DNA of 64,000 nt from Lachnospiraceae bacterium. GTDB taxonomy: Bacteria > Bacillota > Clostridia > Lachnospirales > Lachnospiraceae. Position 1 is the stretch's first letter. Each line of letters starts with the position of its first letter. Below are positions 1 through 64,000 of this stretch, piece after piece. The stretch covers positions 62,001-126,000 of the forward strand of contig JAFQVJ010000011.1 in assembly GCA_017408025.1 (NCBI GenBank), in the 5' to 3' direction. The notes below the pieces were generated by a model, which did no database searches, was not told the origin of the DNA, and saw only the letters and a program-made list of their open reading frames with translations. The position numbers and the translations under genes were made by a program.

Positions 1-1441
1 CTTTTATCTTATTATACAACGCCGGCTCATCTATAAGCCATGTAATAAGTGTTTTCTGCGCCGCTCTTACACCATCGTCCTTCGGTGTTTTTGCGCCTGA
101 CTGCTTTCTTTCCTGTTCACTATACTCATTTTGAAACTTATTCTTTTCAGGTTCGTAAGTAAGTGCCAGTCTATTGACAGTCTTTATAAGACTATCCTTT
201 GGTATCATATATTCTTCACTAACTGCGTCAATATATACATTTCTTTCAAGCTCATCGGAAAATTCAAGCAATTTTTTTGCCACATTATTGTAAAACCTTG
301 CTTTGAGGTCGGGATCGTTCAAATCTGTTTCTTCCTTAAGCTTGTCTATCTCATACATAAAGCTATTTCTTGCATTATCTATACGTTTCTGATATTCTTC
401 TGCCCCCAATGCCTTTATAAATTCATCTGGATCCTTATATGGCTTCATATCTATAACTTTTACCGACAAGCCCGACGCTTTAAGCATCGGAATGGCTCTA
501 AGTGCTGCCATAACACCTGCACCATCACTATCAAAGGTCAAGTAAACCTCATTTGCATATCGCTTGATGAGAGCCGCCTGTCTCGATGTATGAGCTGTTC
601 CAAGGGATGCAACCGCATTGGTAAATCCAGCCTGATGAAGTGCTATGACATCCATATATCCCTCACATATAAGAATGTATCCGTTTCGCGAGCTTCTGGC
701 TATATTCATACCATATAGATTTTTACTCTTATCAAACAGCATTGTCTCTGGTGAATTCAAATATTTTGGCTTTGCGTCACCCATAACTCGTCCACCAAAG
801 CCTATAACTTTATTATTGATATCCATGATAGGGAACATAACTCGATTGTTGAATTTGTCATATACACCTTTCTCTGAATATGAAAAAAGACCACTTTCCT
901 TCATCACTTCATCGCTATATCCCTTACTTTTTATATATTTATAGAGGTCATCACCATAATTGCTTGAATATCCAAGACCAAAGTGCTTTATGGTATCATC
1001 GCTTAGGCCTCTTTCTTTCAGATATTCATATGCCCTTGTTCCTTTTTCACTTTTAAGAAGTCTATGAAAATAAAGTGCTGCTTCCTTATGAATCTCCAAC
1101 AGTTGTGTCCTTATATCAGCTCTTCTCTTTTCTTCTGGCGAATACTCCTGTTCTGGTAGATTAACTCCCGCCCTCTCAGCCAAATGCTTTACTGCCTCTG
1201 TAAATGTCATATTCTCATGCTTCATTATAAATGTGAACGCATTTCCACCCTGACCACATCCGAAACAATAATACATCTGCTTGGAAGGTGTTACCGAAAA
1301 TGATGGGGATTTCTCATTGTGAAATGGACATAAGCCAAAATATGTGCTTCCTTTTTTTGTAAGCCTTACGTATGATGAAACCACATCCACTATATCATTT
1401 CTACTTCTTATTTCTTCTATTAATTCGTCTGAGTAGTACAT
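1..1441 (-). CDS. dnaG: DNA primase DnaG (partial, 3' end outside window)
   Basis: Makes RNA primers at the replication fork. Translating the minus strand from the ATG at 1441 gives a CHC2 zinc finger early on (CPFH, then CFGCGQGG about 30 residues later). Further in is a TOPRIM domain with CEGYMD, FDSDGAG and DPDEFI. About 480 residues are present; the frame is open at the left edge, so the C-terminal DnaB-interacting part is missing. An AAAGG ribosome site precedes the start. dnaG next to a dgt-like gene is a common Clostridia order, with rpoD often following; that part cannot be seen here. Confidence 0.95.
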   Translation of the reverse strand, partial: MYYSDELIEEIRSRNDIVDVVSSYVRLTKKGSTYFGLCPFHNEKSPSFSVTPSKQMYYCFGCGQGGNAFTFIMKHENMTFTEAVKHLAERAGVNLPEQEYSPEEKRRADIRTQLLEIHKEAALYFHRLLKSEKGTRAYEYLKERGLSDDTIKHFGLGYSSNYGDDLYKYIKSKGYSDEVMKESGLFSYSEKGVYDKFNNRVMFPIMDINNKVIGFGGRVMGDAKPKYLNSPETMLFDKSKNLYGMNIARSSRNGYILICEGYMDVIALHQAGFTNAVASLGTAHTSRQAALIKRYANEVYLTFDSDGAGVMAALRAIPMLKASGLSVKVIDMKPYKDPDEFIKALGAEEYQKRIDNARNSFMYEIDKLKEETDLNDPDLKARFYNNVAKKLLEFSDELERNVYIDAVSEEYMIPKDSLIKTVNRLALTYEPEKNKFQNEYSEQERKQSGAKTPKDDGVRAAQKTLITWLIDEPALYNKIK

Positions 1442-1475
1442 TTATTTGTTCTACCTTTCTATAACTTAAACTAAT

Positions 1476-1503
1476 TCAGCAAAGTTCCCTGGGAACTTTG
1501 GTC
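1476..1503. repeat. 28-bp hairpin repeat, copy 1
   Basis: A perfect 9-bp inverted repeat (CAAAGTTCC / GGAACTTTG, 3-nt loop) inside a 28-bp unit. The same unit recurs at 1541 with one base changed in the loop. No T-run follows on either side, so it is not a classical terminator. Confidence 0.8.
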
Positions 1504-1540
1504 TATGACTCCGTTTTGTTTTCTTATGCCCTTACTTTCT

Positions 1541-1568
1541 TCAGCAAAGTTCCCTCGGAACTTTGGTC
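1541..1568. repeat. 28-bp hairpin repeat, copy 2
   Basis: Second copy of the unit at 1476, differing by one base in the loop. It overlaps the dgt-like stop codon, so the hairpin would form right at the mRNA 3' end. A role in 3' end protection or weak termination is inferred. Confidence 0.8.
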
Positions 1569-2571
1569 ACATCCAAAATTTGGGGACAAAGTTTTCTTCA
1601 AACTTTAAAACTGAATACTGGTCGCTCATGCCTGATATATAATCACATACAACTCTCTCTGGTTCCTCCCCCAATTCTTTTATAAGATATGTAAACTCCT
1701 GTGGCAGTTTTTCCTGATGCGCCAGATAATATTCATATAAACTTATAATCATACTTTCTGCCTTATGCTCCTGACCTTTTGCAACAGGATTCCTATAAAC
1801 ACTATCAAACATGTATGTGCGCAAGCCTTGCATAGCCTGCTCGTACCCTGGAGACATACAGATATCGTTTTTATCCATACTATTTGCAACTATATCTCTG
1901 ATAAGACCATCAAGTCTGCTTTTAGTAGTTGTTCCAAGTACATCTGTGTACACCTTCGGTATATCTTCTTCTGTGAGAATACCCGCACGTATAGCATCAT
2001 CTATATCGTGATTTATATAGGCAATCTTATCTGACAATCTTACTATCTTTCCCTCAAGGGTAAATGGATTACCTGATGTTCTATGATTGAGAATACCATC
2101 CCGAACTTCCTTCGTAAGATTAAGCCCCGCCCCATTTTTCTCAAGCAGCTCGACTATTCGGACACTCTGCTTATAATGGGCAAATCCCAAGCTACATATC
2201 TTATCAAGAGCTCTCTCTCCTGCATGACCAAAGGGTGTATGTCCAAGATCATGCCCCAATGCTATGGCTTCTGTCAAATCCTCATTGAGACACAGTGCCT
2301 TACATATTGATCTGGCTATCTGCGAAACCTCCAGTGTGTGCGTAAGTCTTGTCCTATAATGATCCCCTGCTGGAGCAAGAAAAACCTGTGTCTTATGCTT
2401 AAGTCTACGAAATGCCTTGCTGTGAATAATCCTATCTCTGTCCCTCTGATAAACAGTTCTCATATCACACTGCTCTTCGTATCTGTCACGCCCCAATGAG
2501 TCTTTACTATGTGCTGCATATTCACTTAAAGTCAGGTCTTCAATCTGCTCCAATTTCTCCCTAATGTTCAT
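1567..2571 (-). CDS. dgt: Deoxyguanosinetriphosphate triphosphohydrolase-like HD protein
   Basis: HD-superfamily nucleotide hydrolase that converts dNTPs to deoxynucleosides and triphosphate. Visible motifs are RRLKHKTQVF, then the HD core (THTLEVSQIAR, and GHDLGHTPFGHAGE with the metal-binding HD), and later RLSDKIAYINHDIDDA. The length of about 334 residues fits the short dgt-like type. The frame opens at a TTG at 2592, but the ATG at 2571 behind GAGG gives the expected N-terminus (MNIREKLE). It lies just upstream of dnaG. Substrate preference cannot be told from sequence. Confidence 0.88.
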   Translation of the reverse strand: MNIREKLEQIEDLTLSEYAAHSKDSLGRDRYEEQCDMRTVYQRDRDRIIHSKAFRRLKHKTQVFLAPAGDHYRTRLTHTLEVSQIARSICKALCLNEDLTEAIALGHDLGHTPFGHAGERALDKICSLGFAHYKQSVRIVELLEKNGAGLNLTKEVRDGILNHRTSGNPFTLEGKIVRLSDKIAYINHDIDDAIRAGILTEEDIPKVYTDVLGTTTKSRLDGLIRDIVANSMDKNDICMSPGYEQAMQGLRTYMFDSVYRNPVAKGQEHKAESMIISLYEYYLAHQEKLPQEFTYLIKELGEEPERVVCDYISGMSDQYSVLKFEENFVPKFWM

Positions 2572-2651
2572 ATATATTCCTCGCTCTGCCAAATTATGTC
2601 AAAATATTTATAAGTATTACACGCTCAAATCAATTTTCTATAGAATAACCT

Positions 2652-3371
2652 CTATGAAATGTTAGTTGCTGTCTCCAATGCGATTTCCATCATCCTTGTA
2701 AATGATGTCTGTCTCTCCTCTGAAGTAGTAACTTCATTTGACACAAATGAATCAGATATGGTCAAAAGGCAAGCTGCATTTTTTCCAAGTACTGCAGCAT
2801 TATGGAATAAAGCAAAGCTCTCCATTTCTACTGCAAGGCAGCCCTTTTCCTCATAGAGCTTTCTGTAATATGGGCTGTTGTCCTCTCTATAAAACACATC
2901 TGATGAATGGATACAGCCTTCATGAATATCTATTCCTAGCTGCTTGGCACTGGTCTTTATGACCTCATTCAGCTCATTTGAAGGATATGTCTTATCCTTA
3001 TCATACCCGCTCTGTGTCTTTGCAAATGATGACTCTGAATACGCCTCTGTGGCAAGTACTACATCATATACCTTTGCTTCCTCGCAGTACGAACCAGCGG
3101 AGCCAATTCTAATAATGTTTTCAACATCATACTGGCTATATAATTCATACGAATAAATACCAATGGATGGCATGCCCATACCAGAGCCCATCACAGATAC
3201 TTCTTTTCCCTTGTATATTCCAGTATATCCGTACATATTTCTCACACTGTTAAATTTTTTTACATCTGTTAAAAATGTATTTGCAATAAATTCTGCTCTA
3301 AGCGGGTCGCCAGGCATAAGCACGGTTCTCGCTATTTGTCCCTTTGTTGCCTCGTTATGTGGTGTTGCCAT
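2652..3371 (-). CDS. deoD: Purine-nucleoside phosphorylase DeoD type
   Basis: Reversible phosphorolysis of purine (deoxy)nucleosides in salvage. At 239 residues it matches the hexameric bacterial PNP family. Landmarks are the phosphate-binding VLMPGDPLRAEFIA near residue 20, GSGMGMPSIGIYSYEL near 63, RIGSAGSY near 88, the nucleoside-binding VEMESFALF near 179, and SDSFVSNE near 207. It is transcribed towards dgt and dnaG with an 80-bp gap. It may act together with the dNTPase-like neighbour in nucleotide turnover (inference). Confidence 0.95.
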   Translation of the reverse strand: MATPHNEATKGQIARTVLMPGDPLRAEFIANTFLTDVKKFNSVRNMYGYTGIYKGKEVSVMGSGMGMPSIGIYSYELYSQYDVENIIRIGSAGSYCEEAKVYDVVLATEAYSESSFAKTQSGYDKDKTYPSNELNEVIKTSAKQLGIDIHEGCIHSSDVFYREDNSPYYRKLYEEKGCLAVEMESFALFHNAAVLGKNAACLLTISDSFVSNEVTTSEERQTSFTRMMEIALETATNIS

Positions 3372-3642
3372 ACACTTTCCTCCCTTACTATTTTATTCAT
3401 ATTCACAAAAAACTACAATTATGTGCAATTATATCACAATTAAGCAATTATTTCAATAAAATACACTATTTATTCAAATTTACTGATATTATCAATTTCA
3501 ATTTTCTTCTTATCTTTTTTGTCAAGGGGTTTTATTTTTTTTATTTGAAATTATCACCGTATATTTCAACGTCTTTTAGCAAACTATTTAGATATGAATT
3601 TTGAAGCAATCATATGTAAATAGTTAAAGGAGTGGGATTATT

Positions 3643-4422
3643 ATGTCTGTATATAAAGTTGAAATCTGTGGTGTCAATACTAGCAAGCTGCCAATTCTTA
3701 CAAATGCTGAAAAAGAAGCTCTTTTTGATCGCATAGAAAATGGTGATAAAGAAGCCAGAGAATTATTTATCCAAGGCAATCTCCGCCTCGTACTGAGTAT
3801 AATTCAACGTTTTAATAATTCGTCGGAAAATGTTGATGACCTCTTCCAGATTGGTTGCATAGGTCTAATAAAGGCTCTGGACAATTTTGACCGAACCTTA
3901 GGTGTAAAATTTTCCACTTATGCTGTACCTATGATAATAGGAGAAATCAGACGTTACCTTCGCGATAACAACAGTATACGTGTATCTCGTTCCTTAAGAG
4001 ATATCGCTTATAAGGCTATCTATGCTAAGGAACACCTGACAAAAGCTAATCAAAAAGAGCCTACTTTATGCGAGATTGCTTCTGAAATTGGTGTAGATGC
4101 TGAATCAATTACCGTAGCCCTCGACGCTATTCAAAGCCCTGTATCTCTTTACGAGCCTGTATTTACAGATGGTGGTGATACGCTATATGTCATGGATCAA
4201 ATAAGTGATAAAAAAAATAAAGAAGAAAACTGGGTTGAGGAGATTTCCTTAAACGAAGCTATCAAACGTCTTCCAGAACGCGAAAAACACATTATAGATC
4301 TGCGTTTTTTTAAAGGACGTACACAGATGGAGGTCGCCGAAGAAGTAGGAATCAGCCAGGCGCAGGTAAGCCGCCTTGAAAAAAATGCACTGAAATCAAT
4401 GCGCAATTATCTTCGCGACTAA
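3643..4422 (+). CDS. sigG: RNA polymerase sporulation sigma factor SigG
   Basis: Late forespore sigma factor of endospore formers. The N-terminal KVEICGVNTSKLP is the SigG signature (the segment recognised by the Gin anti-sigma factor in Bacillus). It is followed by region 2 (NLRLVLSIIQRF, DDLFQIGCIGLIKALDNFD, FSTYAVPMIIGEIRRYLRD), region 3, and region 4 with an HTH (TQMEVAEEVGISQAQVSRLEK). Length is 259 residues. A strong AAAGGAG precedes the ATG. It stands alone here, not next to spoIIGA-sigE as in Bacillus. It is the only host plus-strand gene in the window. Confidence 0.95.
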   Translation: MSVYKVEICGVNTSKLPILTNAEKEALFDRIENGDKEARELFIQGNLRLVLSIIQRFNNSSENVDDLFQIGCIGLIKALDNFDRTLGVKFSTYAVPMIIGEIRRYLRDNNSIRVSRSLRDIAYKAIYAKEHLTKANQKEPTLCEIASEIGVDAESITVALDAIQSPVSLYEPVFTDGGDTLYVMDQISDKKNKEENWVEEISLNEAIKRLPEREKHIIDLRFFKGRTQMEVAEEVGISQAQVSRLEKNALKSMRNYLRD

Positions 4423-4444
4423 ATTCTTGTTTATGCGCGAAGCA

Positions 4445-4575
4445 ATGAGCCATGCACAGATGAGCTGAATTGCTTACTGGTAGCTTGCTCACAGGTAGGC
4501 ATATTCTAGCGAAGATGTATACGGCGACGCCGCGATAACGAGCAAGCTGTGCTTGCGAGTGTCGGCATGGCTCAT
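4445..4575. repeat. Intergenic element bounded by inverted repeat
   Basis: An 11-bp perfect inverted repeat (ATGAGCCATGC ... GCATGGCTCAT) brackets about 130 bp just after sigG. Inside is a second hairpin, GAGCAAGC-tgt-GCTTGC. It has no open frame with a ribosome site. It could be a folded repeat element or sigG transcript end. Identity unknown. Confidence 0.5.
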
Positions 4576-4695
4576 ACCCATCATCCTATGTACGCTTTAG
4601 ACCAAACCACTTGAGCGTATATATATGACGTAGCTATCTTGATTATCTCTTAAACAATTATAACATATTATATATTACCCACTATAATCATAAGA

Positions 4696-4844
4696 GTTAA
4701 TTCTAGTAGGTAATTTAGCATGTGCAAAAAATTAACATTACCTACTGTATGGAGAAAAGTTGATTCCAGTAGGTAATTATGCGTGTGCAAGAAATTAACA
4801 TTACCTACTGTATGGAGAAAAGTTTTCTTCAGTAGGTTATTTTG
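4696..4844. repeat. 63-bp tandem repeat, about 2.4 copies
   Basis: Units begin at 4696, 4759 and 4822 (the last truncated), with a period of 63 bp and few differences. Each full unit holds an inverted repeat AGTAGGTAAT ... ATTACCTACT with about 28 nt between arms, followed by GTATGGAGAAAA. It is noncoding. There are no unique spacers, so this is not CRISPR. Confidence 0.85.
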
Positions 4845-4888
4845 AATATCAAATTATCATTGCCACCAGTTGATTATAATTGAATAAC

Positions 4889-5035
4889 TGCTGTACATGG
4901 GTACATGCGCCCTTTATAGGCGCTTATGTGGTGCTCTTAGAAGTGCCAAGGGTGAGCCATAAGTGTATGTTATGGAAGTATGCGCGTAAGCACATACTTC
5001 GTGTCCGTCAGGGCACATATAAATGTGACAAAGTG
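4889..5035. other. Hairpin-rich noncoding stretch
   Basis: Contains at least two good hairpins: ACATGCGCC ... GGCGC(tt)ATGT around 4903-4928, and GAAGTATG ... CATACTTC at 4975-5000. No coding potential is evident. The dense pairing suggests a folded repeat or an RNA element, but no known family is recognised. Confidence 0.35.
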
Positions 5036-5052
5036 AATTGAAGAGAAGGATA

Positions 5053-5137
5053 GGCCATAATTAATATTATATTTTTATTGTATAGGAAAGTTCTTGAAAC
5101 TTTCCTATACAATAAAAATATAATATTAATTATGGCC
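5053..5137. repeat. 85-bp perfect palindrome (40-bp arms, 5-nt loop)
   Basis: Both arms of 40 bp match without a mismatch around the loop CTTGA, running from GGCC to GGCC. It lies between convergent sigG and thyX, and its core (TATAGGAAAGTT ... AACTTTCCTATA, with T/A-rich flanks) would make a bidirectional terminator. The arms are much longer than termination requires. Relatives of the core occur at 6165 (half) and 15897. Confidence 0.93.
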
Positions 5138-5161
5138 GTCTTCTCGCAGATAAATAAAATT

Positions 5162-5839
5162 TTACACTTCTTTATATGGCTTACGTCCACAGCACTTCTT
5201 TTCTATACAATATCCTCGAAGCTCACATTTTGGCATAAAATAATTGTCCACAAGATATGCCCATTCCTCCGAATAATTCCTAAGCTCTGTCATCAGATCC
5301 TTCATAAGCTGACGATATTCCCAGTACGCTCTTGTACAGAGCCTCTGATGCGACATCTCTATAAGATTGCGTACATTTCTCTTATCAACAATCTTAGTTC
5401 CCATACCCAGTGGAAGAAGCATTGCTGCGTCCTCTCTAGGCACACCGTAAATAGCCTCAAGCTCACTACATGCCTTTGTGATTGCGCACATTGTTTCAGT
5501 ATAGATTTTCTTTGCCTCTTCGTTCTTCTCTACAGTAGGTGGGATAACATAAGAGAAATCTTTATAATTAATATATCGTGTGCTCGCCTGTAATCTGGTT
5601 GGAGCACCTCCAATATGTGTATACCACTCTCTTATAACCCTTGCGGAATATCCGTCAAGAATCATCTCCACATTAACATATTCCATAACACGATGATGTC
5701 CTGATTTTATACAATCTATGCCTCTTGCATAGTTTTTTTCCATATCTTCTATATTGGCACCCCAGCATACACCTGCGCGCTGGCCCATAAGTGTAATTGG
5801 ATTCTTTGGTGTTTCTTCTATAATTGTAACTTTTCCCAT
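5162..5839 (-). CDS. thyX: Flavin-dependent thymidylate synthase ThyX
   Basis: Makes dTMP from dUMP using FAD, NADPH and methylene-tetrahydrofolate. It is 225 residues long. SGHHRVMEYVNVEMILDGYSARVIREWYTH matches the ThyX core in short blocks. The usual RHR-x7-S signature segment reads here as PTRLQASTRY, with a single Arg kept before the catalytic-type Ser; this occurs as a family variant. The C-terminus is Cys-rich (CELRGYCIEKKCCGRK). The ribosome site is AAGGAG, and tandem repeats lie directly upstream. Confidence 0.92.
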   Translation of the reverse strand: MGKVTIIEETPKNPITLMGQRAGVCWGANIEDMEKNYARGIDCIKSGHHRVMEYVNVEMILDGYSARVIREWYTHIGGAPTRLQASTRYINYKDFSYVIPPTVEKNEEAKKIYTETMCAITKACSELEAIYGVPREDAAMLLPLGMGTKIVDKRNVRNLIEMSHQRLCTRAYWEYRQLMKDLMTELRNYSEEWAYLVDNYFMPKCELRGYCIEKKCCGRKPYKEV

Positions 5840-5851
5840 AATTTTCTCCTT

Positions 5852-5943
5852 GTTAATTATATAAGTTGTTTTTTGTTAATTATATAACTTGTTTTTTTTA
5901 ATTATATAACTTGTTTCTTGTTAATTGTATAACTTGTTTCTTC
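5852..5943. repeat. 22-23 bp tandem repeats upstream of thyX
   Basis: Four degenerate units of (g)TTAATTATATAACTTGTTT type start at about 5852, 5875, 5897 and 5920. They are immediately 5' of the thyX start, in its leader or promoter. The AT-rich repeats could bind a regulator or vary in number. Confidence 0.8.
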
Positions 5944-6086
5944 TTGTAATTTATTTATCTAGTTTCTCCTTATTTATCATATAACTGGTAATAAATTGAT
6001 TGTCACTTTTCTTACAAGCATCCACCGTTTATCACTATAACATTCTTCACAGATTATTTCAACATTCCGTTTTTCACCTTATAAGA

Positions 6087-6108
6087 TTAGGGTATCAAAA
6101 CACCCTAA
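6087..6108. terminator. Hairpin between ABC operon and thyX
   Basis: TTAGGGT ... ACCCTAA hairpin in the roughly 490-bp gap 5840-6330. Also in this gap are a half copy of the GGAAAGTTC hairpin family near 6165 and a long-range inverted repeat AAAAGGAAGA ... TCTTCCTTTT (about 6179-6259). No gene is supported in the gap. Confidence 0.4.
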
Positions 6109-6330
6109 TTCTGATTCAACGGATTGATACGTACTTCCTTCTCCCACAATCCTTACGAGAACTTTCCTATACAATAAAAAAGGAAGACGTTTTTGAACTG
6201 AACCCAAAATGCTAAAAAAATCTAACATTTGGAGACTCACTTCTTTTTCATCTTCCTTTTATCAACTCTCTAACAGGTTAATATTAAACTCTTTATTGTA
6301 TTTTTTTATATAATTATTACATCATGCGTA

Positions 6331-7122
6331 TCAGCTTCCTGCACTCTCATACGCTCTTAAGCCTCTATTCCATAGAAGAATTGCCAATGTCAACAGTACT
6401 GCTGCAATAGCCGTTCCCACTCCAAAGCAGAACCAAGGATCATTGCCTCTCAAAATATAGCTTGCAGGATAGTACGCAGTAAATGCAAATGGAACAATAT
6501 ATGTAATAATATTTCTTACTGCGCTGTTATATATTGTCACAGGATACTTAGCAAAATCACTTGACATATAAAATACCTGCAATATGCTTCCACTTGATTT
6601 TATCCAAAGTGCCAATGCCGCACCTGCAATCTTTATGGCTGCATAGATTACAGTTCCAAAGGCAAAAGCCAGAAGCATAAGTGCCACATTGCCAAATCTA
6701 TAATTTATGCCGAGCTTTATAGATGCTATAATCATAAGCACTATACCTGTAAGCAATTCACCAAGTGCATCAAACTGCAACGTCTCCATGATTACATGAA
6801 GAAGCGGATTAATCGGTCTGGTCAGGTATTTATCAAAGTTTCCCTTTCTGACAATAAACCATGCCACCTTCCAAAGATTGTCTGTAAACAGATGGTCTAT
6901 GCCCTTTGGCACAAGAGAAAATCCATATATAAATATTATCTCATAATAATCAAAGCCCTGCAAATGCGGTATCTGTGAAAAGATAATACTGATAAATACA
7001 ATATTTGTAATCTGTCCCACAAGGAAGCTGGTCGCTCCTGTAAGAAAGTCAACTCTGTACTCCATAAGCTGCTTCAACTGCTGTACAACAAATGTTTTAT
7101 ACAATCTAAAAAACCTCATCAT
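6331..7122 (-). CDS. ABC-2 type transporter permease (second subunit)
   Basis: Integral membrane protein of about 263 residues with six predicted hydrophobic stretches. Features such as FDYYEIIFIYGFSL, a following NLWKVAWFIVRKGNFDKYLTRP loop and the C-terminal NRGLRAYESAGS match the DUF990/COG3694 permease family. The ATG at 7122 follows a perfect AAGGAGG. The upstream permease stops 4 bp before this start region, so the two are translationally coupled. It pairs with the permease at 7127 and the ATPase at 7970. Substrate unknown; exporter role inferred from family. Confidence 0.85.
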   Translation of the reverse strand: MMRFFRLYKTFVVQQLKQLMEYRVDFLTGATSFLVGQITNIVFISIIFSQIPHLQGFDYYEIIFIYGFSLVPKGIDHLFTDNLWKVAWFIVRKGNFDKYLTRPINPLLHVIMETLQFDALGELLTGIVLMIIASIKLGINYRFGNVALMLLAFAFGTVIYAAIKIAGAALALWIKSSGSILQVFYMSSDFAKYPVTIYNSAVRNIITYIVPFAFTAYYPASYILRGNDPWFCFGVGTAIAAVLLTLAILLWNRGLRAYESAGS

Positions 7123-7126
7123 AATA

Positions 7127-7954
7127 TCAACCTCCTTGTACCGCAAGACGTTTCTCAGCCCAACGCCATATAAGCTTGGCTATAGCTATAAATACTATAA
7201 TCCAAATTATCTGCTTACCAAACGCCAGCAACAAATCCATTCCCTGGAGCTTACCCATATATATCATGACTGGTGTATAAACCATAGATGCAAATGGCAA
7301 CTGCTCGAATATCTTACCTACTATGTCTGGAAAAAATGCCAGAGGTATAAGTGAGCCTGAGAAGAATTTGATAATACTTCCCTTAAGTATGCTAAAGCCC
7401 CATATATTCATGAGCCAGAATGCCAGATATCCAAATATAAGATTAAGATAAAATGCCAATATGTAACTCAAAATAACACTTACCACAAATCCTAAGAACA
7501 TAAGTATATTAAATGCAACATATCCCAATGCAAAATATCTATATATCTCCACACCTATCATAACCGGCAAAAATATAAATGCCGACATGACAACCTTATC
7601 ACCAATCTCTGTTGCCAACAGGCTCATGTCAACGTTGACAGGCTTAATCATACGCATAATGATATTTCCCTCGCGTATCTCCTCTGCAAGCATCTGTGTT
7701 GAGTCTGTATTTGTAAGAAATCCAACAATATTTGCCAAAAATACATACAGTGTCATATCTGTTATGGTAAATCCCATAAATATACTTTCTCCCGATGCTT
7801 CAAACACTGCCTTCCATATAAAATACATAACGAAGCAATATAGTGACTCACCGACGAAAAAGCCAAGAAAATTAAACTTATAAGCCATGGCGCCTTGTGC
7901 ACCAGCACGGGTAAAGCCACCATAGACTCTTTTAACATGTCCAATCCATTTCAT
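7127..7954 (-). CDS. ABC-2 type transporter permease (first subunit)
   Basis: About 275 residues with six hydrophobic segments, and a conserved EEIREGNIIMRMIKPVN loop typical of the COG4587 permease that partners COG3694 and COG4586. The start is the ATG at 7954 behind AAGGGGTGAT. It is the middle gene of a three-gene exporter operon. Function beyond export is not known; related systems have been linked to drug or lipid export, and that is not evident here. Confidence 0.85.
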   Translation of the reverse strand: MKWIGHVKRVYGGFTRAGAQGAMAYKFNFLGFFVGESLYCFVMYFIWKAVFEASGESIFMGFTITDMTLYVFLANIVGFLTNTDSTQMLAEEIREGNIIMRMIKPVNVDMSLLATEIGDKVVMSAFIFLPVMIGVEIYRYFALGYVAFNILMFLGFVVSVILSYILAFYLNLIFGYLAFWLMNIWGFSILKGSIIKFFSGSLIPLAFFPDIVGKIFEQLPFASMVYTPVMIYMGKLQGMDLLLAFGKQIIWIIVFIAIAKLIWRWAEKRLAVQGG

Positions 7955-7969
7955 GACTATCACCCCTTG

Positions 7970-9022
7970 CTATGCTTCTACAGCTGCTGCATTGCCATGA
8001 GCTGTTTCATCGTTCTCATTTCCCTTGTACAATCTTCTGATTATCTCCTCGATATCTGCTTCACCTACTGCGATATCCTTAACAGTAATAGTTGAGAGAA
8101 TATAAGACAAAAGCTCTGACACCTGCGCCTTTGAAGAATTGAATTTAACGACAGCCTTTTTGCCATCCAATGCTATATCTATATCATCTCCTGTTAAACC
8201 AAATTTCTCCGCAAATGAGAGTTTGTTTATATCATTGTCTGACTTGAGAGTAATATGAATCTCTCTCATCTTGCCATACTTTTCCTTCATATGGTCAAGA
8301 TCACCATCGTAAACCTTCTTACCCTTATCTATCATAACAATTCGCTTACACAAAAGCTCTATGTCACTTAGGTCATGGGTTGTAAGAATTATTGTAGTCT
8401 TTTCATTTTTATTAATCTCTGCTATAGCCTTTCTGATATTGTCCTTTACCACAACATCAAGACCTATGGTAGGCTCATCAAGGAAAAGAACCTTTGGATT
8501 ATGTATCATGGACGCAGCTATATCAGCTCGCATTCTCTGCCCAAGTGATAATGTTCTAACCGGACTTGTTACAAATGGTTCTAAATCAAGGACCTGATTA
8601 AGAAAATCCATGCGTTGTTTAAACGCCTTATCCTCTATCTGATATATTTCCTTTAATACCGTAAATGTTTCAGATAGTGGCAAATCCCACCAAAGCTGTG
8701 TTCTCTGACCAAATACAACTCCTATTTCCTTAACATACTTCTTTCTGTTCTTGTAAGGCACCTGACCATTTATAATAATTTCTCCAGATGTAGGTGTAAG
8801 GATACCTGTCAGCATCTTTATGGCAGTACTTTTACCTGCACCATTTGGTCCAATAAAACCAAGCACCTCGCCTTCCTCTACCTCAAAAGAGATATTATCC
8901 ACAGCCTTGACTATCTCTGTTTTCTTGTGAAACAAAGACTTAACGCTGCCCTTGAGTCCTGGCTCTTTAATAACCTTCTTGAACTCCTTTGACACATTTT
9001 TTACTTGTATCATATTACTCAT
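7970..9022 (-). CDS. ABC transporter ATP-binding protein (COG4586-like)
   Basis: Energises the two adjacent permeases. Walker A is GPNGAGKST, the Q-loop region holds GVVFGQRTQLWWDLP (a signature of this subfamily), the ABC signature is TLSLGQRMRADIA, Walker B is VLFLDEPTIGLD, and the switch His lies in LTTHDLSDIE. Then comes a C-terminal extension of about 90 residues. The frame opens earlier, but the ATG at 9022 (MSNMIQVKNVSKEFKK) follows GAGGGTG and gives the normal N-terminus of about 350 residues. Confidence 0.92.
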   Translation of the reverse strand: MSNMIQVKNVSKEFKKVIKEPGLKGSVKSLFHKKTEIVKAVDNISFEVEEGEVLGFIGPNGAGKSTAIKMLTGILTPTSGEIIINGQVPYKNRKKYVKEIGVVFGQRTQLWWDLPLSETFTVLKEIYQIEDKAFKQRMDFLNQVLDLEPFVTSPVRTLSLGQRMRADIAASMIHNPKVLFLDEPTIGLDVVVKDNIRKAIAEINKNEKTTIILTTHDLSDIELLCKRIVMIDKGKKVYDGDLDHMKEKYGKMREIHITLKSDNDINKLSFAEKFGLTGDDIDIALDGKKAVVKFNSSKAQVSELLSYILSTITVKDIAVGEADIEEIIRRLYKGNENDETAHGNAAAVEA

Positions 9023-9156
9023 AACTCTATTCACCCTCTTTCGTATTTTTTCCAGTATATACGAATATACGTTCTGATGCTCGCACAAAACTATCACAGG
9101 TAGTATAATACTATCATTTATGTGTATTATCTCCTATTTTGAGAATTTACTATAAA

Positions 9157-9180
9157 CGCCAACATTCTTACATGTTGGCG
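9157..9180 (-). terminator. Hairpin after the trp operon
   Basis: CGCCAACAT ... ATGTTGGCG, a 9-bp stem with a 6-nt loop, 80 bp past trpA and followed on the minus strand by TTTATAG. Likely 3' end structure of the trp message; the T-run is poor. Confidence 0.55.
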
Positions 9181-9259
9181 CAAATATATAATCTTTCTAT
9201 TATATTTATTATCTTTTTATTGTATTTATTTACAGCTGTCTTTCATGCATTTAACATAC

Positions 9260-9997
9260 TCACCAACAGCCTCGGCAGAATTTTTTGCCGTATTTCTCTA
9301 CCAGCTTTATTATAGCCGAACCGACGATTACTCCATCAGACAGCTTAGACATATTCTCTGCCTGTTCAGGTGTTGATATGCCAAAGCCTATTGCACATGG
9401 AATATCTGTATTTTCACGAACAACCTTAACTATAGATGAAAGGTCCGTAGTAATCTCGCTTCTTGTTCCAGTTACACCAAGGCTTGATACAATGTATAAA
9501 AATCCTTCCGCTTCCTTTGCTATCATAGCTATTCGTTTCTGTGATGTAGGGGCAATAAGCGAAATCAAATCAACACCATACTCCCTACAAATTGGCTGAA
9601 ATTCATCCTTCTCCTCAAATGGTAAATCAGGAAGAATTATTCCATCAATTCCTATTTCCTTACAGGTTGATATAAATTCTTTTGCACCATATGAAAATAC
9701 GACGTTTGAATATGTCATAAAAACCAGAGGAATTTTAACATCCTTTCGCAAGCTTCTAACAAAATCAAAAATCTTATCTGTAGTTACTCCACCTGCCAAT
9801 GCACGGACATTTGCACCTTGTATAACTGGTCCTTCTGCCGTTGGGTCTGAAAAAGGAATTCCAAGCTCTATAATATCCGCACCATTTTCTACTGCTGCAC
9901 GCACAATCCTTCCTGTTGTCTCAAGATCAGGGTCACCACAAGTAATAAATGGTATAAATGCCTTTCCATTTGTAAACGCTGATTTAATCTTACTCAT
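9260..9997 (-). CDS. trpA: Tryptophan synthase alpha subunit, 3' end frameshifted
   Basis: Cleaves indole-3-glycerol phosphate to indole and passes it to TrpB. Conserved blocks include [12 protein letters not shown], the catalytic Glu in [25 protein letters not shown] and GFGIST. The ATG at 9997 has GGGGAGG ahead of it. After LVEKYGK the frame ends FCRGCW-stop. One base further on, the other frame reads [13 protein letters not shown] and stops at 9226, like a normal TrpA tail. The switch is at an A6 run, so a one-base insertion (real or an assembly error) probably replaced the last helix. Confidence 0.9.
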
Positions 9998-11180
9998 AAA
10001 TATCCTCCCCTCTGTATCTGGCAATAGCAGCGCAATCCTTGTCTCCTCTGCCTGATATTGTTATAACTATTATCTTGTCTTTATCCATTGTCGGTGCTAT
10101 TTTCATTGCATGTGCCACTGCGTGTGCAGACTCAATAGCTGGTATGATTCCCTCAGTCCTTGACAAAAATTCAAAAGCATTTACAGCTTCTTCATCTGTC
10201 ACTGGAACATATTCCGCTCTTCCCATATCATGAAGGTTGGCGTGCTCAGGACCAATTCCAGGGTAGTCAAGACCTGCTGAAATAGAATACACAGGAGCTA
10301 TCTGCCCGTATTTGTCCTGACAGAAGTATGATTTCATTCCATGGAAAATTCCAAGTCTTCCAGTATTGATAGTTGCCGCTGTTTCAAATGTATCAATACC
10401 TCTTCCTGCTGCCTCACAGCCGATTAAACGAACCTCCTTATCCTCAATAAAATGATAAAAGCTACCAATCGCATTTGAACCTCCACCCACACATGCAATA
10501 ACAGCATCAGGTAAACGATTTTCCTTCTCTAATATCTGTTCCTTTATCTCTCTTGAGATAACTGCCTGGAAATAACGAACAATGGTAGGGAATGGATGTG
10601 GTCCCATAACTGAGCCTAAACAGTAATGTGTATCATCAATTCGTGATGTCCACTCTCTCATAGCCTCCGAAACGGCGTCCTTTAATGTAGCTGTTCCAGA
10701 TGTTACGGGAATTACATCTGCACCAAGAAGCTTCATTCGGTAGACATTTAACGCCTGCCTCTTTGTATCCTCTTCACCCATAAAAACTACACATTCCATA
10801 TTCATAAGAGCTGCTGCAGTAGCAGTTGCTACACCATGCTGACCTGCACCAGTTTCTGCGATAAGTCTTGTTTTACCCATTTTTTTTGCCAGCAATGCCT
10901 GACCAAGTACATTATTAATCTTATGGGAACCTGTATGGTTTAAATCCTCGCGCTTTAAATAAATTTTTGCACCACCAAGTGCCTTTGTCAGCTTTTCTGC
11001 ATAATAAAGACGGGATGGTCTGTTTGCATATTCATTAAAAAGCTCTGATAATTCTCTGTTAAACTCAGGGTCATTTTTATAGTGATCGTACGCCTTCTCC
11101 AATTCAATCACTGCATTCATCAGTGTTTCAGGAATATATTGTCCACCGTGAACACCGAATCTTCCTTTTGTCTCTGCCAT
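9990..11180 (-). CDS. trpB: Tryptophan synthase beta subunit
   Basis: PLP enzyme joining indole and serine to make tryptophan. It is 396 residues long and starts [19 protein letters not shown]. The PLP lysine is in [11 protein letters not shown], followed by GAGQHGVA, the glycine-rich phosphate loop [16 protein letters not shown], and [14 protein letters not shown]. Its end overlaps the trpA start by 8 bp, consistent with coupled translation of the two subunits. Confidence 0.97.
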
Positions 11181-11239
11181 ATTGTATCAATCCTTTCTCT
11201 CTACAAAATTTATCTTACTTATAATCATTTATCATGTAA

Positions 11240-11836
11240 TTATTGTCTGACTGCCTTCACAAAGGCTGCCATCTTTTCTTTATCCTTAAAGCCATCTGTT
11301 TCCAATGAAGAGCTTGCATCAACCGCAAATGGCCGAAGCTCTCCCACAGCCTCATGAACATTTTCTGGGGTGAGCCCTCCCGCAAGGAAATATGGTCTAT
11401 TTATCTCTCTTAATAAAGACCAATCGAAGGTTTCACCTGAACCCCCGCCTGAATCAAGCAACACATAATCAGCTGACGATTCATTGGCTCTCAATATATC
11501 CTGTCTGCTCTCTATACGAAATGCTTTTATGACCTTGCATGCAGTCATTTTCCTAAGAGATGAAATATATTCTTCGTCTTCATTTCCATGGAGCTGAGCT
11601 ATATCTATAACGTGTCTGTTAATCAAATCAGCCACAACCTCTACCTTTTCGTCCACAAATACTCCCACCGGAATAATACCTTTATCCAGCATTTTTCTAA
11701 GCTCCTCTGCGCTTTCTGGAGAAATATACCTCTTGCTGCTCTCTGCCAATACAAAGCCTATATATTCAGGTGTAAGCTCATTTACATATTCTATATCACA
11801 TACCCTTTTTAGTCCGCATAATTTAACCTTAGTCAT
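11240..11836 (-). CDS. trpF: Phosphoribosylanthranilate isomerase
   Basis: Amadori rearrangement step of tryptophan synthesis. It is a 198-residue TIM barrel with the N-terminal KLCGLKR (catalytic Cys), GVFVDE, the QLHGNED strand, LLDSGGGSGETFDW, FLAGGLTPENV and the catalytic-type Asp in AVDASSSLE. The start overlaps the trpC stop by 4 bp. It is a separate gene, not fused to trpC. Confidence 0.95.
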   Translation of the reverse strand: MTKVKLCGLKRVCDIEYVNELTPEYIGFVLAESSKRYISPESAEELRKMLDKGIIPVGVFVDEKVEVVADLINRHVIDIAQLHGNEDEEYISSLRKMTACKVIKAFRIESRQDILRANESSADYVLLDSGGGSGETFDWSLLREINRPYFLAGGLTPENVHEAVGELRPFAVDASSSLETDGFKDKEKMAAFVKAVRQ

Positions 11837-12615
11837 ACATTACCTCGAAGCTCATTAAGCTTTGCTTTTTTATCACTGGCTCTCATAAGCGTCTCACCGA
11901 TAAGAACGGCATCCACTCCTATCCGGTCCAGTGTTTGAATATCCTGTCTTGATTTAACTCCACTTTCTGCTACAAAGAGCACATTCTTTGGTACAAGTGC
12001 TCTTAATCTGCGACTGTTATCAGTGTCCACAGAAAAATCCTTTAAATTACGGTTATTGACACCTATGATTCTGGCACCTGCTGCTACTGCTGATTTTACC
12101 TCCTCCTCATTGTGAGTCTCAACAAGAGCTGAAATGCCAAGAGTATCACATATGGCTATGTACTCTTTAATCTTTTCTGTAGTAAGTATTGAACAAATCA
12201 GAAGTATTGCCTGTGCTCCCAATAATTTTGCTTCATATATCATATACTCATCAACAGTAAAATCCTTTCTTAGGCAAGGAATTTTAACTGTGCCAGCAAT
12301 TTCCTCTAAATATTTATCACTTCCAAAAAACCATTTTGGCTCTGTAAGAACTGATATACAGTCAGCACCTGCATTCTCGTATTCTCTGGCTATCTGTAAA
12401 TATGGAAAATCTGGTGCAATCAAGCCCTTAGATGGAGATGCTTTTTTGCACTCGCATATAAATGATATTCCTGATGATTTCAAAGCATTTTCAAATGCAA
12501 ACATACCTTTTGGAAGTGACATTGCCTTATCCTTTATAGAGGAAAGGGATATTTTTTCTTTTGCCTGTTTGGTTCGCACTCTTGCATAATCCGCAAGCTG
12601 ATCAAGTATAGTCAT
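11833..12615 (-). CDS. trpC: Indole-3-glycerol phosphate synthase
   Basis: Ring closure of CdRP to indole-3-glycerol phosphate. It is 260 residues long. Motifs seen are FICECKKASPSKG (catalytic Lys), SVLTEPKWFFGS, LRKDFTVDEYMIYEA (catalytic Lys and Asp), ALVETHNEEE, GVNNRNLKDF, and AESGVKS with GETLMR at the phosphate site. It overlaps trpF by 4 bp and lies 2 bp after trpD. Confidence 0.96.
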   Translation of the reverse strand: MTILDQLADYARVRTKQAKEKISLSSIKDKAMSLPKGMFAFENALKSSGISFICECKKASPSKGLIAPDFPYLQIAREYENAGADCISVLTEPKWFFGSDKYLEEIAGTVKIPCLRKDFTVDEYMIYEAKLLGAQAILLICSILTTEKIKEYIAICDTLGISALVETHNEEEVKSAVAAGARIIGVNNRNLKDFSVDTDNSRRLRALVPKNVLFVAESGVKSRQDIQTLDRIGVDAVLIGETLMRASDKKAKLNELRGNV

Positions 12616-12617
12616 AT

Positions 12618-13643
12618 CTATTCCTCCACTGAATTGCTTATATCGATGAACTTCTTAAGAGTTTCAGCCGCCTTACCTGAATCAATCAGCTCTGCTGCCA
12701 ATGCAACTCCTTCTTTAAAGGTTTCTGCCTTCCCGCCAATGTAAAGCGCTGCTCCGGCATTCATTAAAACAGCATTTCTCTTATGTCCCTTTTCCCCATT
12801 TAATATTGCCAATGTAATCTTAGCATTTTCATCTGGTGTCCCACCTACAAGATCTGCCTTTGTGCATCTCTCAAATCCAAATTCTTCAGGTGTGATTGTG
12901 TATGTCTTGAACCAACCATCCTTAAACTCACACACAGTAGTAGGTGCACTCATAGATATTTCATCCAGCTTATCCTGACCATATACTACCATACCACGCT
13001 TTACGCCAAGACTTATAAGTACCTGTGCCAATGGCTCAACCAGATATTCATCATATACTCCCAAAAGCTGCATTTTAGGACTGCCAGGATTAGTGAGTGG
13101 TCCTAAGATATTAAATACTGTACGGAAACCGAGCTCTTTGCGGATAGCCCCTACATATTTCATTGAAGTGTGATACTTCTGAGCGAAAAAGAAGCACATG
13201 CCTACTTTTTCTAAAAGTTCTACACACTTTTCAGGACTCTGCTCAATGTTTACTCCAAATGCTTCAAGGCAATCTGCCGTTCCACACTTTGAAGATGCTG
13301 CACGATTGCCATGCTTAGCTACCTTCATGCCACCAGCAGCTGCAACTAATGCAGAGGTTGTTGAAATGTTAAAGCTGTGTGCATTGTCTCCGCCAGTACC
13401 AACTATTTCAAACAAATCCATGCCTGCATCAACCTTCGTAGCATGGTCTCTCATAGCCGCCGCACATCCAGCAATCTCATCTGTTGTCTCAGCCCTGGCA
13501 CTCTTTGTTGAGAGTGCCGCTAAAAAAGCTGCATTCTGTGTTGGTGTTGTCTCTCCACTCATAATTTCATTCATTACTGTATATGCCTCATCATATGTAA
13601 GGTCTTCTTTATTAACGATTTTAACTATTGCTTCTCTAATCAT
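12618..13643 (-). CDS. trpD: Anthranilate phosphoribosyltransferase
   Basis: Transfers phosphoribose from PRPP to anthranilate. It is 341 residues long, with the GTGGD PRPP loop near residue 82, the NIST and KHGNRA segments, a conserved region around [11 protein letters not shown], and GQDKLDEIS. It is separate from trpG, unlike enteric fusions. A 61-bp gap separates it from trpG. Confidence 0.96.
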
Positions 13644-13704
13644 TTTCCATTCTCCTTTTTATCATTATCTGCTAACGTTATGGTTATCTTTCGTTCCAAT
13701 ATTC

Positions 13705-14274
13705 TTATATTTTCTTTATTAAATTTTCAAGCATCTGTTTTCCATTTGGAGTCATAATTGACTCTGGATGAAATTGAACACCATAGATAGGATATTTGAT
13801 ATGCTGTACTGCCATTACCTCGCCATCTTCTGTAATTCCTGTAACCTTAAGTTCCTCTGGAATAGTGTTCCTATCTGCCGCAAGGGAATGATATCTGGCA
13901 ACAGATGTTGTTTCCGGACATCCCTTAAACAAAGGACAATTCATATCGAATTTTGCCTCTGACTGCTTTCCGTGCATCAATTCCTTTGCATAAGTAACTG
14001 TGGCTCCAAATGCTGCGCAGATTGCCTGATGACCAAGGCAAACGCCAAGAACTGGTATCTCTTTTCCAAGTGTTTTTGCAACCTCAATTATGACACCTGC
14101 ATCCTCTGGCCTTCCCGGACCAGGTGAAAGAATAATCCTCTCAGGCTGTAAATCCCTGATTTCTTCCACTGTCAATTCATCATTACGTATTACCTTTATG
14201 TCTGGTTCTATTTCACCTATAAGCTGATAAAGGTTATAAGAAAAACTATCGTAATTATCAATCAGTAAAATCAT
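13705..14274 (-). CDS. trpG: Anthranilate synthase glutamine amidotransferase subunit
   Basis: Supplies ammonia to TrpE. About 189 residues from the ATG at 14274, which follows GAGGAGGCGG; the frame itself opens further upstream. Class I amidotransferase motifs are IDNYDSFSYNL at the N-terminus, SPGPGRPEDAG, the nucleophile region GVCLGHQ, and YGVQFHPES with the His-Glu pair. It overlaps the trpE stop by 4 bp. Confidence 0.95.
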   Translation of the reverse strand: MILLIDNYDSFSYNLYQLIGEIEPDIKVIRNDELTVEEIRDLQPERIILSPGPGRPEDAGVIIEVAKTLGKEIPVLGVCLGHQAICAAFGATVTYAKELMHGKQSEAKFDMNCPLFKGCPETTSVARYHSLAADRNTIPEELKVTGITEDGEVMAVQHIKYPIYGVQFHPESIMTPNGKQMLENLIKKI

Positions 14275-15737
14275 ATGTCCGCCTCCTCTGCCAGTTTCAA
14301 TGCATTTACAACTGCCTTTGCTTTGTTGATGCACTCTTCATATTCCTTTTCAGGAACAGAATCAGCTACAATTCCAGCTCCACTTCTGACGAATACCTTG
14401 CCATTCTTTTTATATGCAATGCGTATAGCTATACAGGTATCCATATTTCCGGTAAAATCTATATATCCGATAGCGCCGCCGTAGATTCCTCTCTTGTTAT
14501 TTTCCAGTTCTCCAATCAGCTGACAAGCTCTAATCTTAGGTGCACCTGAAAGTGTTCCCGCTGGAAGAACTGCCTCAATTGCATTGAATGCATCAAATTC
14601 TTCCCTGATTATGCCCCTTACGGTAGAGCCTATATGCATAACATGTGAATAACGTTCAATGGAATGAAGCTTCTCTACCTGAACGGTTCCAAACCTACTG
14701 ATTTTTCCAAGGTCATTTCTTCCCAAATCTACCAGCATATTATGTTCCGCAAGCTCCTTCTTGTCAGCAAGCAGCTCTGCCTCCAAAGCCTTATCCTCTT
14801 CCTCTGTTTTTCCTCTTGGTCGTGTTCCTGCAAGTGGGAATGTGTGAAGTACCCCATTTTCCAGCTTTACTAATGTTTCTGGCGAAGCACCAGCCACTTC
14901 CACATCTGTTCCCGAAAAATAAAACATATACGGAGAAGGATTTATTGTTCTAAGTACGCGATAAGCATTCAAAAGGCTACCCTCAAAGGTTGCACTGAGA
15001 CGGTTTGAAAGTACAATCTGGAAAATATCACCTTCACGGATATAATTCTTTGCTTTTTCTACCATTTCGCAGTACTTTTCTTTATTGAATAATGGAGTAA
15101 CCTCTCCTGTCAGGCGACCTCCCTGTTCTTCTTTTTTACGGCCTCTTCTAAGCAACTCGCTCAGTTGATTTAACTCTCGCACCGCTTTGTTATATCCTGT
15201 TTCAGGCTCTTTTAGAGACATATTCACAATAAGGATAATCTTCTGTCTAAAATTATCAAAAGCAATAACCTTATCAAACAACATCAAGTCCATATCTTTA
15301 AATGCTTCTGTATCTTGTACCTCCCTCTTTACAGTTGGCTCACTATATCCAAGATAATCATAAGAAAAATAGCCAACCAGGCCACCAGTGAAGGATGGAA
15401 GATAATCAAAGCGTGGACTTTTATAGTCCGCTAATATCTGTCTCAAATACTCAGATGGATTATCAGTCTTAACACTAACATTGCCCACCTTCATTTCACC
15501 ATCCACACATGTAATTTCAAGCTTAGGATCAAAGCCTAGAAATGTGTAACGTCCCCACTTTTCCTTTTCAGCAACTGATTCAAGCATGTAGCAGTGAGTG
15601 GATACATTTTTCAGAATTTTCATTGCCTCAATAGGTGTACAAATGTCCGACAATATTTCACAACTAACAGGCATAATGTCGTACTTTCCACTTGCTGCAA
15701 TCTCTTTTGTAGTTTCCAAACATGGTGAGTAATTCAT
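14271..15737 (-). CDS. trpE: Anthranilate synthase component I
   Basis: Converts chorismate plus ammonia to anthranilate. About 488 residues from the ATG at 15737 behind AGGAGGG; an in-frame upstream start gives an unlikely N-terminus. The C-terminal chorismate-binding domain shows GDIFQIVLSNR, AGASPETLVKLENG, AGTRPRGKTEEED, LVDLGRNDLG, LPAGTLSGAPK and GAIGYIDFTGNMDTCIAIR. First gene of the operon, behind the T-box leader. Confidence 0.96.
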   Translation of the reverse strand: MNYSPCLETTKEIAASGKYDIMPVSCEILSDICTPIEAMKILKNVSTHCYMLESVAEKEKWGRYTFLGFDPKLEITCVDGEMKVGNVSVKTDNPSEYLRQILADYKSPRFDYLPSFTGGLVGYFSYDYLGYSEPTVKREVQDTEAFKDMDLMLFDKVIAFDNFRQKIILIVNMSLKEPETGYNKAVRELNQLSELLRRGRKKEEQGGRLTGEVTPLFNKEKYCEMVEKAKNYIREGDIFQIVLSNRLSATFEGSLLNAYRVLRTINPSPYMFYFSGTDVEVAGASPETLVKLENGVLHTFPLAGTRPRGKTEEEDKALEAELLADKKELAEHNMLVDLGRNDLGKISRFGTVQVEKLHSIERYSHVMHIGSTVRGIIREEFDAFNAIEAVLPAGTLSGAPKIRACQLIGELENNKRGIYGGAIGYIDFTGNMDTCIAIRIAYKKNGKVFVRSGAGIVADSVPEKEYEECINKAKAVVNALKLAEEADI

Positions 15738-15896
15738 AAACATCCCTCCTATAACTTTTCTTAACAAAGCAGACAAGTCTGTATCAACTTCCTAATTTCC
15801 TTATTCATGAGGGACTGGGCTGCTTTGCCGAGCACGGTCTGCTTTAGCGACATCTTCCTATCCGCCGTAGTGCGATCCTTAGCGGAGCGTTTTTTG

Positions 15897-15931
15897 TTTA
15901 ATAGGGAAGTTTGAAGAACTTTCCTATTAAA
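15897..15931. repeat. GGAAAGTTC-family hairpin in the trpE leader
   Basis: TTTAATAGGGAAGTT ... AACTTTCCTATTAAA, a 15-bp stem with one mismatch, placed between the T-box terminator and trpE. It shares its core with the palindrome at 5053. Between it and trpE is an unassigned 30-codon frame (starts MSLKQTV), which I would not call. Confidence 0.7.
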
Positions 15932-15989
15932 TAAAAAAACGTCCTCGACGTTGACAGAATTATAAAATTCTCTGTCAACGTCAAGGACG
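15932..15989 (-). terminator. T-box intrinsic terminator
   Basis: Very stable stem (GTCCTTGACGTTGACAGA with its complement, one mismatch) followed on the minus strand by seven T. It is mutually exclusive with the antiterminator that uses the upstream T-box sequence. Confidence 0.92.
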
Positions 15990-16253
15990 AATAAACATCT
16001 TCTATCCGCGGTGCCACCTTGATTTGCAGCCCTATGACTGCCTCTTAGCAGGATACAAACATATCCCCGGCAACTGACGTATGCCAACACGTCGCAGAAT
16101 ACTCTGAACTGAAACCAGTACATTTGACTGCGCCCTCCGCGGTCCATTTGATAATCTGTTTTTCACCCGACTCTCAGCATCACGGGCTCTCTGTGGAAGC
16201 ATAATTACCGTTATCTCCGCTTCAACGGTTTAAAGTAATTTAATTTTTTTATT

Positions 16254-16282
16254 ATTAAAGCACTATCTTTTTACTTTGTCAA
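16254..16282 (-). promoter_or_regulatory. Promoter of the trp T-box leader
   Basis: TTGACA (16277-16282), 17-bp spacer, TTTAAT (16254-16259), minus strand. It sits just before the end of the upstream purine gene and points into the T-box. Confidence 0.75.
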
Positions 16283-16294
16283 CACTTTTTTTAA

Positions 16295-17473
16295 TTAGTG
16301 ATGGAACAATCTGATGCCTGTAAATGCCATTACCATATTGTACTTGTCTGCACATTCGATAACGAGGTCATCTCTTACGGAGCCACCTGGCTGTGCGATG
16401 TACTTAACTCCACTCTTCTTTGCTCTCTCAATGTTATCTGAGAATGGGAAGAATGCATCTGAACCACAGATTACATCCTGGTTCTTGTCAAGCCAAGCAC
16501 GCTTTTCCTCTGCTGTAAATACTGCTGGTTTAACCTTGAAGATTTTCTCCCATGCACCATCTGCTAAGATGTCCATGCACTCATCACCCATGTATACATC
16601 GATAGCGTTGTCTCTGTCTGCACGACCAAGTCCATCTACGAACTGAAGACCAAGAACCTGTGGAGACTGACGAAGGAACCAATTGTCTGCCTTCTGTCCA
16701 GCAAGTCTTGTACAGTGAATTCTTGACTGCTGTCCAGCACCAATACCGATTGCCTGTCCACCCTTTACATAGCAAACTGAATTTGACTGTGTATACTTAA
16801 GAGTGATAAGAGCTATCTTCATGTCCATAAGAGCTGACTCTGGGATATCCTTGTTCTGTGTAACGATATTTGAAAGTAAATCACCGTTGATATCAAGCTC
16901 ATTACGTCCCTGCTCAAATGATATTCCATAAACCTGCTTTGTCTCAAGCTCTGCTGGAACATATGATGGGTCTATCTGGATAACATTGTAGTTACCCTTC
17001 TTCTTTGCCTTTAATATTTCAAGAGCCTCATCTGTGTATCCTGGAGCGATAACACCATCTGAAACCTCTCTCTTTATAAGCATAGCTGTGTCCTTATCAC
17101 ACACGTCTGACAATGCGATAAAATCACCAAATGATGACATTCTGTCAGCACCTCTCGCTCTGGCATATGCGCAAGCAAGTGGAGATAACTCACCAAGATC
17201 ATCTACCCAGTAAATCTTTGCTAGTGTATCGTCAAGTGGAAGACCTACTGCTGCACCAGCTGGTGAAACATGCTTGAATGATGTAGCTGCTGGAAGACCT
17301 GTAGCCTCCTTTAATTCCTTAACTAACTGCCAACCATTGAATGCATCAAGGAAGTTGATATAGCCTGGCTTACCGTTTAATACGTTTACTGGTAAATCGC
17401 TACCATCTGCCATGTATATTCTTGAAGGCTTCTGATTTGGGTTGCAACCATACTTTAACTGAATTTCGTTCAT
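16295..17473 (-). CDS. Stand-alone AICAR transformylase (PurH formyltransferase domain)
   Basis: Formylates AICAR to FAICAR with 10-formyl-THF, the ninth step of purine synthesis. At 392 residues it has only the transformylase half of PurH: KYGCNPNQKPSR, NFLDAFNGWQLV, TSFKHVSPAGAA (His/Lys of the active site) and YTQSNSVCY are visible. It has no N-terminal IMP cyclohydrolase domain; that job is taken by the adjacent PurO-type gene at 17567. This split form is known in some Clostridia. Both are read from the ZTP-riboswitch leader. Confidence 0.92.
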   Translation of the reverse strand: MNEIQLKYGCNPNQKPSRIYMADGSDLPVNVLNGKPGYINFLDAFNGWQLVKELKEATGLPAATSFKHVSPAGAAVGLPLDDTLAKIYWVDDLGELSPLACAYARARGADRMSSFGDFIALSDVCDKDTAMLIKREVSDGVIAPGYTDEALEILKAKKKGNYNVIQIDPSYVPAELETKQVYGISFEQGRNELDINGDLLSNIVTQNKDIPESALMDMKIALITLKYTQSNSVCYVKGGQAIGIGAGQQSRIHCTRLAGQKADNWFLRQSPQVLGLQFVDGLGRADRDNAIDVYMGDECMDILADGAWEKIFKVKPAVFTAEEKRAWLDKNQDVICGSDAFFPFSDNIERAKKSGVKYIAQPGGSVRDDLVIECADKYNMVMAFTGIRLFHH

Positions 17474-17566
17474 TGTTTTTCTCCTTATATGTTAATCTAT
17501 TATCTAGTAATACTCACTCGTAAAATATCTTAATTCAATAGTGCAAGCACTATGAATTCAGCTACT

Positions 17567-18283
17567 TTACTCGTTTTTATTACATATACGAGTTTCATAC
17601 TTACCTGTCTCGATATCGATAAATCTTACAAATAAAGATACCTTATTGTCAGCGTTTAAGCTTTCCCATACTTCATTTGTAAATGCATCTATATCTGTTC
17701 CATCGATTTCTACCCACTTTGGCTCTCCCTCAAAGCTTGGAAGTGGATTGCCATCATGCATGTATGTATGTATAAAACGTCCCTCACCTGCTACTGGGTT
17801 GTCGTATGTGTATGTATATCTGTTGCAGCAATCTGGATTGCCATTGTTGCTCTTTAATATTGACATTGCAAAATCATATTTGCCATCCTTAACATTCATA
17901 ATACCTGAGATTCTAGGTGTGTAATTAGGACCGTCTGGCTCGAACTCACGACATCTAAGTGATACTTCAAATGTCTCGCCCTTGCTCATTCCATCAAAGA
18001 TTGTATCTGTCTGATCACCATTTGTAACGATAGTTGTGTCACCGAGTACTCTTACTGGTGCGTAGATAATAAGGCTTGGATCCTCAAGCTTTGAAGGGTC
18101 AAATGCCTGTGTGCGGATACCCTCTCCGTCTTCTACGAATACTCTGTTACGGCTGTTAGAGCTTCTACCCATGATGAAGTAAGCTGTAACTGCCTTCTTG
18201 CCATCCTTTGACTTACCGATAACAATACCTCTACCTGGGTATTCATTTGCCTTTAATTCGTTGCTAAGATTTAACATGTTCAT
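17567..18283 (-). CDS. purO: IMP cyclohydrolase, PurO type
   Basis: Closes FAICAR to IMP. It resembles the archaeal-type IMP cyclohydrolase family (PF07826): NEYPGRGIVIGKS near the N-terminus, AYFIMGRSSNSRNR, IYAPVR, NGDQTDTI, TPRISG and CCNRYTYTYDNPVAGEGRFIHTY in short blocks. It begins about residue 5 of the open frame (ATG 18283) with GGATGG ahead; a start at 18295 is also possible. It complements the missing domain of the neighbouring transformylase. Confidence 0.88.
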   Translation of the reverse strand: MNMLNLSNELKANEYPGRGIVIGKSKDGKKAVTAYFIMGRSSNSRNRVFVEDGEGIRTQAFDPSKLEDPSLIIYAPVRVLGDTTIVTNGDQTDTIFDGMSKGETFEVSLRCREFEPDGPNYTPRISGIMNVKDGKYDFAMSILKSNNGNPDCCNRYTYTYDNPVAGEGRFIHTYMHDGNPLPSFEGEPKWVEIDGTDIDAFTNEVWESLNADNKVSLFVRFIDIETGKYETRICNKNE

Positions 18284-18387
18284 TTGTGTTTCCATCCTTT
18301 CTGTGAATCAAGTTTTGTGAATAAGTTGTCTGCCGTACTCTCATATATGAACTAAGCCATTTCTATTTCACTTTAACCTTGTAAAGT

Positions 18388-18432
18388 AAAACAACCGCCT
18401 GAGCATATACAAAATGTACATGCCCAGGCGGT
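18388..18432 (-). terminator. ZTP riboswitch expression-platform terminator
   Basis: ACCGCCTGGGCATGTACA ... TATATGCTCAGGCGGT stem followed by TGTTTTACTTT on the minus strand. The 5' arm overlaps the conserved 3' part of the aptamer, so ligand binding should prevent the hairpin. Confidence 0.88.
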
Positions 18433-18510
18433 CGGCTCACGTTTTGCCACACTCCCTGTAGGTTGACCTACCACTGATACGCTATCAGCTTTCCGCCAGT
18501 TGTGTGACCG
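18396..18510 (-). ncRNA. ZTP (ZMP) riboswitch upstream of the purine pair
   Basis: Minus-strand sequence shows the pfl-motif signatures: AACTGGCG, then GTGG, ACAGGGAGTGTGGC, and CCGACCGCCTGGGCA. ZTP/ZMP (AICAR nucleotide) builds up when 10-formyl-THF is short. Switching on an AICAR transformylase is the expected use. Confidence 0.93.
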
Positions 18511-18518
18511 TTATATTT

Positions 18519-18547
18519 ATACTACATTAAATATCTTTTTTTATCAA
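18519..18547 (-). promoter_or_regulatory. Promoter of the ZTP leader
   Basis: TTGATA (18542-18547), 17-bp spacer, TAGTAT (18519-18524) on the minus strand. It places the host side of the prophage junction at or right of 18548. A second TTGACA at 18583-18588 also points this way and could be a promoter at the phage edge. Confidence 0.6.
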
Positions 18548-18619
18548 GAAGTTTTTATATTATTTTTGTAAGATTATATTTTGTCAATAGTTTTGCGACA
18601 AGTTTTTTAAAAAATTTTT
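18548..18619. other. Inferred left prophage boundary
   Basis: Between the host ZTP promoter and the transposase stop, gene content and base composition change. The AT-rich stretch has three short repeats (TTTTG ending at 18568, 18583 and 18595), which may be transposase-binding sites at the element end. The exact end and any target duplication cannot be set without the right junction. Confidence 0.5.
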
Positions 18620-19660
18620 CTATGCTAATTTTCTTATTTCTTCCTCGAATAACTCCGCTGATGTTCTATAATCAAACATTCCCCTTGGATAATTATTTAT
18701 CCATTCTTCTATGTATGCTATCTCTTCGTCCGTCCTATCGTCAAAATCTACGCCCTTTGGTATGTGCCTGCGGATAAGCCTATTATTATTTTCATTCGTG
18801 CCACGTTCCCAACTGCTATAAGGGTGGCAATAGAAAACAAAGGTACGTCTACCCTCGCCCAAGGCGGACCGTTCCATACCCTCATAATCTGAAAACTCCA
18901 CGCCGTTATCTACTGTAATGCTTCTAAATACTTTCGGGAACATATCGCCCCACTTTCTCTCTAATCTGTCTAATGCTTCTACTACGGACGCTGCCCCCTG
19001 GTCCTTTAATTTAACTATAATTTCGTCACGGGTTTTTCTCTCGGTCAATACAAGCATACAGGATTTAGTAACCCCACGCTTGCCCTTAACGGTATCCATT
19101 TCCCAATGTCCGAATGTATCCCGGGTTTTGATTTCCTCGGGTCTGTTCTCTATGCTTTCGCCTGCACTTGCCCTCTTTTGTACCTGTACCTTTTTATTAT
19201 GTTTTTTACGCTTTCCTTTTATCGGTAATTCCTTATTAGTCAGTTTCAAAAATATACCGCTATCTATATACCTGTATAATGTTCTCACGCTTATAGAGGT
19301 TTTAAACTGCTTTTCGCCCCTCTTAATCTCTGCTAAAGCTGCTTCCGGGCTATACTTTTCATTTACTATTTTATCCTCTATGCACTCCGCCAACTCTCTA
19401 TCATTTCCTATCTTTAACGCACGGCCCTTTCCCTGTTCGTTCCAATCGTGGACTTTCTGCCCTAAATCACTACTATACCTTTCTTCCTCCGTGTAGTCAG
19501 AGTTTCGGTGCATATATTTACCCCTGTCGTACTCTCTGTATATGGTGCTTCTATGAAAATGTAATTGTTTTGCAACCTCCGGCTTTGTGTGTCCGGCATT
19601 TAGCAACGCTTCCATTTTGATACGGTCGCTATAGCTCATTTGTTTAAATTCTTTTCCCAT
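18620..19660 (-). CDS. IS30-family DDE transposase at the prophage edge
   Basis: 346 residues. The N-terminal HTH (KMEALLNAGHTKPEVAKQL) binds DNA. The catalytic core has DDE residues in HWEMDTVKG, ITVDNGVEF and GTNENNNRLIRR. AGGAGG precedes the ATG. It is the leftmost phage gene, matches the phage's higher GC, and lies downstream of a consensus promoter carrying the phage operator (20090-20118). No tyrosine or serine integrase is found, so it may insert the phage itself, as MuA does for Mu. A passenger IS is the alternative; no short terminal inverted repeats flanking the gene were found by eye. Confidence 0.93.
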   Translation of the reverse strand: MGKEFKQMSYSDRIKMEALLNAGHTKPEVAKQLHFHRSTIYREYDRGKYMHRNSDYTEEERYSSDLGQKVHDWNEQGKGRALKIGNDRELAECIEDKIVNEKYSPEAALAEIKRGEKQFKTSISVRTLYRYIDSGIFLKLTNKELPIKGKRKKHNKKVQVQKRASAGESIENRPEEIKTRDTFGHWEMDTVKGKRGVTKSCMLVLTERKTRDEIIVKLKDQGAASVVEALDRLERKWGDMFPKVFRSITVDNGVEFSDYEGMERSALGEGRRTFVFYCHPYSSWERGTNENNNRLIRRHIPKGVDFDDRTDEEIAYIEEWINNYPRGMFDYRTSAELFEEEIRKLA

Positions 19661-19918
19661 GTTCTACCTCCTACGACCAAAGGGGCAACGGGTATAAAAT
19701 CCCTGCTGCCCCTTTAGGTTTTCGCCTTACTGCATTTCCCGTAGTTAAATAGAGCATAAGTTTAACCCATGCTGCCAATATCTCCGGCTACTTTTGTGTC
19801 CGAATCGGTCTATATCCTCTTGCTTTTTTCTCTTTTTCCTGCTATGCTTTTATTGAACATAGGGGGCGGTTAGCAGGAATGTTAAGAAGTCCGCCCCTTG
19901 TGTGAATCCCTTACTTGA
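19661..19918. other. Structured leader between small gene and transposase
   Basis: 258 bp without a convincing gene. Minus-strand features are a GGGGCGG ... CCGCCCC hairpin (about 19862-19891), one copy of the 17-bp dispersed motif at 19796, and AAAGGGGCA ... TGCCCCTTT pairing near 19679-19716 just ahead of the transposase ribosome site. The last could limit transposase expression. Confidence 0.45.
19796..19812. promoter_or_regulatory. Dispersed 17-bp near-palindrome, site 1
   Basis: GTGTCCGAATCGGTCTA, noncoding, upstream of the transposase. It matches the consensus GTGTCCGAATCGGTCAC at 15 of 17 positions. Candidate binding site for ParB or a phage repressor. Confidence 0.7.
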
Positions 19919-20050
19919 TTACTTTCTTACTTCATCAAGTATCTTGTCTATATGTTCTACTGTTTTAAGTTCTCCGTTTGCTCTTGCGACCTCCCGGATT
20001 GATACCAACATTGCGATTAAATCAGCTTTGCTCATTTCTTCGTTCTCCAT
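19919..20050 (-). CDS. Small 43-residue protein ahead of the transposase
   Basis: Short gene with an excellent ribosome site (AAAGGAG, then ATG at 20050). It begins MENEEMSKADLIAM and ends LDEVRK, is helical and charged, and has no known domain. It is the first gene after the operator-containing promoter and shares its transcript with the transposase. It could be a transposition regulator; function unknown. Confidence 0.75.
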   Translation of the reverse strand: MENEEMSKADLIAMLVSIREVARANGELKTVEHIDKILDEVRK

Positions 20051-20089
20051 TTCGTAACTCCTTTCCTGCTATCTCCTTGCTACAATTAT

Positions 20090-20118
20090 ATTATATACTT
20101 GCACAAGTATATTGTCAA
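20090..20118 (-). promoter_or_regulatory. Consensus promoter with operator in the spacer
   Basis: TTGACA (20113-20118), 17 bp, TATAAT (20090-20095): both hexamers are perfect. The spacer holds the palindrome TACTTGTGCAAGTA (20096-20109), the same operator found in control regions A and B. It drives the 43-residue gene and probably the transposase; a bound repressor would block polymerase. Confidence 0.88.
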
Positions 20119-20138
20119 GGTTTTTTCCTAAATTTGTG

Positions 20139-20315
20139 CTACAAATTTTCAACTTTTTTAAAGCCTGCGTATTCCTCAACGATTCTTTGCAATTTGTCGG
20201 TAAAGTTCTTTCCCGGACTTCGTTCTATGATTTCCACAATCTCCGGCTTTAGTCTTACGGTCTTATGAATATTACAATCGTCATTCGTATATACACCGTT
20301 TTTATATGCGTACAT
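20139..20315 (-). CDS. Ribbon-helix-helix-like DNA-binding protein (58 aa)
   Basis: Starts at the ATG 20315 directly after the stop of the gene at 20316 (no gap), so it is coupled to it. The segment HKTVRLKPEIVEIIERSP followed by NFTDKLQRIVEEY fits a beta strand and two helices of Arc/MetJ type. It is a candidate operator-binding protein for the TACTTGNNCAAGTA sites. No toxin gene is adjacent. Confidence 0.75.
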   Translation of the reverse strand: MYAYKNGVYTNDDCNIHKTVRLKPEIVEIIERSPGKNFTDKLQRIVEEYAGFKKVENL

Positions 20316-20516
20316 TTACTTACCGCCCCTTTCTATCTTCTCGTTAATCGCAGCTACTACAAATTCATTTGTGCTTTTGTACCCCTGCTCTTTGGCAATC
20401 TTGGCTATTTTGTCCTTTTCTCCAATCGGCACAATAACCGGGATTCTGTCGTAGTTCTTCTCATTGTACTTATTCTTCGCCCTTGTGCTTGGCTTTCCTG
20501 CTTTTTCCTCTGCCAC
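20316..20516 (-). CDS. Ribbon-helix-helix-like DNA-binding protein (66 aa)
   Basis: GTG start behind AAAGGAG. A basic N-terminus (KPSTRAKNKYNEKN) is followed by the strand YDRIPVIVPIG and two helices (KDKIAKIAKEQG, STNEFVVAAINEKIE), as in Arc-like repressors. It is read leftward from control region A, whose operators it may bind. With the following 58-residue gene it is the only clear regulator pair near the lysogeny-type control region; no CI-like HTH repressor is seen. Confidence 0.82.
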   Translation of the reverse strand: MAEEKAGKPSTRAKNKYNEKNYDRIPVIVPIGEKDKIAKIAKEQGYKSTNEFVVAAINEKIERGGK

Positions 20517-20523
20517 GTCCGCT

Positions 20524-20561
20524 CTCCTTTCTGTGCTACAAAGTCCTGATTTTGTGGCACA
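20524..20561 (-). repeat. NQDFVAQKG leader element, copy A
   Basis: About 38 bp nearly identical to the portal leader at 46199. Both end in AGCACAGAAAGGAG (ribosome site) and can encode NQDFVAQKG. Differences between copies are partly at third codon positions. Confidence 0.7.
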
Positions 20562-20574
20562 ATTCTTTTATTTG

Positions 20575-20693
20575 ATTCTACCACACTTTTACTACTTGCA
20601 CAAGTATACAGTTTGCACAACTTTTATTTATACTTGTGCAAGTATTTTTGTGTATTATTCCGGGTTGCTTTTATACTTGTGCAAGTATATAAT
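20575..20693. promoter_or_regulatory. Control region A: three operators, divergent promoters
   Basis: Palindromes TACTTGNNCAAGTA at 20593-20606, 20631-20644 and 20674-20687. The rightward promoter is TTGCTT (20665-20670), 17 bp, TATAAT (20688-20693), with the third operator filling the spacer. The leftward promoter is TTGTGC (20598-20603), 17 bp, TAGAAT (20575-20580), overlapping the first operator. The arrangement recalls a three-site lambda-type operator. An inverted relative lies at 55483-55583. Confidence 0.85.
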
Positions 20694-20748
20694 AGAATCA
20701 TCAAGAGGAACACAACAACAAATTTTCTTATATATGGAGGTATTCACA

Positions 20749-21018
20749 ATGGAAAGAACACTTGAAACAATCGCTATCAATTCAGCTTTAACAATCGTCA
20801 GACTTAAAGGCGAAACAAAATTTAAACATCCACTCGGCTATACCGCCCCTTGGGGATACTGCTTTAAGCACCCGGAAAAAGGCTATTTTGCTTTTGAGGG
20901 CGAAACTTCCCCATATATCCCTTGCGGTGGTAGAAAGGCTCTTGTTTCTATCATGGAGCAAGGCGGATTTCTCAATTTTGATAACGTCGTTTGGCTTCAA
21001 CCACTTACCCAAGCATAA
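20749..21018 (+). CDS. Hypothetical 89-residue protein, only plus-strand phage gene seen
   Basis: ATG at 20749 behind TATGGAGG, downstream of the rightward promoter of control region A. It starts MERTLETIAINSALTIVRL, with a hydrophilic middle rich in Gly, Pro and aromatic residues, and ends in VVWLQPLTQA. No domain is recognised. Its divergent, operator-controlled position suggests a lysogeny or early-switch role (inference). Confidence 0.75.
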   Translation: MERTLETIAINSALTIVRLKGETKFKHPLGYTAPWGYCFKHPEKGYFAFEGETSPYIPCGGRKALVSIMEQGGFLNFDNVVWLQPLTQA

Positions 21019-21021
21019 GAA

Positions 21022-21060
21022 AAAACGCCCCAAGGCTTTAAATGAGCCAAGGGGCGTTTT
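21022..21060. terminator. Bidirectional terminator
   Basis: AAAACGCCCC ... GGGGCGTTTT stem with an inner GGCT/AGCC pairing, between the convergent plus-strand 89-residue gene and the minus-strand lysis operon. A and T runs on both sides allow termination in both directions. Confidence 0.9.
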
Positions 21061-21079
21061 GAGTTGTTCATATTCTCTT

Positions 21080-21484
21080 TTATTCTGCTTCTTTAAGTTC
21101 CGGCAATTCCGCCACGTCAAGCAAAGGAAAAACCTGTACGCCCTGCTGCTTATTCTCAATATAGGTCGTAAGGTTGCCGTTTGTTTCCCATTTCTTTTTA
21201 GCTTCCGCTAATACCGCTTCCGCAATATCTACCAACTGCTTTTCTGTAAACAGGATTCTAATAACACTCGGTAGGTGCGTGTATAATTTCGCCACTACGT
21301 CCGACAACTTAATAATGCCTGTGCCGGCCCCGCACTCGCCCTCTGCGTCTGTTACCAATTTTACCGCAATTCTCTTTAAAATTTTGGTCTGTCCTGTCTT
21401 GATTAAGTAAATAATCAATGCTACCACAATGGCAACCAATAACACGGAATCCCAATTAACAAGTAACCATTTTAAAATCTGCAT
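21080..21484 (-). CDS. Phage holin, LLH-like
   Basis: 134 residues. One N-terminal membrane segment (VLLVAIVVALIIYLI) is followed by a helical cytoplasmic part containing DAEGECGAGTGIIKLSDVVAKLY and LFTEKQL, the pattern of LLH-family holins. It would form membrane lesions that release the adjacent endolysins. It is the last gene of the late operon before the terminator. Confidence 0.75.
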   Translation of the reverse strand: MQILKWLLVNWDSVLLVAIVVALIIYLIKTGQTKILKRIAVKLVTDAEGECGAGTGIIKLSDVVAKLYTHLPSVIRILFTEKQLVDIAEAVLAEAKKKWETNGNLTTYIENKQQGVQVFPLLDVAELPELKEAE

Positions 21485-21503
21485 AATTCTTTACCTCCGT
21501 TAT

Positions 21504-21520
21504 GTGTCCGAATCGGTCTA
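21504..21520. promoter_or_regulatory. Dispersed 17-bp near-palindrome, site 2
   Basis: GTGTCCGAATCGGTCTA in the 33-bp gap between holin and endolysin genes. Same sequence as site 1, noncoding. Confidence 0.7.
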
Positions 21521-22648
21521 TTTTACATCTGCTTTATCCACCCAACCGTAAACGCCTTTGCCGTCCTGTGAGATTAAGTGGTAAGGGTGCGTACCCTTGG
21601 TATTAAGTGCCGTAACCTTGCAGGCACTTACTACGTCCTTGCGTACTGCTGCCTGCTTCGCCGTAGAGGACTTATAAACCGGTCCGCCTGTAAATGTTAC
21701 GGTGTCGCCCTTTTCAACGGTTGTAGGGTCATTCTGTGCGGTTGTGGATACCTCTTTTACGGAATCCGCATTAACCCAACCATAAACGCCCTTGCCGTCC
21801 TGTGAGATTAAGTGGTAAGGGTGCGGACTTCCGGGATTGATTGCCGTTACCCTGCACTTACTTGTTACGCCCTTTGTATAGGTCGCATTTTTCGCCATAG
21901 AGGACTTATAAACCCCTCCGCCTGTAAATGTTACGGTGTCGCCCTTTTCGACCGAATTTGAGCCGTCCTGTGGCTTTGTGGGCGGTGTCTGTGGGGTTGG
22001 CTCGTCCTTTCTCTCAATGTCCGCTAAATCACTTGCCTTTACGGCTTCGTATACGCTATTTCTGCGGTTTGCGTATTTGCCTAACTTGGAATCATCTTTT
22101 AAGGCGTATTCGTGGATTTCTTCAAGTCCTACCTTTTCAATTCCTCCAAGTGCTTCCGCTGCCGTTTCTGCAATCTTCTTACTGCCACCGCTTCCGCCTT
22201 GGTTTTCAAGGTCTGCATAGTACGCAAGTGCCTTTAAGGAAACAATGCCGACCTTTACGCCGTTTTTGACATAGCGTGTTATATCTTCGTCCGCTAAATC
22301 GTCCTGTGCTTCCTTGCCCTGCGGTGTGGAAAGTAATTTAGAAATTGCCTTTGCTTCCTCTTCGGTTGCTGCTCTTACCTGTTTATCCCATGCTTTCGGA
22401 CTACTTCCGGCAATCTCGGTATAGAGTGCTTCCCCTAAAATCTCCTTTGCCTGCTCCTGGTCCTTATTTACAATGGTCTGCAAGAGGGGCAACGCACGGC
22501 CCCAATAGGCGTTCCATTGGCATTTACCTACGCTCATACCGTGGTCGTTGTCGTTTCTGTTTACGCTCCCATAGTTGCCCTCCTGCGAATAGATAATACC
22601 GCTTGCAACCTTAACAACCTTTTTAATCTGTGCTGCCGTTACTGCCAT
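21518..22648 (-). CDS. Endolysin with lysozyme-like domain and two SH3-like repeats
   Basis: 376 residues. The N-terminal domain (about 1-200) has YSQEGNYGSVNRNDNDHG and MSVGKCQWN, typical of a lysozyme-like glycosidase with a catalytic Glu; exact bond specificity is unknown. After a Pro-rich linker, two copies of a domain of about 65 residues follow (VEKGDTVTFTGG ... HPYHLISQDGKGVYGWV), likely for wall binding. A third copy of this domain sits inside the tail hub protein at 32167. No signal peptide, so it needs the holin. Confidence 0.82.
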   Translation of the reverse strand: MAVTAAQIKKVVKVASGIIYSQEGNYGSVNRNDNDHGMSVGKCQWNAYWGRALPLLQTIVNKDQEQAKEILGEALYTEIAGSSPKAWDKQVRAATEEEAKAISKLLSTPQGKEAQDDLADEDITRYVKNGVKVGIVSLKALAYYADLENQGGSGGSKKIAETAAEALGGIEKVGLEEIHEYALKDDSKLGKYANRRNSVYEAVKASDLADIERKDEPTPQTPPTKPQDGSNSVEKGDTVTFTGGGVYKSSMAKNATYTKGVTSKCRVTAINPGSPHPYHLISQDGKGVYGWVNADSVKEVSTTAQNDPTTVEKGDTVTFTGGPVYKSSTAKQAAVRKDVVSACKVTALNTKGTHPYHLISQDGKGVYGWVDKADVK

Positions 22649-22658
22649 AGTCTACCTC

Positions 22659-23711
22659 CTATACTCTCTTTGTGTACGCAAGGCTTATATAGCCTGCACC
22701 GCTCTTTAACTTGCCCCAAGTGGCGTTACCGCTCTTTACTTCGTCTACGATTGTGTATACCTCGCCCTGCTTTACTGTGGTTGCGATTCCGTAGCCTGTG
22801 CCGGGACCCTTTCGTACATTCAGTACATCCGCCGTAACCTTAACCTTGTAACTTCCTGTATTCTGTGCCGGGGTTGTGGTCTGCGTAACCTTTCCGTCCG
22901 TCAGCTTCTCCGTGTAATCAAGGCTTATGTATCCTGCACCACTCTTTAACTTACCCCAAACGGTGCTACCGTTCTTGGCTTCGCCTACAATGGTGTATAC
23001 TTCGCCTTTCTTTACCGTGGTAGCAATACCGTAATTTGTACCCGGACCCTTGCGGACATTTAAAGTACCTGTTGTGATTTTAACTTTGTAGCCGTCCACG
23101 GTTTGCGTTTTGGTATCCTCCTGCGGTTTTTCCGGGGTAACAGTTCCGCCCATAGCCTTTTTAATATCCTTGCGGAATTGTGCCATAGTAAGACCCTGCT
23201 TATTCCAAATATGCTCTACGTCGCCGTGATTGCTTGCAATTCCTCTCTTGTGACCCTCTGCATGAGAAATAATAACGCCGTCCGCCAATGGGTCAAGGTT
23301 ATGCAGTTTGCAGAGGTACGCAAACAGTTCTACCGCCGTCTGATAGGTCTTTAATACAAAATCCCTTGTAGCGGTCGGGTTTAAATCCGTATAGCTGCTA
23401 CCTCCTGTATACTTGATTGTGTTAGGCTCTGTCATTTCTACGCCAATGTGGGTATTGTTTCCGCTTCCCTTGCTACCGCTTCCACAATGCCACCCCCTGC
23501 GATTCCAAGGCAATAACTGTAATGCCGTGCCGTCCGCCTGTAATACGGCGTGTACGCATACGTTGGCACTTGTCTTATTCCAATTATTGAAAAATACGGA
23601 CGCTTTCGGTTGCGGACAACCTACGGAATGTATCATAAGACCTTTTACCGTGATTGTTCGACCGCAAGTGTAGCAAGGATTTTTTGTTACAATGCTTTCT
23701 TTGATTTTCAT
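22659..23711 (-). CDS. N-acetylmuramoyl-L-alanine amidase endolysin with SH3 repeats
   Basis: 350 residues. The N-terminal Amidase_2 fold carries zinc-ligand type residues: MIHSVG, then THIGVEMTE, and SHAEGHKRGIASNHGDVEH. The C-terminus has two SH3b repeats (GTLNVRKGPGTNYG ... GYISL and VLNVRKGPGTGYG ... GYISL) that bind cell wall. Together with the neighbouring lysozyme-like enzyme the phage has two muralytic enzymes of different type. Ribosome site GGAGG. Confidence 0.92.
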   Translation of the reverse strand: MKIKESIVTKNPCYTCGRTITVKGLMIHSVGCPQPKASVFFNNWNKTSANVCVHAVLQADGTALQLLPWNRRGWHCGSGSKGSGNNTHIGVEMTEPNTIKYTGGSSYTDLNPTATRDFVLKTYQTAVELFAYLCKLHNLDPLADGVIISHAEGHKRGIASNHGDVEHIWNKQGLTMAQFRKDIKKAMGGTVTPEKPQEDTKTQTVDGYKVKITTGTLNVRKGPGTNYGIATTVKKGEVYTIVGEAKNGSTVWGKLKSGAGYISLDYTEKLTDGKVTQTTTPAQNTGSYKVKVTADVLNVRKGPGTGYGIATTVKQGEVYTIVDEVKSGNATWGKLKSGAGYISLAYTKRV

Positions 23712-23723
23712 TGTCGTAACCTC

Positions 23724-24104
23724 CTATGTGATATTGTTTAGGTCAATCGGAATATCCTTTGTTTCCTCCGGGTATCCCTTTTTGATTTTAATTAGGTTTT
23801 CTGCCTTGGCTTTCCAACAATACAAGGCAATAACCGTAGTTGTCGGGGTGGCTATGTAGGTAGCCAATACCCCGAATTGTGAGTAGTCCATAAGCGTTAC
23901 TTTGATACCTATATACAAACCCACAAAGTAAGTAAAAAGGACTGCCACTAAGACAGCTTTTGTAAAGTTCGGTTTTGGCAGTTTCTTTTTACCGCTTTCC
24001 TGTAACTTCTTAATAAGCCTTTCTTTGTTGGCAATCCTAAATAACAGGTAAAAAATAAGGAATCCGACTATAACGCCAAGGATTCCGCATAACAGATATT
24101 TCAT
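23724..24104 (-). CDS. Small membrane protein in lysis module
   Basis: 126 residues with hydrophobic segments at about 5-25, 48-70 and 78-95 and a basic loop between (KLQESGKKKLPK). No family is recognised. Its position between the RT-side genes and the endolysins suggests a lysis accessory or second holin role; this rests on location only. Confidence 0.65.
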   Translation of the reverse strand: MKYLLCGILGVIVGFLIFYLLFRIANKERLIKKLQESGKKKLPKPNFTKAVLVAVLFTYFVGLYIGIKVTLMDYSQFGVLATYIATPTTTVIALYCWKAKAENLIKIKKGYPEETKDIPIDLNNIT

Positions 24105-24119
24105 ATTCTCTTTTTCCTC

Positions 24120-24431
24120 CTACCCCTGCCCGTGTGCCTTTTGGTTTATGTGCTTCTCTACTTTCGTGATTGCTTCGCTTACGGGACCGTTGCACCCCTG
24201 CTCTTGCAATCCTTTAAGGCAAGCCAAAATTGCATACGTCAGTAAACATAGTTCGTCATTAAGTTCCTGCTTATGCTCTTTTTCCTCTTTCTTGATTTCC
24301 TCAATCTGTTTTGTCTGCTCTTCCTGCTTCTCAAACCACTTAAAAATCTTGTAGCCAAACCCTGCAAGGGTCGCTATTGCCCCTACAACGCCTGCTACTG
24401 CTATTAGTGTTGTTGTGTCAATTTCAATCAC
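24120..24431 (-). CDS. Membrane-anchored coiled-coil protein in lysis module
   Basis: Start taken as the GTG at 24431, which follows AAAGGAG; the frame is open further upstream. 103 residues: one membrane segment (TLIAVAGVVGAIATLAGFGY), a charged coiled coil (EKQEEQTKQIEEIKKEEKE), then a helical C-terminus. It resembles holin-associated small proteins in layout, not in a recognised motif. It begins 5 bp after the RT stop. Confidence 0.65.
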   Translation of the reverse strand: MIEIDTTTLIAVAGVVGAIATLAGFGYKIFKWFEKQEEQTKQIEEIKKEEKEHKQELNDELCLLTYAILACLKGLQEQGCNGPVSEAITKVEKHINQKAHGQG

Positions 24432-24435
24432 GGCG

Positions 24436-25524
24436 TTACTCCTTTCGATTCCGTTCGTTGATAAATAATTGGTTAAGGCTCTGCCGTAGTCCGTAACTGT
24501 TGCAATGTGACAAAATGCCACGGTATGAAGCTATGGTACGGTCCATTCGTTCCTTGCTTTCTTTCCCTGTCCTTACGTCCTCAATGTGCCGTTTTATATT
24601 TCGCTTGATTTTTACCGCCGTTTTCTTCTTTAATCTACGGTGGGTCGCCCATATCCTGTAACCCACAAAATCAATCCCCATACTGCACGGACGTATTGCG
24701 GTTTTATTGTTGAGATTCAACCGCAAATTATCTTCTAGGAAAATCCGCAATAGTTCCTTAACCTCTGCTAAATACTTCTTGTCATGGTGCAATATAATAA
24801 TATCGTCCATGTAGCGTATGTAATAGTGTAACCCTAACTCATGCTTTGCGTATTGGTCTACCTCGTTAAGATAGATATTTGCAAACATTTGAGAAGTAAG
24901 GTTGCCTATCGGCATACCTTTATCACTTAACCGGTCCGCTATCTCTACTTCGTCCGGCTCTTTCCCCATTGGCAACCCAAATTTCGTAGATTCCGAATTG
25001 ATGATTTTAGCCAATAGGTCAAGCAGGCGTTTATCCTTTATCCTGCGTCCTAAAATCTGCAATAAAATATCATGGTCTACCCTGTAAAAATACTTGGATA
25101 TATCCATTTTCAAATAATAGTAACGCTCCGGCTTCCTTTCGGTCTGCCGTAACCAATACTGCAACCTGTCGGCTGCCTTATGTGTTCCTTTCCCACGCCT
25201 GCAAGCGTAGGAATCGTATATAAAGGACTTTTCGTAAATCGGGAATAACTGCCGATATATCGCCCATTGTACTATCCTGTCTTTGAACGGCAACGACATA
25301 ATTAACCGCTTCTTAGGCTCGTACACATAAAACGTATGATACCGTCCGACCTCATACGTTCCATAAATTAAGTGATTCTGAATATTTATTAAATGCTCTT
25401 CGTAGTTTTGGTTGAAAATTAGTACATCATCTCTGTACCGCTTTCCTTTCCTCGCTTCCTCCCAAGCCTTATGTAGATTTTCAAAATCGTAAATCTTTTC
25501 GTATATGTTCTTAATGCTTTGCAT
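24436..25524 (-). CDS. Diversity-generating retroelement reverse transcriptase
   Basis: 362 residues. Copies the template RNA into mutated cDNA. RT fingers/palm motifs are seen: YLKMDISKYFYRVDHDIL (first catalytic Asp), GMPIGNLTSQMFANIYLNEVD (the IGxxxSQ motif 4 typical of DGR enzymes instead of QGxxxSP), YIRYMDDIIIL (catalytic YMDD), and VGYRIW. No maturase or endonuclease domain is present, excluding a group II intron. It is preceded by TR and Avd in the standard DGR order. Confidence 0.96.
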   Translation of the reverse strand: MQSIKNIYEKIYDFENLHKAWEEARKGKRYRDDVLIFNQNYEEHLINIQNHLIYGTYEVGRYHTFYVYEPKKRLIMSLPFKDRIVQWAIYRQLFPIYEKSFIYDSYACRRGKGTHKAADRLQYWLRQTERKPERYYYLKMDISKYFYRVDHDILLQILGRRIKDKRLLDLLAKIINSESTKFGLPMGKEPDEVEIADRLSDKGMPIGNLTSQMFANIYLNEVDQYAKHELGLHYYIRYMDDIIILHHDKKYLAEVKELLRIFLEDNLRLNLNNKTAIRPCSMGIDFVGYRIWATHRRLKKKTAVKIKRNIKRHIEDVRTGKESKERMDRTIASYRGILSHCNSYGLRQSLNQLFINERNRKE

Positions 25525-25744
25525 TTATCAAACCTCTTTATAAAAAATGTGCCGTACAAACCTACTAAGTTTTTAACCCTTTCGGACGTGACAAATATAA
25601 TTCTTTTCGGCTTACGCTTACTAACTGTCTTTACGGCAATTCAATCTTTTTCCCGGATTGCCCCGGGAATGGAAAATAACCCCTTTAACCCTGTTTGTAC
25701 TGTCCTTGCGGTCGTAACCACAAGGCTTCTGACATTAGGGGCAG

Positions 25745-25857
25745 AGCGGAGCGGAAACCAATGTTGTCGTTGGAGTTGGAACGGACGTTATTCAAGTTGA
25801 GAGCGGACGGACCCGAATTGGAAGTATTGTTGAACGCCGACCCACGGATAGGCAACC
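25745..25857 (-). repeat. DGR template repeat (TR)
   Basis: 113 bp matching VR1 (26408-26520) and, over 110 bp, VR2 (63795-63904). On the coding strand it would read ...RGSAFNN...SALNLNNVRSNSNDN..., with ten AAC/AAT codons. It has 22 adenines; 12 are changed in VR1 and 11 in VR2. It lies 35 bp after avd and 220 bp before the RT start, with no hairpin after its 3' end. The gap 25525-25744 holds no gene and probably forms the structured part of the template RNA. Confidence 0.96.
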
Positions 25858-25891
25858 ACCGTAACTTTGTGATTATTTCCCAATGTATTTT

Positions 25892-26314
25892 TTAGTTCTG
25901 CTTCTCCCTGCCGTTGACCCATGCCATATAACCGCCAATCATTCGACCGATTTCGTCTACCTTTCGTATCCATACTTCCCAAGTATGAAAATCTAAACAA
26001 GGCTTTTGTTTTGGGTATAGGTTAGGGTCTTTGGCAAGGCGTAACAGATTTCTTAATACATCTAATTCAATATCCAAATCCTGTAAGGTAGTTTTCTTGT
26101 GGTACTTCTTTTCAAGCCTTACCGACATTTCGTACATACTGTACATGGTCTTTCTTATGTCCGCTGCCATTGCGTACCGCTCGCACTTTGGAAACCCTTG
26201 TAGCTTTGGATTTCCGTATAGTATCATTTCGTAAATCTTTTCTTTTATCTGAAATATACTATTTCCGTTTACTTTCTTTTCCTGTACTCCTTGTATGTCC
26301 TGTGATTCAACCAC
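25892..26314 (-). CDS. avd: DGR accessory variability determinant (Avd)
   Basis: 140 residues with a GTG start behind AGGAG. All-helical sequence of four-helix-bundle type (KEKIYEMILYGNPKLQGFPKCERYAM, IRKTMYSMYEMSVRLEKKYHKK, LDIELDVLRNLLRLAKD, WEVWIRKVDEIGRMIGGYMAW, in short blocks) as in 23S-rRNA-intervening-sequence/Avd proteins. It assists RT and the template RNA. It sits between target gene and TR, the usual place. Confidence 0.9.
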   Translation of the reverse strand: MVESQDIQGVQEKKVNGNSIFQIKEKIYEMILYGNPKLQGFPKCERYAMAADIRKTMYSMYEMSVRLEKKYHKKTTLQDLDIELDVLRNLLRLAKDPNLYPKQKPCLDFHTWEVWIRKVDEIGRMIGGYMAWVNGREKQN

Positions 26315-26350
26315 GCTTTTCTCCTGCCTTACTGATTAAATTTTAATTAA

Positions 26351-26370
26351 GGGTGTGCTACCGCACACCC
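26351..26370 (-). promoter_or_regulatory. DGR target-recognition hairpin of VR1
   Basis: Coding-strand GGGTGTGC-GGTA-GCACACCC: an 8-bp perfect stem and a 4-nt loop fitting GRNA, 38 bp past the VR1 3' end. Such hairpins/cruciforms mark DGR target sites for retrohoming in Bordetella phage; TR lacks one here. Confidence 0.82.
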
Positions 26371-26392
26371 TATCAGTTTTTCAGTTATCAGT

Positions 26393-27439
26393 TTACAGTT
26401 CACAAAAAGCGGAGCGGAAACCAATGTGGCCGTCGGAGCCGGAACGGACGTCATCCAAGGCGAGAGCGGACGGACCCGAATCGGAAGAATTGCTGAACGC
26501 CGACCCACGGATAGGCAACCTTTCGCCGTTGTTTCTCGCCCAAAAATAATCCCCGCCGTATGTTGCGGATTCTTCCGGGAATAATCCTAAAGCAATCAGC
26601 AACTTAGGAATACTTACGCCACTTGCTGCAACAAGGCTCTTAAACTGATTTCCGATATTGTTACTATCGGTTGTCTGCACCGTTACACTTGTGTTAATTC
26701 TGCCTGCTAAATTGCTTGCGGTTGTGCCGTCAATTTTCAGAGTTCCGGCAGTTCCCGGCTCTACTAATGTGCCGTCCGGCATAATAGCTTTCCAAAGGGT
26801 GCTGCCTGCGGTCATATCGCAATCAAGTTTCATACAGTTACCGTAAGGGATAATCTGAATTTCTCCGTCCATAAGACGTAATCCGCCGGTCCATTCCCAA
26901 ACATTTCCGCAAAGGTCAGCAATGCCGGAGGTATCGTGGTTGTGATACCATGTAGGCTCTCCCGTGCCTGTTAATGTTCTGCTTGTTTCTCCCTGTGGCT
27001 GAATACCCTTTTCGTAAGGGTGGTAATAATCCTTGCCGTAGTTGGTATTGCCGTGCGGTACTGTACCCATTTTCTGCGATAACAGGTTAAGGCAGGCAAA
27101 TACGCCCGTCTGATTCAAGTGCCAACCGTTGCCTTTCTTACGGCAGGCTGCTAATGCCTGGTCGAAAGTGATGTAATTCTTAGGCAGTTTCATACCAAGG
27201 GAATAAGCACGGTCGTTTTCCACGATATTAGCGAATTTAGAAACCCAAATAGTGTTTTTCTCTTCGCCGTCCACAATCCAAAACGGCAATACTTCATCTG
27301 TACCGCCTGTGATAATGTCGGAATACTTCATTTTAGGCACACCGACCATAATAGACGGCATACCCGTATCATCATAAATAACCTTGTTTCCTGCACCAAA
27401 CTGTGCTACTGCACCCTGTAAATCGTCAAAATTTGCCAT
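26393..27439 (-). CDS. DGR target 1: C-type-lectin/FGE-like variable receptor protein
   Basis: 348 residues. Its middle resembles the formylglycine-generating-enzyme (SUMF1-like) lectin fold (GIADLCGNVWEWTGG, YFWARNNGE), used by many DGR targets as a ligand-binding scaffold. The variable region is residues 307-344. Compared with TR, ten codons differ (residues 316, 318, 320, 327, 329, 330, 334 and 336-338). The C-terminus is GFRSAFCEL. Its place after the tail genes suggests a receptor-binding tip protein. Confidence 0.92.
   Translation of the reverse strand: MANFDDLQGAVAQFGAGNKVIYDDTGMPSIMVGVPKMKYSDIITGGTDEVLPFWIVDGEEKNTIWVSKFANIVENDRAYSLGMKLPKNYITFDQALAACRKKGNGWHLNQTGVFACLNLLSQKMGTVPHGNTNYGKDYYHPYEKGIQPQGETSRTLTGTGEPTWYHNHDTSGIADLCGNVWEWTGGLRLMDGEIQIIPYGNCMKLDCDMTAGSTLWKAIMPDGTLVEPGTAGTLKIDGTTASNLAGRINTSVTVQTTDSNNIGNQFKSLVAASGVSIPKLLIALGLFPEESATYGGDYFWARNNGERLPIRGSAFSNSSDSGPSALALDDVRSGSDGHIGFRSAFCEL
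26408..26520 (-). repeat. DGR variable repeat 1 (VR1)
   Basis: Aligns with TR without gaps over 113 bp. It has 12 differences, all at template adenines (coding strand): TR positions 25765, 25767, 25771, 25776, 25777, 25789, 25792, 25797, 25798, 25819, 25825 and 25830. The changes include A to G, C and T. Confidence 0.96.
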
Positions 27440-27458
27440 TGTGTTTTTCCTCCATTTC

Positions 27459-27809
27459 TTAGATTAACGCCCATAATGTCAATGTGCATTTTGCAGTATC
27501 AAACGCAACCGGGACACGTTCGATAATAGGGTTGTCGTGTTCGTCTTTTTCCCCGGTATCCACCATTTCGTACTCTCTTGCAGGGATAGTTACCTGTGCC
27601 ACATACTCTCTCGCTTCGGTATTCACGCCCACGGTCAAGCCGTCCTGTGTATCCTTGCAAATATCAAGCGTTACCTCTTCGTCACGCTCTCTTGTTTTGA
27701 GGTTTACCATAAGTTCATCATCTCCAAAGAAGATTTTAGTACCCGATACCTCGTAGGCGATTTTTTCGCCCTCGTTCTTTTCAACTACGATAATCTTAGC
27801 TTTTGCCAT
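27459..27809 (-). CDS. Hypothetical phage protein near DGR target
   Basis: 116 residues, mostly beta-rich, starting MAKAKIIVVEKNEGEKIAY and containing TIPAREYEMVDTGEKDEHDNP. No recognised family. The ATG overlaps the stop of the 58-residue gene upstream (TAATG), and it ends 20 bp before the DGR target start. It could be a chaperone or tip component acting with the variable protein (context only). Confidence 0.7.
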   Translation of the reverse strand: MAKAKIIVVEKNEGEKIAYEVSGTKIFFGDDELMVNLKTRERDEEVTLDICKDTQDGLTVGVNTEAREYVAQVTIPAREYEMVDTGEKDEHDNPIIERVPVAFDTAKCTLTLWALI

Positions 27810-27985
27810 TATCTTCTACCTCCCATTCTCTGTAATTCTCTGTGTGCTTCCTGTGAACGCACCGCAATATGTTCGGCTGCTTCCCTCTGTGCTGCGGTTG
27901 CCCTGCCACCGCCCACGCCGTAAGCGTTTAATACCGCTTCTGTCTGTGTCTTTCTTTCGTCACTCTTGATAATCACGTTTGCCAT
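27809..27985 (-). CDS. Hypothetical 58-residue phage protein
   Basis: Short gene coupled on both sides: its ATG overlaps the stop of the gene at 27985 and its TAA overlaps the next ATG. It begins MANVIIKSDERKTQTEAVLNAYG and then has a helical Ala/Glu-rich stretch ending LQRMGGRR. Function unknown; likely a tail-module accessory. Confidence 0.75.
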   Translation of the reverse strand: MANVIIKSDERKTQTEAVLNAYGVGGGRATAAQREAAEHIAVRSQEAHRELQRMGGRR

Positions 27986-28479
27986 TATGCGTAACCTCCT
28001 CTAACGGTACATTTTACCTTTACTTCCTTGGCGGCCCCACAATACTCAATCTTGAAACCGTTTAACTGCTTATCGGTAATCTTGATTTCGCCTATACCGC
28101 CTGCGTCCTCGGTGCTTGCTTCCACGTCCACGGTGTAATCCAAGTTTCCCCTTGGTGTGGCAAGTGCAAGGGTCTTTTTGGAATTGTTAAAAGGATACTC
28201 TTTTGTGTTAGTCAAAGTGGCTTCCACAATTTCTCCCTGCAATCCCTTAATCCTGCTTTCCGCCATAGATACCTTTAACAACGCAAGTCCGGCAACCTCT
28301 CCGCCTGCCAATACTCTTTCTTCCAAGTCGTTAAAGTTCTTTGCGTTCTGCGGTGTACCCTCTTGGATAACTTCGCCCTCTACCGCTTCGTGGGTTATTG
28401 TGCCGTCTGCGTTCTGCACTTCCTTGTAACGGTTAGAAAACTGCGTTACATGGTCTTTCCAAATCTTGAATAATCCCAT
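27985..28479 (-). CDS. Hypothetical tail-module protein (164 aa)
   Basis: It has an N-terminal MGLFKIWKDHVTQFSNRYKE, then a segment EGTPQNAKNFNDLEERV that also occurs in small tail-fibre-associated proteins. The C-terminal half is beta-rich and ends with YCGAAKEVKVKCTVRGGYA. A similar short C-terminal motif (KYCGAS) is found at the end of tail protein I at 28812. Probable tail-fibre component; exact role unknown. Confidence 0.65.
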   Translation of the reverse strand: MGLFKIWKDHVTQFSNRYKEVQNADGTITHEAVEGEVIQEGTPQNAKNFNDLEERVLAGGEVAGLALLKVSMAESRIKGLQGEIVEATLTNTKEYPFNNSKKTLALATPRGNLDYTVDVEASTEDAGGIGEIKITDKQLNGFKIEYCGAAKEVKVKCTVRGGYA

Positions 28480-28484
28480 TTCTG

Positions 28485-28790
28485 CTATTCCTCCTTAAAG
28501 TTGAAACTAAAGCGGTACAGTACGCCCTCCTGCACCCCTTTTAACTTGATTGCTTCGGTCTTTTCTGCGAAAAGCTGATTTCCAATGTCGTACAACTGAA
28601 TTTTTGTAATCGTTGTAGACCCGGACACTTCCGGGGTTATGGAAATGCTAAGTGCTACCCTGCCGTCCGGCAATCGTTCTTTCGATACGATATTGGCTTT
28701 ATGCAGTTTTCCGCCATATTCAACCTTGGCGTAAGCAATGTTTGTTTCAATGAATTTCTTGAAACTTTCAAAGGCTCTTTCTGTCAGCAT
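28485..28790 (-). CDS. Hypothetical tail-module protein (101 aa)
   Basis: 101 residues starting MLTERAFESFKKFIETNIAYAKVEYGG, followed by a beta-rich region (VALSISITPEVSGSTTITKIQLYD in short strands) and ending YRFSFNFKEE. It is typical of small proteins between gpI and tail fibres in clostridial myophages. No defined function. Confidence 0.65.
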   Translation of the reverse strand: MLTERAFESFKKFIETNIAYAKVEYGGKLHKANIVSKERLPDGRVALSISITPEVSGSTTITKIQLYDIGNQLFAEKTEAIKLKGVQEGVLYRFSFNFKEE

Positions 28791-28811
28791 TTCTCTGTAT
28801 CTCCTTTACTT

Positions 28812-29912
28812 TTATTTGCTTAATCCGGAAGCACCGCAATACTTAACCGTATATTGGTAACTCTCGGCTTCTGCCGTTGTTGTCATGCCCTTATCAGACG
28901 TTTCTACCTCCGTGCTTCTGTCGGGGTCTGTGCCTGTCAAGGTGCTTTCAAATACATAGGCGGTTACTTCCGTTTCCCCTACTGCTGCCACTTCCTCGGA
29001 TTCAAATAAAATATTTCTGTCCGGGTTAGTTCCTGCAAGGTCGGAAAGGAATTTGTACCCCTGCCCTGCTGCCGTTGCCGTCACGTCCTCACTCTCTACC
29101 GCTCCCACGGTGCTAATGTAAGGCGTTGTGCCTGTGGTGGCTTCTCCCGTCTGATTGCTCGTAAATTTGTAACCTTTCGTGTCCGAATCGGTCACAACCT
29201 CGCTATCATGCGTGGAAAATACTATATTTCTGTCCGGCTTTGTACCGGTCCTTACGGCTTCGGCAAGGTATCCCGCTGCCTTTGCGTTTATGCTGATAAC
29301 GGTATTTTCTACCGCTCCAACCGTATTTCTGTAAGGCTCTGTGCCTGCCTTAATCTGCCCTGTCATAGGCACGGAAAATAAAAAATACTCCGTGCGTGGC
29401 ATGATAACCACACACATAGAGCATTGATAATATAAGCCGTCCAAATGAGCCGTAAGACGCTTGTATATGTCTACGGTCTTAACGATTTCCTCGTAATCCG
29501 CTTCTACCCTTGAATGGGTCGTATCAAGCACTATACGGAATCGGTACGGCTTACCGCCGTAGGTAAACCATTCCTCAATTTCGCTTTGCGGGTGGATACC
29601 TCCTAAAGCCATTTCAACGGCTGCCTTTGTGCCTAATTTCTGATGTACTCTTACGCTATCCTTGATAATTGCCTTTTTGGCTTCTATCGGGTAATCGTAG
29701 TTGTACCAATCAACGTGTAAATCGTAGGCTAAAATATCTAGCCAAGTTTCCGATAGCGTGTCTATGTTGGCGTATATGATGTTTTTTTCTGTTTCTACGG
29801 CGGTTATATGCAGTTCCTCCGCAATCAACCGCCCTAATACTAACATAGATTCATCTTGCCTTAGTGCAGGCGGAAACGTGGTTAAAAAATCCGCATTTTT
29901 AATATTATTCAT
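28812..29912 (-). CDS. Phage tail protein I (baseplate) with C-terminal repeats
   Basis: About 366 residues from the ATG at 29912 (GGAGGTG ahead). The N-terminal 180 residues match P2 gpI-like proteins: LLPPAL-type start (TTFPPALRQD), LDILAYDLHVDWY, KKAIIKDSVRVHQKLGTKAAVE. The rest is about five imperfect repeats of the type YxFxSxxTGxxxGTxPxRN, probably a beta-structured stalk. It contains dispersed site 3, read as VTDSDT. Confidence 0.85.
   Translation of the reverse strand: MNNIKNADFLTTFPPALRQDESMLVLGRLIAEELHITAVETEKNIIYANIDTLSETWLDILAYDLHVDWYNYDYPIEAKKAIIKDSVRVHQKLGTKAAVEMALGGIHPQSEIEEWFTYGGKPYRFRIVLDTTHSRVEADYEEIVKTVDIYKRLTAHLDGLYYQCSMCVVIMPRTEYFLFSVPMTGQIKAGTEPYRNTVGAVENTVISINAKAAGYLAEAVRTGTKPDRNIVFSTHDSEVVTDSDTKGYKFTSNQTGEATTGTTPYISTVGAVESEDVTATAAGQGYKFLSDLAGTNPDRNILFESEEVAAVGETEVTAYVFESTLTGTDPDRSTEVETSDKGMTTTAEAESYQYTVKYCGASGLSK
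29179..29195. promoter_or_regulatory. Dispersed 17-bp near-palindrome, site 3
   Basis: GTGTCCGAATCGGTCAC inside the gpI gene; the coding strand reads VTDSDT. Confidence 0.75.
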
Positions 29913-31050
29913 CTTCCACACCTCCAAAGGTTACGGTACAGTTCTTAATAACCGCTACGCTTCCCTTTGGAATCTGTGTAAATGCAGGCTTTGTTATCTC
30001 CGCCCTTTTTATGCCGGATTCCATGAGCATAGCATTAAAATAGGACGGGTTAATATCCCGCCCCATTTTGGAGGTCTGCCATAATATGTAATTCTCGGTC
30101 GCCAACTCTACCGCCTGCTTGATTTCCTTTGTGCTTGCTGCCTTGTCGGTCGGTATGTAATAAGTGGCTTCTATGTCAAATTCAACCGTTGTAGGTGCTG
30201 CAACAACGACCTTATCCGTCATAGGTCTTATATCATCTGCACTTAAATACTCCTGCACTTTCTGTATGAGTTCCTCGCTCGGCAGTTCTCCGCCGTAAAG
30301 CATAATCCTAACGTCCGCTACGCCCTCCTGCGGACTTTCTGCGGATACGTCACTAATCAATGATGAAACGCTTTTAGCGTGATACGCATAGCTTCCACGG
30401 GGTCCGGCGGTTGTATAGGATTCTTCGCTTTCCCTCATGCGGTTATAAAATGCCGTGTCGGTTTCCTCTTCGCTACCGCCTGCGGTTTCCGTGGTGTTGG
30501 ATACCTCTTTAAAGTATAAAAATTCGTCCGACACTAATTTATTTACCTGTCCGGGCGTAAAGCCGTTTCCGACCGTTCCCACGCTCTGACAGACGGCCCC
30601 GACCTCTGCGTAATCTTCCCCGGCTTTGAATACCAAATACCCGGTTGTCGCAAAGTTTATAACGCCGTCTACGGTTACTTCCAAGGTATCCGTTATAACG
30701 TAATCCTCGTTTAGTGTCGTTGTAAGGTAAAAGCCAAGGGTTGTTTTTGCTGCCGTTGGCTCTAGCCTGTATGTGTTGTGGAAAATCTCGCTAAGAGAAT
30801 CCAAATTCTCTCCTACGGCGTAGCGTGGTAAGTTCTGCTTTGCGGATTCGTTGATTAACGCCCTTTCCTGCACTATAACGCTTGCAAGCCATAGGATAAA
30901 CGCCCTTACAGGGTCGGCAGGGTAAAGCGTCCTGCCTGTGATTGTTTCGTACCCTGCTATAAGTTTATTTACCAACGCTTCCGTATTGGTATCTACAAAC
31001 TCAACCTCGGGCAGATTAGCCGGAATATTCCTCGTTTTCGTATTCTCCAT
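29905..31050 (-). CDS. Baseplate assembly protein J
   Basis: 381 residues, Mu gp47/P2 gpJ family. Seen: LPEVEFVDTNTEALVNKLIAGYE, LPRYAVGENLDSLSEIF, GAVCQSVGTVGNGFTPGQVNKL, and SYTTAGPRGSYAYHAKSVSSLISDV. These wedge proteins connect the hub to the fibres in contractile tails. It overlaps both neighbours. Confidence 0.93.
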   Translation of the reverse strand: MENTKTRNIPANLPEVEFVDTNTEALVNKLIAGYETITGRTLYPADPVRAFILWLASVIVQERALINESAKQNLPRYAVGENLDSLSEIFHNTYRLEPTAAKTTLGFYLTTTLNEDYVITDTLEVTVDGVINFATTGYLVFKAGEDYAEVGAVCQSVGTVGNGFTPGQVNKLVSDEFLYFKEVSNTTETAGGSEEETDTAFYNRMRESEESYTTAGPRGSYAYHAKSVSSLISDVSAESPQEGVADVRIMLYGGELPSEELIQKVQEYLSADDIRPMTDKVVVAAPTTVEFDIEATYYIPTDKAASTKEIKQAVELATENYILWQTSKMGRDINPSYFNAMLMESGIKRAEITKPAFTQIPKGSVAVIKNCTVTFGGVEDE

Positions 31051-31357
31051 TTACTTCTACCTCCACTTTTGGTCTTAATATGCCCTTTTCATAGTCCACC
31101 GTAAAATCAATATTTACAATCTCTGCCCTCGGCTCGTATTCCTCCGTCTTATCGTAAATATCCGTTATGGCTAATGCCTTTGCCGTGTCTATCGGCTTGT
31201 CTATGTAAGTTGCGTTTAATCCTAATGCACGGTCAAGCGGTACGTCATATTCGATTGACGAATACAGAAACCAAAGGTTTTGTATTACTTCCTCGTAGAC
31301 CGTCTTAGGCTCTAAATTTATCGGGTTATTTTGGGTTGTGTCTATCGTATATCTCAT
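31016..31357 (-). CDS. Baseplate wedge protein W (gp25-like)
   Basis: 113 residues. gp25/gpW fold: QNLWFLYSSIEYDVPLDRALGLNATYIDKP and the EPRAEIVNIDFTVDYEKGILRPKVEVEV strand in short blocks. It is a lysozyme-like-related wedge component that nucleates the sheath in P2-type baseplates. The C-terminus overlaps the gpJ start by 35 bp. Confidence 0.9.
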   Translation of the reverse strand: MRYTIDTTQNNPINLEPKTVYEEVIQNLWFLYSSIEYDVPLDRALGLNATYIDKPIDTAKALAITDIYDKTEEYEPRAEIVNIDFTVDYEKGILRPKVEVEVNGEYENEEYSG

Positions 31358-31363
31358 ACCGTC

Positions 31364-31762
31364 CTACCTTTCCGGGTATTCCTCAATGGAAATAGTGCTT
31401 TTTGCAATCAGCAAATTACCCTTATTGTCGAATTTCTGATAGTCCTTTGAGTGGGAAGTTATAACCCATTTTGTGCCGTATTTCTTCCCTCCGATAACCA
31501 AGGATAATATTTTGCCCTGCTTTCGGTATTTATCTATTTTATCCTGCATTGACAGGGGATTAACCCCAAGAAATGCCGAAAGATAAATACTAAAACTCGC
31601 CGTATCAATATCGTTGTACTGAAACTCTAGCAAAGGCTTTTTATTATGTCTTGTCAGCTTTGCGTAATTTGTTTTACTGTCTATCTTCAAATCCTCAAAG
31701 GTTTTTACGGTCTTTTGGGATACACTAAAAACAATATCCCCTAATGTGCCTATCTGTGCCAT
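31364..31762 (-). CDS. Phage tail protein U-like
   Basis: 132 residues, similar in pattern to P2 gpU: MAQIGTLGDIVFSVSQKTVKTFEDL at the N-terminus, KPLLEFQYNDIDTASFSIYL, and WVITSHSKDYQKFDNKGNLL. Probably a hub or tail-tip assembly factor in this gene order (V, U, D neighbours). Stop and start overlap with the gene upstream. Confidence 0.75.
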   Translation of the reverse strand: MAQIGTLGDIVFSVSQKTVKTFEDLKIDSKTNYAKLTRHNKKPLLEFQYNDIDTASFSIYLSAFLGVNPLSMQDKIDKYRKQGKILSLVIGGKKYGTKWVITSHSKDYQKFDNKGNLLIAKSTISIEEYPER

Positions 31763-32166
31763 TAGATACCTCCTATTATGAAACCGTCGCCCTCTCCATC
31801 CGGCTTAAAGATACATAAAACCCATTGCCCTATGTAAGGTATCCAAGGGTATATTTTTATGGTCTGCTCTTTGCTCGTATAGGTCGTAACGATTGTATCC
31901 GGGTATTTCTTCTTGTAGGTTTCCCCCAAGCCTAATTTTCTGTCGTAGCCTGTATATTCTGCTTCATAATCCCACTTTACGCCTGCGTCCTTATTCTCAA
32001 CCGTAATTAGCGGTGTATTCTGCACTATCTTTAGGTCGCCTGTTACTATTCCCTGGTCCTGTATCTTTACTCTTGCGGTCATTTTGGCAGGGTTTACGCT
32101 GCTTACAATCCCGATTCTTACAACGTCCTTTAGTTCCTGTATGTCGTTATCGTTAAATTGGCTCAA
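31762..32166 (-). CDS. Baseplate spike protein (gpV-like)
   Basis: 134 residues. The N-terminal OB-fold like segment VRIGIVSSVNPAKMTARVKI and the C-terminal YIGQWVLCIFKPDGEGDGFIIGGI are characteristic of gpV/phage baseplate assembly spike proteins. It lacks a long needle domain. It probably forms the membrane-piercing tip together with gpD. Confidence 0.82.
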   Translation of the reverse strand: MSQFNDNDIQELKDVVRIGIVSSVNPAKMTARVKIQDQGIVTGDLKIVQNTPLITVENKDAGVKWDYEAEYTGYDRKLGLGETYKKKYPDTIVTTYTSKEQTIKIYPWIPYIGQWVLCIFKPDGEGDGFIIGGI

Positions 32167-33486
32167 TCAATATCCCTCCAAACAACTGCGTAATTTTACC
32201 TGTACCTTGTAACCGCCCGTGATACTGTGGTTTGCCTGCTCTACAATGTACTTTCCGTTAAATTCTCCGTATCCGTACACCCTAACCGTGATTCCTGCCA
32301 CATAATCCACGTCGCCTACTAATGTAAATTCTGCCGTGGTTTCGCCCTTGTTTTTGGCTCTTAGCGACTTTTTCGCTAACTCCTTGGCTTCCGCTACGCT
32401 CGATACCTTTTGTTTGATTTCCAAGGTCTGACCGTCTGCGTTGGCGTTCTCGGGCGTGTATGTGGCTTCTATGGTTTCCTTTGTGTCCGGGTCGGTATAA
32501 ACCACACGGCAGGACGAATAGGCGGTATCTGCCGTTTTGGTAGAGAAACTATAACTAATTATGTTTCCCTTGCCTGCCTTTATCTTCTTAACCTCTGCCT
32601 TTTTCTCATAATCGGCAGCGTCAAATAAAACGATTGTTTTTGACGTGATTTTAAGGGATATTCCGGCTTTCTTGCACATCTTCTTTAAAAAGGCTATATC
32701 CGTCATGTTTATTTGCTCTTTCCGCTTGTAAACCGGGTTAGAGTTTGACAAATACATAACCTTAAAATTACTCCTGCCTGCTATCTTCTGTGCCATGTTT
32801 TTAAGTGTTGTATTTTCCCAAACCCTGTTATACTTGGTCTGTCTTAACTTCGCCTTATATGGTATGGAAGTAGCCTTTATGGTTATTTTCTGTGGCGGCC
32901 CCGAATAATTCACGGTGTCAATTTCAAATACTCCGCAATCCAAAACCTTATCCTTGCCGTCCGTGTATGGGTTTTTCTGCACTACCATAGCGTGTATTTC
33001 CGTGCCTTTAAAGGCTCGTTTGTCCTCCGCCTTGGTTGTCTTGGTCTTTGTTACCGTTTCGCCCTCCACGTCTGAAGCATTAACCCAACCGTAAACTTTC
33101 TTGCCGTCCTGTGAAATTAAATGGTAAGGGTGGGCGTTTGAGTTTACAATGGTGCATTTACACTTACTCGCACCCCTCGTAACGGTCGGCTCTGCTGCCA
33201 TAGAGGAAATATAAACCGGTCCGCCCTTAAACTGCACGATATTACCTACTTTTACCTCGCCTGTGGTCGTTACTGTTTCGGTTTTCGCCGTTTTGTTGGT
33301 GTTTAACCAATCCTTTATCCATTTACCCTCTCTATCATCAAGCGTAATAGAAATGTCGTCCGTTTCGTCCTCTTCCTTGTCGGTAAAGGACAGGGATAAC
33401 AGGTATTTAGAAAGGTCTTTGGAAATATCCGCACCCTTAAAATAGAGTTTTACCGCCGTCCGCCTTGCTAACGTCTTATCACTCAA
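32167..33486 (-). CDS. Tail hub protein (gpD-like) with inserted SH3-like wall domain
   Basis: 439 residues. The gpD/late-control family is seen in KLYFKGADISKDLSKYLLSLSFTD, YSGPPQKITIKATSIPYK and ITGGYKVQVKL. Between residues about 78 and 142 a domain is inserted (VQFKGGPVYISSMA ... HPYHLISQDGKKVYGWV) that is clearly homologous to the two repeats in the endolysin at 21518. It may position the hub on peptidoglycan during injection. Confidence 0.9.
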   Translation of the reverse strand: MSDKTLARRTAVKLYFKGADISKDLSKYLLSLSFTDKEEDETDDISITLDDREGKWIKDWLNTNKTAKTETVTTTGEVKVGNIVQFKGGPVYISSMAAEPTVTRGASKCKCTIVNSNAHPYHLISQDGKKVYGWVNASDVEGETVTKTKTTKAEDKRAFKGTEIHAMVVQKNPYTDGKDKVLDCGVFEIDTVNYSGPPQKITIKATSIPYKAKLRQTKYNRVWENTTLKNMAQKIAGRSNFKVMYLSNSNPVYKRKEQINMTDIAFLKKMCKKAGISLKITSKTIVLFDAADYEKKAEVKKIKAGKGNIISYSFSTKTADTAYSSCRVVYTDPDTKETIEATYTPENANADGQTLEIKQKVSSVAEAKELAKKSLRAKNKGETTAEFTLVGDVDYVAGITVRVYGYGEFNGKYIVEQANHSITGGYKVQVKLRSCLEGY

Positions 33487-33700
33487 CCGTTACCCCTCCC
33501 TGTTTCCACGGTGGCAGGCTTTCCGATACCTCTAACGGAATTTCCGGCAGGGTCAATACAACTCCTGCCGGAAAAATAAAGGTATCCTTATGCTCTAAAT
33601 TCGCCTTAATCAGAGTATCCATATACATTTCATTGCCGTAGGCTTTGTAAGCCACCGTATCCCATGTATCCCCCGATATTGTGGTATAAGTATTAAGCAT
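33479..33700 (-). CDS. Tail protein X (LysM-like)
   Basis: 73 residues, starting MLNTYTTISGDTWDTVAYKAYGNE, the LysM-like pattern of P2 gpX, ending with a Pro-rich segment (VVLTLPEIP). Small baseplate/hub adaptor. It overlaps gpD and the tape measure gene. Confidence 0.88.
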   Translation of the reverse strand: MLNTYTTISGDTWDTVAYKAYGNEMYMDTLIKANLEHKDTFIFPAGVVLTLPEIPLEVSESLPPWKQGGVTVE

Positions 33701-36656
33701 AAGCTACCCTGCCCTCCTGTTCTCTCTGTTCTTTTAGGATTGCTACAATGATTGCTCGTAGCTTCTCTAAAAATTCTTCGTCATACTGCTGCAACTGTGC
33801 CTTAATTCCGCCTGCTTCCCCTCCGCCTGCTACTGTCACGCTTGGGGAATTTGTAACGTGAATTACGATTGTGCCGGCCCCGCTCGCTCCCACATTTACA
33901 TTGTTTGCGTTGCCTACGTTTCCGGCTTGTGCCATGTTGTTAAAAATCTGTCCTGTCTGTGCTGCCGTAAATACCTTGCGTCCTGCTGCACCTGTGATTA
34001 ACTCGGGTCCCTTTTCTCCTGCTATAAACGTATCCGGCGTAAAGTTTGTACCCTTTGCAAATCCCGGTATAAGCGGTATGTTAATGCCCTTTCCGCCCAA
34101 TCCCGGCACCCAATCGGGTATCTTTAACTTGTTAAGTCCGCCGATAACCGTATTTATTGCGGATACGATAACCCTAAACGGTGCTTTGAATATCTCGCCT
34201 AATCCGCTGAAAACTCCGCTAAAGATACTCTTTACACCCTCCCAAGCCTGCGACCAATTACCTGTAAATACGCCTGTAATAAAGTCAATCAAACCTTGGA
34301 ATACCTGCATAACGCTATTAACGATATTTGCCACGGTCTGCAATGCCGTACCTAACACACTTGCGAAAATCTCCGCCACAAGCTGAATAATCGGTACTAA
34401 TGCCTGTAAAAGGGTTGTCAATACAGGTAAAATAGCCTGTATGATGTTTTGGAATATCGGCACAATAGTATTAAGCAGATTGATAAATACAGGTAAAACC
34501 GTGTCTATAATCTGCATAACAATAGGTATCAGCGTTTGTATAAGCTGAATGATAACAGGTAATACCGCCTGTATAATCTGTGTCAGTATCGGCAATATCG
34601 CATTAACCAACTGCACGAATACGGGCAGAATTGCCTGTACTATCTGCACCAAAATAGGCAGGATAGCGTTAATTAACTGAATGAGTACAGGTAATACCGC
34701 CTGCACCACCTGTAAAATGAGAGGTAGCAAGTCGGATATGAGTTGTACGATTGCAGGCAATAACTCCGCTATCAATGAGCCAAGCACCGTAATAACCGCA
34801 CTTATCAACTGCCCTAAGACAGGAAGCACCGCCGTAACAAGCTGCCCTAATAGCGGTAATATCTGCACCACTAAATCCGCAATCATTGGCAGTAACGGAA
34901 GTAACCCGGTCTGCAACGTGTTAATGATTGTCGGTAGCATATCCTTTAGCGTGTCAAGGATTCCCGACCCGCTAGAGAAAAAAGCGTCCTTTATTGCCGT
35001 TCCTACTTGGGTAATAATTCCCCATAGCTTGTCAAAGACGGCTAACCCCTCATCTCCAAAGGTTTTTTGTATAAACCCTCGCACCTGTTCTAAATGCGTG
35101 GATACATAGTAAATTGCACCGCCGATAGCTGCGATTATACCGACCACCGGGGCAACGCTTTTAAGAAGTCCACCAAATCCGCCCGTCATGGTTTTTAGGT
35201 ATTTCGTGATACCTAAGCCTTTCATCATGGTAAAAGCCTTTTGCACGGATAAAATACCGCCCTTGACGTGCAAAAATCCAAGTTTTGCGGTCAATCCCCC
35301 GACCTTTAAGCCTGCCAATAACGCCACGGTCTTAGCAATGGTTTTTATCAGTTCGGGGTTGTCTGCAAGTTTCCCCAAGGTGTTAGACATGATAGACAAG
35401 GCGGAATTTGCTTTTAGGCTTCCGTCCTCGGCAACTCCAAGCATATCTATAATCATGCCTTTAACCGTGCCTGCAATCTTTCCGGCTTTGCCTAAAATAT
35501 CATTCCATACTACCTGTGCCTGCCTGTTTTGGATAATCTGCTTGTTATTCTCCTTAAAGGCTGCCGTAGCGTCTTGGTATGTGCCTTGCAGGGTGTTCAT
35601 AATCAACTGATTTCTTTCAGCTTCGCTTGTGCAACTCTGTAAAGCAAGGTTAAAATAATCTTCCGCCGATTCACACGCTTCTACGGCTTTGTTCCACTCT
35701 TGGTTAGCCTTGGTGTTGGCTTTCATGGTAACGCCGAATGTTTCGCCCTCCATAGCGGCCCAATTTATAGCGTCCGCAAGATTGCCCGTAACCTTTCCTG
35801 TACGGCTTGTTTCGTTTGCGGATTCTATAAGTGCTTCTATCGGCAGGGAATCGCCAAAGGTGGCGTATACGCCTGCTGCTATATCCGTCCACTTCGCTAC
35901 GTCCGCTTCATTCCTTGCCAACTTCGCCAATAACTGCGTTGCTTCGGTGGCGGTATCATCATCTCCAAGCACCCGGTAGAATCCTGCGTAGGCTTCCTTT
36001 GCTGCGTTGGTGCTTAACCCTGCTGCTTGAAAGGCGGTAGTTAGCTTCGCTTGATTGTTTCTGTATTCCTCGGTTGCCGAATCTAACGCAAAAAAGGACG
36101 TTGCAAGAGCCGTTACCGTGCCTATCGTTCCTGCTATCTGTCCTTTTGTTTTAGAAATTGCTTCTCCGTTTTTCGCCTGCTTTTCGCTTATAGCCTGTAC
36201 CTTTTCCTGTGTCTTGGCTAATTTCTCATACTGCTTTTGCAGTTCTGCGGTATCCTCGGTTAGATTGTCTGTGTTTATGCCTGCTTCCTTTAAGGCTGCG
36301 GACATATCTTGTAACTTTTCCTCTTCGTCCGCTACTGCGTTTTTTGCCTTTGCTAATGCTGCCTGTGCTTTTTCAAGTTGCTTTTTCTGCTTGTCGGTTG
36401 CGTTGTTGGTATCTCCAATTTCTTCCGTCAGCTTGTCGTATTCCGCCTGTAACTCATTTACCCTAGCCTTGCTATTTTCTACGGCTTTCTGTTGCTTCTG
36501 ATATGCGGATACGTCCTTAATTTTTTGATTCGCACTTGCTAAATCTCCCTGTAAGACATTCATAGTCTGTGAAGCATTTTTAAAGGACTTGGAAAAGCTC
36601 GGTCCTAATTTCGCCGATAACTGAAACAAAAATTCAAACGTCTTTCCTGCTGCCAC
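33693..36656 (-). CDS. Tape measure protein
   Basis: 987 residues; its length sets tail length. It has a coiled-coil N-terminus (NQKIKDVSAYQKQQKA, then helix-rich stretches), hydrophobic membrane-like segments, and a striking block of repeated LP(I/V)(L/V)xQL(I/V)xA(I/V) units at about residues 570-760, whose DNA is also visibly repetitive (34,400-34,950). The C-terminal GFAKGTNFTPDTFIAGEKGPELI is typical of tape measures. Confidence 0.95.
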   Translation of the reverse strand: MAAGKTFEFLFQLSAKLGPSFSKSFKNASQTMNVLQGDLASANQKIKDVSAYQKQQKAVENSKARVNELQAEYDKLTEEIGDTNNATDKQKKQLEKAQAALAKAKNAVADEEEKLQDMSAALKEAGINTDNLTEDTAELQKQYEKLAKTQEKVQAISEKQAKNGEAISKTKGQIAGTIGTVTALATSFFALDSATEEYRNNQAKLTTAFQAAGLSTNAAKEAYAGFYRVLGDDDTATEATQLLAKLARNEADVAKWTDIAAGVYATFGDSLPIEALIESANETSRTGKVTGNLADAINWAAMEGETFGVTMKANTKANQEWNKAVEACESAEDYFNLALQSCTSEAERNQLIMNTLQGTYQDATAAFKENNKQIIQNRQAQVVWNDILGKAGKIAGTVKGMIIDMLGVAEDGSLKANSALSIMSNTLGKLADNPELIKTIAKTVALLAGLKVGGLTAKLGFLHVKGGILSVQKAFTMMKGLGITKYLKTMTGGFGGLLKSVAPVVGIIAAIGGAIYYVSTHLEQVRGFIQKTFGDEGLAVFDKLWGIITQVGTAIKDAFFSSGSGILDTLKDMLPTIINTLQTGLLPLLPMIADLVVQILPLLGQLVTAVLPVLGQLISAVITVLGSLIAELLPAIVQLISDLLPLILQVVQAVLPVLIQLINAILPILVQIVQAILPVFVQLVNAILPILTQIIQAVLPVIIQLIQTLIPIVMQIIDTVLPVFINLLNTIVPIFQNIIQAILPVLTTLLQALVPIIQLVAEIFASVLGTALQTVANIVNSVMQVFQGLIDFITGVFTGNWSQAWEGVKSIFSGVFSGLGEIFKAPFRVIVSAINTVIGGLNKLKIPDWVPGLGGKGINIPLIPGFAKGTNFTPDTFIAGEKGPELITGAAGRKVFTAAQTGQIFNNMAQAGNVGNANNVNVGASGAGTIVIHVTNSPSVTVAGGGEAGGIKAQLQQYDEEFLEKLRAIIVAILKEQREQEGRVAYA

Positions 36657-36679
36657 TTTTACCCTCCTTTCCGCATAAG

Positions 36680-36708
36680 AAAAGCACCTACAATACTGTA
36701 AGTGCTTT
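36680..36708 (-). terminator. Terminator between TM2 gene and tape measure
   Basis: AAGCAC(T)TAC ... GTA(G)GTGCTT hairpin followed by TTCTT on the minus strand. A terminator inside the tail operon would need antitermination for downstream genes. It supports the idea that the TM2 gene is an inserted moron. Confidence 0.75.
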
Positions 36709-36723
36709 TTGTGCTAATCTATA

Positions 36724-37523
36724 TTATTTTAAATAGTGTTCGTCTTTGTCTTTAAATTTGCCTGTTGCTATTCTTACAATGTCAACAAGCCAACCAACGC
36801 CAAACAATCCGACCGTACATAAATACAAAATCCCTATTCCTGTTTTGCCTGCATAAAAATAATGTAGACCAAAATAACCGCCGAATATACATAAAATCAA
36901 GGCTATTGTTTTGCTTTTTCTTATTGCGTCTGCTTGCTTTGTTGTACCGTCTGCCCTTGGTGTCACACGTTCCACCGTAGCGTAAAGGTTTTTGTATCTG
37001 TCGCTTTCGGTTTTGGCTCTCTCTTTTTCGTGTTGCATTTCTTCGTAGCACTCTATCATTGACACGTTTTCATAATCCGAATAATGCGTATGTATGATTT
37101 CCTCTACTACTTTTTCAATCTCTCGTATGTGTGGTTGGAATCCGTCCGACCACTCCACCTCAATATATTTTCCTGCTAACCTTTGCAACGCCTTTTCATT
37201 GCCTAAAATATAATCAATCATATCTTTCTTTGTTGTCGTTGTCTTAGGCGTAATATCGTATGTGCGTTTGCTTAATTCGCTAAACAATGCGTTTCTGTCA
37301 TATTCTTGCTCTAAAATTTTCCTGTTATCCGTTACGTCCACCAAATAACCATAATTAACAAGTTCTTCGATTTCCTTACTTCTCTTTACTGTAAATGAAT
37401 AACTTACAGGAAACGCCTTTACTGTTCGTCTTAACTGCAAATTAACTTCAAGGGGGAGAGTATCAATCTGTTTTAATACGTCAGTTACCCCCCCCCGAAA
37501 ATATGTTCGGTTTTCTCTGTCAT
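36724..37523 (-). CDS. TM2-domain membrane protein, start out of frame across a G9 tract
   Basis: The C-terminus is a TM2 domain (IALILCIFGGYFGLHYFYAGKTG, then a second helix GILYLCTVGLFGVGWLVDIVR). It is preceded by a hydrophilic region of about 200 residues (coiled, ECYEEMQHEKERAK). The ATG at 37523 has a perfect AAGGAGG, but reading from it meets G9 and stops at once; with ten G it would enter the long frame. The long frame itself opens at a TTG (37575) without a ribosome site. An unusual guest between chaperone and tape measure. Confidence 0.7.
37488..37496 (-). other. G9 homopolymer (possible phase-variation or slippage tract)
   Basis: Nine G on the coding strand, 27-35 bases after the ATG at 37523. 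Tracts of this length are unstable. Here nine G leaves the start out of frame; ten (or seven) would put it in frame. Confidence 0.85.
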
Positions 37524-37590
37524 GCCGTTGTACCTCCTTGGGGGATTTTCTTATAGAATACCACAAGTCGTACAATTTTTCATTAAGAAA

Positions 37591-38135
37591 TTAGGCTTGT
37601 TTGTCCTGTTGCTCTTTTGTAAGTTCGTTATACTCTCCAATCCAAGAGTTAAACTCTCTTAGTGTCCGGCTCAACCAAAACTCTAAGCCTGTGTGTGTTT
37701 CCTTTGCCAAAAGCAGGCTATTTCTTTTAACCCATTTTGTGGGATTCTGCTTTACAATCCCAAACTTACTAAAAAATCTCTTGCCACATTTTTGATTTTT
37801 CCAAAATCTCTAATAGGCAAGTTTGCGATAACGTCACTTCCTACGCCTGCTGCCTTGGCTGCCAAGCGGTACAGGTATGCGGTTGAGATTTCCGGGGTTA
37901 ATGCAAATTCGCCTACCGCCGTCATTTCGTTTTCAATGGCTACAAGGTCGTCGCCTATCAGCTTTTCAAAGTCAAATACTAATTCTGTATAGGTCTTGTC
38001 CTCGTAGGTGTAAGGCTTCTGAAACTTATGCGTATACGCTCCCTGTGGTGTGTCCGAATCGGTCACATTTGCCTTGTTTTCTGCCTTTCCCTCTGCTGCT
38101 TCCTGTGTTGCATTAGCTTTCTTAATATCTTCCAT
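37591..38135 (-). CDS. Tail assembly chaperone, -1 frameshift product
   Basis: Near its end the chaperone gene has the slippery heptamer T-TTT-TTA (37770-37776). A -1 shift there avoids the stop and continues as SKFGIVKQNPTKW ... EFWLSRTLREFNSW, ending at the TAA 37591-37593. About 60 residues are added. Such overlapping chaperone pairs (lambda G/GT, P2 E/E') are conserved in tailed phages and help fold the tape measure protein. Confidence 0.82.
37752..38135 (-). CDS. Tail assembly chaperone (gpE-like)
   Basis: 127 residues. N-terminal acidic region with dispersed site 4 (VTDSDT), then YTELVFDFEKLIGDDLVAIENEM, matching small tail chaperones. It lies upstream of the tape measure gene and downstream of the tube, as expected. 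Most ribosomes should make this short form; a minority shift to the extended form. Confidence 0.85.
   Translation of the reverse strand: MEDIKKANATQEAAEGKAENKANVTDSDTPQGAYTHKFQKPYTYEDKTYTELVFDFEKLIGDDLVAIENEMTAVGEFALTPEISTAYLYRLAAKAAGVGSDVIANLPIRDFGKIKNVARDFLVSLGL
38050..38066. promoter_or_regulatory. Dispersed 17-bp near-palindrome, site 4
   Basis: GTGTCCGAATCGGTCAC inside the tail chaperone gene; read as VTDSDT. Confidence 0.75.
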
Positions 38136-38189
38136 TGTCTTAATCCTCCAAAAATGAATTTAAGCAGGAAAAAGCACGGTTGCCCGTGC

Positions 38190-38708
38190 CTATTTCCCAA
38201 GTGCCTTTCTGACCTCTGCCAAATAATCCTTACCGTTGACATAGTAAATATAATTTAACGGGTCAATTTCAAGCATTTTCTTACCGTCAATGTATGTAGC
38301 GTAATACGTTACCGCATATTCTCCGCTTACCTCCGCTGCACTTGCCGTAGCGACCTTGCCCGGGTTTAACTTCTTAGGTGTTACGGTTAAAATATGCTTA
38401 ACCTTTACTACCTCTGTTTCGCCCTTTGTGGTGTCTTTCTGTTGCTGTGCTGCCCTCAAATCAATATTGTGCTGGCGTGGCTCATGCAGTTTAATAGCGT
38501 TCTTTGTAACCGTGCGGAAATTAAGGGTAAGGGTCATTGCTTCGATTGCACCCAAAATAACGGATTCAATCTTACCGCCAATGCCGGCCCCGCTGATTTC
38601 CTCGGTCATGTTTGAGATTTCCGGCAATGTTACTTCGGATAATCCCATATACTCGGTTGCGTCCTCATATACCGCAAACCCTATAACTGTTTCGTCAATC
38701 TTTGGCAT
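38190..38708 (-). CDS. Major tail tube protein (FII-like)
   Basis: 172 residues of the P2 FII family: EVTLPEISNMTEEISGAGIGGKIESV, AMTLTLNFRTV, and LNPGKVATASAAEVSGEYAVTYYATYIDGKK in short blocks, ending in KDYLAEVRKALGK. It forms the inner tube through which DNA passes. It is directly downstream of the sheath gene. Confidence 0.93.
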   Translation of the reverse strand: MPKIDETVIGFAVYEDATEYMGLSEVTLPEISNMTEEISGAGIGGKIESVILGAIEAMTLTLNFRTVTKNAIKLHEPRQHNIDLRAAQQQKDTTKGETEVVKVKHILTVTPKKLNPGKVATASAAEVSGEYAVTYYATYIDGKKMLEIDPLNYIYYVNGKDYLAEVRKALGK

Positions 38709-38724
38709 TTGCTCTTACCTCCTG

Positions 38725-40191
38725 TTATGCTGCGAATAAGTTTGAAAGGTAACTTACATCGTATTCAACGACAAAATCAAGTTCCTTTGCAGGACTTGGC
38801 GGGGTAAGGTAAATATGGAATTTCGCTTTGCCTGCCATTAAGTCCGTTTCCGTGTTCTCGGCTTCCAAAAACTCAATACGTCCGCCTAAAATCTTGCCGT
38901 CCGCCATAAGTCCGTTAAGCCAAATATTAAGACTATCTACCACGGATTCAATCAAGCGTCTGTTTAACTTGCGGTCAACCTTGCTCCATACGGATAAGAT
39001 AACGGAATTTGCAACCCAATTAAACATACGGGATACACAATAGAAATAATCTGTCACGTCCGTATTTGCAGGATAGCAAGCCGTTTCGTTGCCCCAAGAA
39101 ACAAAACCGCCGATAAAGTTGAGTGCGGTAATGATACCGTTAGCATTTAAGTAGTTTGCCTTTGTAAGGTCTAACAATACCTCCGTGCCGTCCTCTAATA
39201 CCATGCTATCAATCTGCAAACTCTTGTTACTTGCAGATTCGCACGGTGTACCACCGCCCAAATCTTCGTTAGCGTCCGTTTTAGCCATAACCCCGGCTTG
39301 ATGTACTGACGCATGGTATACCTTGCCACCAAGGGAATACTTGGGCCACATAAGCAACTGTGACGGCTGCGTAATGTTGTTTTTATTCTTCCACTCCACG
39401 GCTTCGGTATAGGTCTTTGCTTCTGTTGTGTCAACGTCAACAAGTGCCTTTCCTGTAAATAATCCGTTGATATTCTCCGCTTTGGCTGACATAACCGCTG
39501 CCACTTCGCTATCATGCGAAAAGTTCGGTGCAAGGAAAAGCGTAGGAATTACACGGAATTTCGGGAAAATAGAATCCGTCAACTCAAAACCGCTTGATTT
39601 CTTGGTGCTTACGTCATAACCGCCGATAATATCAGCTTTTGTTACCTTTGTAGGGTCTACGGCATTGTAAGTTACGTTAAGTGTTGCGTTTTCGGACGTA
39701 ATCTTGCCACCCTCGATACGTTCCAATCTCAAAACGCCGTCCGTATACATAAGGTCGTAATCTTCGCCCCTTGTATACTCTTCTGTCAATGCTTCCTCTC
39801 CGTCATAACCCTTAACTTTTACCGTGTCCGCCAATGCTTCAAGCGGTAAGTCTAATACATTGCCTGCCAACTGCTTATCTGCGGTCGTTTCGCCTGCAAG
39901 GTGCTTTTTAGGGTCAAGAACATTAACCATAACGACCGGACCGTTAGAGTACAACTGAAAACTTGCGTAAATCTCTTCGCAAATATCGTAATTCTTCCAA
40001 TCCTCGCTATATCCCATTGCTGCTACTGCTTCCGGGTAAGAGGAAGCGTATACAGGCTCGTTTACTTTTCCGCCTACCATGTGTACCGGGGCAGTACCTA
40101 CGATAAAATGGATACTGCTATCTGCGGTTGTAGGTGTGGATACGCTTGTAGCCTGTTTGCCTGCTTTCGCTCCGTGAAAAAAATCACTCAT
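38725..40191 (-). CDS. Tail sheath protein (FI-like)
   Basis: 488 residues. Contractile sheath: HFIVGTAPVHMVGG near the N-terminus, SGFELTDSIFPKFRVIPTLFLAPNFSHDSEVAAVM in the middle (short blocks), and C-terminal FNWVANSVILSVWSKVD, LNRRLIESVVDSLNIWLN and RIEFLEAENTETDLMAGKAKFHIYLTPP. It shows the phage is a myovirus-type particle. Confidence 0.95.
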   Translation of the reverse strand: MSDFFHGAKAGKQATSVSTPTTADSSIHFIVGTAPVHMVGGKVNEPVYASSYPEAVAAMGYSEDWKNYDICEEIYASFQLYSNGPVVMVNVLDPKKHLAGETTADKQLAGNVLDLPLEALADTVKVKGYDGEEALTEEYTRGEDYDLMYTDGVLRLERIEGGKITSENATLNVTYNAVDPTKVTKADIIGGYDVSTKKSSGFELTDSIFPKFRVIPTLFLAPNFSHDSEVAAVMSAKAENINGLFTGKALVDVDTTEAKTYTEAVEWKNKNNITQPSQLLMWPKYSLGGKVYHASVHQAGVMAKTDANEDLGGGTPCESASNKSLQIDSMVLEDGTEVLLDLTKANYLNANGIITALNFIGGFVSWGNETACYPANTDVTDYFYCVSRMFNWVANSVILSVWSKVDRKLNRRLIESVVDSLNIWLNGLMADGKILGGRIEFLEAENTETDLMAGKAKFHIYLTPPSPAKELDFVVEYDVSYLSNLFAA

Positions 40192-40213
40192 TTTAACTTA
40201 TCCTCCTTGTCTT

Positions 40214-40564
40214 TTACTTTCTTGACAGGCTCAAAACGTCATTGTAATACTTATTCAGTATTGTACCTGTCTTTTTTACTTTTGCCTTACTCTCTGCAAG
40301 GCTCTTTGTTGCCACAATAAGTAATCTTACCTGTGGAATCTTATCTAAAGTGTCCTTTAAATGCTCTTCCACGGCTTCCCTGGTCCCGGTAAAAATGGTG
40401 TTTGCCACTAATCCCGTGCCTGTGGTCGGTCCGATATAAATAAATCTACCCTCTGTGGCTTCCGTATTTGCCGTTTCCTGCGTTTTTTCTGCTTCGGGTG
40501 TGGAATTTACCACCTCTGCATTTTCAACCGCATTTTCGGCGGTTTTGGTTGTTTTCCCTGCCAT
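40214..40564 (-). CDS. Hypothetical structural protein ahead of sheath
   Basis: 116 residues. A low-complexity acidic N-terminus (about 40 residues rich in Glu, Thr and Asn) is followed by a compact domain (GRFIYIGPTTGTGLVANTIFTGTREAVEEHL). This short domain type is frequent in clostridial myophages between tail terminator and sheath. Role unknown. Confidence 0.65.
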   Translation of the reverse strand: MAGKTTKTAENAVENAEVVNSTPEAEKTQETANTEATEGRFIYIGPTTGTGLVANTIFTGTREAVEEHLKDTLDKIPQVRLLIVATKSLAESKAKVKKTGTILNKYYNDVLSLSRK

Positions 40565-40577
40565 ATACGGCTACCTC

Positions 40578-41051
40578 CTATTCTAAATATTGTCGTACAT
40601 CTCTTTCCGGCTTCGTCATTTCCCAAACGGTCATCATTTCGCCCACTTGGTAAACCTCCAAATCGTCATCATAAATAACGGTTTCTATCGGTTTCTGACA
40701 GGAATAGCGTTTGTCTATAACAACGTCCTCTAATAGCTTCGTTTCAATCTTCGTAAGCACATTTAGGCATTGTATATAATTCTCCTGCTTATCCTCCGAA
40801 AAGGTCACGCAAATAATACGCACCCTGCATACACTCTCTTCCTCGTCCGTTTTCTTGGTAAGAAGTTTTAAGAGTATATAGGGTGCTGCCTTTTTCTCTG
40901 CTTCCTTGTCCGGCAGATTGCCAATAAATACCTTGGGCGGTCGTTCTCCTGCTTCCGTGCCATTCTCCGGCACTCTTGCAACCAACCGCATATCCTTAGT
41001 TATTCCCTCGCAATAGCTTTTCAAAGAAGTTAATAGGTCTAATGGTGTCAT
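40578..41051 (-). CDS. Putative tail terminator/connector protein
   Basis: 157 residues, starting MTPLDLLTSLKSYCEGITKDM and containing APYILLKLLTKKTDEEESVCRVRIICVTFSEDKQ, the pattern of Gp37-like minor tail proteins. Its position between gpZ-like protein and sheath fits a tail completion role. Family assignment is by pattern and order only. Confidence 0.65.
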   Translation of the reverse strand: MTPLDLLTSLKSYCEGITKDMRLVARVPENGTEAGERPPKVFIGNLPDKEAEKKAAPYILLKLLTKKTDEEESVCRVRIICVTFSEDKQENYIQCLNVLTKIETKLLEDVVIDKRYSCQKPIETVIYDDDLEVYQVGEMMTVWEMTKPERDVRQYLE

Positions 41052-41053
41052 TT

Positions 41054-41620
41054 TTAACCCTCGCTATTAAACAATCTTTCTATTTCGTGTTCGATTCTTC
41101 GGTTTAATACCTCGTTTACTTTGTCTGTTACTGCTTGTATAACCTCTTCATTCTCGGTTATTTTCGGTGTTGACGGTCCGTACAGTTCTTTAATTTTTCC
41201 TGTATCTTCTCTCTTGAAAATACCTATATGTCCGCTACCCATTTGCTGAACGAATACGTCTTTCTTTCGGTCGAATTTTACGGGACTATTTGCCTTTTTT
41301 ACTACTGCACTTGGCGTTTTCCTGCTAGGCGTTTTAGGACTTACATTGTACTTTATCAGCGGTATCGGATTTCCTGCAAAAGAAATAGTGCCTATTATTT
41401 CATCTTCTCCGTGTTCCTCGCTTTGGTACTGTATGTATGTATTTTTCTTGTATTCGCCCGGCTTAATATGGTACGTTTCAACCGCTTTTCTTTTTGCTTC
41501 TGTTTTGCCTGCTTGTAAGGCTCTACCAAATGCAGGCTTTAGTACCTTTCCTCTTGCATTTTCTACCCTCGCAAGTACCGTATGCAGTTTTTCTATTGTT
41601 TCGTCCGATACTTCAATCAT
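41054..41620 (-). CDS. Minor tail protein Z-like
   Basis: 188 residues. N-terminal helix (ETIEKLHTVLARVENARGKVLKPAFGRALQAGKTEAKRKAVETYHIKPGEYKK, in short blocks) is characteristic of prophage tail protein Z. The C-terminal region ends NEVLNRRIEHEIERLF. Lambda gpZ acts in tail-to-head attachment. Overlaps the head-tail joining gene by one base. Confidence 0.78.
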   Translation of the reverse strand: MIEVSDETIEKLHTVLARVENARGKVLKPAFGRALQAGKTEAKRKAVETYHIKPGEYKKNTYIQYQSEEHGEDEIIGTISFAGNPIPLIKYNVSPKTPSRKTPSAVVKKANSPVKFDRKKDVFVQQMGSGHIGIFKREDTGKIKELYGPSTPKITENEEVIQAVTDKVNEVLNRRIEHEIERLFNSEG

Positions 41621-41958
41621 TATTCGTCAAACCTCTCTAAGTCTATGATTAACTCGTTGTACTCATTTAGCACGTTGGCAATCGTGTAAAGGTTGTTGTC
41701 AATCCAAAACCTCGCCCCCTGCCTTGGCTCGCTCCCTAAGTCGCTTAGTCTGACCCGGATAACAATAAATCTCCCATAAATACCCTCTGCATGGTCGGAC
41801 CCTATGCCGTTACGGTCTTTGGTTTCCTCGGAATCAAGCACAACGGGAATATCCTTTGATACCCCGTCATACTTAATTTTCCTTACCTGTGCAAATTCGT
41901 TAGTATTGTAAAAGGTCGTTTCCAAGTCCTTATCAAGCATTTCCTTAAAGTTTTTCAT
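41620..41958 (-). CDS. Putative head-tail joining protein
   Basis: 112 residues beginning MKNFKEMLDKDLETTFYNTNEFA and including GRFIVIRVRLSDLGSEPRQGARFWIDNNLYTI. This matches the small FII-type connector seen after lambda-type capsid genes. Order capsid, this gene, gpZ supports it. Confidence 0.75.
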   Translation of the reverse strand: MKNFKEMLDKDLETTFYNTNEFAQVRKIKYDGVSKDIPVVLDSEETKDRNGIGSDHAEGIYGRFIVIRVRLSDLGSEPRQGARFWIDNNLYTIANVLNEYNELIIDLERFDE

Positions 41959-41970
41959 AGGCTACACCGC

Positions 41971-43026
41971 CTAGCAAACTTCGGCAATGTACCAAGAATC
42001 TACCTCATGCGGTACACAAAGAGGTGCTGCGGACAACTGTAAAAATCTTCTTGCCGGGCGTCTTTCTACCCACTGTTCCGGGATTCTGCTACCCTCTGCA
42101 ACCGCAATAGTCTTTCCTGCTTCGTCCACGATAGCAACCGCACCATAATACATAGAGTAGTTAGCTTCTGTGGATAACAGGGCAACCACGTTAGCAGGAA
42201 GTAAAGGCTTATCCTCCGGCTTGTCCTTGTTAGTCCAGTTATCAAGATACCATTCGTTGTAAGTGTAAATATCCATGCCTAACTCATGGATAGTACCAAC
42301 GTAGGTAGCACCGTTAGGAAGTTCTTTAGGTGCGATAACTGCAACCTCAAAACGTCTAACGTCAAGTACACTCTGTACCTCTTCGTCAGATAAGAACGCT
42401 TCCAATGCGTCCGCACCCATAAGGCATACATTACAGTTTACAAAACCTGTTTTCTGTACCTGTTTTCTCCAAGCCTTTAACTGCTTGATTTTTCCGCCCT
42501 GTGTCTTAGTCCACTTTTCAGCGTCCTTTAAGGTTGTTTTGTTGCTAAACTTAAAGTCAATTTCCGCCTGCAACTCCTTACCGTCCTTATCAAGGATAGG
42601 GATTTTACCTGTAAATAACGCCTGACAACACATCCACTCTTCACGGCGTGTAATCATTTCGTCCAACTCGGTAAAATCACGCTGCATTTTCTCAACGGCT
42701 CTCTGATTAGGGGATTTTCCGTTGTAAAGGCTCTCGCCCGGGGAACGCTTCAAAATATCGTCCACCGTAGTAATCTTGTTAGGTGCTACTAAAGGTGGCT
42801 CGTAGGTGTTGGTTTCATAACCTAAGTTATCTACCGTTACACCGCCGATTTTCTTATGTACGAAAGGTGCTAACGCCCTGTTGCCTTTCTTAAAATCTAC
42901 ATCAATCTTCTGTGTGTCGAATGTTTCCACATTGCGGAAAAAAGTATCCTTGATAAAGGTATGCACTCTCGGCATACGCTCTACTAATTTACCCATTGTT
43001 CTAGGGTCGTAAATACTAATAGCCAT
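41971..43026 (-). CDS. Major capsid protein (lambda gpE family)
   Basis: 351 residues. Signature segments: IYDPRTMGKLVERMPRVHTFIKDTFF, KGNRALAPFVHKKIGG, EPPLVAPNKITTVDDILKRSPGE, RREEWMCCQALFTGKI and GTIHELGMDIYTYNEWY, and the C-terminal VPHEVDSWYIAEVC. HK97-fold shell protein, preceded by its decoration protein. Confidence 0.94.
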   Translation of the reverse strand: MAISIYDPRTMGKLVERMPRVHTFIKDTFFRNVETFDTQKIDVDFKKGNRALAPFVHKKIGGVTVDNLGYETNTYEPPLVAPNKITTVDDILKRSPGESLYNGKSPNQRAVEKMQRDFTELDEMITRREEWMCCQALFTGKIPILDKDGKELQAEIDFKFSNKTTLKDAEKWTKTQGGKIKQLKAWRKQVQKTGFVNCNVCLMGADALEAFLSDEEVQSVLDVRRFEVAVIAPKELPNGATYVGTIHELGMDIYTYNEWYLDNWTNKDKPEDKPLLPANVVALLSTEANYSMYYGAVAIVDEAGKTIAVAEGSRIPEQWVERRPARRFLQLSAAPLCVPHEVDSWYIAEVC

Positions 43027-43050
43027 GTTGTACTATCTCCTTTTCTTTTC

Positions 43051-43419
43051 TTATTCTGTTGCTTCCGCTACGGCATTATCGGTATCAACCAAGAAAATAC
43101 CCAACTTGCGGAAAGGTGCTTTAAAATCTGCTGCGGTAGTTCCTGCGGGTACTTCGATAGCTTCCCCGAAAAACTGTCCTGTAAGGTAAATTACTACCTC
43201 TTCGCCTGCTTCGGCGTTCTCTGCTGCCAAACCGTAAACGTCTGCCACGTTATCCGCCGTAACGGCTTTTAATGTGCCGTCTGCGTTAAGCACTACGGGC
43301 ATAAGTTCTACGATAGTTTCGCCCTCTGCTACTGTGCCCGAATCGGTCACTACGGGATAATCCCCGGCGTGTACCATTTTAGGGGTGTAAGTTCCTAAAT
43401 TCTCTTTGCCTGCTGCCAT
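43051..43419 (-). CDS. Head decoration protein (lambda gpD-like)
   Basis: 122 residues, compact beta-rich protein typical of HDPD decoration proteins; AGDYPVVTDSGTVAEGETI holds dispersed site 5, followed by VVLNADGTLKAV and VVIYLTGQF. It stabilises the expanded capsid. Located between protease/scaffold and capsid genes, the lambda order. Confidence 0.85.
   Translation of the reverse strand: MAAGKENLGTYTPKMVHAGDYPVVTDSGTVAEGETIVELMPVVLNADGTLKAVTADNVADVYGLAAENAEAGEEVVIYLTGQFFGEAIEVPAGTTAADFKAPFRKLGIFLVDTDNAVAEATE
43334..43350. promoter_or_regulatory. Dispersed 17-bp near-palindrome, site 5
   Basis: GTGCCCGAATCGGTCAC (one change) inside the decoration protein gene; read as VTDSGT. Confidence 0.65.
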
Positions 43420-43438
43420 TTCCTTTTACCTCCTGTAA

Positions 43439-44587
43439 TTATTTTGTCTTAGGGTACATCTGGTCGATAAGGTCGCCGTAAGGGTCCTCTTCGTTGCCGT
43501 CATGCCCTGTGTTAGGTGTAGGGGTTACATTCTTTACGCCGGAATCGTCAATATCCTTTTCACGGTCTGTTAAAAACGCCTGCCCTGTCTTTTTCTGCTC
43601 TGCAATAATCTGCATTGCGAACGCTTCGGCAGTAATAGGCTCTTCATACTTTGCCTTGTCTGCCATTTTCTCGAATCCCGGCAATGTCATATCATCAATC
43701 GCCTTAATTCTCGCTCTCTCTGCGTCTACTGCTGCCTGTGTGTTCTCCCCTGTGCCTGCCGTTGCCATAATTTCGTTTTTATAAGCATTGGCTACGTCCG
43801 GGTGCTTTGCTTTAAACTCTTCCAATGTCATTTTTTCTTCCTCCTGTTCGTTTTTCGCATTGGTTATATTATTATGGCTATTGGCATAGCCTAATAATCC
43901 TTTAGGCACGGTATGGAATCTTTCCAAACCGATAGATACGGAATTTACAATAATCTTTTCCGCATTTTCTACCTCTGTCTGTACGTCCGTAAACATAACG
44001 GCGGTACAAAATCCTGCGTCTACCGCTTCCTGTCCTGTAAACCAACTTCCCTCGTCCGTCATAAGGTTTTTTATTTCCTCTTCGGACTTGTCCGTAACGG
44101 TCATGTAACAATTAACAATAGACTGCTTGATAACTTCCAACTCCTTAACAATGTTTGCAAGGTCGGTAGTGTTGTAGTATCCCATAAGTCCGGCTAACGG
44201 GTCGTGTATCATAAACACGCCTGCTACGGATATTTCCACGGTATCTCCTGCCATTGCTATAATGGTGGCAGCACTCGCACACCAACCGTCAATCTTGACC
44301 GCAATTTTCGCCTTGTGTTCCTTTAATCGGGTGTAGATTGCCACCGCTGCGAACACGTCGCCACCGCCCGAATTGATACGGACGGTTATTTCTTCAACCG
44401 GTCCCAAGGCTTTAAGGTCGTTGTTAAATTCTGCCGGGGTTACTTCGTCGCCCCACCATGAATACTCTGAAATTTCGCCGTATAACAGAAGTTCCGCCGT
44501 GCTGCCCTCTTGGCTCGCTATGAAATTCCAAAACTTGTGTATCTCGGCTTTATTCTTCGGTTTCTTCCTCCGCTTCCCCTCCGTCAT
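43439..44587 (-). CDS. Capsid maturation protease (ClpP-type) with C-terminal scaffold region
   Basis: About 382 residues. ClpP-like domain: RINSGGGDVFAAVAIYTRLKEH, GWCASAATIIAMAGD (catalytic Ser), GVFMIHDPLAG (catalytic His). A C-terminal region starting near MTLEEFKAKHPDV is helical and may be the scaffold, with a possible internal start. The gene overlaps the portal 3' end; the ATG at 44587 lacks a clear ribosome site, so coupling or a nearby start is likely. Confidence 0.88.
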   Translation of the reverse strand: MTEGKRRKKPKNKAEIHKFWNFIASQEGSTAELLLYGEISEYSWWGDEVTPAEFNNDLKALGPVEEITVRINSGGGDVFAAVAIYTRLKEHKAKIAVKIDGWCASAATIIAMAGDTVEISVAGVFMIHDPLAGLMGYYNTTDLANIVKELEVIKQSIVNCYMTVTDKSEEEIKNLMTDEGSWFTGQEAVDAGFCTAVMFTDVQTEVENAEKIIVNSVSIGLERFHTVPKGLLGYANSHNNITNAKNEQEEEKMTLEEFKAKHPDVANAYKNEIMATAGTGENTQAAVDAERARIKAIDDMTLPGFEKMADKAKYEEPITAEAFAMQIIAEQKKTGQAFLTDREKDIDDSGVKNVTPTPNTGHDGNEEDPYGDLIDQMYPKTK

Positions 44588-46187
44588 TGTCGGGGTTGTC
44601 GGGGTCGTTGTCGGGATTGTCGGGGTCTGATTCCTTACCTCCATTATTCCCGGGTGCAATCGTCCTTTTCGCACTTCCTGTTACCTCCTTTAATAACTCT
44701 TCCTCACGCTTACGTTGCTTTACATTCTTGAAAAAGTCCGTGCCTGTGAGTTCGGTTGTTTCTCTTTCCCTTGTTGAGAATCCGCATTGTACCCTTAATT
44801 CTGCTGCTTCGACCTCTTTTTTCGGGTCTAACTGTCCGGCACTCGGTCCGTTCCACTCTGCGTTACAATATGCGTCCTTTATGATAGGGTCGTTGAAAAA
44901 TCCCGGGGCGTGTATCCTGCCCTTGGCTACCGCTTCGCTCAACCACTCTACATAGATTGGTTGGCAAAAATCGGCAATAAACCACGCACGGTACATTTTA
45001 ATTACCTTGAAAAATTCCAAAATGGCGGCCCTTGACGCTGAATAATTGCTACTGAACGCCATTAAAAGGACTTCGTAAGGGATTTCCAACGCTGCCCCTA
45101 TCTGCTTAATAACCGCCATTACAAACGGGTCAAAGTTCGGGTTAGGTCTGCCCGGATTAACCATATTTGCCTTTTCGCCCTCCCCAAGGTCAATTACTGC
45201 ACCCGGGGCAAGTTCTATACTGTTTTCGTCCTGTGCGTCCACCTGCATATCTTCCGGCACGGTTTCGCCAAACGGTACATCATCACTCGCACTTTCTTTT
45301 TCAATAAAGACCGTGAATAATCCGTTAATTACCGCTGCCAATATTTCCGCTTCTGTGTATCGTCCAAGCTGCTTTATTGCTTCGATAACAGGGGATAAAA
45401 AAGGAACGCCCCGGACTTGCCCGATTCGCTCCCTGTTCATAACGTGTATTACGTTTCTCCTGCCTGTTTTATCTCCAAAGGCTTTTACCCTTACCCACTC
45501 CCTCGGCTCTCTGTCTGCAAAAGAGAGGGGGTGGAATTTTGAAATATGGTAGGCTACTACTTCGCCGTCCGTGTTCTTCTCCACGCCCTCGCAAAATAGA
45601 GGGTTGACCCTTTCGTTATCCGGGGTGCTTACCCTGTCAGCTTCCACAAGTTCAATCCTCAAATCGTAAATACTGCCGATTCGCTTTGTGGTTGTCATTA
45701 GTGCGAATGTGTCGCCACTAAGTAGGGCGTTAAGTAATGCCAACTGCTGCAACTGATAAAAATTGTCTATCCTTTCAACGTCACAATTAGTAGAGTTCGC
45801 CCAATGTGCAAACTCCCTTTCTATTGTTTCCTCTAACTGCCTTGCTTCCTCGGGTGTAATGCCTAACACTTCCTCGTTAATCATGCTTTTAAGGTGTAAG
45901 CCGGTCCCTACTGCATTAGTTCTAAGCCTTTTAACCGCACCTGTGGCAATGTTTGAGCCACCATAATATAAATCCCTTGACCTCTGACGCAAAGTATTTA
46001 CATGCTCTTCCACATCTTCCCTATGGCTTCCTCCGCCGTGCGTCCAACCGATAACGGACTTTTTAACCCCGTTCGCTCCGTGGTTTCCGTATCCGCTATT
46101 GATTATGCTTAGTTTTTGCCTTGCGACTTCCCTTTTTAACGCCTTTTCCGGGGAAATTGCGTTAATTGCTCTGTCTATCCAATTCAA
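44550..46187 (-). CDS. Portal protein (lambda gpB family)
   Basis: About 545 residues. The preferred start is the TTG at 46187 behind AAAGGAG, giving LNWIDRAINAISPEKALKR, the normal N-terminus; the open frame runs further through a leader element. Core motifs: RSRDLYYGGSNIATGAVKRLRTNAVGTGL, RIELVEADRVSTPDN, VPFLSPVIEAIKQLGRYTEAEILAAV, SNYSASRAAILEFFK. The C-terminus has a DPDNPDN repeat. Confidence 0.93.
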   Translation of the reverse strand: MNWIDRAINAISPEKALKREVARQKLSIINSGYGNHGANGVKKSVIGWTHGGGSHREDVEEHVNTLRQRSRDLYYGGSNIATGAVKRLRTNAVGTGLHLKSMINEEVLGITPEEARQLEETIEREFAHWANSTNCDVERIDNFYQLQQLALLNALLSGDTFALMTTTKRIGSIYDLRIELVEADRVSTPDNERVNPLFCEGVEKNTDGEVVAYHISKFHPLSFADREPREWVRVKAFGDKTGRRNVIHVMNRERIGQVRGVPFLSPVIEAIKQLGRYTEAEILAAVINGLFTVFIEKESASDDVPFGETVPEDMQVDAQDENSIELAPGAVIDLGEGEKANMVNPGRPNPNFDPFVMAVIKQIGAALEIPYEVLLMAFSSNYSASRAAILEFFKVIKMYRAWFIADFCQPIYVEWLSEAVAKGRIHAPGFFNDPIIKDAYCNAEWNGPSAGQLDPKKEVEAAELRVQCGFSTRERETTELTGTDFFKNVKQRKREEELLKEVTGSAKRTIAPGNNGGKESDPDNPDNDPDNPDNDGGEAEEETEE

Positions 46188-46198
46188 AACGCCGTTAT

Positions 46199-46236
46199 CT
46201 CCTTTCTGTGCTACAAAATCCTGATTCTGTGCCACG
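46199..46236 (-). repeat. NQDFVAQKG leader element, copy B
   Basis: Leader and ribosome site of the portal gene, nearly identical to copy A at 20524; it can encode VAQNQDFVAQKG in the portal frame. A related 3' segment (HNQD-stop) ends the gene at 55585. Confidence 0.7.
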
Positions 46237-46246
46237 ATTTCCATAC

Positions 46247-46290
46247 AAAAAAGCACCCTTGGAAACGCTCTTATTTCCTTTGGTGCTTTT
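46247..46290 (-). terminator. Promoter-proximal terminator before portal gene
   Basis: AGCACC ... GGTGCT with inner GGAAA/TTTCC pairing, then six T on the minus strand. It begins about 7 nt after the expected start of the promoter at 46301-46335. Confidence 0.82.
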
Positions 46291-46300
46291 GCTATTATAT

Positions 46301-46335
46301 ATAATACCATAAAAAATCGGGCAATGGCGGGCAAT
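46301..46335 (-). promoter_or_regulatory. Late-type promoter with ATTGCCCG direct repeats, copy 2
   Basis: Minus strand: ATTGCCCG (46328-46335), 2 nt, ATTGCCCG (46318-46325), then 11 nt to TATTAT (46301-46306). No -35 at 17 bp, so an activator or alternative factor is expected. Same layout as 50072-50106. Confidence 0.75.
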
Positions 46336-46406
46336 CTTTTATTTTTTTATTTCGCCTGTATTTTCAAGGATTTTCGCACTTTTTAGCCGTTTTCTGCCCG
46401 CAAAGT

Positions 46407-46643
46407 TTATAAATCCCTTGGTACGATTCTGTATACCCTGTTTCTGCCCTTTTTCTTGGCTATATTCTGCAATTCCGCAACTTTGTTACTCCAATACTCC
46501 ACCTGTTTACGGATTTCTCCCAAATTTGCCCTTGTAAAGGACTTACCGCCTATGGAATAGGCTTGATTGATTGCTACTTGGCTTTCCGCTTCAAGCCACA
46601 TATCCAAGTGCTTTTTTGCCGTTTCTAATGTGATTCCTGCCAT
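46407..46643 (-). CDS. Head-tail connector-like protein (DUF6148/gpW-like)
   Basis: 78 residues: MAGITLETAKKHLDMWLEAESQVA, then QAYSIGGKSFTRANLGEIRKQVEYW. This is the usual small gene between terminase and portal in such phages. It starts one base into the terminase stop region. Confidence 0.82.
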   Translation of the reverse strand: MAGITLETAKKHLDMWLEAESQVAINQAYSIGGKSFTRANLGEIRKQVEYWSNKVAELQNIAKKKGRNRVYRIVPRDL

Positions 46644-48487
46644 TATGTAATACCTCCGCTTCTATTTCCTCGCCGTCTGCTTCGTTTCGGCGGTGCTTGT
46701 GTGCTTCCTGCTTCGCTTTTTGGTGCTTCTTTTAAGGTCATGCCTGTAATTTCTATTGCTGCCTGTGCGTAGTTCCTGCAATCCAAAGGCTCGTTTCTCT
46801 TGGTTTCGCCTGTCAGTTCCCATACAAAGTAAGGACGGCCCTTTTTGTACCGTAATACCTGTTTTTCCGCCGTAAGACCCTTAAAATAGTCCTTGTCATA
46901 TCCTCGGATATATTCCTTTTCATCTTTCGGGAAGTGGCAGTAACCCGGTCCCTCTTCCTCGACCTGTAAGCGTTGTAGTAGCAGGGATTTACCCGTATCT
47001 ACTCCAAGCGTAAATAAATACGCCTGCTCTCGGTTGTTTTTTGACGGTTTCGGGATATATGGGCGGTCTGTGCCGTCTTTACCCTTAATAGCAAAAATCT
47101 TTCTTGCCACTCTTGCCTTGCAGAATTTATATACTTTGTTGGTAAAGTGTCCGCCGGAGTCCATGCAGGCACACACTATACGCAATTCTGTACCGTCTTT
47201 CTTTTTGAATTTCTGTAATAAAAATTCATCAAGATTTTTCCATACCTCTGTCTGCTTTAAGTCGCCGTAAATCCTCTTGTAGATTATGCCGTAGGATTCA
47301 TGCCCTACGCCCCAACCGACAACCTCGATTTCAAAACGGTCGTCCTGCGTGTCGATTCCTGCCGTAATTGCTATTACTTCGTCCGGCACTTCGCAACCGT
47401 ACTTCTCACGGCGTTTTAATAATTCGTCCTTATTGGCTTTTTCGCCCTCTTCCTCCCAAGTCTGCCCTAGTTCGGTATTGACCCAAGATTTCATAAGTTC
47501 AATGTTACCCTTTTTTAATGCCTGGTCCGCTTCAATAAACCCCTTAACTATCTTTTCCCACCCAAAGAACGTGGACGCAAGAGAGTTAAAATGGAATCCC
47601 CGGACTTTCCTGTTAGGGTACTTTGCCACATACCGCCCCTCGTTAAAATGGTCTTTCCATTCAACCTCCGAATGAATAACGCCACACTTGGCACAAACGT
47701 AGGTAATATTCTTTACCTCTCCGTCCGCATCCACTTCGTAAGACAGATTCGCCCACTCCAAAGGCTGCAACTCTCCGCAAGACGGACACGGTACATTCCA
47801 TTCCTCCATTGTTGAATGTTCGTACTCCATTTCTATACGGCTTACGCCCTTTATGGTCGGTGTGCTTGTGTCTACCTCCTTACGATTCCAATAGGTCGTT
47901 AAACGCTTGCCTGCAAGTATCAGAGGGTCGCCCTCCGCTCCTGCGGTCGGCGGGTATGCGTCTATTTCGTCTGCAAGCAGGATACGGATAGGACGGCTTC
48001 TAAGTTCTGTCGGGGAATTTGCCCCGGTCATTGTGATACGTCCGCCCGGAAATGATTTTTTAAAAATCGTATTACCGCTTGTCCTGCTCTTTTCGTTTAT
48101 CTTATCCCTTAATACCGGGGTATCCCTTACCATTGGCATAAGTCTATCTTTACTCATGGTTTCCGCAAGGGATAGGGTCGGTTGCATACATAACATGGTG
48201 CAAGGGTCATAGTGCATATAATAGCCTATGGTATTAAGCAAAAATGCGTCCGTCTTTCCCATCTGTGCTGCACTCATTACCACGACCTTTTCAACGGAAA
48301 TATCGGTTATAGCGTCCATTATTTCCCTCTGCCAAGGTGCTTTTGAGGTGTCCCAACGTCCGCCCTTGCTTCCCGATTCAGAGGAAAGACGGCGGAATTT
48401 GTCCGCCCATTGTGATAGCGTAAGGTCGGGCGGTGGCTCTAAAACCTTAAAAATTTGATTGAAAAGGTCAATCGTTTCCCTCTTCAT
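46643..48487 (-). CDS. Terminase large subunit (GpA family)
   Basis: 614 residues. Packages DNA into procapsids and cuts it. ATPase: MSAAQMGKTDAFLLN in the Walker A position, IRILLADEIDAYP as Walker B. Zinc-like CPSCGELQ ... CAKCGVIH, nuclease region with TAGIDTQDDRFE. Lambda gpA type, which usually cuts at cos sites. Confidence 0.94.
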   Translation of the reverse strand: MKRETIDLFNQIFKVLEPPPDLTLSQWADKFRRLSSESGSKGGRWDTSKAPWQREIMDAITDISVEKVVVMSAAQMGKTDAFLLNTIGYYMHYDPCTMLCMQPTLSLAETMSKDRLMPMVRDTPVLRDKINEKSRTSGNTIFKKSFPGGRITMTGANSPTELRSRPIRILLADEIDAYPPTAGAEGDPLILAGKRLTTYWNRKEVDTSTPTIKGVSRIEMEYEHSTMEEWNVPCPSCGELQPLEWANLSYEVDADGEVKNITYVCAKCGVIHSEVEWKDHFNEGRYVAKYPNRKVRGFHFNSLASTFFGWEKIVKGFIEADQALKKGNIELMKSWVNTELGQTWEEEGEKANKDELLKRREKYGCEVPDEVIAITAGIDTQDDRFEIEVVGWGVGHESYGIIYKRIYGDLKQTEVWKNLDEFLLQKFKKKDGTELRIVCACMDSGGHFTNKVYKFCKARVARKIFAIKGKDGTDRPYIPKPSKNNREQAYLFTLGVDTGKSLLLQRLQVEEEGPGYCHFPKDEKEYIRGYDKDYFKGLTAEKQVLRYKKGRPYFVWELTGETKRNEPLDCRNYAQAAIEITGMTLKEAPKSEAGSTQAPPKRSRRRGNRSGGIT

Positions 48488-48962
48488 CTTCTTTTAGTTC
48501 CTCCTTAAATACTTCCTCAAAATTTGATAATTCGTTTAACGCTTCCTTGATTTTCCCATTGAGATATAAAAATATCTTTGCCTTGTCGGTCATGGTTGCC
48601 AACTTCTCGGCTTCCTCTGCCGGAATCGCACTTAATCGGCTTTTAAAGTTTATCAGCGTGGCGGACATGATTTTTTGCACGTCCTCCGCCCTGTGTAATT
48701 CGCCTTTCTTTACCGCTAAATCCAATTCCTCATTAAGTCTTTTTGCCTTTGTTAGCTTTGCCCTTTCCTCGTTAAGGTCTATGTTTTCTTCGCTTTCCGG
48801 GTTTTTCTCCCGTAAGTATTTGATATAGGCGTGGGTCGTTTCCGTCAAGTGGTATAATCCGCCCTGCCTTGGTTTCAAAATTCCCTTTTCCGTCAACCTC
48901 TGCACATTCTTAGGGGTCATATCTAGGAATTTTGCCACCGCATTTTTATCATAGAGTTTCAA
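48468..48962 (-). CDS. Terminase small subunit (Nu1-like)
   Basis: 164 residues. N-terminal MerR-like winged helix (DKNAVAKFLDMTPKNVQRLTEKGILKP), then a helical oligomerisation part (IDLNEERAKLTKAKRLNEELDLAVKKGEL) as in lambda Nu1. It overlaps the large subunit start by 20 bp. Recognises the packaging site. Confidence 0.88.
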   Translation of the reverse strand: MKLYDKNAVAKFLDMTPKNVQRLTEKGILKPRQGGLYHLTETTHAYIKYLREKNPESEENIDLNEERAKLTKAKRLNEELDLAVKKGELHRAEDVQKIMSATLINFKSRLSAIPAEEAEKLATMTDKAKIFLYLNGKIKEALNELSNFEEVFKEELKEDEEGND

Positions 48963-49121
48963 AATCCTACCCCCTTAAAAAATTTTCGGAAATTTTGGAA
49001 GTCGATTTTCGCCCCGGAATCTAGGCAATCCTTGGGGTCACGGGACCCCCGGGCGGTTTTCCCTCGGTACAGTACCTTTTTAAGCCCTCCGCCTGCTGCC
49101 GTGTCGGTGCTACTTCTCTTG
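48963..49121. other. Noncoding GC-rich segment, candidate cos/pac site
   Basis: 159 bp between the Nu1-like gene and the XtmA-like gene. It holds an inverted repeat GGGGTC-acgg-GACCCC (49034-49049) flanked by CCGGGCGG. Lambda cos lies just 5' of nu1, the same relative place. No gene is seen. Confidence 0.45.
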
Positions 49122-49922
49122 CTAATCTTCTAATAAATCTTCGTCCTCTCCTGCGTAGGTATCGTTTATTTCCCCGGTGTCCGGGTCTACGTCATACTCT
49201 CCGCTTATCTTCTGTTTCATTAGTGCGTACCGCTTCTCTTCCAAGGCTATACGGCGTTGCTCTAACTCATAGGACTTAATAGAATCCAATAGCTTAATAA
49301 TGCGTCCGTGTATTTTATTTAGTTCTGCTTCTAGCTTCATTGCCCTTTCAAAGGCTGATGATTTAACGGTAGTTTCCATAGCCACATCAAGGGGCGGTTT
49401 ATTGCCACCCTCTGCCCCTGTATCCTCATACGGTCCGTAAGGGTCGCTATCCTCTGCCTTGCGTGGTGTACGCATTTCTACAACCTTGTCCGTATATAAC
49501 TGCCCTGTATCGTCACTATTAAGCGTGGCTATGCGTTTCTTTAGGTCGTTTTCCTTGGCTACAAGGGTTTGCAATTCCCTACGCATATTATCTTCTGTGT
49601 CAAGGGTAACGGATTCTATAAGTGCCTTTTCTTCCTCCGTTAATTCGTCAAAATAGACCGTAGAATATGCCCCGTGTGTTTCTGCGTTTTTATTGCGTTG
49701 CGGGGCCCCGTGTCCTTGGGCGTTTTTATTGCCCTTTTGTCCGCCCCTTTTTTTAGGCTTGTTTTCTAAGGCTTCTTTCCACTTGTCTACGCACTTCCAT
49801 TTTCTTATCTTGTCGGAAGTCACGCCCAACGCTTCCGCTATTTCCGGGTTGCTCATTAACCCCTCGGAATCTAAAAAAAGTTGCTTCGCTTTTTCCCTGT
49901 TTTCGTCCTTTTGCCGTGCCAC
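49122..49922 (-). CDS. PBSX XtmA-type terminase small subunit-like protein
   Basis: About 266 residues from the GTG at 49922 behind AAAGGAGG. The N-terminal HTH (KQLFLDSEGLMSNPEIAEALGVTSDKIRKWK) is followed by KRGGQKGNKNAQGHGAPQRNKNAETHGAYS, a hallmark of PBSX-type small terminases, then a long coiled region. Having this beside a Nu1-like protein is odd: one may do packaging and the other regulation. Confidence 0.8.
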   Translation of the reverse strand: MARQKDENREKAKQLFLDSEGLMSNPEIAEALGVTSDKIRKWKCVDKWKEALENKPKKRGGQKGNKNAQGHGAPQRNKNAETHGAYSTVYFDELTEEEKALIESVTLDTEDNMRRELQTLVAKENDLKKRIATLNSDDTGQLYTDKVVEMRTPRKAEDSDPYGPYEDTGAEGGNKPPLDVAMETTVKSSAFERAMKLEAELNKIHGRIIKLLDSIKSYELEQRRIALEEKRYALMKQKISGEYDVDPDTGEINDTYAGEDEDLLED

Positions 49923-50013
49923 GGTAAACCTCCTTTCGTTTGTTTTTCCATTTTCCGCCGTTTTGTTACATCGGAATTTACGCATTTTTGCAAATTTTCA
50001 AAAATGCAAACGT

Positions 50014-50050
50014 AAAAAGGCAGCAGGGTACTACACATTCTCCCGCTGCC
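50014..50050 (-). terminator. Promoter-proximal terminator before packaging genes
   Basis: GGCAGC-GGG ... CCC-GCTGCC hairpin then five T on the minus strand, about 15 nt after the expected start of the promoter at 50072-50106. Confidence 0.85.
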
Positions 50051-50071
50051 CTTTGGCATTTTCACTCTTGC

Positions 50072-50106
50072 ATTATATCATAAAAAATCGGGCAATAGCG
50101 GGCAAT
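50072..50106 (-). promoter_or_regulatory. Late-type promoter with ATTGCCCG direct repeats, copy 1
   Basis: Minus strand: ATTGCCCG (50099-50106), 2 nt, ATTGCCCG (50089-50096), 11 nt, TATAAT (50072-50077). Spacing is identical to the copy at 46301. It is directly downstream of the ArpU-like gene, a candidate activator. Confidence 0.8.
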
Positions 50107-50109
50107 CTT

Positions 50110-50589
50110 TCACTTTACAATTTCACTAATAATTTTACTTCGTGATATATTCTTGTTCCTTGCAAATTTTCCGCCTAAGACCTCTAAGGCTACACACCTT
50201 ATATTTTTACTTTGGCGAACGCTATAACTAATTTGTTCCGCTATGCGTTCCCATTTCTGACCCTGCAAGTAAAAACCGCAAACAATGGCTTTATGTATCG
50301 GGTTGAGGGAAGAAATTTCTTTTAAAATCTCCGTCCTAAGTTTCTTCAAATCCTTAACCCTGCCTTTCAGCACTCGGATACGGTCCGCCGTGTCGGTTTT
50401 TGCTATTTCGATTGCAAGCAGAGCCGTAGAATCCGATATATTGTTACCGTGGGGCATACCGTCATAGTTTATTGCCCCTCTTGTGTCATATACGCTTTCG
50501 TACTGCTCTAGCCACTCGCTCGTAACCTTAATATCAAGGTCAATGTCCTTGTAAAATTTCAAGATTGCTTCTACTTCCGAATTTTTCAT
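50110..50589 (-). CDS. ArpU/DUF1492-like phage transcriptional regulator
   Basis: 159 residues. N-terminal helical part, then a sigma-region-4-like end (LNPIHKAIVCGFYLQGQKWERIAEQISYSVRQSKNIRCVALEVLG), the pattern of RinA/ArpU late regulators that activate packaging and structural genes. It lies just before the late-type promoter and the terminase module, the classical place. Confidence 0.82.
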   Translation of the reverse strand: MKNSEVEAILKFYKDIDLDIKVTSEWLEQYESVYDTRGAINYDGMPHGNNISDSTALLAIEIAKTDTADRIRVLKGRVKDLKKLRTEILKEISSLNPIHKAIVCGFYLQGQKWERIAEQISYSVRQSKNIRCVALEVLGGKFARNKNISRSKIISEIVK

Positions 50590-50607
50590 TATTGCTTATC
50601 CTTTCTT

Positions 50608-50946
50608 TTATGGCGGTCTGTATTTTTCCTGCCATTTGATATTTGCTTTTGCCTGTCTTGGCTTTCCTGCCTTAATACTGCTGCCGTGCCGTGTCCTCCT
50701 GCCTATGCAGGATTCGCAAATATCCTCTTTCTCTACCGCCAATACCTCCAAAATCCTTTCTGAAAGGTCTTTTAAGGTTTCCCATGCGTCCGAAAGGGTT
50801 TGCAATAATACGCTTAGTCTATCGCACGTTGTTACTATATCTTCCCCCATGCAGAGGGATAGCGTTTTAATGTTTTCTGTGTCCGAATCGGACAACGCCA
50901 CCCCTCCAAGGGTTATTTTATCCTCCCATACTATCAGTTTATCCAT
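50608..50946 (-). CDS. Hypothetical protein with dispersed site 6
   Basis: 112 residues starting MDKLIVWEDKITLGG; the 17-bp site is read as LSDSDTE. The middle is helical (TTCDRLSVLLQTLSDAWETLKDL), and the C-terminus has CESCIGRRTRHGSSIKAGKPRQ. No known family. Between ParB and the late regulator. Confidence 0.6.
   Translation of the reverse strand: MDKLIVWEDKITLGGVALSDSDTENIKTLSLCMGEDIVTTCDRLSVLLQTLSDAWETLKDLSERILEVLAVEKEDICESCIGRRTRHGSSIKAGKPRQAKANIKWQEKYRPP
50879..50895. promoter_or_regulatory. Dispersed 17-bp near-palindrome, site 6
   Basis: GTGTCCGAATCGGACAA; here the inner TCCGA-A-TCGGA is fully symmetric. Read as LSDSDT on the coding strand. Confidence 0.68.
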
Positions 50947-50956
50947 AAGCTACCGC

Positions 50957-52552
50957 CTAACCCTGTAAATAGGCTTGGTATTCTTTGGTTTTCTCCATTA
51001 CCCATACAGAAACGGCGTTTGTAATCCTGCTTTCCCATTCTTTCGGGCAGATATTGTTATTTTCTTCCGCCTGTAAAAGAATAGTATCCCTTACAACCTT
51101 TTGTATCATGTTGTACTGTGCTACTCCGTACTTGGCTTGCAAATACTTTGTAAAATCTAATCCTTTTTCGGCAGGCTCGGGTACATATTCCGGGTAATCA
51201 CTCATATCCTGCTGCCCCGGCAGTTCCTCGTTATCCTCTTCCTCGGTGTCTACTGCTGCCATAGGTGCATTTACAGGCTCATTCATAAAACCGCTTTCCT
51301 GTGTGGCTTCTCCTGTTTCCGTGTCGGTATTTTCTACCCCTTCCGGCGTATCATCATAAGCCAACATATCATTTTCAATCATTAACGCCACGATTTCCGC
51401 AAGGTCTGTATAGGCAATCAAGTAATTTTTCCAATTTTCGTCTATCAAGGTCATTCCCTCGGTGGAAAATCTGTAAATAAAGTGCTTTCCGCCCTCTAAC
51501 TCTACCTTTGAGCCGTTAAATGATTTCTCAAAATGCTTTCTCAATGCCTTTTCAATGCCTGCGGTATCCTTTGCTTTAAATACTGCCCTGTTTGCTTCGC
51601 CCTTTAAAGCGTGTGTGATTGCTAATTGTGCCTGCTCTGCCTGTTCGTCCGTGATTTCCTCTTTTTGTTCCTGCTTCACGTCCTTAATGTGCAATTCTCC
51701 CTTATCCTCGTACTGCTTATAGGCGTTTGCCTGGTCCTCTTCGCTCAATCGGCTTAATTCGTGGGCGGTAGAAATACCGATATTGCCCTTTTCTAACTCC
51801 TGCTTAAATTCCGGGGATAAATTATTGTCTATTGCTTCCATTCTGCCAATCTGTGTAGTGGACGTATTGAGGTATTCCGCCACAATTTCACGAATACGGC
51901 CCATTTTCTCCCTTTCGTAGCAAGGGCAATTAACGCCTTTTGCTTCCAAGTATGTAGCCTTGTCCTCTTCACTCATTCCCTCGCACTCGCAACCGTCTAC
52001 GCAACGGAATTTACAACCTCGGCAGTAATCCCCGGCTTTGATTGCTTCTTTAATCTCGGTATCAAGTGCTTTCTTATACTCGGTAAGGATTTCTTTTAAT
52101 TCCTTTGCCTGCTGCACCTTTTCCCAATCGCTTAACTGTCTTGCGGTGGCATTTGTGAGAATAAGGCTTAACTTATCCCTTATAGCGTCTGATTCCGTTT
52201 CAATGCGACAAGGTACATATCTGTACTCTTCCTTACCCTCTGCTATCAGCTTCAAACTTGCCAATCTACGGCGGTGTCCTGCGATAACCTCATACTTGCC
52301 GTGTGCTTCCGGCTTAACTACCAAATTCTGCTTGATACCGCCTAATAATTCGATAGCGTCCGCCAAATCGTTAATATCTTCGGTTGTATAGAAATTGTCT
52401 TTGCTCGGCATTAAATCCTCTGCGTCAATCATCACAATATCAAAGGTGCTTTCCTGTTTCTCTGCCGGTCCCTCTGCCTGTGTATTCTTTTCGGGTACTG
52501 CTGCCCCTTTGCTCTTTCCGTTCAATAAGTCATTAAGGTTAAATCCTGCCAT
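50957..52552 (-). CDS. parB: ParB/Spo0J-like partition protein
   Basis: 531 residues, longer than usual. The ParB N-domain has DAEDLMPSKDNFY, then LGGIKQNLVVKP and YEVIAGHRRRLASLKL (the GxRRxxA CTP-binding motif). A Cys cluster follows (CRGCKFRCVDGCECEG ... CPCYERE) and a KorB-like HTH region (TSTTQIGRMEAIDNNL, GISTAHELSRLSEEDQ). With ParA at 53633 it forms a partition pair in a prophage. Possible ligand: the eight dispersed 17-bp sites. Confidence 0.88.
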   Translation of the reverse strand: MAGFNLNDLLNGKSKGAAVPEKNTQAEGPAEKQESTFDIVMIDAEDLMPSKDNFYTTEDINDLADAIELLGGIKQNLVVKPEAHGKYEVIAGHRRRLASLKLIAEGKEEYRYVPCRIETESDAIRDKLSLILTNATARQLSDWEKVQQAKELKEILTEYKKALDTEIKEAIKAGDYCRGCKFRCVDGCECEGMSEEDKATYLEAKGVNCPCYEREKMGRIREIVAEYLNTSTTQIGRMEAIDNNLSPEFKQELEKGNIGISTAHELSRLSEEDQANAYKQYEDKGELHIKDVKQEQKEEITDEQAEQAQLAITHALKGEANRAVFKAKDTAGIEKALRKHFEKSFNGSKVELEGGKHFIYRFSTEGMTLIDENWKNYLIAYTDLAEIVALMIENDMLAYDDTPEGVENTDTETGEATQESGFMNEPVNAPMAAVDTEEEDNEELPGQQDMSDYPEYVPEPAEKGLDFTKYLQAKYGVAQYNMIQKVVRDTILLQAEENNNICPKEWESRITNAVSVWVMEKTKEYQAYLQG

Positions 52553-52916
52553 TTCCTTTTACCTCTCTTTCCGCTCTGTGTGGTATTGCTACCTGTGATT
52601 CGTCCGCTCTGCTTACTTTCTCGCCTGCGATTCTCTTAATTATCTTTTCCGCCATTTCGTCCGCTACCATTCGTGCTACTACGTCCGTCTGCTCGTCAAG
52701 GCTTTTTCTACTTTCTATCTCATGCCGTAACTCTTCTATGTAACGGTCTGCTTCCATCAACCTATCCTCTAAGGCTCTGCGTTCCTCTCTAAGGCGGTTA
52801 TATTCTTCTAAAGGGATTTCCACGGTCGGACCCTTAAACTGCCATTCAAGAAACGCCTTGTATTCGTCTAACGGCACTTCCACGGTTGGCATTGCTACTA
52901 CTTGTGCTTCGCTCAC
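52539..52916 (-). CDS. Hypothetical coiled-coil protein between ParA and ParB
   Basis: 125 residues. Two similar N-terminal segments (TVEVPLDEYKAFLEW and TVEIPLEEYNRLREE), then a long coiled coil (ALEDRLMEADRYIEELRHEIESR) and a basic tail. It overlaps the parB start by 14 bp. It may bridge or tune the partition proteins (context only). Confidence 0.65.
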   Translation of the reverse strand: MSEAQVVAMPTVEVPLDEYKAFLEWQFKGPTVEIPLEEYNRLREERRALEDRLMEADRYIEELRHEIESRKSLDEQTDVVARMVADEMAEKIIKRIAGEKVSRADESQVAIPHRAEREVKGNGRI

Positions 52917-53101
52917 TTTCTTTTACCTCTCTTTCTCGGTATGCAACCCTCGCAATCCTCGGTATCCCTTAATTTGCTGATTTTGCAACCGCCTGTATGC
53001 TGATACGCCTTTGTAATGTGCTTACTGCAATTTGTATTATCACATCTGCTATCGCAAAACATAGGGTAATTGTCTGTATTGATAAAAATGATTCCTCCCA
53101 T
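52913..53101 (-). CDS. Small Cys-rich protein
   Basis: 62 residues with seven Cys (CDSRCDNTNC, then GGCKISKLRDTEDCEGC), likely zinc-binding, and a basic end (IPRKRGKRK). Overlaps its neighbours by 1-4 bp. Unknown function. Confidence 0.65.
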   Translation of the reverse strand: MGGIIFINTDNYPMFCDSRCDNTNCSKHITKAYQHTGGCKISKLRDTEDCEGCIPRKRGKRK

Positions 53102-53379
53102 TATCTCCTACCTCCTGCTACCCTGCGATTTACAAAGGCGGGTATCTGTATTTCTCTTTGCGGTTTAGTGTCCGAATCGGTCACAATGCCTTTAATCTGC
53201 TGCATTAACACGCCTGCTACTTCCTCTACCGCCTTGCGTCTGCTTAACTCTTCCGCTGCCTGCTTTAATTCTGTTTGCAATCTGAAATTTTCCGCTATGA
53301 TTGCGTTGTATTTCTCCACGGATATATTGATATAGTTACTTCCCTGTGTTCCAAACTCCTTTACTGCTAAATTTGACAT
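53101..53379 (-). CDS. Hypothetical protein with dispersed site 7
   Basis: 92 residues. Starts MSNLAVKEFGTQGSNYINISVEKY; helical middle (IIAENFRLQTELKQAAEELSRRKAVEEV); dispersed site read as VTDSDTK near residue 69; end PAFVNRRVAGGRR. No known domain. Confidence 0.6.
   Translation of the reverse strand: MSNLAVKEFGTQGSNYINISVEKYNAIIAENFRLQTELKQAAEELSRRKAVEEVAGVLMQQIKGIVTDSDTKPQREIQIPAFVNRRVAGGRR
53168..53184. promoter_or_regulatory. Dispersed 17-bp near-palindrome, site 7
   Basis: GTGTCCGAATCGGTCAC inside the 92-residue gene; read as VTDSDT. Only 0.4 kb from parA. Confidence 0.75.
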
Positions 53380-53415
53380 ACTCGCTACCTCCTGCTTATG
53401 ATATTTTACTTTGCA

Positions 53416-53631
53416 CTATCTGTACTCTTTTCCTGTTTCTTTATCCCTTAGAACGATACGCCCTACCAACTCAAACCCTGCAAGGCTTATAATCTGCTTT
53501 AACATTGTGATAAGGCTTGTTACTGCTGCGTTACGCTCTCTTGCTTCCTGTCTTTCCTCCTTGGCAACCGCTCCTAATGCTTCGCCTGCCGTTGGGTCGG
53601 GATAACCCTCTTTGTTTCTGTAACCTCCCAT
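53416..53631 (-). CDS. Hypothetical 71-residue protein after ParA
   Basis: Begins MGGYRNKEGYPDPTAGEALG, then a helix (EERQEARERNAAVTSLITMLKQIISLAG) and a strand pair (RIVLRDKETGKEYR). Such small proteins are common in clostridial phages. It starts 2 bp after parA. Unknown function. Confidence 0.62.
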   Translation of the reverse strand: MGGYRNKEGYPDPTAGEALGAVAKEERQEARERNAAVTSLITMLKQIISLAGFELVGRIVLRDKETGKEYR

Positions 53632-53632
53632 G

Positions 53633-54385
53633 CTATACCTCCAAATACTCTTTTACAAACGCCTTATAATCTCTAGCGGCCCCGGAACGTGGGGAATACT
53701 CCATAAGGCTTTCATTGGTAAATGTTACTTCGTCCGCTTTCTCTGTTCTGCGGATATGTGTTTTAAATACCGGGTAACGCTGATTCTGTAACCACTCTTC
53801 GCCCTGTCTGCATACATCACGGTTATAGAACATAGTCACAAGGCAACCCCTAAATTTTAATTTCGGGTTAAGCTGCTTTGCATTGTTTATCTGCTCTTCC
53901 AATTCGTCCATACCGTCAAAGGCGTATCCGTCAATCTTAATCGGTATAATAACTTCGTCTGCTGCCACAAGTGCATTGATAACCGATATATTTATATCCG
54001 GCGGACAATCAATAATACAGTAATCGTAATTATCCTTTACCCTCTCCAATTCCTTAGAAAGTATTGTTGCCTGGTCCCTCTCTTCGTCCTTGATAACCAT
54101 TAAATTAGCGGTCAAAAGGTGCATATTGGCAGGAATCGCATATAATCTCTCGGTCGCCGTTTCCTGCGTTACCTCTTCTATTGCCTGCTGCCCTGTCAGA
54201 ATATCCGCAAGGCTCGGATTGTCGTAACTCCATACACCGCAAGCCTTGGATAAATTACCCTGCTTGTCGTTATCAATCACTAAAACCCTTTTGCCGTAAT
54301 CTGTGGCTAAGATATGAGCCATATTGACCGTTGTTGTTGTTTTGGCACAACCGCCTTTCATGTTGATAATTGCTATTGTTTTCAT
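53633..54385 (-). CDS. parA: ParA partition ATPase
   Basis: 250 residues. Deviant Walker A INMKGGCAKTTTTVN at the N-terminus, ALVIDND-type A' motif (VLVIDNDKQGN), Walker B (YCIIDCPPDINISVINAL), and the DEVIIPIKIDGYAF segment. Drives movement of ParB-parS complexes, usually of plasmids. In a prophage it points to an extrachromosomal phase or to another use of the system. Confidence 0.93.
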   Translation of the reverse strand: MKTIAIINMKGGCAKTTTTVNMAHILATDYGKRVLVIDNDKQGNLSKACGVWSYDNPSLADILTGQQAIEEVTQETATERLYAIPANMHLLTANLMVIKDEERDQATILSKELERVKDNYDYCIIDCPPDINISVINALVAADEVIIPIKIDGYAFDGMDELEEQINNAKQLNPKLKFRGCLVTMFYNRDVCRQGEEWLQNQRYPVFKTHIRRTEKADEVTFTNESLMEYSPRSGAARDYKAFVKEYLEV

Positions 54386-54654
54386 TCGCCGTTACCTCCT
54401 GTTAATATTTTCTGTGCTTCTTTAAAATCAGCTTTCTTTAATGCTCTAAGCAGTTTCGCCCATATTGCCCCGGCTTGCCTGCCTAACTCCTTACTCATAA
54501 ACTCGTAATCTTCTTTGGTAAAAATGCTTCTGTTTTGCTTTATAAATTCTGCCATTATAAGCATTTCAGTACCGCATAGGGTCTTTACTCCGTTTTTGAA
54601 ATACTCCCTATCCTCTGCCGTCATTACCGCTTTATCCGTCTTTATATCTGCCAT
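54382..54654 (-). CDS. Hypothetical protein upstream of ParA
   Basis: 90 residues, all helical: MTAEDREYFKNGVKTLCGTEMLIMAEFIKQ, EDYEFMSKELGRQAGAIWAKLLRALKKADF. Overlaps the parA start by 4 bp. Might be a partition regulator by position; no domain recognised. Confidence 0.62.
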   Translation of the reverse strand: MADIKTDKAVMTAEDREYFKNGVKTLCGTEMLIMAEFIKQNRSIFTKEDYEFMSKELGRQAGAIWAKLLRALKKADFKEAQKILTGGNGE

Positions 54655-54872
54655 ACCGTTTTACCTCTATCAATCGGCTTTCCGCACTCGGGGCAGAAGT
54701 TTAAGGGTCTTGCCTTAAATCCTAAATGCCCTCTCCTGCGATTCTGCTTGTCGTATGTGCGTATCACAATCTGCACTTTGGCTACTTTTGTCATTCCCAA
54801 CGGCTTTTCCGCATTTCCCTTAAAAATCTCTGCGTTTTCCTCAATCTCTCTACACGTCTTGCATTTCTTCAA
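54642..54872 (-). CDS. Zinc-ribbon-like small protein
   Basis: Start taken as the TTG at 54872 with AAAGGAGG ahead; an upstream TTG (54914) lacks a ribosome site. About 76 residues with CKTCREIEEN at the start and FCPECGKPIDRGK near the end, so one zinc-ribbon is likely. Unknown role. Confidence 0.65.
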   Translation of the reverse strand: MKKCKTCREIEENAEIFKGNAEKPLGMTKVAKVQIVIRTYDKQNRRRGHLGFKARPLNFCPECGKPIDRGKTVWQI

Positions 54873-54917
54873 GGCTCTTTCCTCCTTTGGTGTGCGTCTG
54901 CACACTTTATACAATCT

Positions 54918-55196
54918 CTAAGGCTTTAGGCACTCTATAAAGTGTGCAATAGCCTTTCTGTGGGTGGACTTCTTGGCATTAAATCCACCGCCTTTCTCGG
55001 CATTTGTGATAGACGTTGCAATTTTTCACATTAAAAAAGTGCTAAAAACTTGTTGACCGACCGTACACGCTCTGGTATGGTGTACCCACCGCTATTTTTC
55101 CATTCTATCCCTGCTACGGCTATTGGCTTGCCCTCGTCAGAAAACAGGTTGCCGTCCTGTCTTGACGGCTCGGGGCGGTTGCCCCTGCCGTTTCGG
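54918..55196 (-). other. Gap with two ATG-less open stretches
   Basis: No gene with a start and ribosome site. One frame ending at 55031 reads NRPEPSRQDGNLFSDEGKP...VAGIEW, and another ending at 54918 reads NAEKGGGFNAKK...HFIECLK. Both look protein-like and hydrophilic. They may be decayed genes or genes with unusual starts. Confidence 0.4.
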
Positions 55197-55445
55197 CTAT
55201 TTGCCGTTATGAAATTCTATTTTCCAATCATCAACCTGTATAAACGGGATTTTTAAATATCCGTTGTCCGACCATACAGGAAGTTCCACCTTGCAACCAA
55301 AGTCTATTAAAATTCCTGCTAATGTGCTTGCACTTCCGTAATTTGTATGATTTCTATTATTGTCTTTCTGCTCTGCATAATCGTTTACATTGCTTGCACT
55401 TCTGTAAAGGTCTACTTTCAATTTTTCGATGTATAAATTATTCAT
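55197..55445 (-). CDS. Hypothetical protein under control region B
   Basis: 82 residues. ATG with GGAGG ahead. Starts MNNLYIEKLKVDLYRSASNV; ends with WSDNGYLKIPFIQVDDWKIEFHNGK. First gene of the leftward transcript from the promoter TTGCTT-17-TATAAT in control region B, which precedes the ParAB cluster. Probably an early regulatory protein; no family recognised. Confidence 0.7.
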   Translation of the reverse strand: MNNLYIEKLKVDLYRSASNVNDYAEQKDNNRNHTNYGSASTLAGILIDFGCKVELPVWSDNGYLKIPFIQVDDWKIEFHNGK

Positions 55446-55482
55446 AACCGATTACCTCCGTTTGCTTTCCTTTGATGATTCT

Positions 55483-55583
55483 ATTATATACTTGTGCAAG
55501 TATAAAAGCAACCCGGGATAATTAACAAATATACTTGCATAAGTATATAATTTCTTTGTGCATTTTGTATACTTGCACAAGTA
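55483..55583. promoter_or_regulatory. Control region B: three operators, inverted relative of region A
   Basis: Palindromes at 55489-55502, 55532-55545 (TACTTGCATAAGTA) and 55570-55583. Minus-strand promoter TTGCTT (55506-55511), 17 bp, TATAAT (55483-55488). Operator spacings 43 and 38 bp mirror region A (38 and 43), and the sequence between is similar in inverted orientation over about 115 bp. Confidence 0.85.
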
Positions 55584-55584
55584 T

Positions 55585-55890
55585 TTAATCCTGATTATGT
55601 GCTACAATCTTCTTTGCTTCCAATTCCTGCCGTTTTTCTTTCAAATACTGCATATATTCGCCGTAGGTCATGCCCGGCGGTACTATCTTCTGTTGTATCT
55701 GCCTTGCCTGCTGCACCTTACGGCTTAATACTGCTGCCTTGGTTTCCCTCTTGGGCGTTTCCTGCTTCGGTGGCTCTACCGCCACTATCCCTAACCGCCT
55801 TGCCTGTCTGTTCGGCTTTGTGGTATTGTATGTAATCCTGTTATCCTGCTTAAATGGTATTACCTTGCGTTTGCTTTTCTTCTTTCCCAT
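55585..55890 (-). CDS. Hypothetical basic protein
   Basis: About 101 residues from the ATG at 55890 (AAAGGGGCGG ahead). Very basic start (MGKKKSKRKVIPFKQ), helical end (GMTYGEYMQYLKEKRQELEAKKIVAHNQD). The last codons belong to the NQD element found in two leaders. Unknown function. Confidence 0.65.
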   Translation of the reverse strand: MGKKKSKRKVIPFKQDNRITYNTTKPNRQARRLGIVAVEPPKQETPKRETKAAVLSRKVQQARQIQQKIVPPGMTYGEYMQYLKEKRQELEAKKIVAHNQD

Positions 55891-56104
55891 GCTTACCGCC
55901 CCTTTCCAATTCGTCCGCAATCTCTATAAGGCTTTCCATGCACTCCCTTATATTGCCGTCCGTTCCTGCCGTAATGCTTAAAATACTACTTATCTGCTTT
56001 AATCTCTTGATATGTTCGGGGGTAACTGCTGCCCGTTGTAAGCACTCCGGGCAGATTTCTACAACCTCCAAGGCTTTTTTACCGCATACATGGCATTTAC
56101 TCAT
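55850..56104 (-). CDS. Small zinc-ribbon protein
   Basis: 84 residues: MSKCHVCGKKALEVVEICPECLQR at the N-terminus has two CxxC pairs; the rest is helical (EHIKRLKQISSILS, NIRECMESLIEIADELE). It overlaps the genes on both sides. Unknown role. Confidence 0.65.
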   Translation of the reverse strand: MSKCHVCGKKALEVVEICPECLQRAAVTPEHIKRLKQISSILSITAGTDGNIRECMESLIEIADELERGGKHGKEEKQTQGNTI

Positions 56105-56303
56105 TTTTTCTATCACTCCAAATTCTTTTTACTTCCTGCCACGTCAAAATAAATAACGCCGTGTATCCTATATTCGCATTTAAAACATAATGCACAAAAC
56201 CGATAATAAGCATAAGCACAACGGCAATTACAAACGGTGTCAGCTTTTCTTTTACCCAAAACTTAAATACCGCCTTATAAAAGGCTTTCGTTTTCTCTTT
56301 CAC
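56097..56303 (-). CDS. Small membrane protein
   Basis: 68 residues with a GTG start behind GGAGG. One or two membrane segments (PFVIAVVLMLIIGFVHYVL, then IGYTALFILTW) and charged ends. Unknown; might act at the membrane in lysogeny or exclusion, without direct evidence. Confidence 0.6.
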   Translation of the reverse strand: MKEKTKAFYKAVFKFWVKEKLTPFVIAVVLMLIIGFVHYVLNANIGYTALFILTWQEVKRIWSDRKNE

Positions 56304-57885
56304 TCGCTACCTCCAACAATCCTAATACGTCTAAAATGCCTAAATAGACCCTTTCCGCACAAAATACGCATATACTGTTGCCTATTGCCCTATAACGTGC
56401 CGTATCGGCTATTTCCGTGCCGTCTGCACCGTATTTAGTCCAATTATCCGGGTATCCCTGTAACCTCTCGCACTCAACCGGGGTTAATCGGCGTATGATG
56501 TATATTATTTTCTGTACGGCTTTCTTTAAAATGTCCTTTATGCTCTTAGGCTTGTTAGGGATACTCTCCTTTGTCCTGTGGCTCTCGGTTACTATGGTTT
56601 CCGACCCTCCGCCGTAAGACCCCCCCGCTGCCCTCAAAGTGCCGTTAATCTCCGTTTCACGGTATCCGCCGTGTTGGTTTTCCTCAAAGGCTCTTTTATC
56701 GGTGCTTACCACTAAAGGCGTATCCCCTCTAATGGTGCTATTTTGGTCTGTCGTGAGTGTTCCGCTTGTTTGGCTCTCCCTGTATCCGTGGTGTTGGTAG
56801 GCTTCATAGAATACGCTATGTACGTCCGCCGTGGTAAGTGTCGGGCATGGTCCCCCAACCTCTCCAACGCCTAATCCGTTGCTTGCCTTATTCCGGGTCA
56901 CTTCATCACGCAAAGGTATAACGCTTTTCTTTTCGATAAATACCGCTTCTTTTCCGCCTGTCATAAGGGTAGGTGCTTGACCGTCTTTAAATCCTAATCC
57001 TTTGCCCTCTCCGCCTTGGTTATATACAAATCCTGCTGCCGTTCTTTCTTCGTGCATTACGCAAGGAATCTGACCGCCTGCACTTCCCATATTCTGTAAC
57101 AGGGTAGGGGTTTTGTCCTCAAACGTCCTTACCACGCTATCAGCGTGTGCAAAATCAAGACCTAAAACCTCCCCCCCTCGGCTACTTTCTGCTCTAAGGC
57201 TATTCGTAGGTTGTCCGGCAGCGTCCGCCCTTTCGCCTTTGCTCTTCGGAGTATACCCAAGCAGGCTTTCGGACTTAAATAATATTTCTGCTGCACGTTG
57301 TCCTCCAAAATCTCCGACAAGGTAGATTCTCTTTCTACGTTGGGGTACTCCCCAAAATTGAGCGTCAAGCACTCTCCATGCTGCGTCAACTGCCCCCCCT
57401 CTAACCATTCCTGCGGTTGCCCATTTACCACTTGCAGGCATTGGAATATCGGTTTTTGTGATTTTTTCAAGCACGGTTCTAAAATCTTCTCCGTCTGCTG
57501 ATGAAAAAGCACCGGGTACGTTCTCCCAAATAATGAAAGTTGGATATTTTCCATTTGTTGCTAACCTCATTTCCTCTATAATTCTGATTGCTTCCAAGAA
57601 TAACCCGGACCGGTTGCCCTCTAGTCCTTTTCGTTGTCCTGCTATGCTTAAATCTTGGCAAGGACTACCGAAAGTGATTATATCCACGGGTTGTATTTCG
57701 TCGCCTTTAAGTTCCGTTACGCTTCCAACGTGCATAACGTCCTTAAATCGGTATCGTGTAATATCTATGCAACTTGGCTCTATCTCGGCGGCCCAAATAG
57801 GCTTTATCTTGCCTGTAAGCTGTGCTGCATAGCAGAAACCGCCGATACCGTCAAATAGGCTTCCTAATGTCAATTCTGCTGCCAC
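56275..57885 (-). CDS. Orphan cytosine-5 DNA methyltransferase
   Basis: 536 residues; C5 methyltransferase. Motif I LFDGIGGFCYAA, motif IV TFGSPCQDLSIAGQR (catalytic Cys), motif VI WENVPGAFSS, motif VIII QRRKRIYLVGD, and motifs IX-X at the end (RRLTPVECERLQGYPDNWT, AIGNS). The target-recognition region is about 250 residues and internally repetitive (PTLLQN, APTLMTGG, SGTLTTD, NGTLRAA), which may mean more than one target sequence. No restriction enzyme is near. Confidence 0.93.
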   Translation of the reverse strand: MAAELTLGSLFDGIGGFCYAAQLTGKIKPIWAAEIEPSCIDITRYRFKDVMHVGSVTELKGDEIQPVDIITFGSPCQDLSIAGQRKGLEGNRSGLFLEAIRIIEEMRLATNGKYPTFIIWENVPGAFSSADGEDFRTVLEKITKTDIPMPASGKWATAGMVRGGAVDAAWRVLDAQFWGVPQRRKRIYLVGDFGGQRAAEILFKSESLLGYTPKSKGERADAAGQPTNSLRAESSRGGEVLGLDFAHADSVVRTFEDKTPTLLQNMGSAGGQIPCVMHEERTAAGFVYNQGGEGKGLGFKDGQAPTLMTGGKEAVFIEKKSVIPLRDEVTRNKASNGLGVGEVGGPCPTLTTADVHSVFYEAYQHHGYRESQTSGTLTTDQNSTIRGDTPLVVSTDKRAFEENQHGGYRETEINGTLRAAGGSYGGGSETIVTESHRTKESIPNKPKSIKDILKKAVQKIIYIIRRLTPVECERLQGYPDNWTKYGADGTEIADTARYRAIGNSICVFCAERVYLGILDVLGLLEVASERENESLL

Positions 57886-57886
57886 G

Positions 57887-58096
57887 TTACCGCTCCTTTC
57901 TTCGTTTTCGTTGCTTCTTTTCTTCCTGCTCTTTCCTGTATCTTTCCAAATACTCTAACTGCTCTTTGTCCTCTTCCTCTTTGTAGTATTTCCACGCTTC
58001 GGATTGTGTAGCTTTGTCTATTGCCCGGACATACAGGACGGATACAGGCACAACGCAAATTATTATGATTAAGATAATTGCTATTGTATTTGTCAT
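57887..58096 (-). CDS. Small membrane-anchored coiled-coil protein
   Basis: About 69 residues from the ATG at 58096: one membrane helix (TIAIILIIIICVVPVSVLYV) and a highly charged coiled coil (EEDKEQLEYLERYRKEQEEKKQRKRRKE). Start overlaps the upstream gene's end. Unknown. Confidence 0.6.
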   Translation of the reverse strand: MTNTIAIILIIIICVVPVSVLYVRAIDKATQSEAWKYYKEEEDKEQLEYLERYRKEQEEKKQRKRRKER

Positions 58097-58386
58097 TCCT
58101 GCCAATCCTCCATTTTTAAAATCCTCTGCCTTTGGTTTTCTATGGTCTGCTTCATTTCCTCAATCTGATAAGGCAATACGTCCGCATTTTCAAACATATA
58201 AAGGACTTCGACCGCCCGGGCAACCTCTACGCCTGCTTTAAGCCTTGGCTTTTTCGTTTTCGGGTCAATCTCTGTAAGCCTGCGGTTTTTAGGTTTCTTT
58301 TTTTTCTTTGACGGTCCAGGCATTGCCTTTTTCATCATGCCGTAATACGGTATCTCTGCCCCTAAGATTCTGCCGATTCCTGCCAT
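58093..58386 (-). CDS. Hypothetical basic protein
   Basis: 97 residues. Basic segment PGPSKKKKKPKNRRLTEIDPKTKKP, then helical VARAVEVLYMFENADVLPYQIEEMKQTI. Might bind nucleic acid by charge; no domain recognised. Confidence 0.6.
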   Translation of the reverse strand: MAGIGRILGAEIPYYGMMKKAMPGPSKKKKKPKNRRLTEIDPKTKKPRLKAGVEVARAVEVLYMFENADVLPYQIEEMKQTIENQRQRILKMEDWQE

Positions 58387-58718
58387 TGTGTGTTATCCTC
58401 CGCCTGCTGCCCTGCCGTATCCTCTGCCTGTAACTTCTCCCAAAGAATCGGCAATAAAATTTTAGGTGCTGACATCATGTGTGCTATGGTCGGTGCTTCT
58501 ACGATACGGTCGCACATTTGTATATATACCTCTGCTGCCGTGGCGGTTTTAATCCAATCCGGCGTTTTGCTTATGGATTGCTTGTATATATGCGATTCCT
58601 TGTATTTCTCCGCCAATTCCTTAATGATTTCTTTTGCACGGTCTGAAAAATCGACCTTTCCGCCCTCTTCAATTTCCGCAATCTCTAGCAACTCTATAAC
58701 TAAGTCCTTTTCGCTCAT
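58362..58718 (-). CDS. Hypothetical helical protein
   Basis: 118 residues, acidic and helical (DLVIELLEIAEIEEGGKVDFSDRAKEIIKELAEKYKE in short blocks). C-terminus Gln/Glu-rich. Overlaps neighbours. Unknown. Confidence 0.6.
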   Translation of the reverse strand: MSEKDLVIELLEIAEIEEGGKVDFSDRAKEIIKELAEKYKESHIYKQSISKTPDWIKTATAAEVYIQMCDRIVEAPTIAHMMSAPKILLPILWEKLQAEDTAGQQAEDNTQWQESAES

Positions 58719-58721
58719 TTT

Positions 58722-59339
58722 CTACCTCCATACCCATACTTCTTTAATGTTTTGTAAAAAGTGTACCGCTCCGTCAAACTTTACCTTGTATTCCTCTATG
58801 TCCTCCGGCTTTAAATACTGCCTGCCGTACATTTCTTTCATATCACGCCACACATTCCACGGAATAAAGAAAAAATCGTCCTGTATGCAGATACAAACGC
58901 CACACAACGCCCCGAATCTGTTATGTGCTTCCAATACGTCCATTTGCGTATCCGTCAATACATTTCTTTGTATTCTGTCTTGGGTTGTCCTCTTGGCTTC
59001 AAATACAATCGACCGACCGCCGTATAAGGTCCCTTGAAAGTCGGGTTGTGCGTGTTTGCTGAAACGGCCCGTAAATTCTCCTGTTTTATGATTTTTCTTT
59101 GTTACACGGAACGGCTCGGGTGTTTTATCTATCACGGCTATATTGTGTTGCTCGTACATTTTGCACCCGGCTAATATCTCATTTTCAAAATGTTGTCCTT
59201 GGGCGTTATTCATGCGGTTTTTGTACTGCCGTTTTAACTGTTCTTCGTCTATCGGGTTATTTCTCGCCTGCTGCCACGCCTGCAACTCTCTATCCGTGTC
59301 CGAATCGGTCACAAACCCTTGATTTATCGCACTTCGCAT
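58722..59339 (-). CDS. RecU-like Holliday junction resolvase
   Basis: About 205 residues from the ATG at 59339 (AAAGGAGCGG ahead, TAATG overlap). Nuclease core: NAQGQHFENEILAG, EPFRVTKKN, GRFSKHAQPDFQGTLYGGRSIVFEAKRTT (Asp and Glu-x-Lys metal residues), and Q..VLEAHNRFGALCGVCI. Resolves recombination or replication branches. Dispersed site 8 is near the N-terminus (VTDSDTD). Confidence 0.88.
   Translation of the reverse strand: MRSAINQGFVTDSDTDRELQAWQQARNNPIDEEQLKRQYKNRMNNAQGQHFENEILAGCKMYEQHNIAVIDKTPEPFRVTKKNHKTGEFTGRFSKHAQPDFQGTLYGGRSIVFEAKRTTQDRIQRNVLTDTQMDVLEAHNRFGALCGVCICIQDDFFFIPWNVWRDMKEMYGRQYLKPEDIEEYKVKFDGAVHFLQNIKEVWVWR
59296..59312. promoter_or_regulatory. Dispersed 17-bp near-palindrome, site 8
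   Basis: GTGTCCGAATCGGTCAC inside the recU-like gene, at codons 10-15; read as VTDSDT. Confidence 0.75.
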
Positions 59340-59656
59340 TAACAACCGCTCCTTTCCGTAATCTGATGTATTTTAAGGGTGTAATACTCTTTTCCCGGCT
59401 CTGCACCCCATTCCTCCCGACCTGTCTTTATGTCTAAACTGCACTCTGCTACAAACTCGGGTCTACTGCTACCGTATCCGTTTCTAAAGCGGATTTCCCT
59501 TGTATCGGTCCCGACCGGGATGTATGAGTTAGGGTGCATATCAAAAATTTTCTTAAACCGGGTCATATAATACGGCTTAATCTCTCGGTATTCCTCTTTC
59601 TTTTCCCCGGAAAGAATCATATTAAACCATTTCCCCATTATCGGTAGTGTCAGCAT
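59339..59656 (-). CDS. ASCH-domain protein
   Basis: 105 residues: MLTLPIMGKWFNMILSGEKKEEYREIKPYY, then the beta-barrel segment EIRFRNGYGSSRPEF. ASCH domains bind RNA or modified bases. Often seen in phage early regions; precise role unknown. Confidence 0.82.
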   Translation of the reverse strand: MLTLPIMGKWFNMILSGEKKEEYREIKPYYMTRFKKIFDMHPNSYIPVGTDTREIRFRNGYGSSRPEFVAECSLDIKTGREEWGAEPGKEYYTLKIHQITERSGC

Positions 59657-60170
59657 TTTGTACCCTCCTTTCCGCTTCCTCTGTCATTTTCTTATAACAG
59701 TACAACGTAGCTTTCGTATCCTCTAAGGAATCGTGAGCCTTAAACTCATATCCGTAATACCTTGCACATTTACTAAGGCTCTGCCACTTGTAGTTACCGT
59801 GGTAACTATCCCATTCGCCGTAGATTTCCGCAAAGGCAAGCATAGGGTCAAACCATTTCTTACGGTCTATCTCAATGCCGTAGGCTCTTAAAAATGCGTC
59901 CTCAAAGGCGTAATTGTAGGCTATTACATAATCCGCCTTTGTCAGAATATCTAATACTGCTGCCGTGTATCTCTCAAAAGGCAGTTCATTAGCAACCATT
60001 AACGGCGTGATTCCGTGTACTTTCTGTGCGTCCTCCCAACTGTCTTTATTGTTGGGTCTGCAATATGTGTTAAGCAGGGTGTTGTATTCTTCATCAATGA
60101 TTGATACTTGCAATACTTCATCTTCCCCGGCTTTAAATCCTGTTGTTTCAAAATCAATTACTACTATCAT
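59622..60170 (-). CDS. DnaQ-like 3'-5' exonuclease
   Basis: 182 residues, DEDDh family: VVIDFETTGF (Asp, Glu), NYAFEDAFLRAYGIE (Asp), HDSLEDTKATLYC (His, Asp). Possible proofreading or DNA processing in phage replication. Overlaps both neighbours. Confidence 0.92.
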   Translation of the reverse strand: MIVVIDFETTGFKAGEDEVLQVSIIDEEYNTLLNTYCRPNNKDSWEDAQKVHGITPLMVANELPFERYTAAVLDILTKADYVIAYNYAFEDAFLRAYGIEIDRKKWFDPMLAFAEIYGEWDSYHGNYKWQSLSKCARYYGYEFKAHDSLEDTKATLYCYKKMTEEAERRVQNADTTDNGEMV

Positions 60171-61101
60171 CTGCTACCTCCAATCTCTGCCTTACCCAAG
60201 GTCTTTTACTTAAATACTCTTTCCAAGTTTCTTTCCTGTATAGGTTGCCGTATATGTAGCGGTTGGTAAATTCCAACTGTGCCTTGTTGGGGCGGATACC
60301 TAAACCCTCGTTTCTCTCTGCCTGTGCGTATAGGTGTATGCCCTTGTGTTTCTTCAACTGCTGCACCCTGTAATCCGCTTCGTCAAGGTCTTTCCTCACA
60401 AGCACATAGATAAATAACCGATACGGCTTTATCCCTCTTCGCTCCAACATTTCCGCTACCCTGTCAATATGTTTTACTTGGCTTACGGTATCGCATGAAA
60501 ACCGAATGTATTTTATCCATTGCAAGCCTGCCAATATATCCGCTATTTCCTCGGTAACTAATCTTGCGTCCATTCCTTGATTTAGGTCGATTCTCCAACC
60601 CTTGCCTATCATATCCCTTAACTGTGCTATGCCGTATTCGCTTGCAAGTATGTTATTATCCATTAAAACTAAATCCGGCGTATCAATCCTTACTAACTGC
60701 GTCCATAGCCTGTAAGGTCTTATATTTCCCTCTTTCCGGGGAACGTAGCACCAAGGGCATTTATTAGGGCAACCCCTCGTAATATAGCCTATTGCATAGT
60801 TGCAATCGGGGTATATTGAGTAATCCGGGGACATATCCTCTATTTCCTGCGGTAACTGCTTTTCTATGTCGTACCCTGTACCGCCCTTTATGGTATCCGG
60901 CGGTAAATCCTTGTTTTCCTCGGTAAAATCAAATATCTTTGAGGAATAGACCAAATCGTAAGATTTTGCAGGATTCCACCACTCGACCGTATCGCCTTTT
61001 TCTTTGTGGTAAGCTGATATTTTCATAAGGGCGTAGTTTGGAAAGGTTTTATGCTTGAAATGCTCTTTTTCGCTATCGTGTAATGCTATAATCAATTTCA
61101 A
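60154..61101 (-). CDS. Radical SAM protein of phage type
   Basis: About 315 residues from the TTG at 61101 (GTGAGGGA ahead). Cluster motif CPNKCPWC in GYITRGCPNKCPWCYVPRKEG; N-terminal LKLIIALHDSEK ... FPNYALMKISAYHK looks like a B12-binding-type fold remnant. Members are common in phages, with substrate unknown (DNA or nucleotide modification is a guess). Confidence 0.86.
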   Translation of the reverse strand: MKLIIALHDSEKEHFKHKTFPNYALMKISAYHKEKGDTVEWWNPAKSYDLVYSSKIFDFTEENKDLPPDTIKGGTGYDIEKQLPQEIEDMSPDYSIYPDCNYAIGYITRGCPNKCPWCYVPRKEGNIRPYRLWTQLVRIDTPDLVLMDNNILASEYGIAQLRDMIGKGWRIDLNQGMDARLVTEEIADILAGLQWIKYIRFSCDTVSQVKHIDRVAEMLERRGIKPYRLFIYVLVRKDLDEADYRVQQLKKHKGIHLYAQAERNEGLGIRPNKAQLEFTNRYIYGNLYRKETWKEYLSKRPWVRQRLEVADDSSN

Positions 61102-61919
61102 TCCCTCACTTTCCGCAATCGTAGGTAGCAACTCCACCCGGTATAATCGTTATACTCAAACTTAATCTTGGTAGGCTCGTACCCTTTGTACTGCTTACGC
61201 CAAACGTCTTTATCTTCCGGGGTCTGTGCCAACTCTCGCAACTTCTTAAAACTGTATTTATGGTCGTTTTTCCTCTCCTTTGGCTTCTCCAAATTCATAG
61301 AGGTAGACCACTTTTTGCAACCTTTTTTACGCTTGTTTATGTAGTTTACTAATCCCTCTATACCGTTTTCGTTAGGCTGCAATCTGTCACAATTCACGAA
61401 TCCGATATAATCAATGTTTTTCCTGTATTCCCTGTCTGCTGCCTTTTTCCAATTTATGCGGTTTGTACTCCACATCAACTCCAAATCATCACGGCTTAAC
61501 CCTCCATTTAGGATAATATGGTGGTGGATTCTGACCGCCTTTTCTTCGTCCTCTTCGTCCGGGGTGTACTCCGTCACAAGCATATACTTTAAGTCCTGCC
61601 CTGTTACCCTCTTCATTCTGCGTTTTATACGGTCTAAGTAGTTGTGTACGTTCTTTTCCGCTTCCTTTAGGGTCATTGGCAAGTGTGCTTCATTGTAGGT
61701 AGCTGATATGTGTAAATCATCTTCCCCAAAGTTGGTATTTGCTATCTGTACGAATCTTCTTTTGCTCCGTTTATCATTCAAATTCTTTTGAGCCTGTGAA
61801 GATTCCTTGCCCTTTTCCTTTCCTGCTTCCGGCATATTGGTAACAGGCACTATATCAACCTCTAACCATTCTTTACCGCAATATATTTTCTTCTCTCGGA
61901 TAAAGTTCTTTCTAGCCAT
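61098..61919 (-). CDS. HUH-type replication initiator-like protein
   Basis: 273 residues. RIHHHIILNGG is an HUH-like metal motif; YLDRIKRRMKR, DLKYMLVTEYTPDE and GLVNYINKRKK resemble rolling-circle initiators. Candidate catalytic Tyr residues lie in EYRKNIDYIGF. A nicking initiator would fit P2-like replication. AAGGAGAGAGG precedes the ATG. Confidence 0.78.
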   Translation of the reverse strand: MARKNFIREKKIYCGKEWLEVDIVPVTNMPEAGKEKGKESSQAQKNLNDKRSKRRFVQIANTNFGEDDLHISATYNEAHLPMTLKEAEKNVHNYLDRIKRRMKRVTGQDLKYMLVTEYTPDEEDEEKAVRIHHHIILNGGLSRDDLELMWSTNRINWKKAADREYRKNIDYIGFVNCDRLQPNENGIEGLVNYINKRKKGCKKWSTSMNLEKPKERKNDHKYSFKKLRELAQTPEDKDVWRKQYKGYEPTKIKFEYNDYTGWSCYLRLRKVRD

Positions 61920-61976
61920 TTCCTCTCTCCTTATACTACCAAGCCTTTATCCTATAAAAGGGTACATCAATCCAAC

Positions 61977-62000
61977 CGTATACTTTGGTAAGTATATAGT
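61977..62000. promoter_or_regulatory. Diverged operator-like palindrome before the initiator gene
   Basis: TATACTT-tgg-taAGTATA-type symmetry (coding strand TATACTTACCAAAGTATA). It keeps the TACTT...AAGTA arms of the phage operator but not the central G/C pair. Possibly an eighth, weak site. Confidence 0.4.
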
Positions 62001-62092
62001 TTTATATAATGCCTTAGATGTTAATACCCCATACAAGGTCCGAAACACGCCCGTATTTATAGCCTTTTTGGCGTGTTTCCAAGGCTTCCTTA

Positions 62093-62121
62093 TTGACTTT
62101 TGGCAAGCCTTGTAGTATAAT
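62093..62121 (+). promoter_or_regulatory. Plus-strand promoter of a small RNA
   Basis: TTGACT (62093-62098), 17-bp spacer, TATAAT (62116-62121), pointing right, against all nearby genes. Confidence 0.82.
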
Positions 62122-62127
62122 TTGAGT

Positions 62128-62200
62128 AGGTGTAATTATTGCTACAAGGCAGTAAGTTAAAGGCGTTTGCGTAAGCCACTATGCAAACGCCTTTTCTTTT
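62128..62200 (+). ncRNA. Candidate phage small RNA (about 70 nt)
   Basis: From about 7 nt after the TATAAT to a strong intrinsic terminator: AAAGGCGTTTGC ... GCAAACGCCTTT (12-bp perfect stem, 62159-62194) followed by TCTTTTTC. A CCTTGTAG / CTACAAGG inverted repeat spans promoter and 5' part. No coding frame. The 3' part is antisense to the end of the gene at 62179. Confidence 0.75.
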
Positions 62201-62793
62201 TCTCTGTATACTTTCGTTGTGAATCCTGTTTTAAGGAATCCTCCGCAATCTTTGCATTTCGCTTTATATTGGCAGGCAAGCACGGTATGCTTGCACTTGG
62301 TACATTCTAACTTTAAGTACGGATACGCCGACATTTGCACGTTAAGTAGCGGAATGTACGGTATCTCTATTTCGTTATCCCTGTAAAATCCCATGCCCTC
62401 TATGAAGTCGGGGCAATCTATCAAATTACCGATAACCTTTATGTCCTCCGCCTGCAAGCCGTTTAAAGGCATTACCTCGCCCCAAACAACGTCTACGGCG
62501 GTTTCTTCGTTCTCCACGATAAAATAGCCTATTTCTTCCTGTGTTTCGTATAAAATAACGTCCTGCGTGTATATTTCTTTGCCGTAGCGGTCAACCGCTG
62601 CCGTCTGTGTGCAAAAGGTTGTCATATCAGCTTCATACACATTTGCACCCGGATAACCGCCCTTGTCTATATAGTGACCCTCGGGGCGTACTGCCCCGTC
62701 CTTGGGTCTTATGGGTGGGTTTGTTATGTATTCGCCGTAAACCCATATAGGGTAAGGCGTTTTACTGCTCTTTGCTCTCGCTTTCACTCTCAC
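62179..62793 (-). CDS. YopX-like protein with zinc ribbon
   Basis: 204 residues. N-terminal IWVYGEYITNPP, VDRYGKEIYTQDVILYET as in YopX-type phage proteins; the C-terminus has a Cys4 ribbon (LECTKCKHTVLACQYKAKCKDCGGF). The stop lies inside the small RNA terminator. Unknown function; common in phages of Gram-positives. Confidence 0.78.
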   Translation of the reverse strand: MRVKARAKSSKTPYPIWVYGEYITNPPIRPKDGAVRPEGHYIDKGGYPGANVYEADMTTFCTQTAAVDRYGKEIYTQDVILYETQEEIGYFIVENEETAVDVVWGEVMPLNGLQAEDIKVIGNLIDCPDFIEGMGFYRDNEIEIPYIPLLNVQMSAYPYLKLECTKCKHTVLACQYKAKCKDCGGFLKTGFTTKVYREKEKAFA

Positions 62794-63250
62794 GCACCGC
62801 CCTTTCCGCTGCCGTGTCTATAATCTCCATGAAAATAGGGTCTGCTACGCCTGCTTCATTGACACAAGGTAACAGGTTGTATACTTCGCCCTCCGGGGAT
62901 ACCCAACGAAAGGCAATCACTCCCGATAATCTGACCTTGACCGTTCCGCCCTCGCTTTCCATTCCCGGCAGGGTGTTATATTCTCGCTCTATGGTAATCT
63001 CCACTACCTCAAATTCCCTTAATTCGCCGTCCACTTCCAAGGTTGTAATATCCCCTGTATAGATTGGCTTTCCGTGCCGGTCCCTGTACTCCGTTTCTTT
63101 TCCAAGGGTCGTAGGGTCTATGTCGTAAAAGTCGCCGTATGGTGTGCCGATTTCTGCTATTTCCTCGGTTTCAAATCCATAAGAGGGCAATCCGTAGACC
63201 CATTTGTAATTTTCCTTTTTCTTATCCCACGTTAAACCTCTAAACTTCAT
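62762..63250 (-). CDS. YopX-domain protein
   Basis: 162 residues: MKFRGLTWDKKKENYKWVYG, then DIDPTTLGKETEYRDRHGKPIYTGDITTLEVDG in short blocks, the YopX signature, and the second part VRLSGVIAFRWV. Early phage gene; role unknown. Overlaps the next YopX-like gene by 32 bp. Confidence 0.85.
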   Translation of the reverse strand: MKFRGLTWDKKKENYKWVYGLPSYGFETEEIAEIGTPYGDFYDIDPTTLGKETEYRDRHGKPIYTGDITTLEVDGELREFEVVEITIEREYNTLPGMESEGGTVKVRLSGVIAFRWVSPEGEVYNLLPCVNEAGVADPIFMEIIDTAAERAVRESESESKEQ

Positions 63251-63470
63251 GCTTAAAACCTCGCTTTTCCAATGCTTCGCCGTACTTTTCGTAGGCTTCT
63301 AAGGTAATCCGCCCTGTTTCCAAGGGGCAAGTAATCTTAACGCTTTTCTTCGGGTCGGTTAGTATCATGCTGACAAAACCGCCTGCATATCGTGTTAAAC
63401 CACAAGCAGGAAAACGACCGTCTTTATCTAAGCAAAATTCGCAATCATAACAACATTTTTCTTTTGCCAT
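63240..63470 (-). CDS. Cys-rich small protein
   Basis: 76 residues: KCCYDCEFCLDKDGRFPACGL with five Cys suggests zinc binding; the end is helical (TLEAYEKYGEALEKRG). Directly overlaps the stop of the next Cys-rich gene. Unknown. Confidence 0.65.
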   Translation of the reverse strand: MAKEKCCYDCEFCLDKDGRFPACGLTRYAGGFVSMILTDPKKSVKITCPLETGRITLEAYEKYGEALEKRGFKHEV

Positions 63471-63706
63471 TACTTACCGCCTGCTTTCTTCGGACACCAT
63501 GCCGGAGAAGTCTTTATAGGTACTTCCTCCGAATACTTTGCACCAAATCCTATAAAACCCTCCATTTTGTGTATTTTGTGTTCTCTGTAATAATTTCTGA
63601 TGTACTCATGGTCGGGGTGTTCGCAAGTAAAATTACTTCTTGTATTCCCTACGGGTCTAAATTCCTTGCAGTATTCGCAATTCGCACATTTAATTTTATC
63701 TGCCAC
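63470..63706 (-). CDS. Cys-rich small protein
   Basis: 78 residues: CANCEYCKEFRP, then FTCEHPDHEYI, and PAWCPKKAGGK; probably one zinc site with Cys spread along the chain. It is the first gene after DGR target 2, separated by the target hairpin. Unknown. Confidence 0.65.
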   Translation of the reverse strand: MADKIKCANCEYCKEFRPVGNTRSNFTCEHPDHEYIRNYYREHKIHKMEGFIGFGAKYSEEVPIKTSPAWCPKKAGGK

Positions 63707-63733
63707 TTTCTTTTACCTCCTGTTTTTAGATTT

Positions 63734-63753
63734 AGGGGTGCTATCGCACCCCT
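63734..63753 (-). promoter_or_regulatory. DGR target-recognition hairpin of VR2
   Basis: Coding-strand AGGGGTGC-GATA-GCACCCCT: 8-bp perfect stem and 4-nt GRNA loop, 41 bp past the VR2 3' end. Different stem sequence but same geometry as the VR1 hairpin. Confidence 0.85.
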
Positions 63754-63758
63754 TTCAG

Positions 63759-64000
63759 TTATTCAGTAATCAGTTTTCCGTTTACCTCGTAAAAAGCGGA
63801 GCGGAAACCAACGCTGTCGTTGGAGTAGGAACGGACGCCATCCAAGTGGAGAGCGGACGGACCCGAATGGGAAGCATTGTAGAAAGCCGACCCACGGAAA
63901 GGCATATACTCGCCCTCGGTAGCGTCAAACCATACATAGGTTTTACCCTCTGACCCCAAACGGCTTTCCGGGATAATTCCCAAATCTCTAAGCACCTGCG
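63759..64000 (-). CDS. DGR target 2: variable C-type-lectin-like protein (5' part outside window)
   Basis: Only the last 80 or so residues are seen: GIIPESRLGSEGKTYVWFDATEGEYMPFRGSAF, then the variable part SGPSALHLDGVRSYSND and the end GFRSAFYEVNGKLITE. It resembles the C-terminus of target 1, with an 8-residue longer tail. It is 38 kb from the RT, in or beyond the early region. Whether it is a virion protein cannot be told. Confidence 0.88.
   Translation of the reverse strand, partial: QVLRDLGIIPESRLGSEGKTYVWFDATEGEYMPFRGSAFYNASHSGPSALHLDGVRSYSNDSVGFRSAFYEVNGKLITE
63795..63904 (-). repeat. DGR variable repeat 2 (VR2)
   Basis: Aligns with TR 25745-25854 without gaps. It has 12 differences: 11 at template adenines (TR positions 25762, 25764, 25777, 25788, 25789, 25792, 25798, 25819, 25825, 25831 and 25849) and one at a template G (25835). 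Similarity ends after GGCA at the 5' side. Confidence 0.95.

What the first reader, a model, noticed from the sequence alone, without database searches (positions are those of the whole stretch)
19796..59312. Eight dispersed copies of a 17-bp near-palindrome across the prophage
GTGTCCGAATCGGTCAC or close variants occur at 19796, 21504, 29179, 38050, 43334, 50879, 53168 and 59296, all in one orientation, and none were found in the 18.5 kb of host DNA. Arms are 8 nt around a central A with one mismatch. Six copies are inside genes of unrelated function. The phage encodes ParA and a long ParB. Dispersed parS sites (as in the linear plasmid-prophage N15) or repressor stoperators (as in mycobacteriophage L5) are the best known parallels. 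A dispersed centromere in a transposase-bearing, DGR-carrying prophage would be new to me.
Basis: partly seen in the sequence, partly recalled or inferred. Interest (0 to 1): 0.9.

Follow-up and report, generated by a model that had tools for sequence, protein, structure and literature searches.

The report
Dispersed centromere sites in gut prophage
A virus integrated in a gut bacterium carries eight scattered copies of a short DNA palindrome that is very probably the binding site of the virus's own DNA-partition protein ParB, so instead of one centromere beside its partition genes it has several spread through its genome, mostly in-frame inside unrelated genes.

Summary
In detail: eight copies at the stated coordinates, none elsewhere in the 2.35 Mb host assembly at up to 3 mismatches. 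The parS reading is well supported by comparison; the stoperator reading is not. A ParB profile search returned 80 phage loci; 63 of 80 carry GTGnCCGAnTCGGnCAC (up to 2 mismatches) within 600 bp upstream of parB (48 of 63 on contigs the motif itself had not brought in); shuffles gave 0.0, and 616 kb of the same loci elsewhere gave 3 matches. Four phages with homologous tail sheaths and no ParB have none. Of 34 more distant records, 33 have one to three sites; many near relatives keep 4-7, often at the same places in tail, head and resolvase genes. One relative changes the amino acids yet keeps the palindrome, so the DNA is constrained. The single orientation is a habit of this lineage, not a rule. 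Cormatin, an induced Flavonifractor prophage, carries the system and could test it. Binding and partition are inferred. Dispersed centromeres are known (N15, RK2, pMF1); I found no description of this site family, or of parS inside virion genes, in the library searched.

The parts
19796..19812 (+). putative parS copy 1, GTGTCCGAATCGGTCTA, outside the listed ORFs
   Evidence: a like copy near the transposase end in G299, G300, G308, G312
21504..21520 (+). putative parS copy 2, GTGTCCGAATCGGTCTA; overlaps the TAG stop codon of the endolysin-like ORF
   Evidence: conserved in relatives
29179..29195 (+). putative parS copy 3, exact, in baseplate gene, codon frame 0
38050..38066 (+). putative parS copy 4, exact, in tail assembly chaperone gene, frame 0
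   Evidence: a relative keeps the palindrome with changed amino acids
43334..43350 (+). putative parS copy 5, GTGCCCGAATCGGTCAC, in head decoration gene, frame 0
50879..50895 (+). putative parS copy 6, GTGTCCGAATCGGACAA, in small ORF just downstream of parB, frame 0
53168..53184 (+). putative parS copy 7, exact, between parA and parB inside a small ORF; probably the counterpart of the parB-adjacent site of relatives
59296..59312 (+). putative parS copy 8, exact, in Holliday junction resolvase gene, frame 0
   Evidence: 12 of 13 protein-found homologues carry it
50957..52552 (-). parB: ParB_N/CTPase fold with AGHRRRLA box, central HTH, Cys-rich insert, long C-terminal part
53633..54385 (-). parA: Walker-type ATPase of 250 aa matched from its first residue, so no N-terminal HTH
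53101..53379 (-). small ORF between parA and parB that carries copy 7
52539..52916 (-). small ORF directly upstream of parB, found in many relatives (g125)
50608..50946 (-). ORF downstream of parB that carries copy 6
   Evidence: no family
28812..29927 (-). baseplate gene carrying copy 3
37752..38135 (-). tail assembly chaperone gene carrying copy 4
43051..43419 (-). head decoration gene carrying copy 5
58722..59345 (-). Holliday junction resolvase gene carrying copy 8
21518..22648 (-). endolysin-like gene whose stop codon is part of copy 2
18620..19660 (-). IS30-family transposase at the left end of the prophage

Best explanation
The eight palindromes are parS sites of the phage's own ParABS system, spread over the prophage as a dispersed centromere. 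A ParB dimer reads the near-symmetric 17-mer GTGnCCGAnTCGGnCAC, loads there as a CTP-dependent clamp and slides onto flanking DNA; with sites 1.7-8.9 kb apart, clamps could coat most of the 47 kb phage genome. ParA, encoded just upstream, would then hold or distribute the phage DNA on the nucleoid while it is extrachromosomal (after infection, after excision, or during replication). Shown here: the sites, their restriction to the prophage in this genome, their linkage to parB across a broad phage ParB family, their absence from four related phages without ParB, conserved places, DNA-level constraint, and a host chromosome with a different parS. Inferred: that ParB binds, clamps and slides, and that the purpose is partition or positioning.
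For: (1) Of 80 loci found with a ParB profile, 63 have the motif within 600 bp upstream of parB and 52 within 100 bp; shuffled stretches gave 0.0; 3 matches in 616 kb elsewhere in the same loci. Leaving out the 17 loci on contigs that the exact motif had also brought in, 48 of 63 have it. (2) G+C of these loci runs from 0.25 to 0.60 while the site changes little, and several changes are mirrored in both arms. (3) The type of the site's outer base pair changes 3 times on the ParB tree against 17.8 for shuffled labels. (4) Four phages with homologous tail sheaths and no ParB have no site at up to 2 mismatches; of three records fetched for ParB at 25-30% identity two have five or more sites. (5) Protein-found homologues of the resolvase (12 of 13) and of the decoration protein (4 of 4) carry the site. 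(6) In the chaperone gene of G311 the place reads GTG TCC GAA TCG GAC AC: two amino acids changed, palindrome kept; in the decoration gene codons inside the motif are nearly fixed while the wobble base just outside varies. (7) ParB is a ParB by PHROG (4.9e-93) and by profile similarity to Noc, Spo0J and ParB structures, with CTPase box and HTH. (8) The host has chromosomal parS TGTTTCACGTGAAACA at two places and none in the prophage, so cross-talk is unlikely.
Against: No binding data; the structure predictor's queue was full at every try, so ParB-DNA contact is not even modelled. ParB shows no match to the published ParA-binding consensus (L/F/I)G(K/R)G(L/F/I) (consensus from passages of PMC12704722). 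The prophage is integrated, where partition has no obvious use; a Hi-C study lists no 3D signature over the region of the Cormatin prophage (PMC10197239, Table 1 and passages). In one search, 17 of 80 loci had no site; 7 of these (L265, L267, L269, L278, L295, L303, L304) have no simple excuse, and 3 of those 7 (L267, L295, L303) still have none with a looser pattern. A 55%-identical ParB (L184, 4.3 kb contig) has none, and a phage record with ParB at 30% (L313) only a 3-mismatch one. The ParB profile was built mostly from motif-bearing phages, so the 80 loci are not fully independent of the motif. In 9 of 17 relatives' genomes one or more matches also lie on other contigs. Covariation of R219 with the outer G..C rests on 2-3 changes and is not independent evidence.
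Confidence: 0.86

Rival explanations
1. Repressor stoperators, as in Cluster A mycobacteriophages: an immunity repressor binds dispersed sites and blocks transcription elongation through lytic genes.
For: Dispersed, one orientation relative to transcription in the window, inside and between lytic genes. Cluster A stoperators are dispersed and predominantly in one orientation (PMC6550527, passages).
Against: The sites go with parB across phages with different virion genes and lie beside it; G319, with a single site, has it between parA and parB; orientation varies in G311, G303 and G304 and among parB-adjacent sites. A different palindrome family is clustered in two places of the prophage and would suit a regulator better (inference).
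Confidence: 0.05
2. ParB-dependent regulation only: the sites are operators through which ParB controls its own operon and, as KorB does on RK2 (recalled), silences distant genes; partition is secondary or absent.
For: The parB-adjacent site lies just before the parB start in many relatives; other sites lie in structural genes.
Against: Most sites are mid-gene rather than at gene starts; a ParA homologue lies near many of the parB-adjacent sites, which pure regulation would not need. Not excluded as an added role.
Confidence: 0.2
3. A conserved peptide (VTDSDT) rather than a DNA site: a short protein motif shared by several phage proteins.
For: All six genic copies in the window are in one frame; so are 75 of 75 exact copies that fall in an aligned gene of relatives (24 further exact copies fall in no aligned gene).
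Against: Two window copies are not in an ORF or overlap a stop codon; G310 and G327 carry a variant in frame 2 of the sheath gene; a relative changes the peptide and keeps the palindrome; the codon set has a usage product of 0.0012.
Confidence: 0.02
4. Oriented DNA-processing signal (chi-like, KOPS-like, packaging- or methylation-associated).
For: One orientation in the window and most near relatives; the phage encodes a DNA methyltransferase.
Against: Near-palindromic, orientation not conserved in the wider family, tied to parB, absent from four related phages without ParB.
Confidence: 0.03

Closest known systems
N15 linear plasmid-prophage Sop system (IR1-4)
   Same: Phage ParA/ParB with a few palindromic centromere sites, reported as scattered (PMC5016525 and PMC3235114, passages); N15 IR oligonucleotides also show GTG...CAC ends (PMC7205306, passages).
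   Different: N15 is a linear plasmid, not integrated, with four sites and another core sequence. Here up to eight sites, six of them in-frame inside genes.
RK2 KorB operators and pMF1 iterons
   Same: One ParB-type protein with dispersed sites; in pMF1 some lie inside ORFs (PMC3235114, passages).
   Different: Plasmids, other site sequences; KorB doubles as a global repressor (recalled).
RedRock-type mycobacteriophage parABS
   Same: Temperate-phage ParABS; stabilises plasmids and serves an extrachromosomal prophage (PMC7157519, passages).
   Different: parS-L and parS-R are each eight direct repeats of 8 bp, not single dispersed palindromes.
Chromosomal Spo0J/ParB-parS and Noc
   Same: HTH ParB with CTPase fold and palindromic sites; the best solved relatives by profile are Noc, then Spo0J/ParB.
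   Different: Site sequence differs; the host's own parS is TGTTTCACGTGAAACA.
Cluster A mycobacteriophage stoperators
   Same: Dispersed phage sites, predominantly one orientation (PMC6550527, passages).
   Different: 13-bp sites of the immunity repressor; here the sites go with parB.

Membership tests
ParABS partition system | Walker-type ParA ATPase | tested here: met
   AAA_31 4.6e-51, PHROG ParA-like 8.7e-62
ParABS partition system | ParB with CTPase (ParB_N) fold and HTH | tested here: met
   PHROG ParB-like 4.9e-93; ParB_N 8.1e-06 at 26.2 bits against a cut-off of 26.3, just under; NCBIfam parB_part far under its cut-off (25.1 of 58.45); profile hits to Noc/Spo0J/ParB structures; HTH and GHRRRLA box by eye
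ParABS partition system | parA and parB close together on one strand | tested here: met
   two small ORFs between them
ParABS partition system | cis palindrome near parAB, conserved with ParB | tested here: met
   63 of 80 ParB-found loci; 48 of 63 on contigs not brought in by the motif
ParABS partition system | ParB binds the site | not testable with these tools
   no binding data; structure jobs never accepted
ParABS partition system | stabilises an extrachromosomal replicon | not testable with these tools
   experiment needed
ParABS partition system | ParA-binding consensus (L/F/I)G(K/R)G(L/F/I) in ParB (common in chromosomal ParBs, not strictly defining) | tested here: not met
   by eye: N-terminus reads MAGFNLNDLLNGKSKGA; divergent mobile-element ParBs almost always lack it (PMC12704722, passages)
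Dispersed centromere (N15-like) | single ParB sites scattered outside the par locus | tested here: met
   binding itself inferred
Dispersed centromere (N15-like) | plasmid prophage | tested here: inconclusive
   integrated here between host metabolic genes; an episomal phase is unknown
Stoperators | sites go with the immunity repressor and keep one orientation | tested here: not met
   sites go with parB; orientation varies in relatives
Chromosomal parS | TGTTNCACGTGAAACA | tested here: not met
   none in the prophage at up to 2 mismatches; exact copies at two host places

The most novel reading that the evidence does not exclude
An integrated prophage carries a genome-wide dispersed centromere whose sites are held in-frame in virion genes so that ParB clamps coat and compact the whole phage genome, serving replication, excision choice or packaging rather than (or besides) plasmid-style partition; the number of sites grew from one to three in most relatives to eight here.
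Probability: 0.25. Interest if true: 0.82.

Novelty: new variant of a known kind. Interest (0 to 1): 0.62.

Why it matters
It defines a ParB-parS specificity family spread over phages of 25-60% G+C, gives a site consensus by which ParABS phages can be recognised from sequence, and supplies a natural series from one to eight centromere sites per genome in which the question of why some replicons disperse their centromeres can be tested. It also shows DNA sites held inside virion genes by selection on DNA rather than on protein alone, and raises the question of what a partition system does for a prophage that is integrated.

Tried and rejected
Rejected: stoperators (linkage to parB, variable orientation), a peptide motif (palindrome kept while amino acids change; another frame in G310/G327), oriented processing signals, host origin (no other match in the 2.35 Mb assembly).

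Led nowhere or weak: (a) Mean identity of 17-nt windows along whole genes did not rank the site first, with relatives that lack it in the alignment: decoration gene rank 10 of 350, chaperone 81 of 365, baseplate 383 of 1097, resolvase unusable because of gaps. I rely on the codon patterns instead. (b) R219 of ParB goes with the outer G..C (33 of 37 against 1 of 17 distinct cases) but rests on 2-3 changes on the tree, and other columns associate more strongly. (c) Spacing is more even than random in some of nine phages (P 0.001-0.2, not independent); I set the phage ends by eye and counted one weak site in G305. (d) Of 109 genome stretches with the exact 17-mer, 50 hold at least two genes of this phage group; 59 do not (median G+C 0.63) and look like chance; in viral contigs 47 of 52 do. 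(e) Exact-match loci are biased towards having the site, so the counts that matter come from protein-found loci. (f) Protein fold of ParB: never run. (g) A text search for six core variants of the site found one paper, on PCR detection of an unrelated bacterium. (h) A decoration-protein search of phage records found nothing, and a DNA search of phage records with 24 kb of the prophage found nothing.
Full report
What was checked. All eight copies exist at the stated coordinates, all in + orientation (4 exact, 1 with one and 3 with two mismatches; 0.01 expected in shuffles). In the 2.35 Mb assembly nothing else matches at up to 3 mismatches. The genes that carry sites run on the minus strand; on that strand the six genic copies lie in frame 0 of their genes, four of them reading GTG ACC GAT TCG GAC AC. 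Copy 2 contains the stop codon of an endolysin-like gene; copy 1 lies in none of the ORFs I listed.

What surrounds them. PHROG and Pfam searches annotate a contractile-tailed prophage: sheath, tape measure, baseplate, major capsid, decoration, protease, portal, terminase, a reverse transcriptase (DGR type by its neighbours), Holliday junction resolvase, replication initiator, a ParA-like ATPase and a long ParB. An IS30-family transposase sits at the left end. A 15-bp direct repeat lies at 18560 and 65758. Outside lie host-type genes: purine and tryptophan enzymes on the left, NadA and an ABC transporter on the right. So the element looks integrated and is about 47 kb long.

The motif follows this phage group. 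The exact 17-mer occurs in 52 stretches of viral contigs, 47 with at least two homologous phage genes, and in 109 stretches of bacterial and archaeal genomes, 50 with at least two. In a sample of 299 genomes of the host's family 2 have it, one being this genome. Through 22 loci I reached 17 distinct genomes: 11 of 17 have 4-7 distinct sites (up to 2 mismatches) on a single contig, the other six at most 3; in 9 of 17 one or more matches also lie on another contig, which may be chance, a second element or a split phage. Of 14 virus records reached the same way four have 4-7 sites, three have 3 and seven have 1-2. Mapped on genes in 14 phages, sites recur in the resolvase, between parA and parB, in decoration, tail assembly chaperone, baseplate or tape measure genes, and beside the lysis genes. 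These loci were fetched by the motif, so they show position and not frequency.

The parB test. A profile of 12 ParBs (ten of the other eleven came from loci first reached through the motif) was used to search viral contigs; 84 loci encoded a relative and the best 80 were kept, most at 31-46% identity. Within 600 bp upstream of parB 63 of 80 have GTGnCCGAnTCGGnCAC with up to 2 mismatches in its 14 fixed positions; 52 of 80 have it within 100 bp, typically 30-65 bp before the start. Markov shuffles of the same stretches gave 0.0 and the rest of the loci 3 matches in 616 kb. Leaving out 17 loci on contigs that the exact motif had also found, 48 of 63 have it. Misses: 17. L277, L309 and L311 hold under 100 bp upstream; L175 and L182 are near-copies of the window, whose site lies further away; L290, L306, L308 and L310 have TTGACCAATTCGGTCAA and L248 TGTGTTCAATTTGAACACA; L265, L267, L269, L278, L295, L303 and L304 have none at this threshold. 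With a looser pattern (up to 2 mismatches) 67 of 72 distinct ParBs have a site and five do not (L175, L267, L277, L295, L303); six of the 80 loci with short or partial ParBs were left out of that count and two were identical to others. An earlier search with the window ParB alone gave 10 of 11 loci with the motif somewhere in the held DNA; the exception, L184, is a 4.3 kb contig. Several changes between sites are mirrored in both arms, as a dimer site should show. The type of the outer base pair changes 3 times on the ParB tree against 17.8 for shuffled labels: co-inheritance, not proof of which residue reads it.

Controls. Four phages with homologous sheaths (39-45% identity) and no ParB by profile (Lily, FP_Epona, KLER1-1, MT835543) have no site at up to 2 mismatches (chosen from the 20 rows listed of 137). 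ParB hits in phage records were five, at 25-30% identity; I fetched three. MT835558 has five sites at 1 mismatch in 33 kb; Cormatin has one perfect site beside parB, three of the form GTGTCCAACTTGGACAC (2 mismatches) and one other at 1 mismatch; MT838970 (4.2 kb held) has only a 3-mismatch one 42 bp before its ParB match. Cormatin's annotation names no sheath, so its virion genes differ from the window's. Among 34 more distant virus records of 23-55 kb, searched with KTGNCCRANTYGGNCAM at up to 1 mismatch, 17 have one site, 14 two, 2 three and 1 none. The host has exact TGTTTCACGTGAAACA at two places outside the prophage.

Selection acts on DNA. In the decoration gene the codons inside the motif are nearly constant in the 12 aligned phages that carry it, while the last wobble base, just outside, varies; the two aligned phages without the site use other codons. 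In the chaperone gene of G311 the place reads GTG TCC GAA TCG GAC AC: the peptide changes from TD to SE and the palindrome stays. Protein-found resolvase homologues carry the site in 12 of 13 cases (the miss is 40% identical), decoration homologues in 4 of 4. In the window peptides of this type occur only at the sites; the codon-usage product of five of the codons is 0.0012. A whole-gene identity scan was less clear (see Tried and rejected).

Orientation and frame. Of exact copies in phage-group loci, 75 of 75 that fall in an aligned gene are in one orientation and frame; 24 more fall in no aligned gene (related sequences). But G311, G303 and G304 have copies the other way, parB-adjacent sites occur with either central base, and G310 and G327 carry a variant in frame 2 of the sheath gene. 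My reading: the frame that gives an acidic, loop-friendly peptide is tolerated best (one of the other two frames contains a stop codon), which also favours one orientation. That is inference.

How it most likely works. ParB (CTPase box AGHRRRLA, HTH, profile similarity to Noc, Spo0J and ParB structures) would bind each palindrome as a dimer, close as a CTP clamp and slide. Spacing in the window is 1.7-8.9 kb, somewhat more even than random (P 0.02 and 0.04; 0.001-0.2 over nine phages, not independent), so clamps could cover most of the genome. ParA would position or partition the phage DNA when it is not integrated. A partition-like system used by an integrated prophage after induction has a precedent in AlpAC of CGP3 (PMC4446434, passages). 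Against a permanent ParB structure on the integrated prophage, a Hi-C study lists no 3D signature over the region given for Cormatin, an induced prophage of F. plautii (PMC10197239, section 22 and passages).

Comparison with what is known. Dispersed centromere-like sites are described for N15, RK2, pSM19035 and pMF1 (PMC3235114 and PMC5016525, passages), and temperate-phage ParABS for RedRock and relatives, with clustered repeats (PMC7157519, passages). N15 IR oligonucleotides resemble our site in length and in GTG...CAC ends (PMC7205306, passages); I claim no homology. A survey of the ParB fold notes divergent ParBs on prophages and plasmids (PMC12704722, passages). In ten literature searches I found no description of this site or of parS inside virion genes; I saw listings, and passages of few papers, and most subscription journals are not held, so this is weak evidence of novelty.

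Verdict. Observation confirmed; dispersed parS well supported by comparison, not by experiment. A new variant of a known kind: a phage ParB family with its own parS, and a lineage in which the sites are numerous and sit in-frame inside virion genes.

Noticed in passing
20085-20111, 20588-20704, 55472-55588: A second palindrome family, about ATACTTGTGCAAGTAT, seven copies in clusters 35 kb apart; possibly operators of a phage regulator.
   Followed up: no
25745-25857, 26408-26520, 63795-63907: A 113-nt repeat in three places fits DGR template and variable regions, with a second likely target gene (63759-64760 in window numbering, minus strand) 37 kb away.
   Followed up: partly
18560-18574 and 65758-65772 (the second lies in L185): Prophage ends flanked by a 15-bp direct repeat; relatives with the same transposase have different 16- and 17-bp repeats at their ends (G299, G300), as if it inserts at varied sites.
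   Followed up: partly
50957-52552: ParB has a Cys-rich insert between CTPase fold and HTH (CRGCKFRC...CECEG...CPCYE), present in some relatives and absent in others; possible zinc site.
   Followed up: no
ON453905.1 (L319) 15083, 15329, 21480, 23600, 28505: Flavonifractor phage Cormatin carries ParA, a ParB relative and dispersed sites; a possible experimental model.
   Followed up: partly
plasmid hits H6-H10: Distant ParB relatives (27-34% identity) on Paraclostridium and Clostridioides plasmids; not fetched.
   Followed up: no
G310:C31:14648, G327:C1:12710: Distant relatives carry a variant site in frame 2 of the tail sheath gene, suggesting an independent gain.
   Followed up: partly
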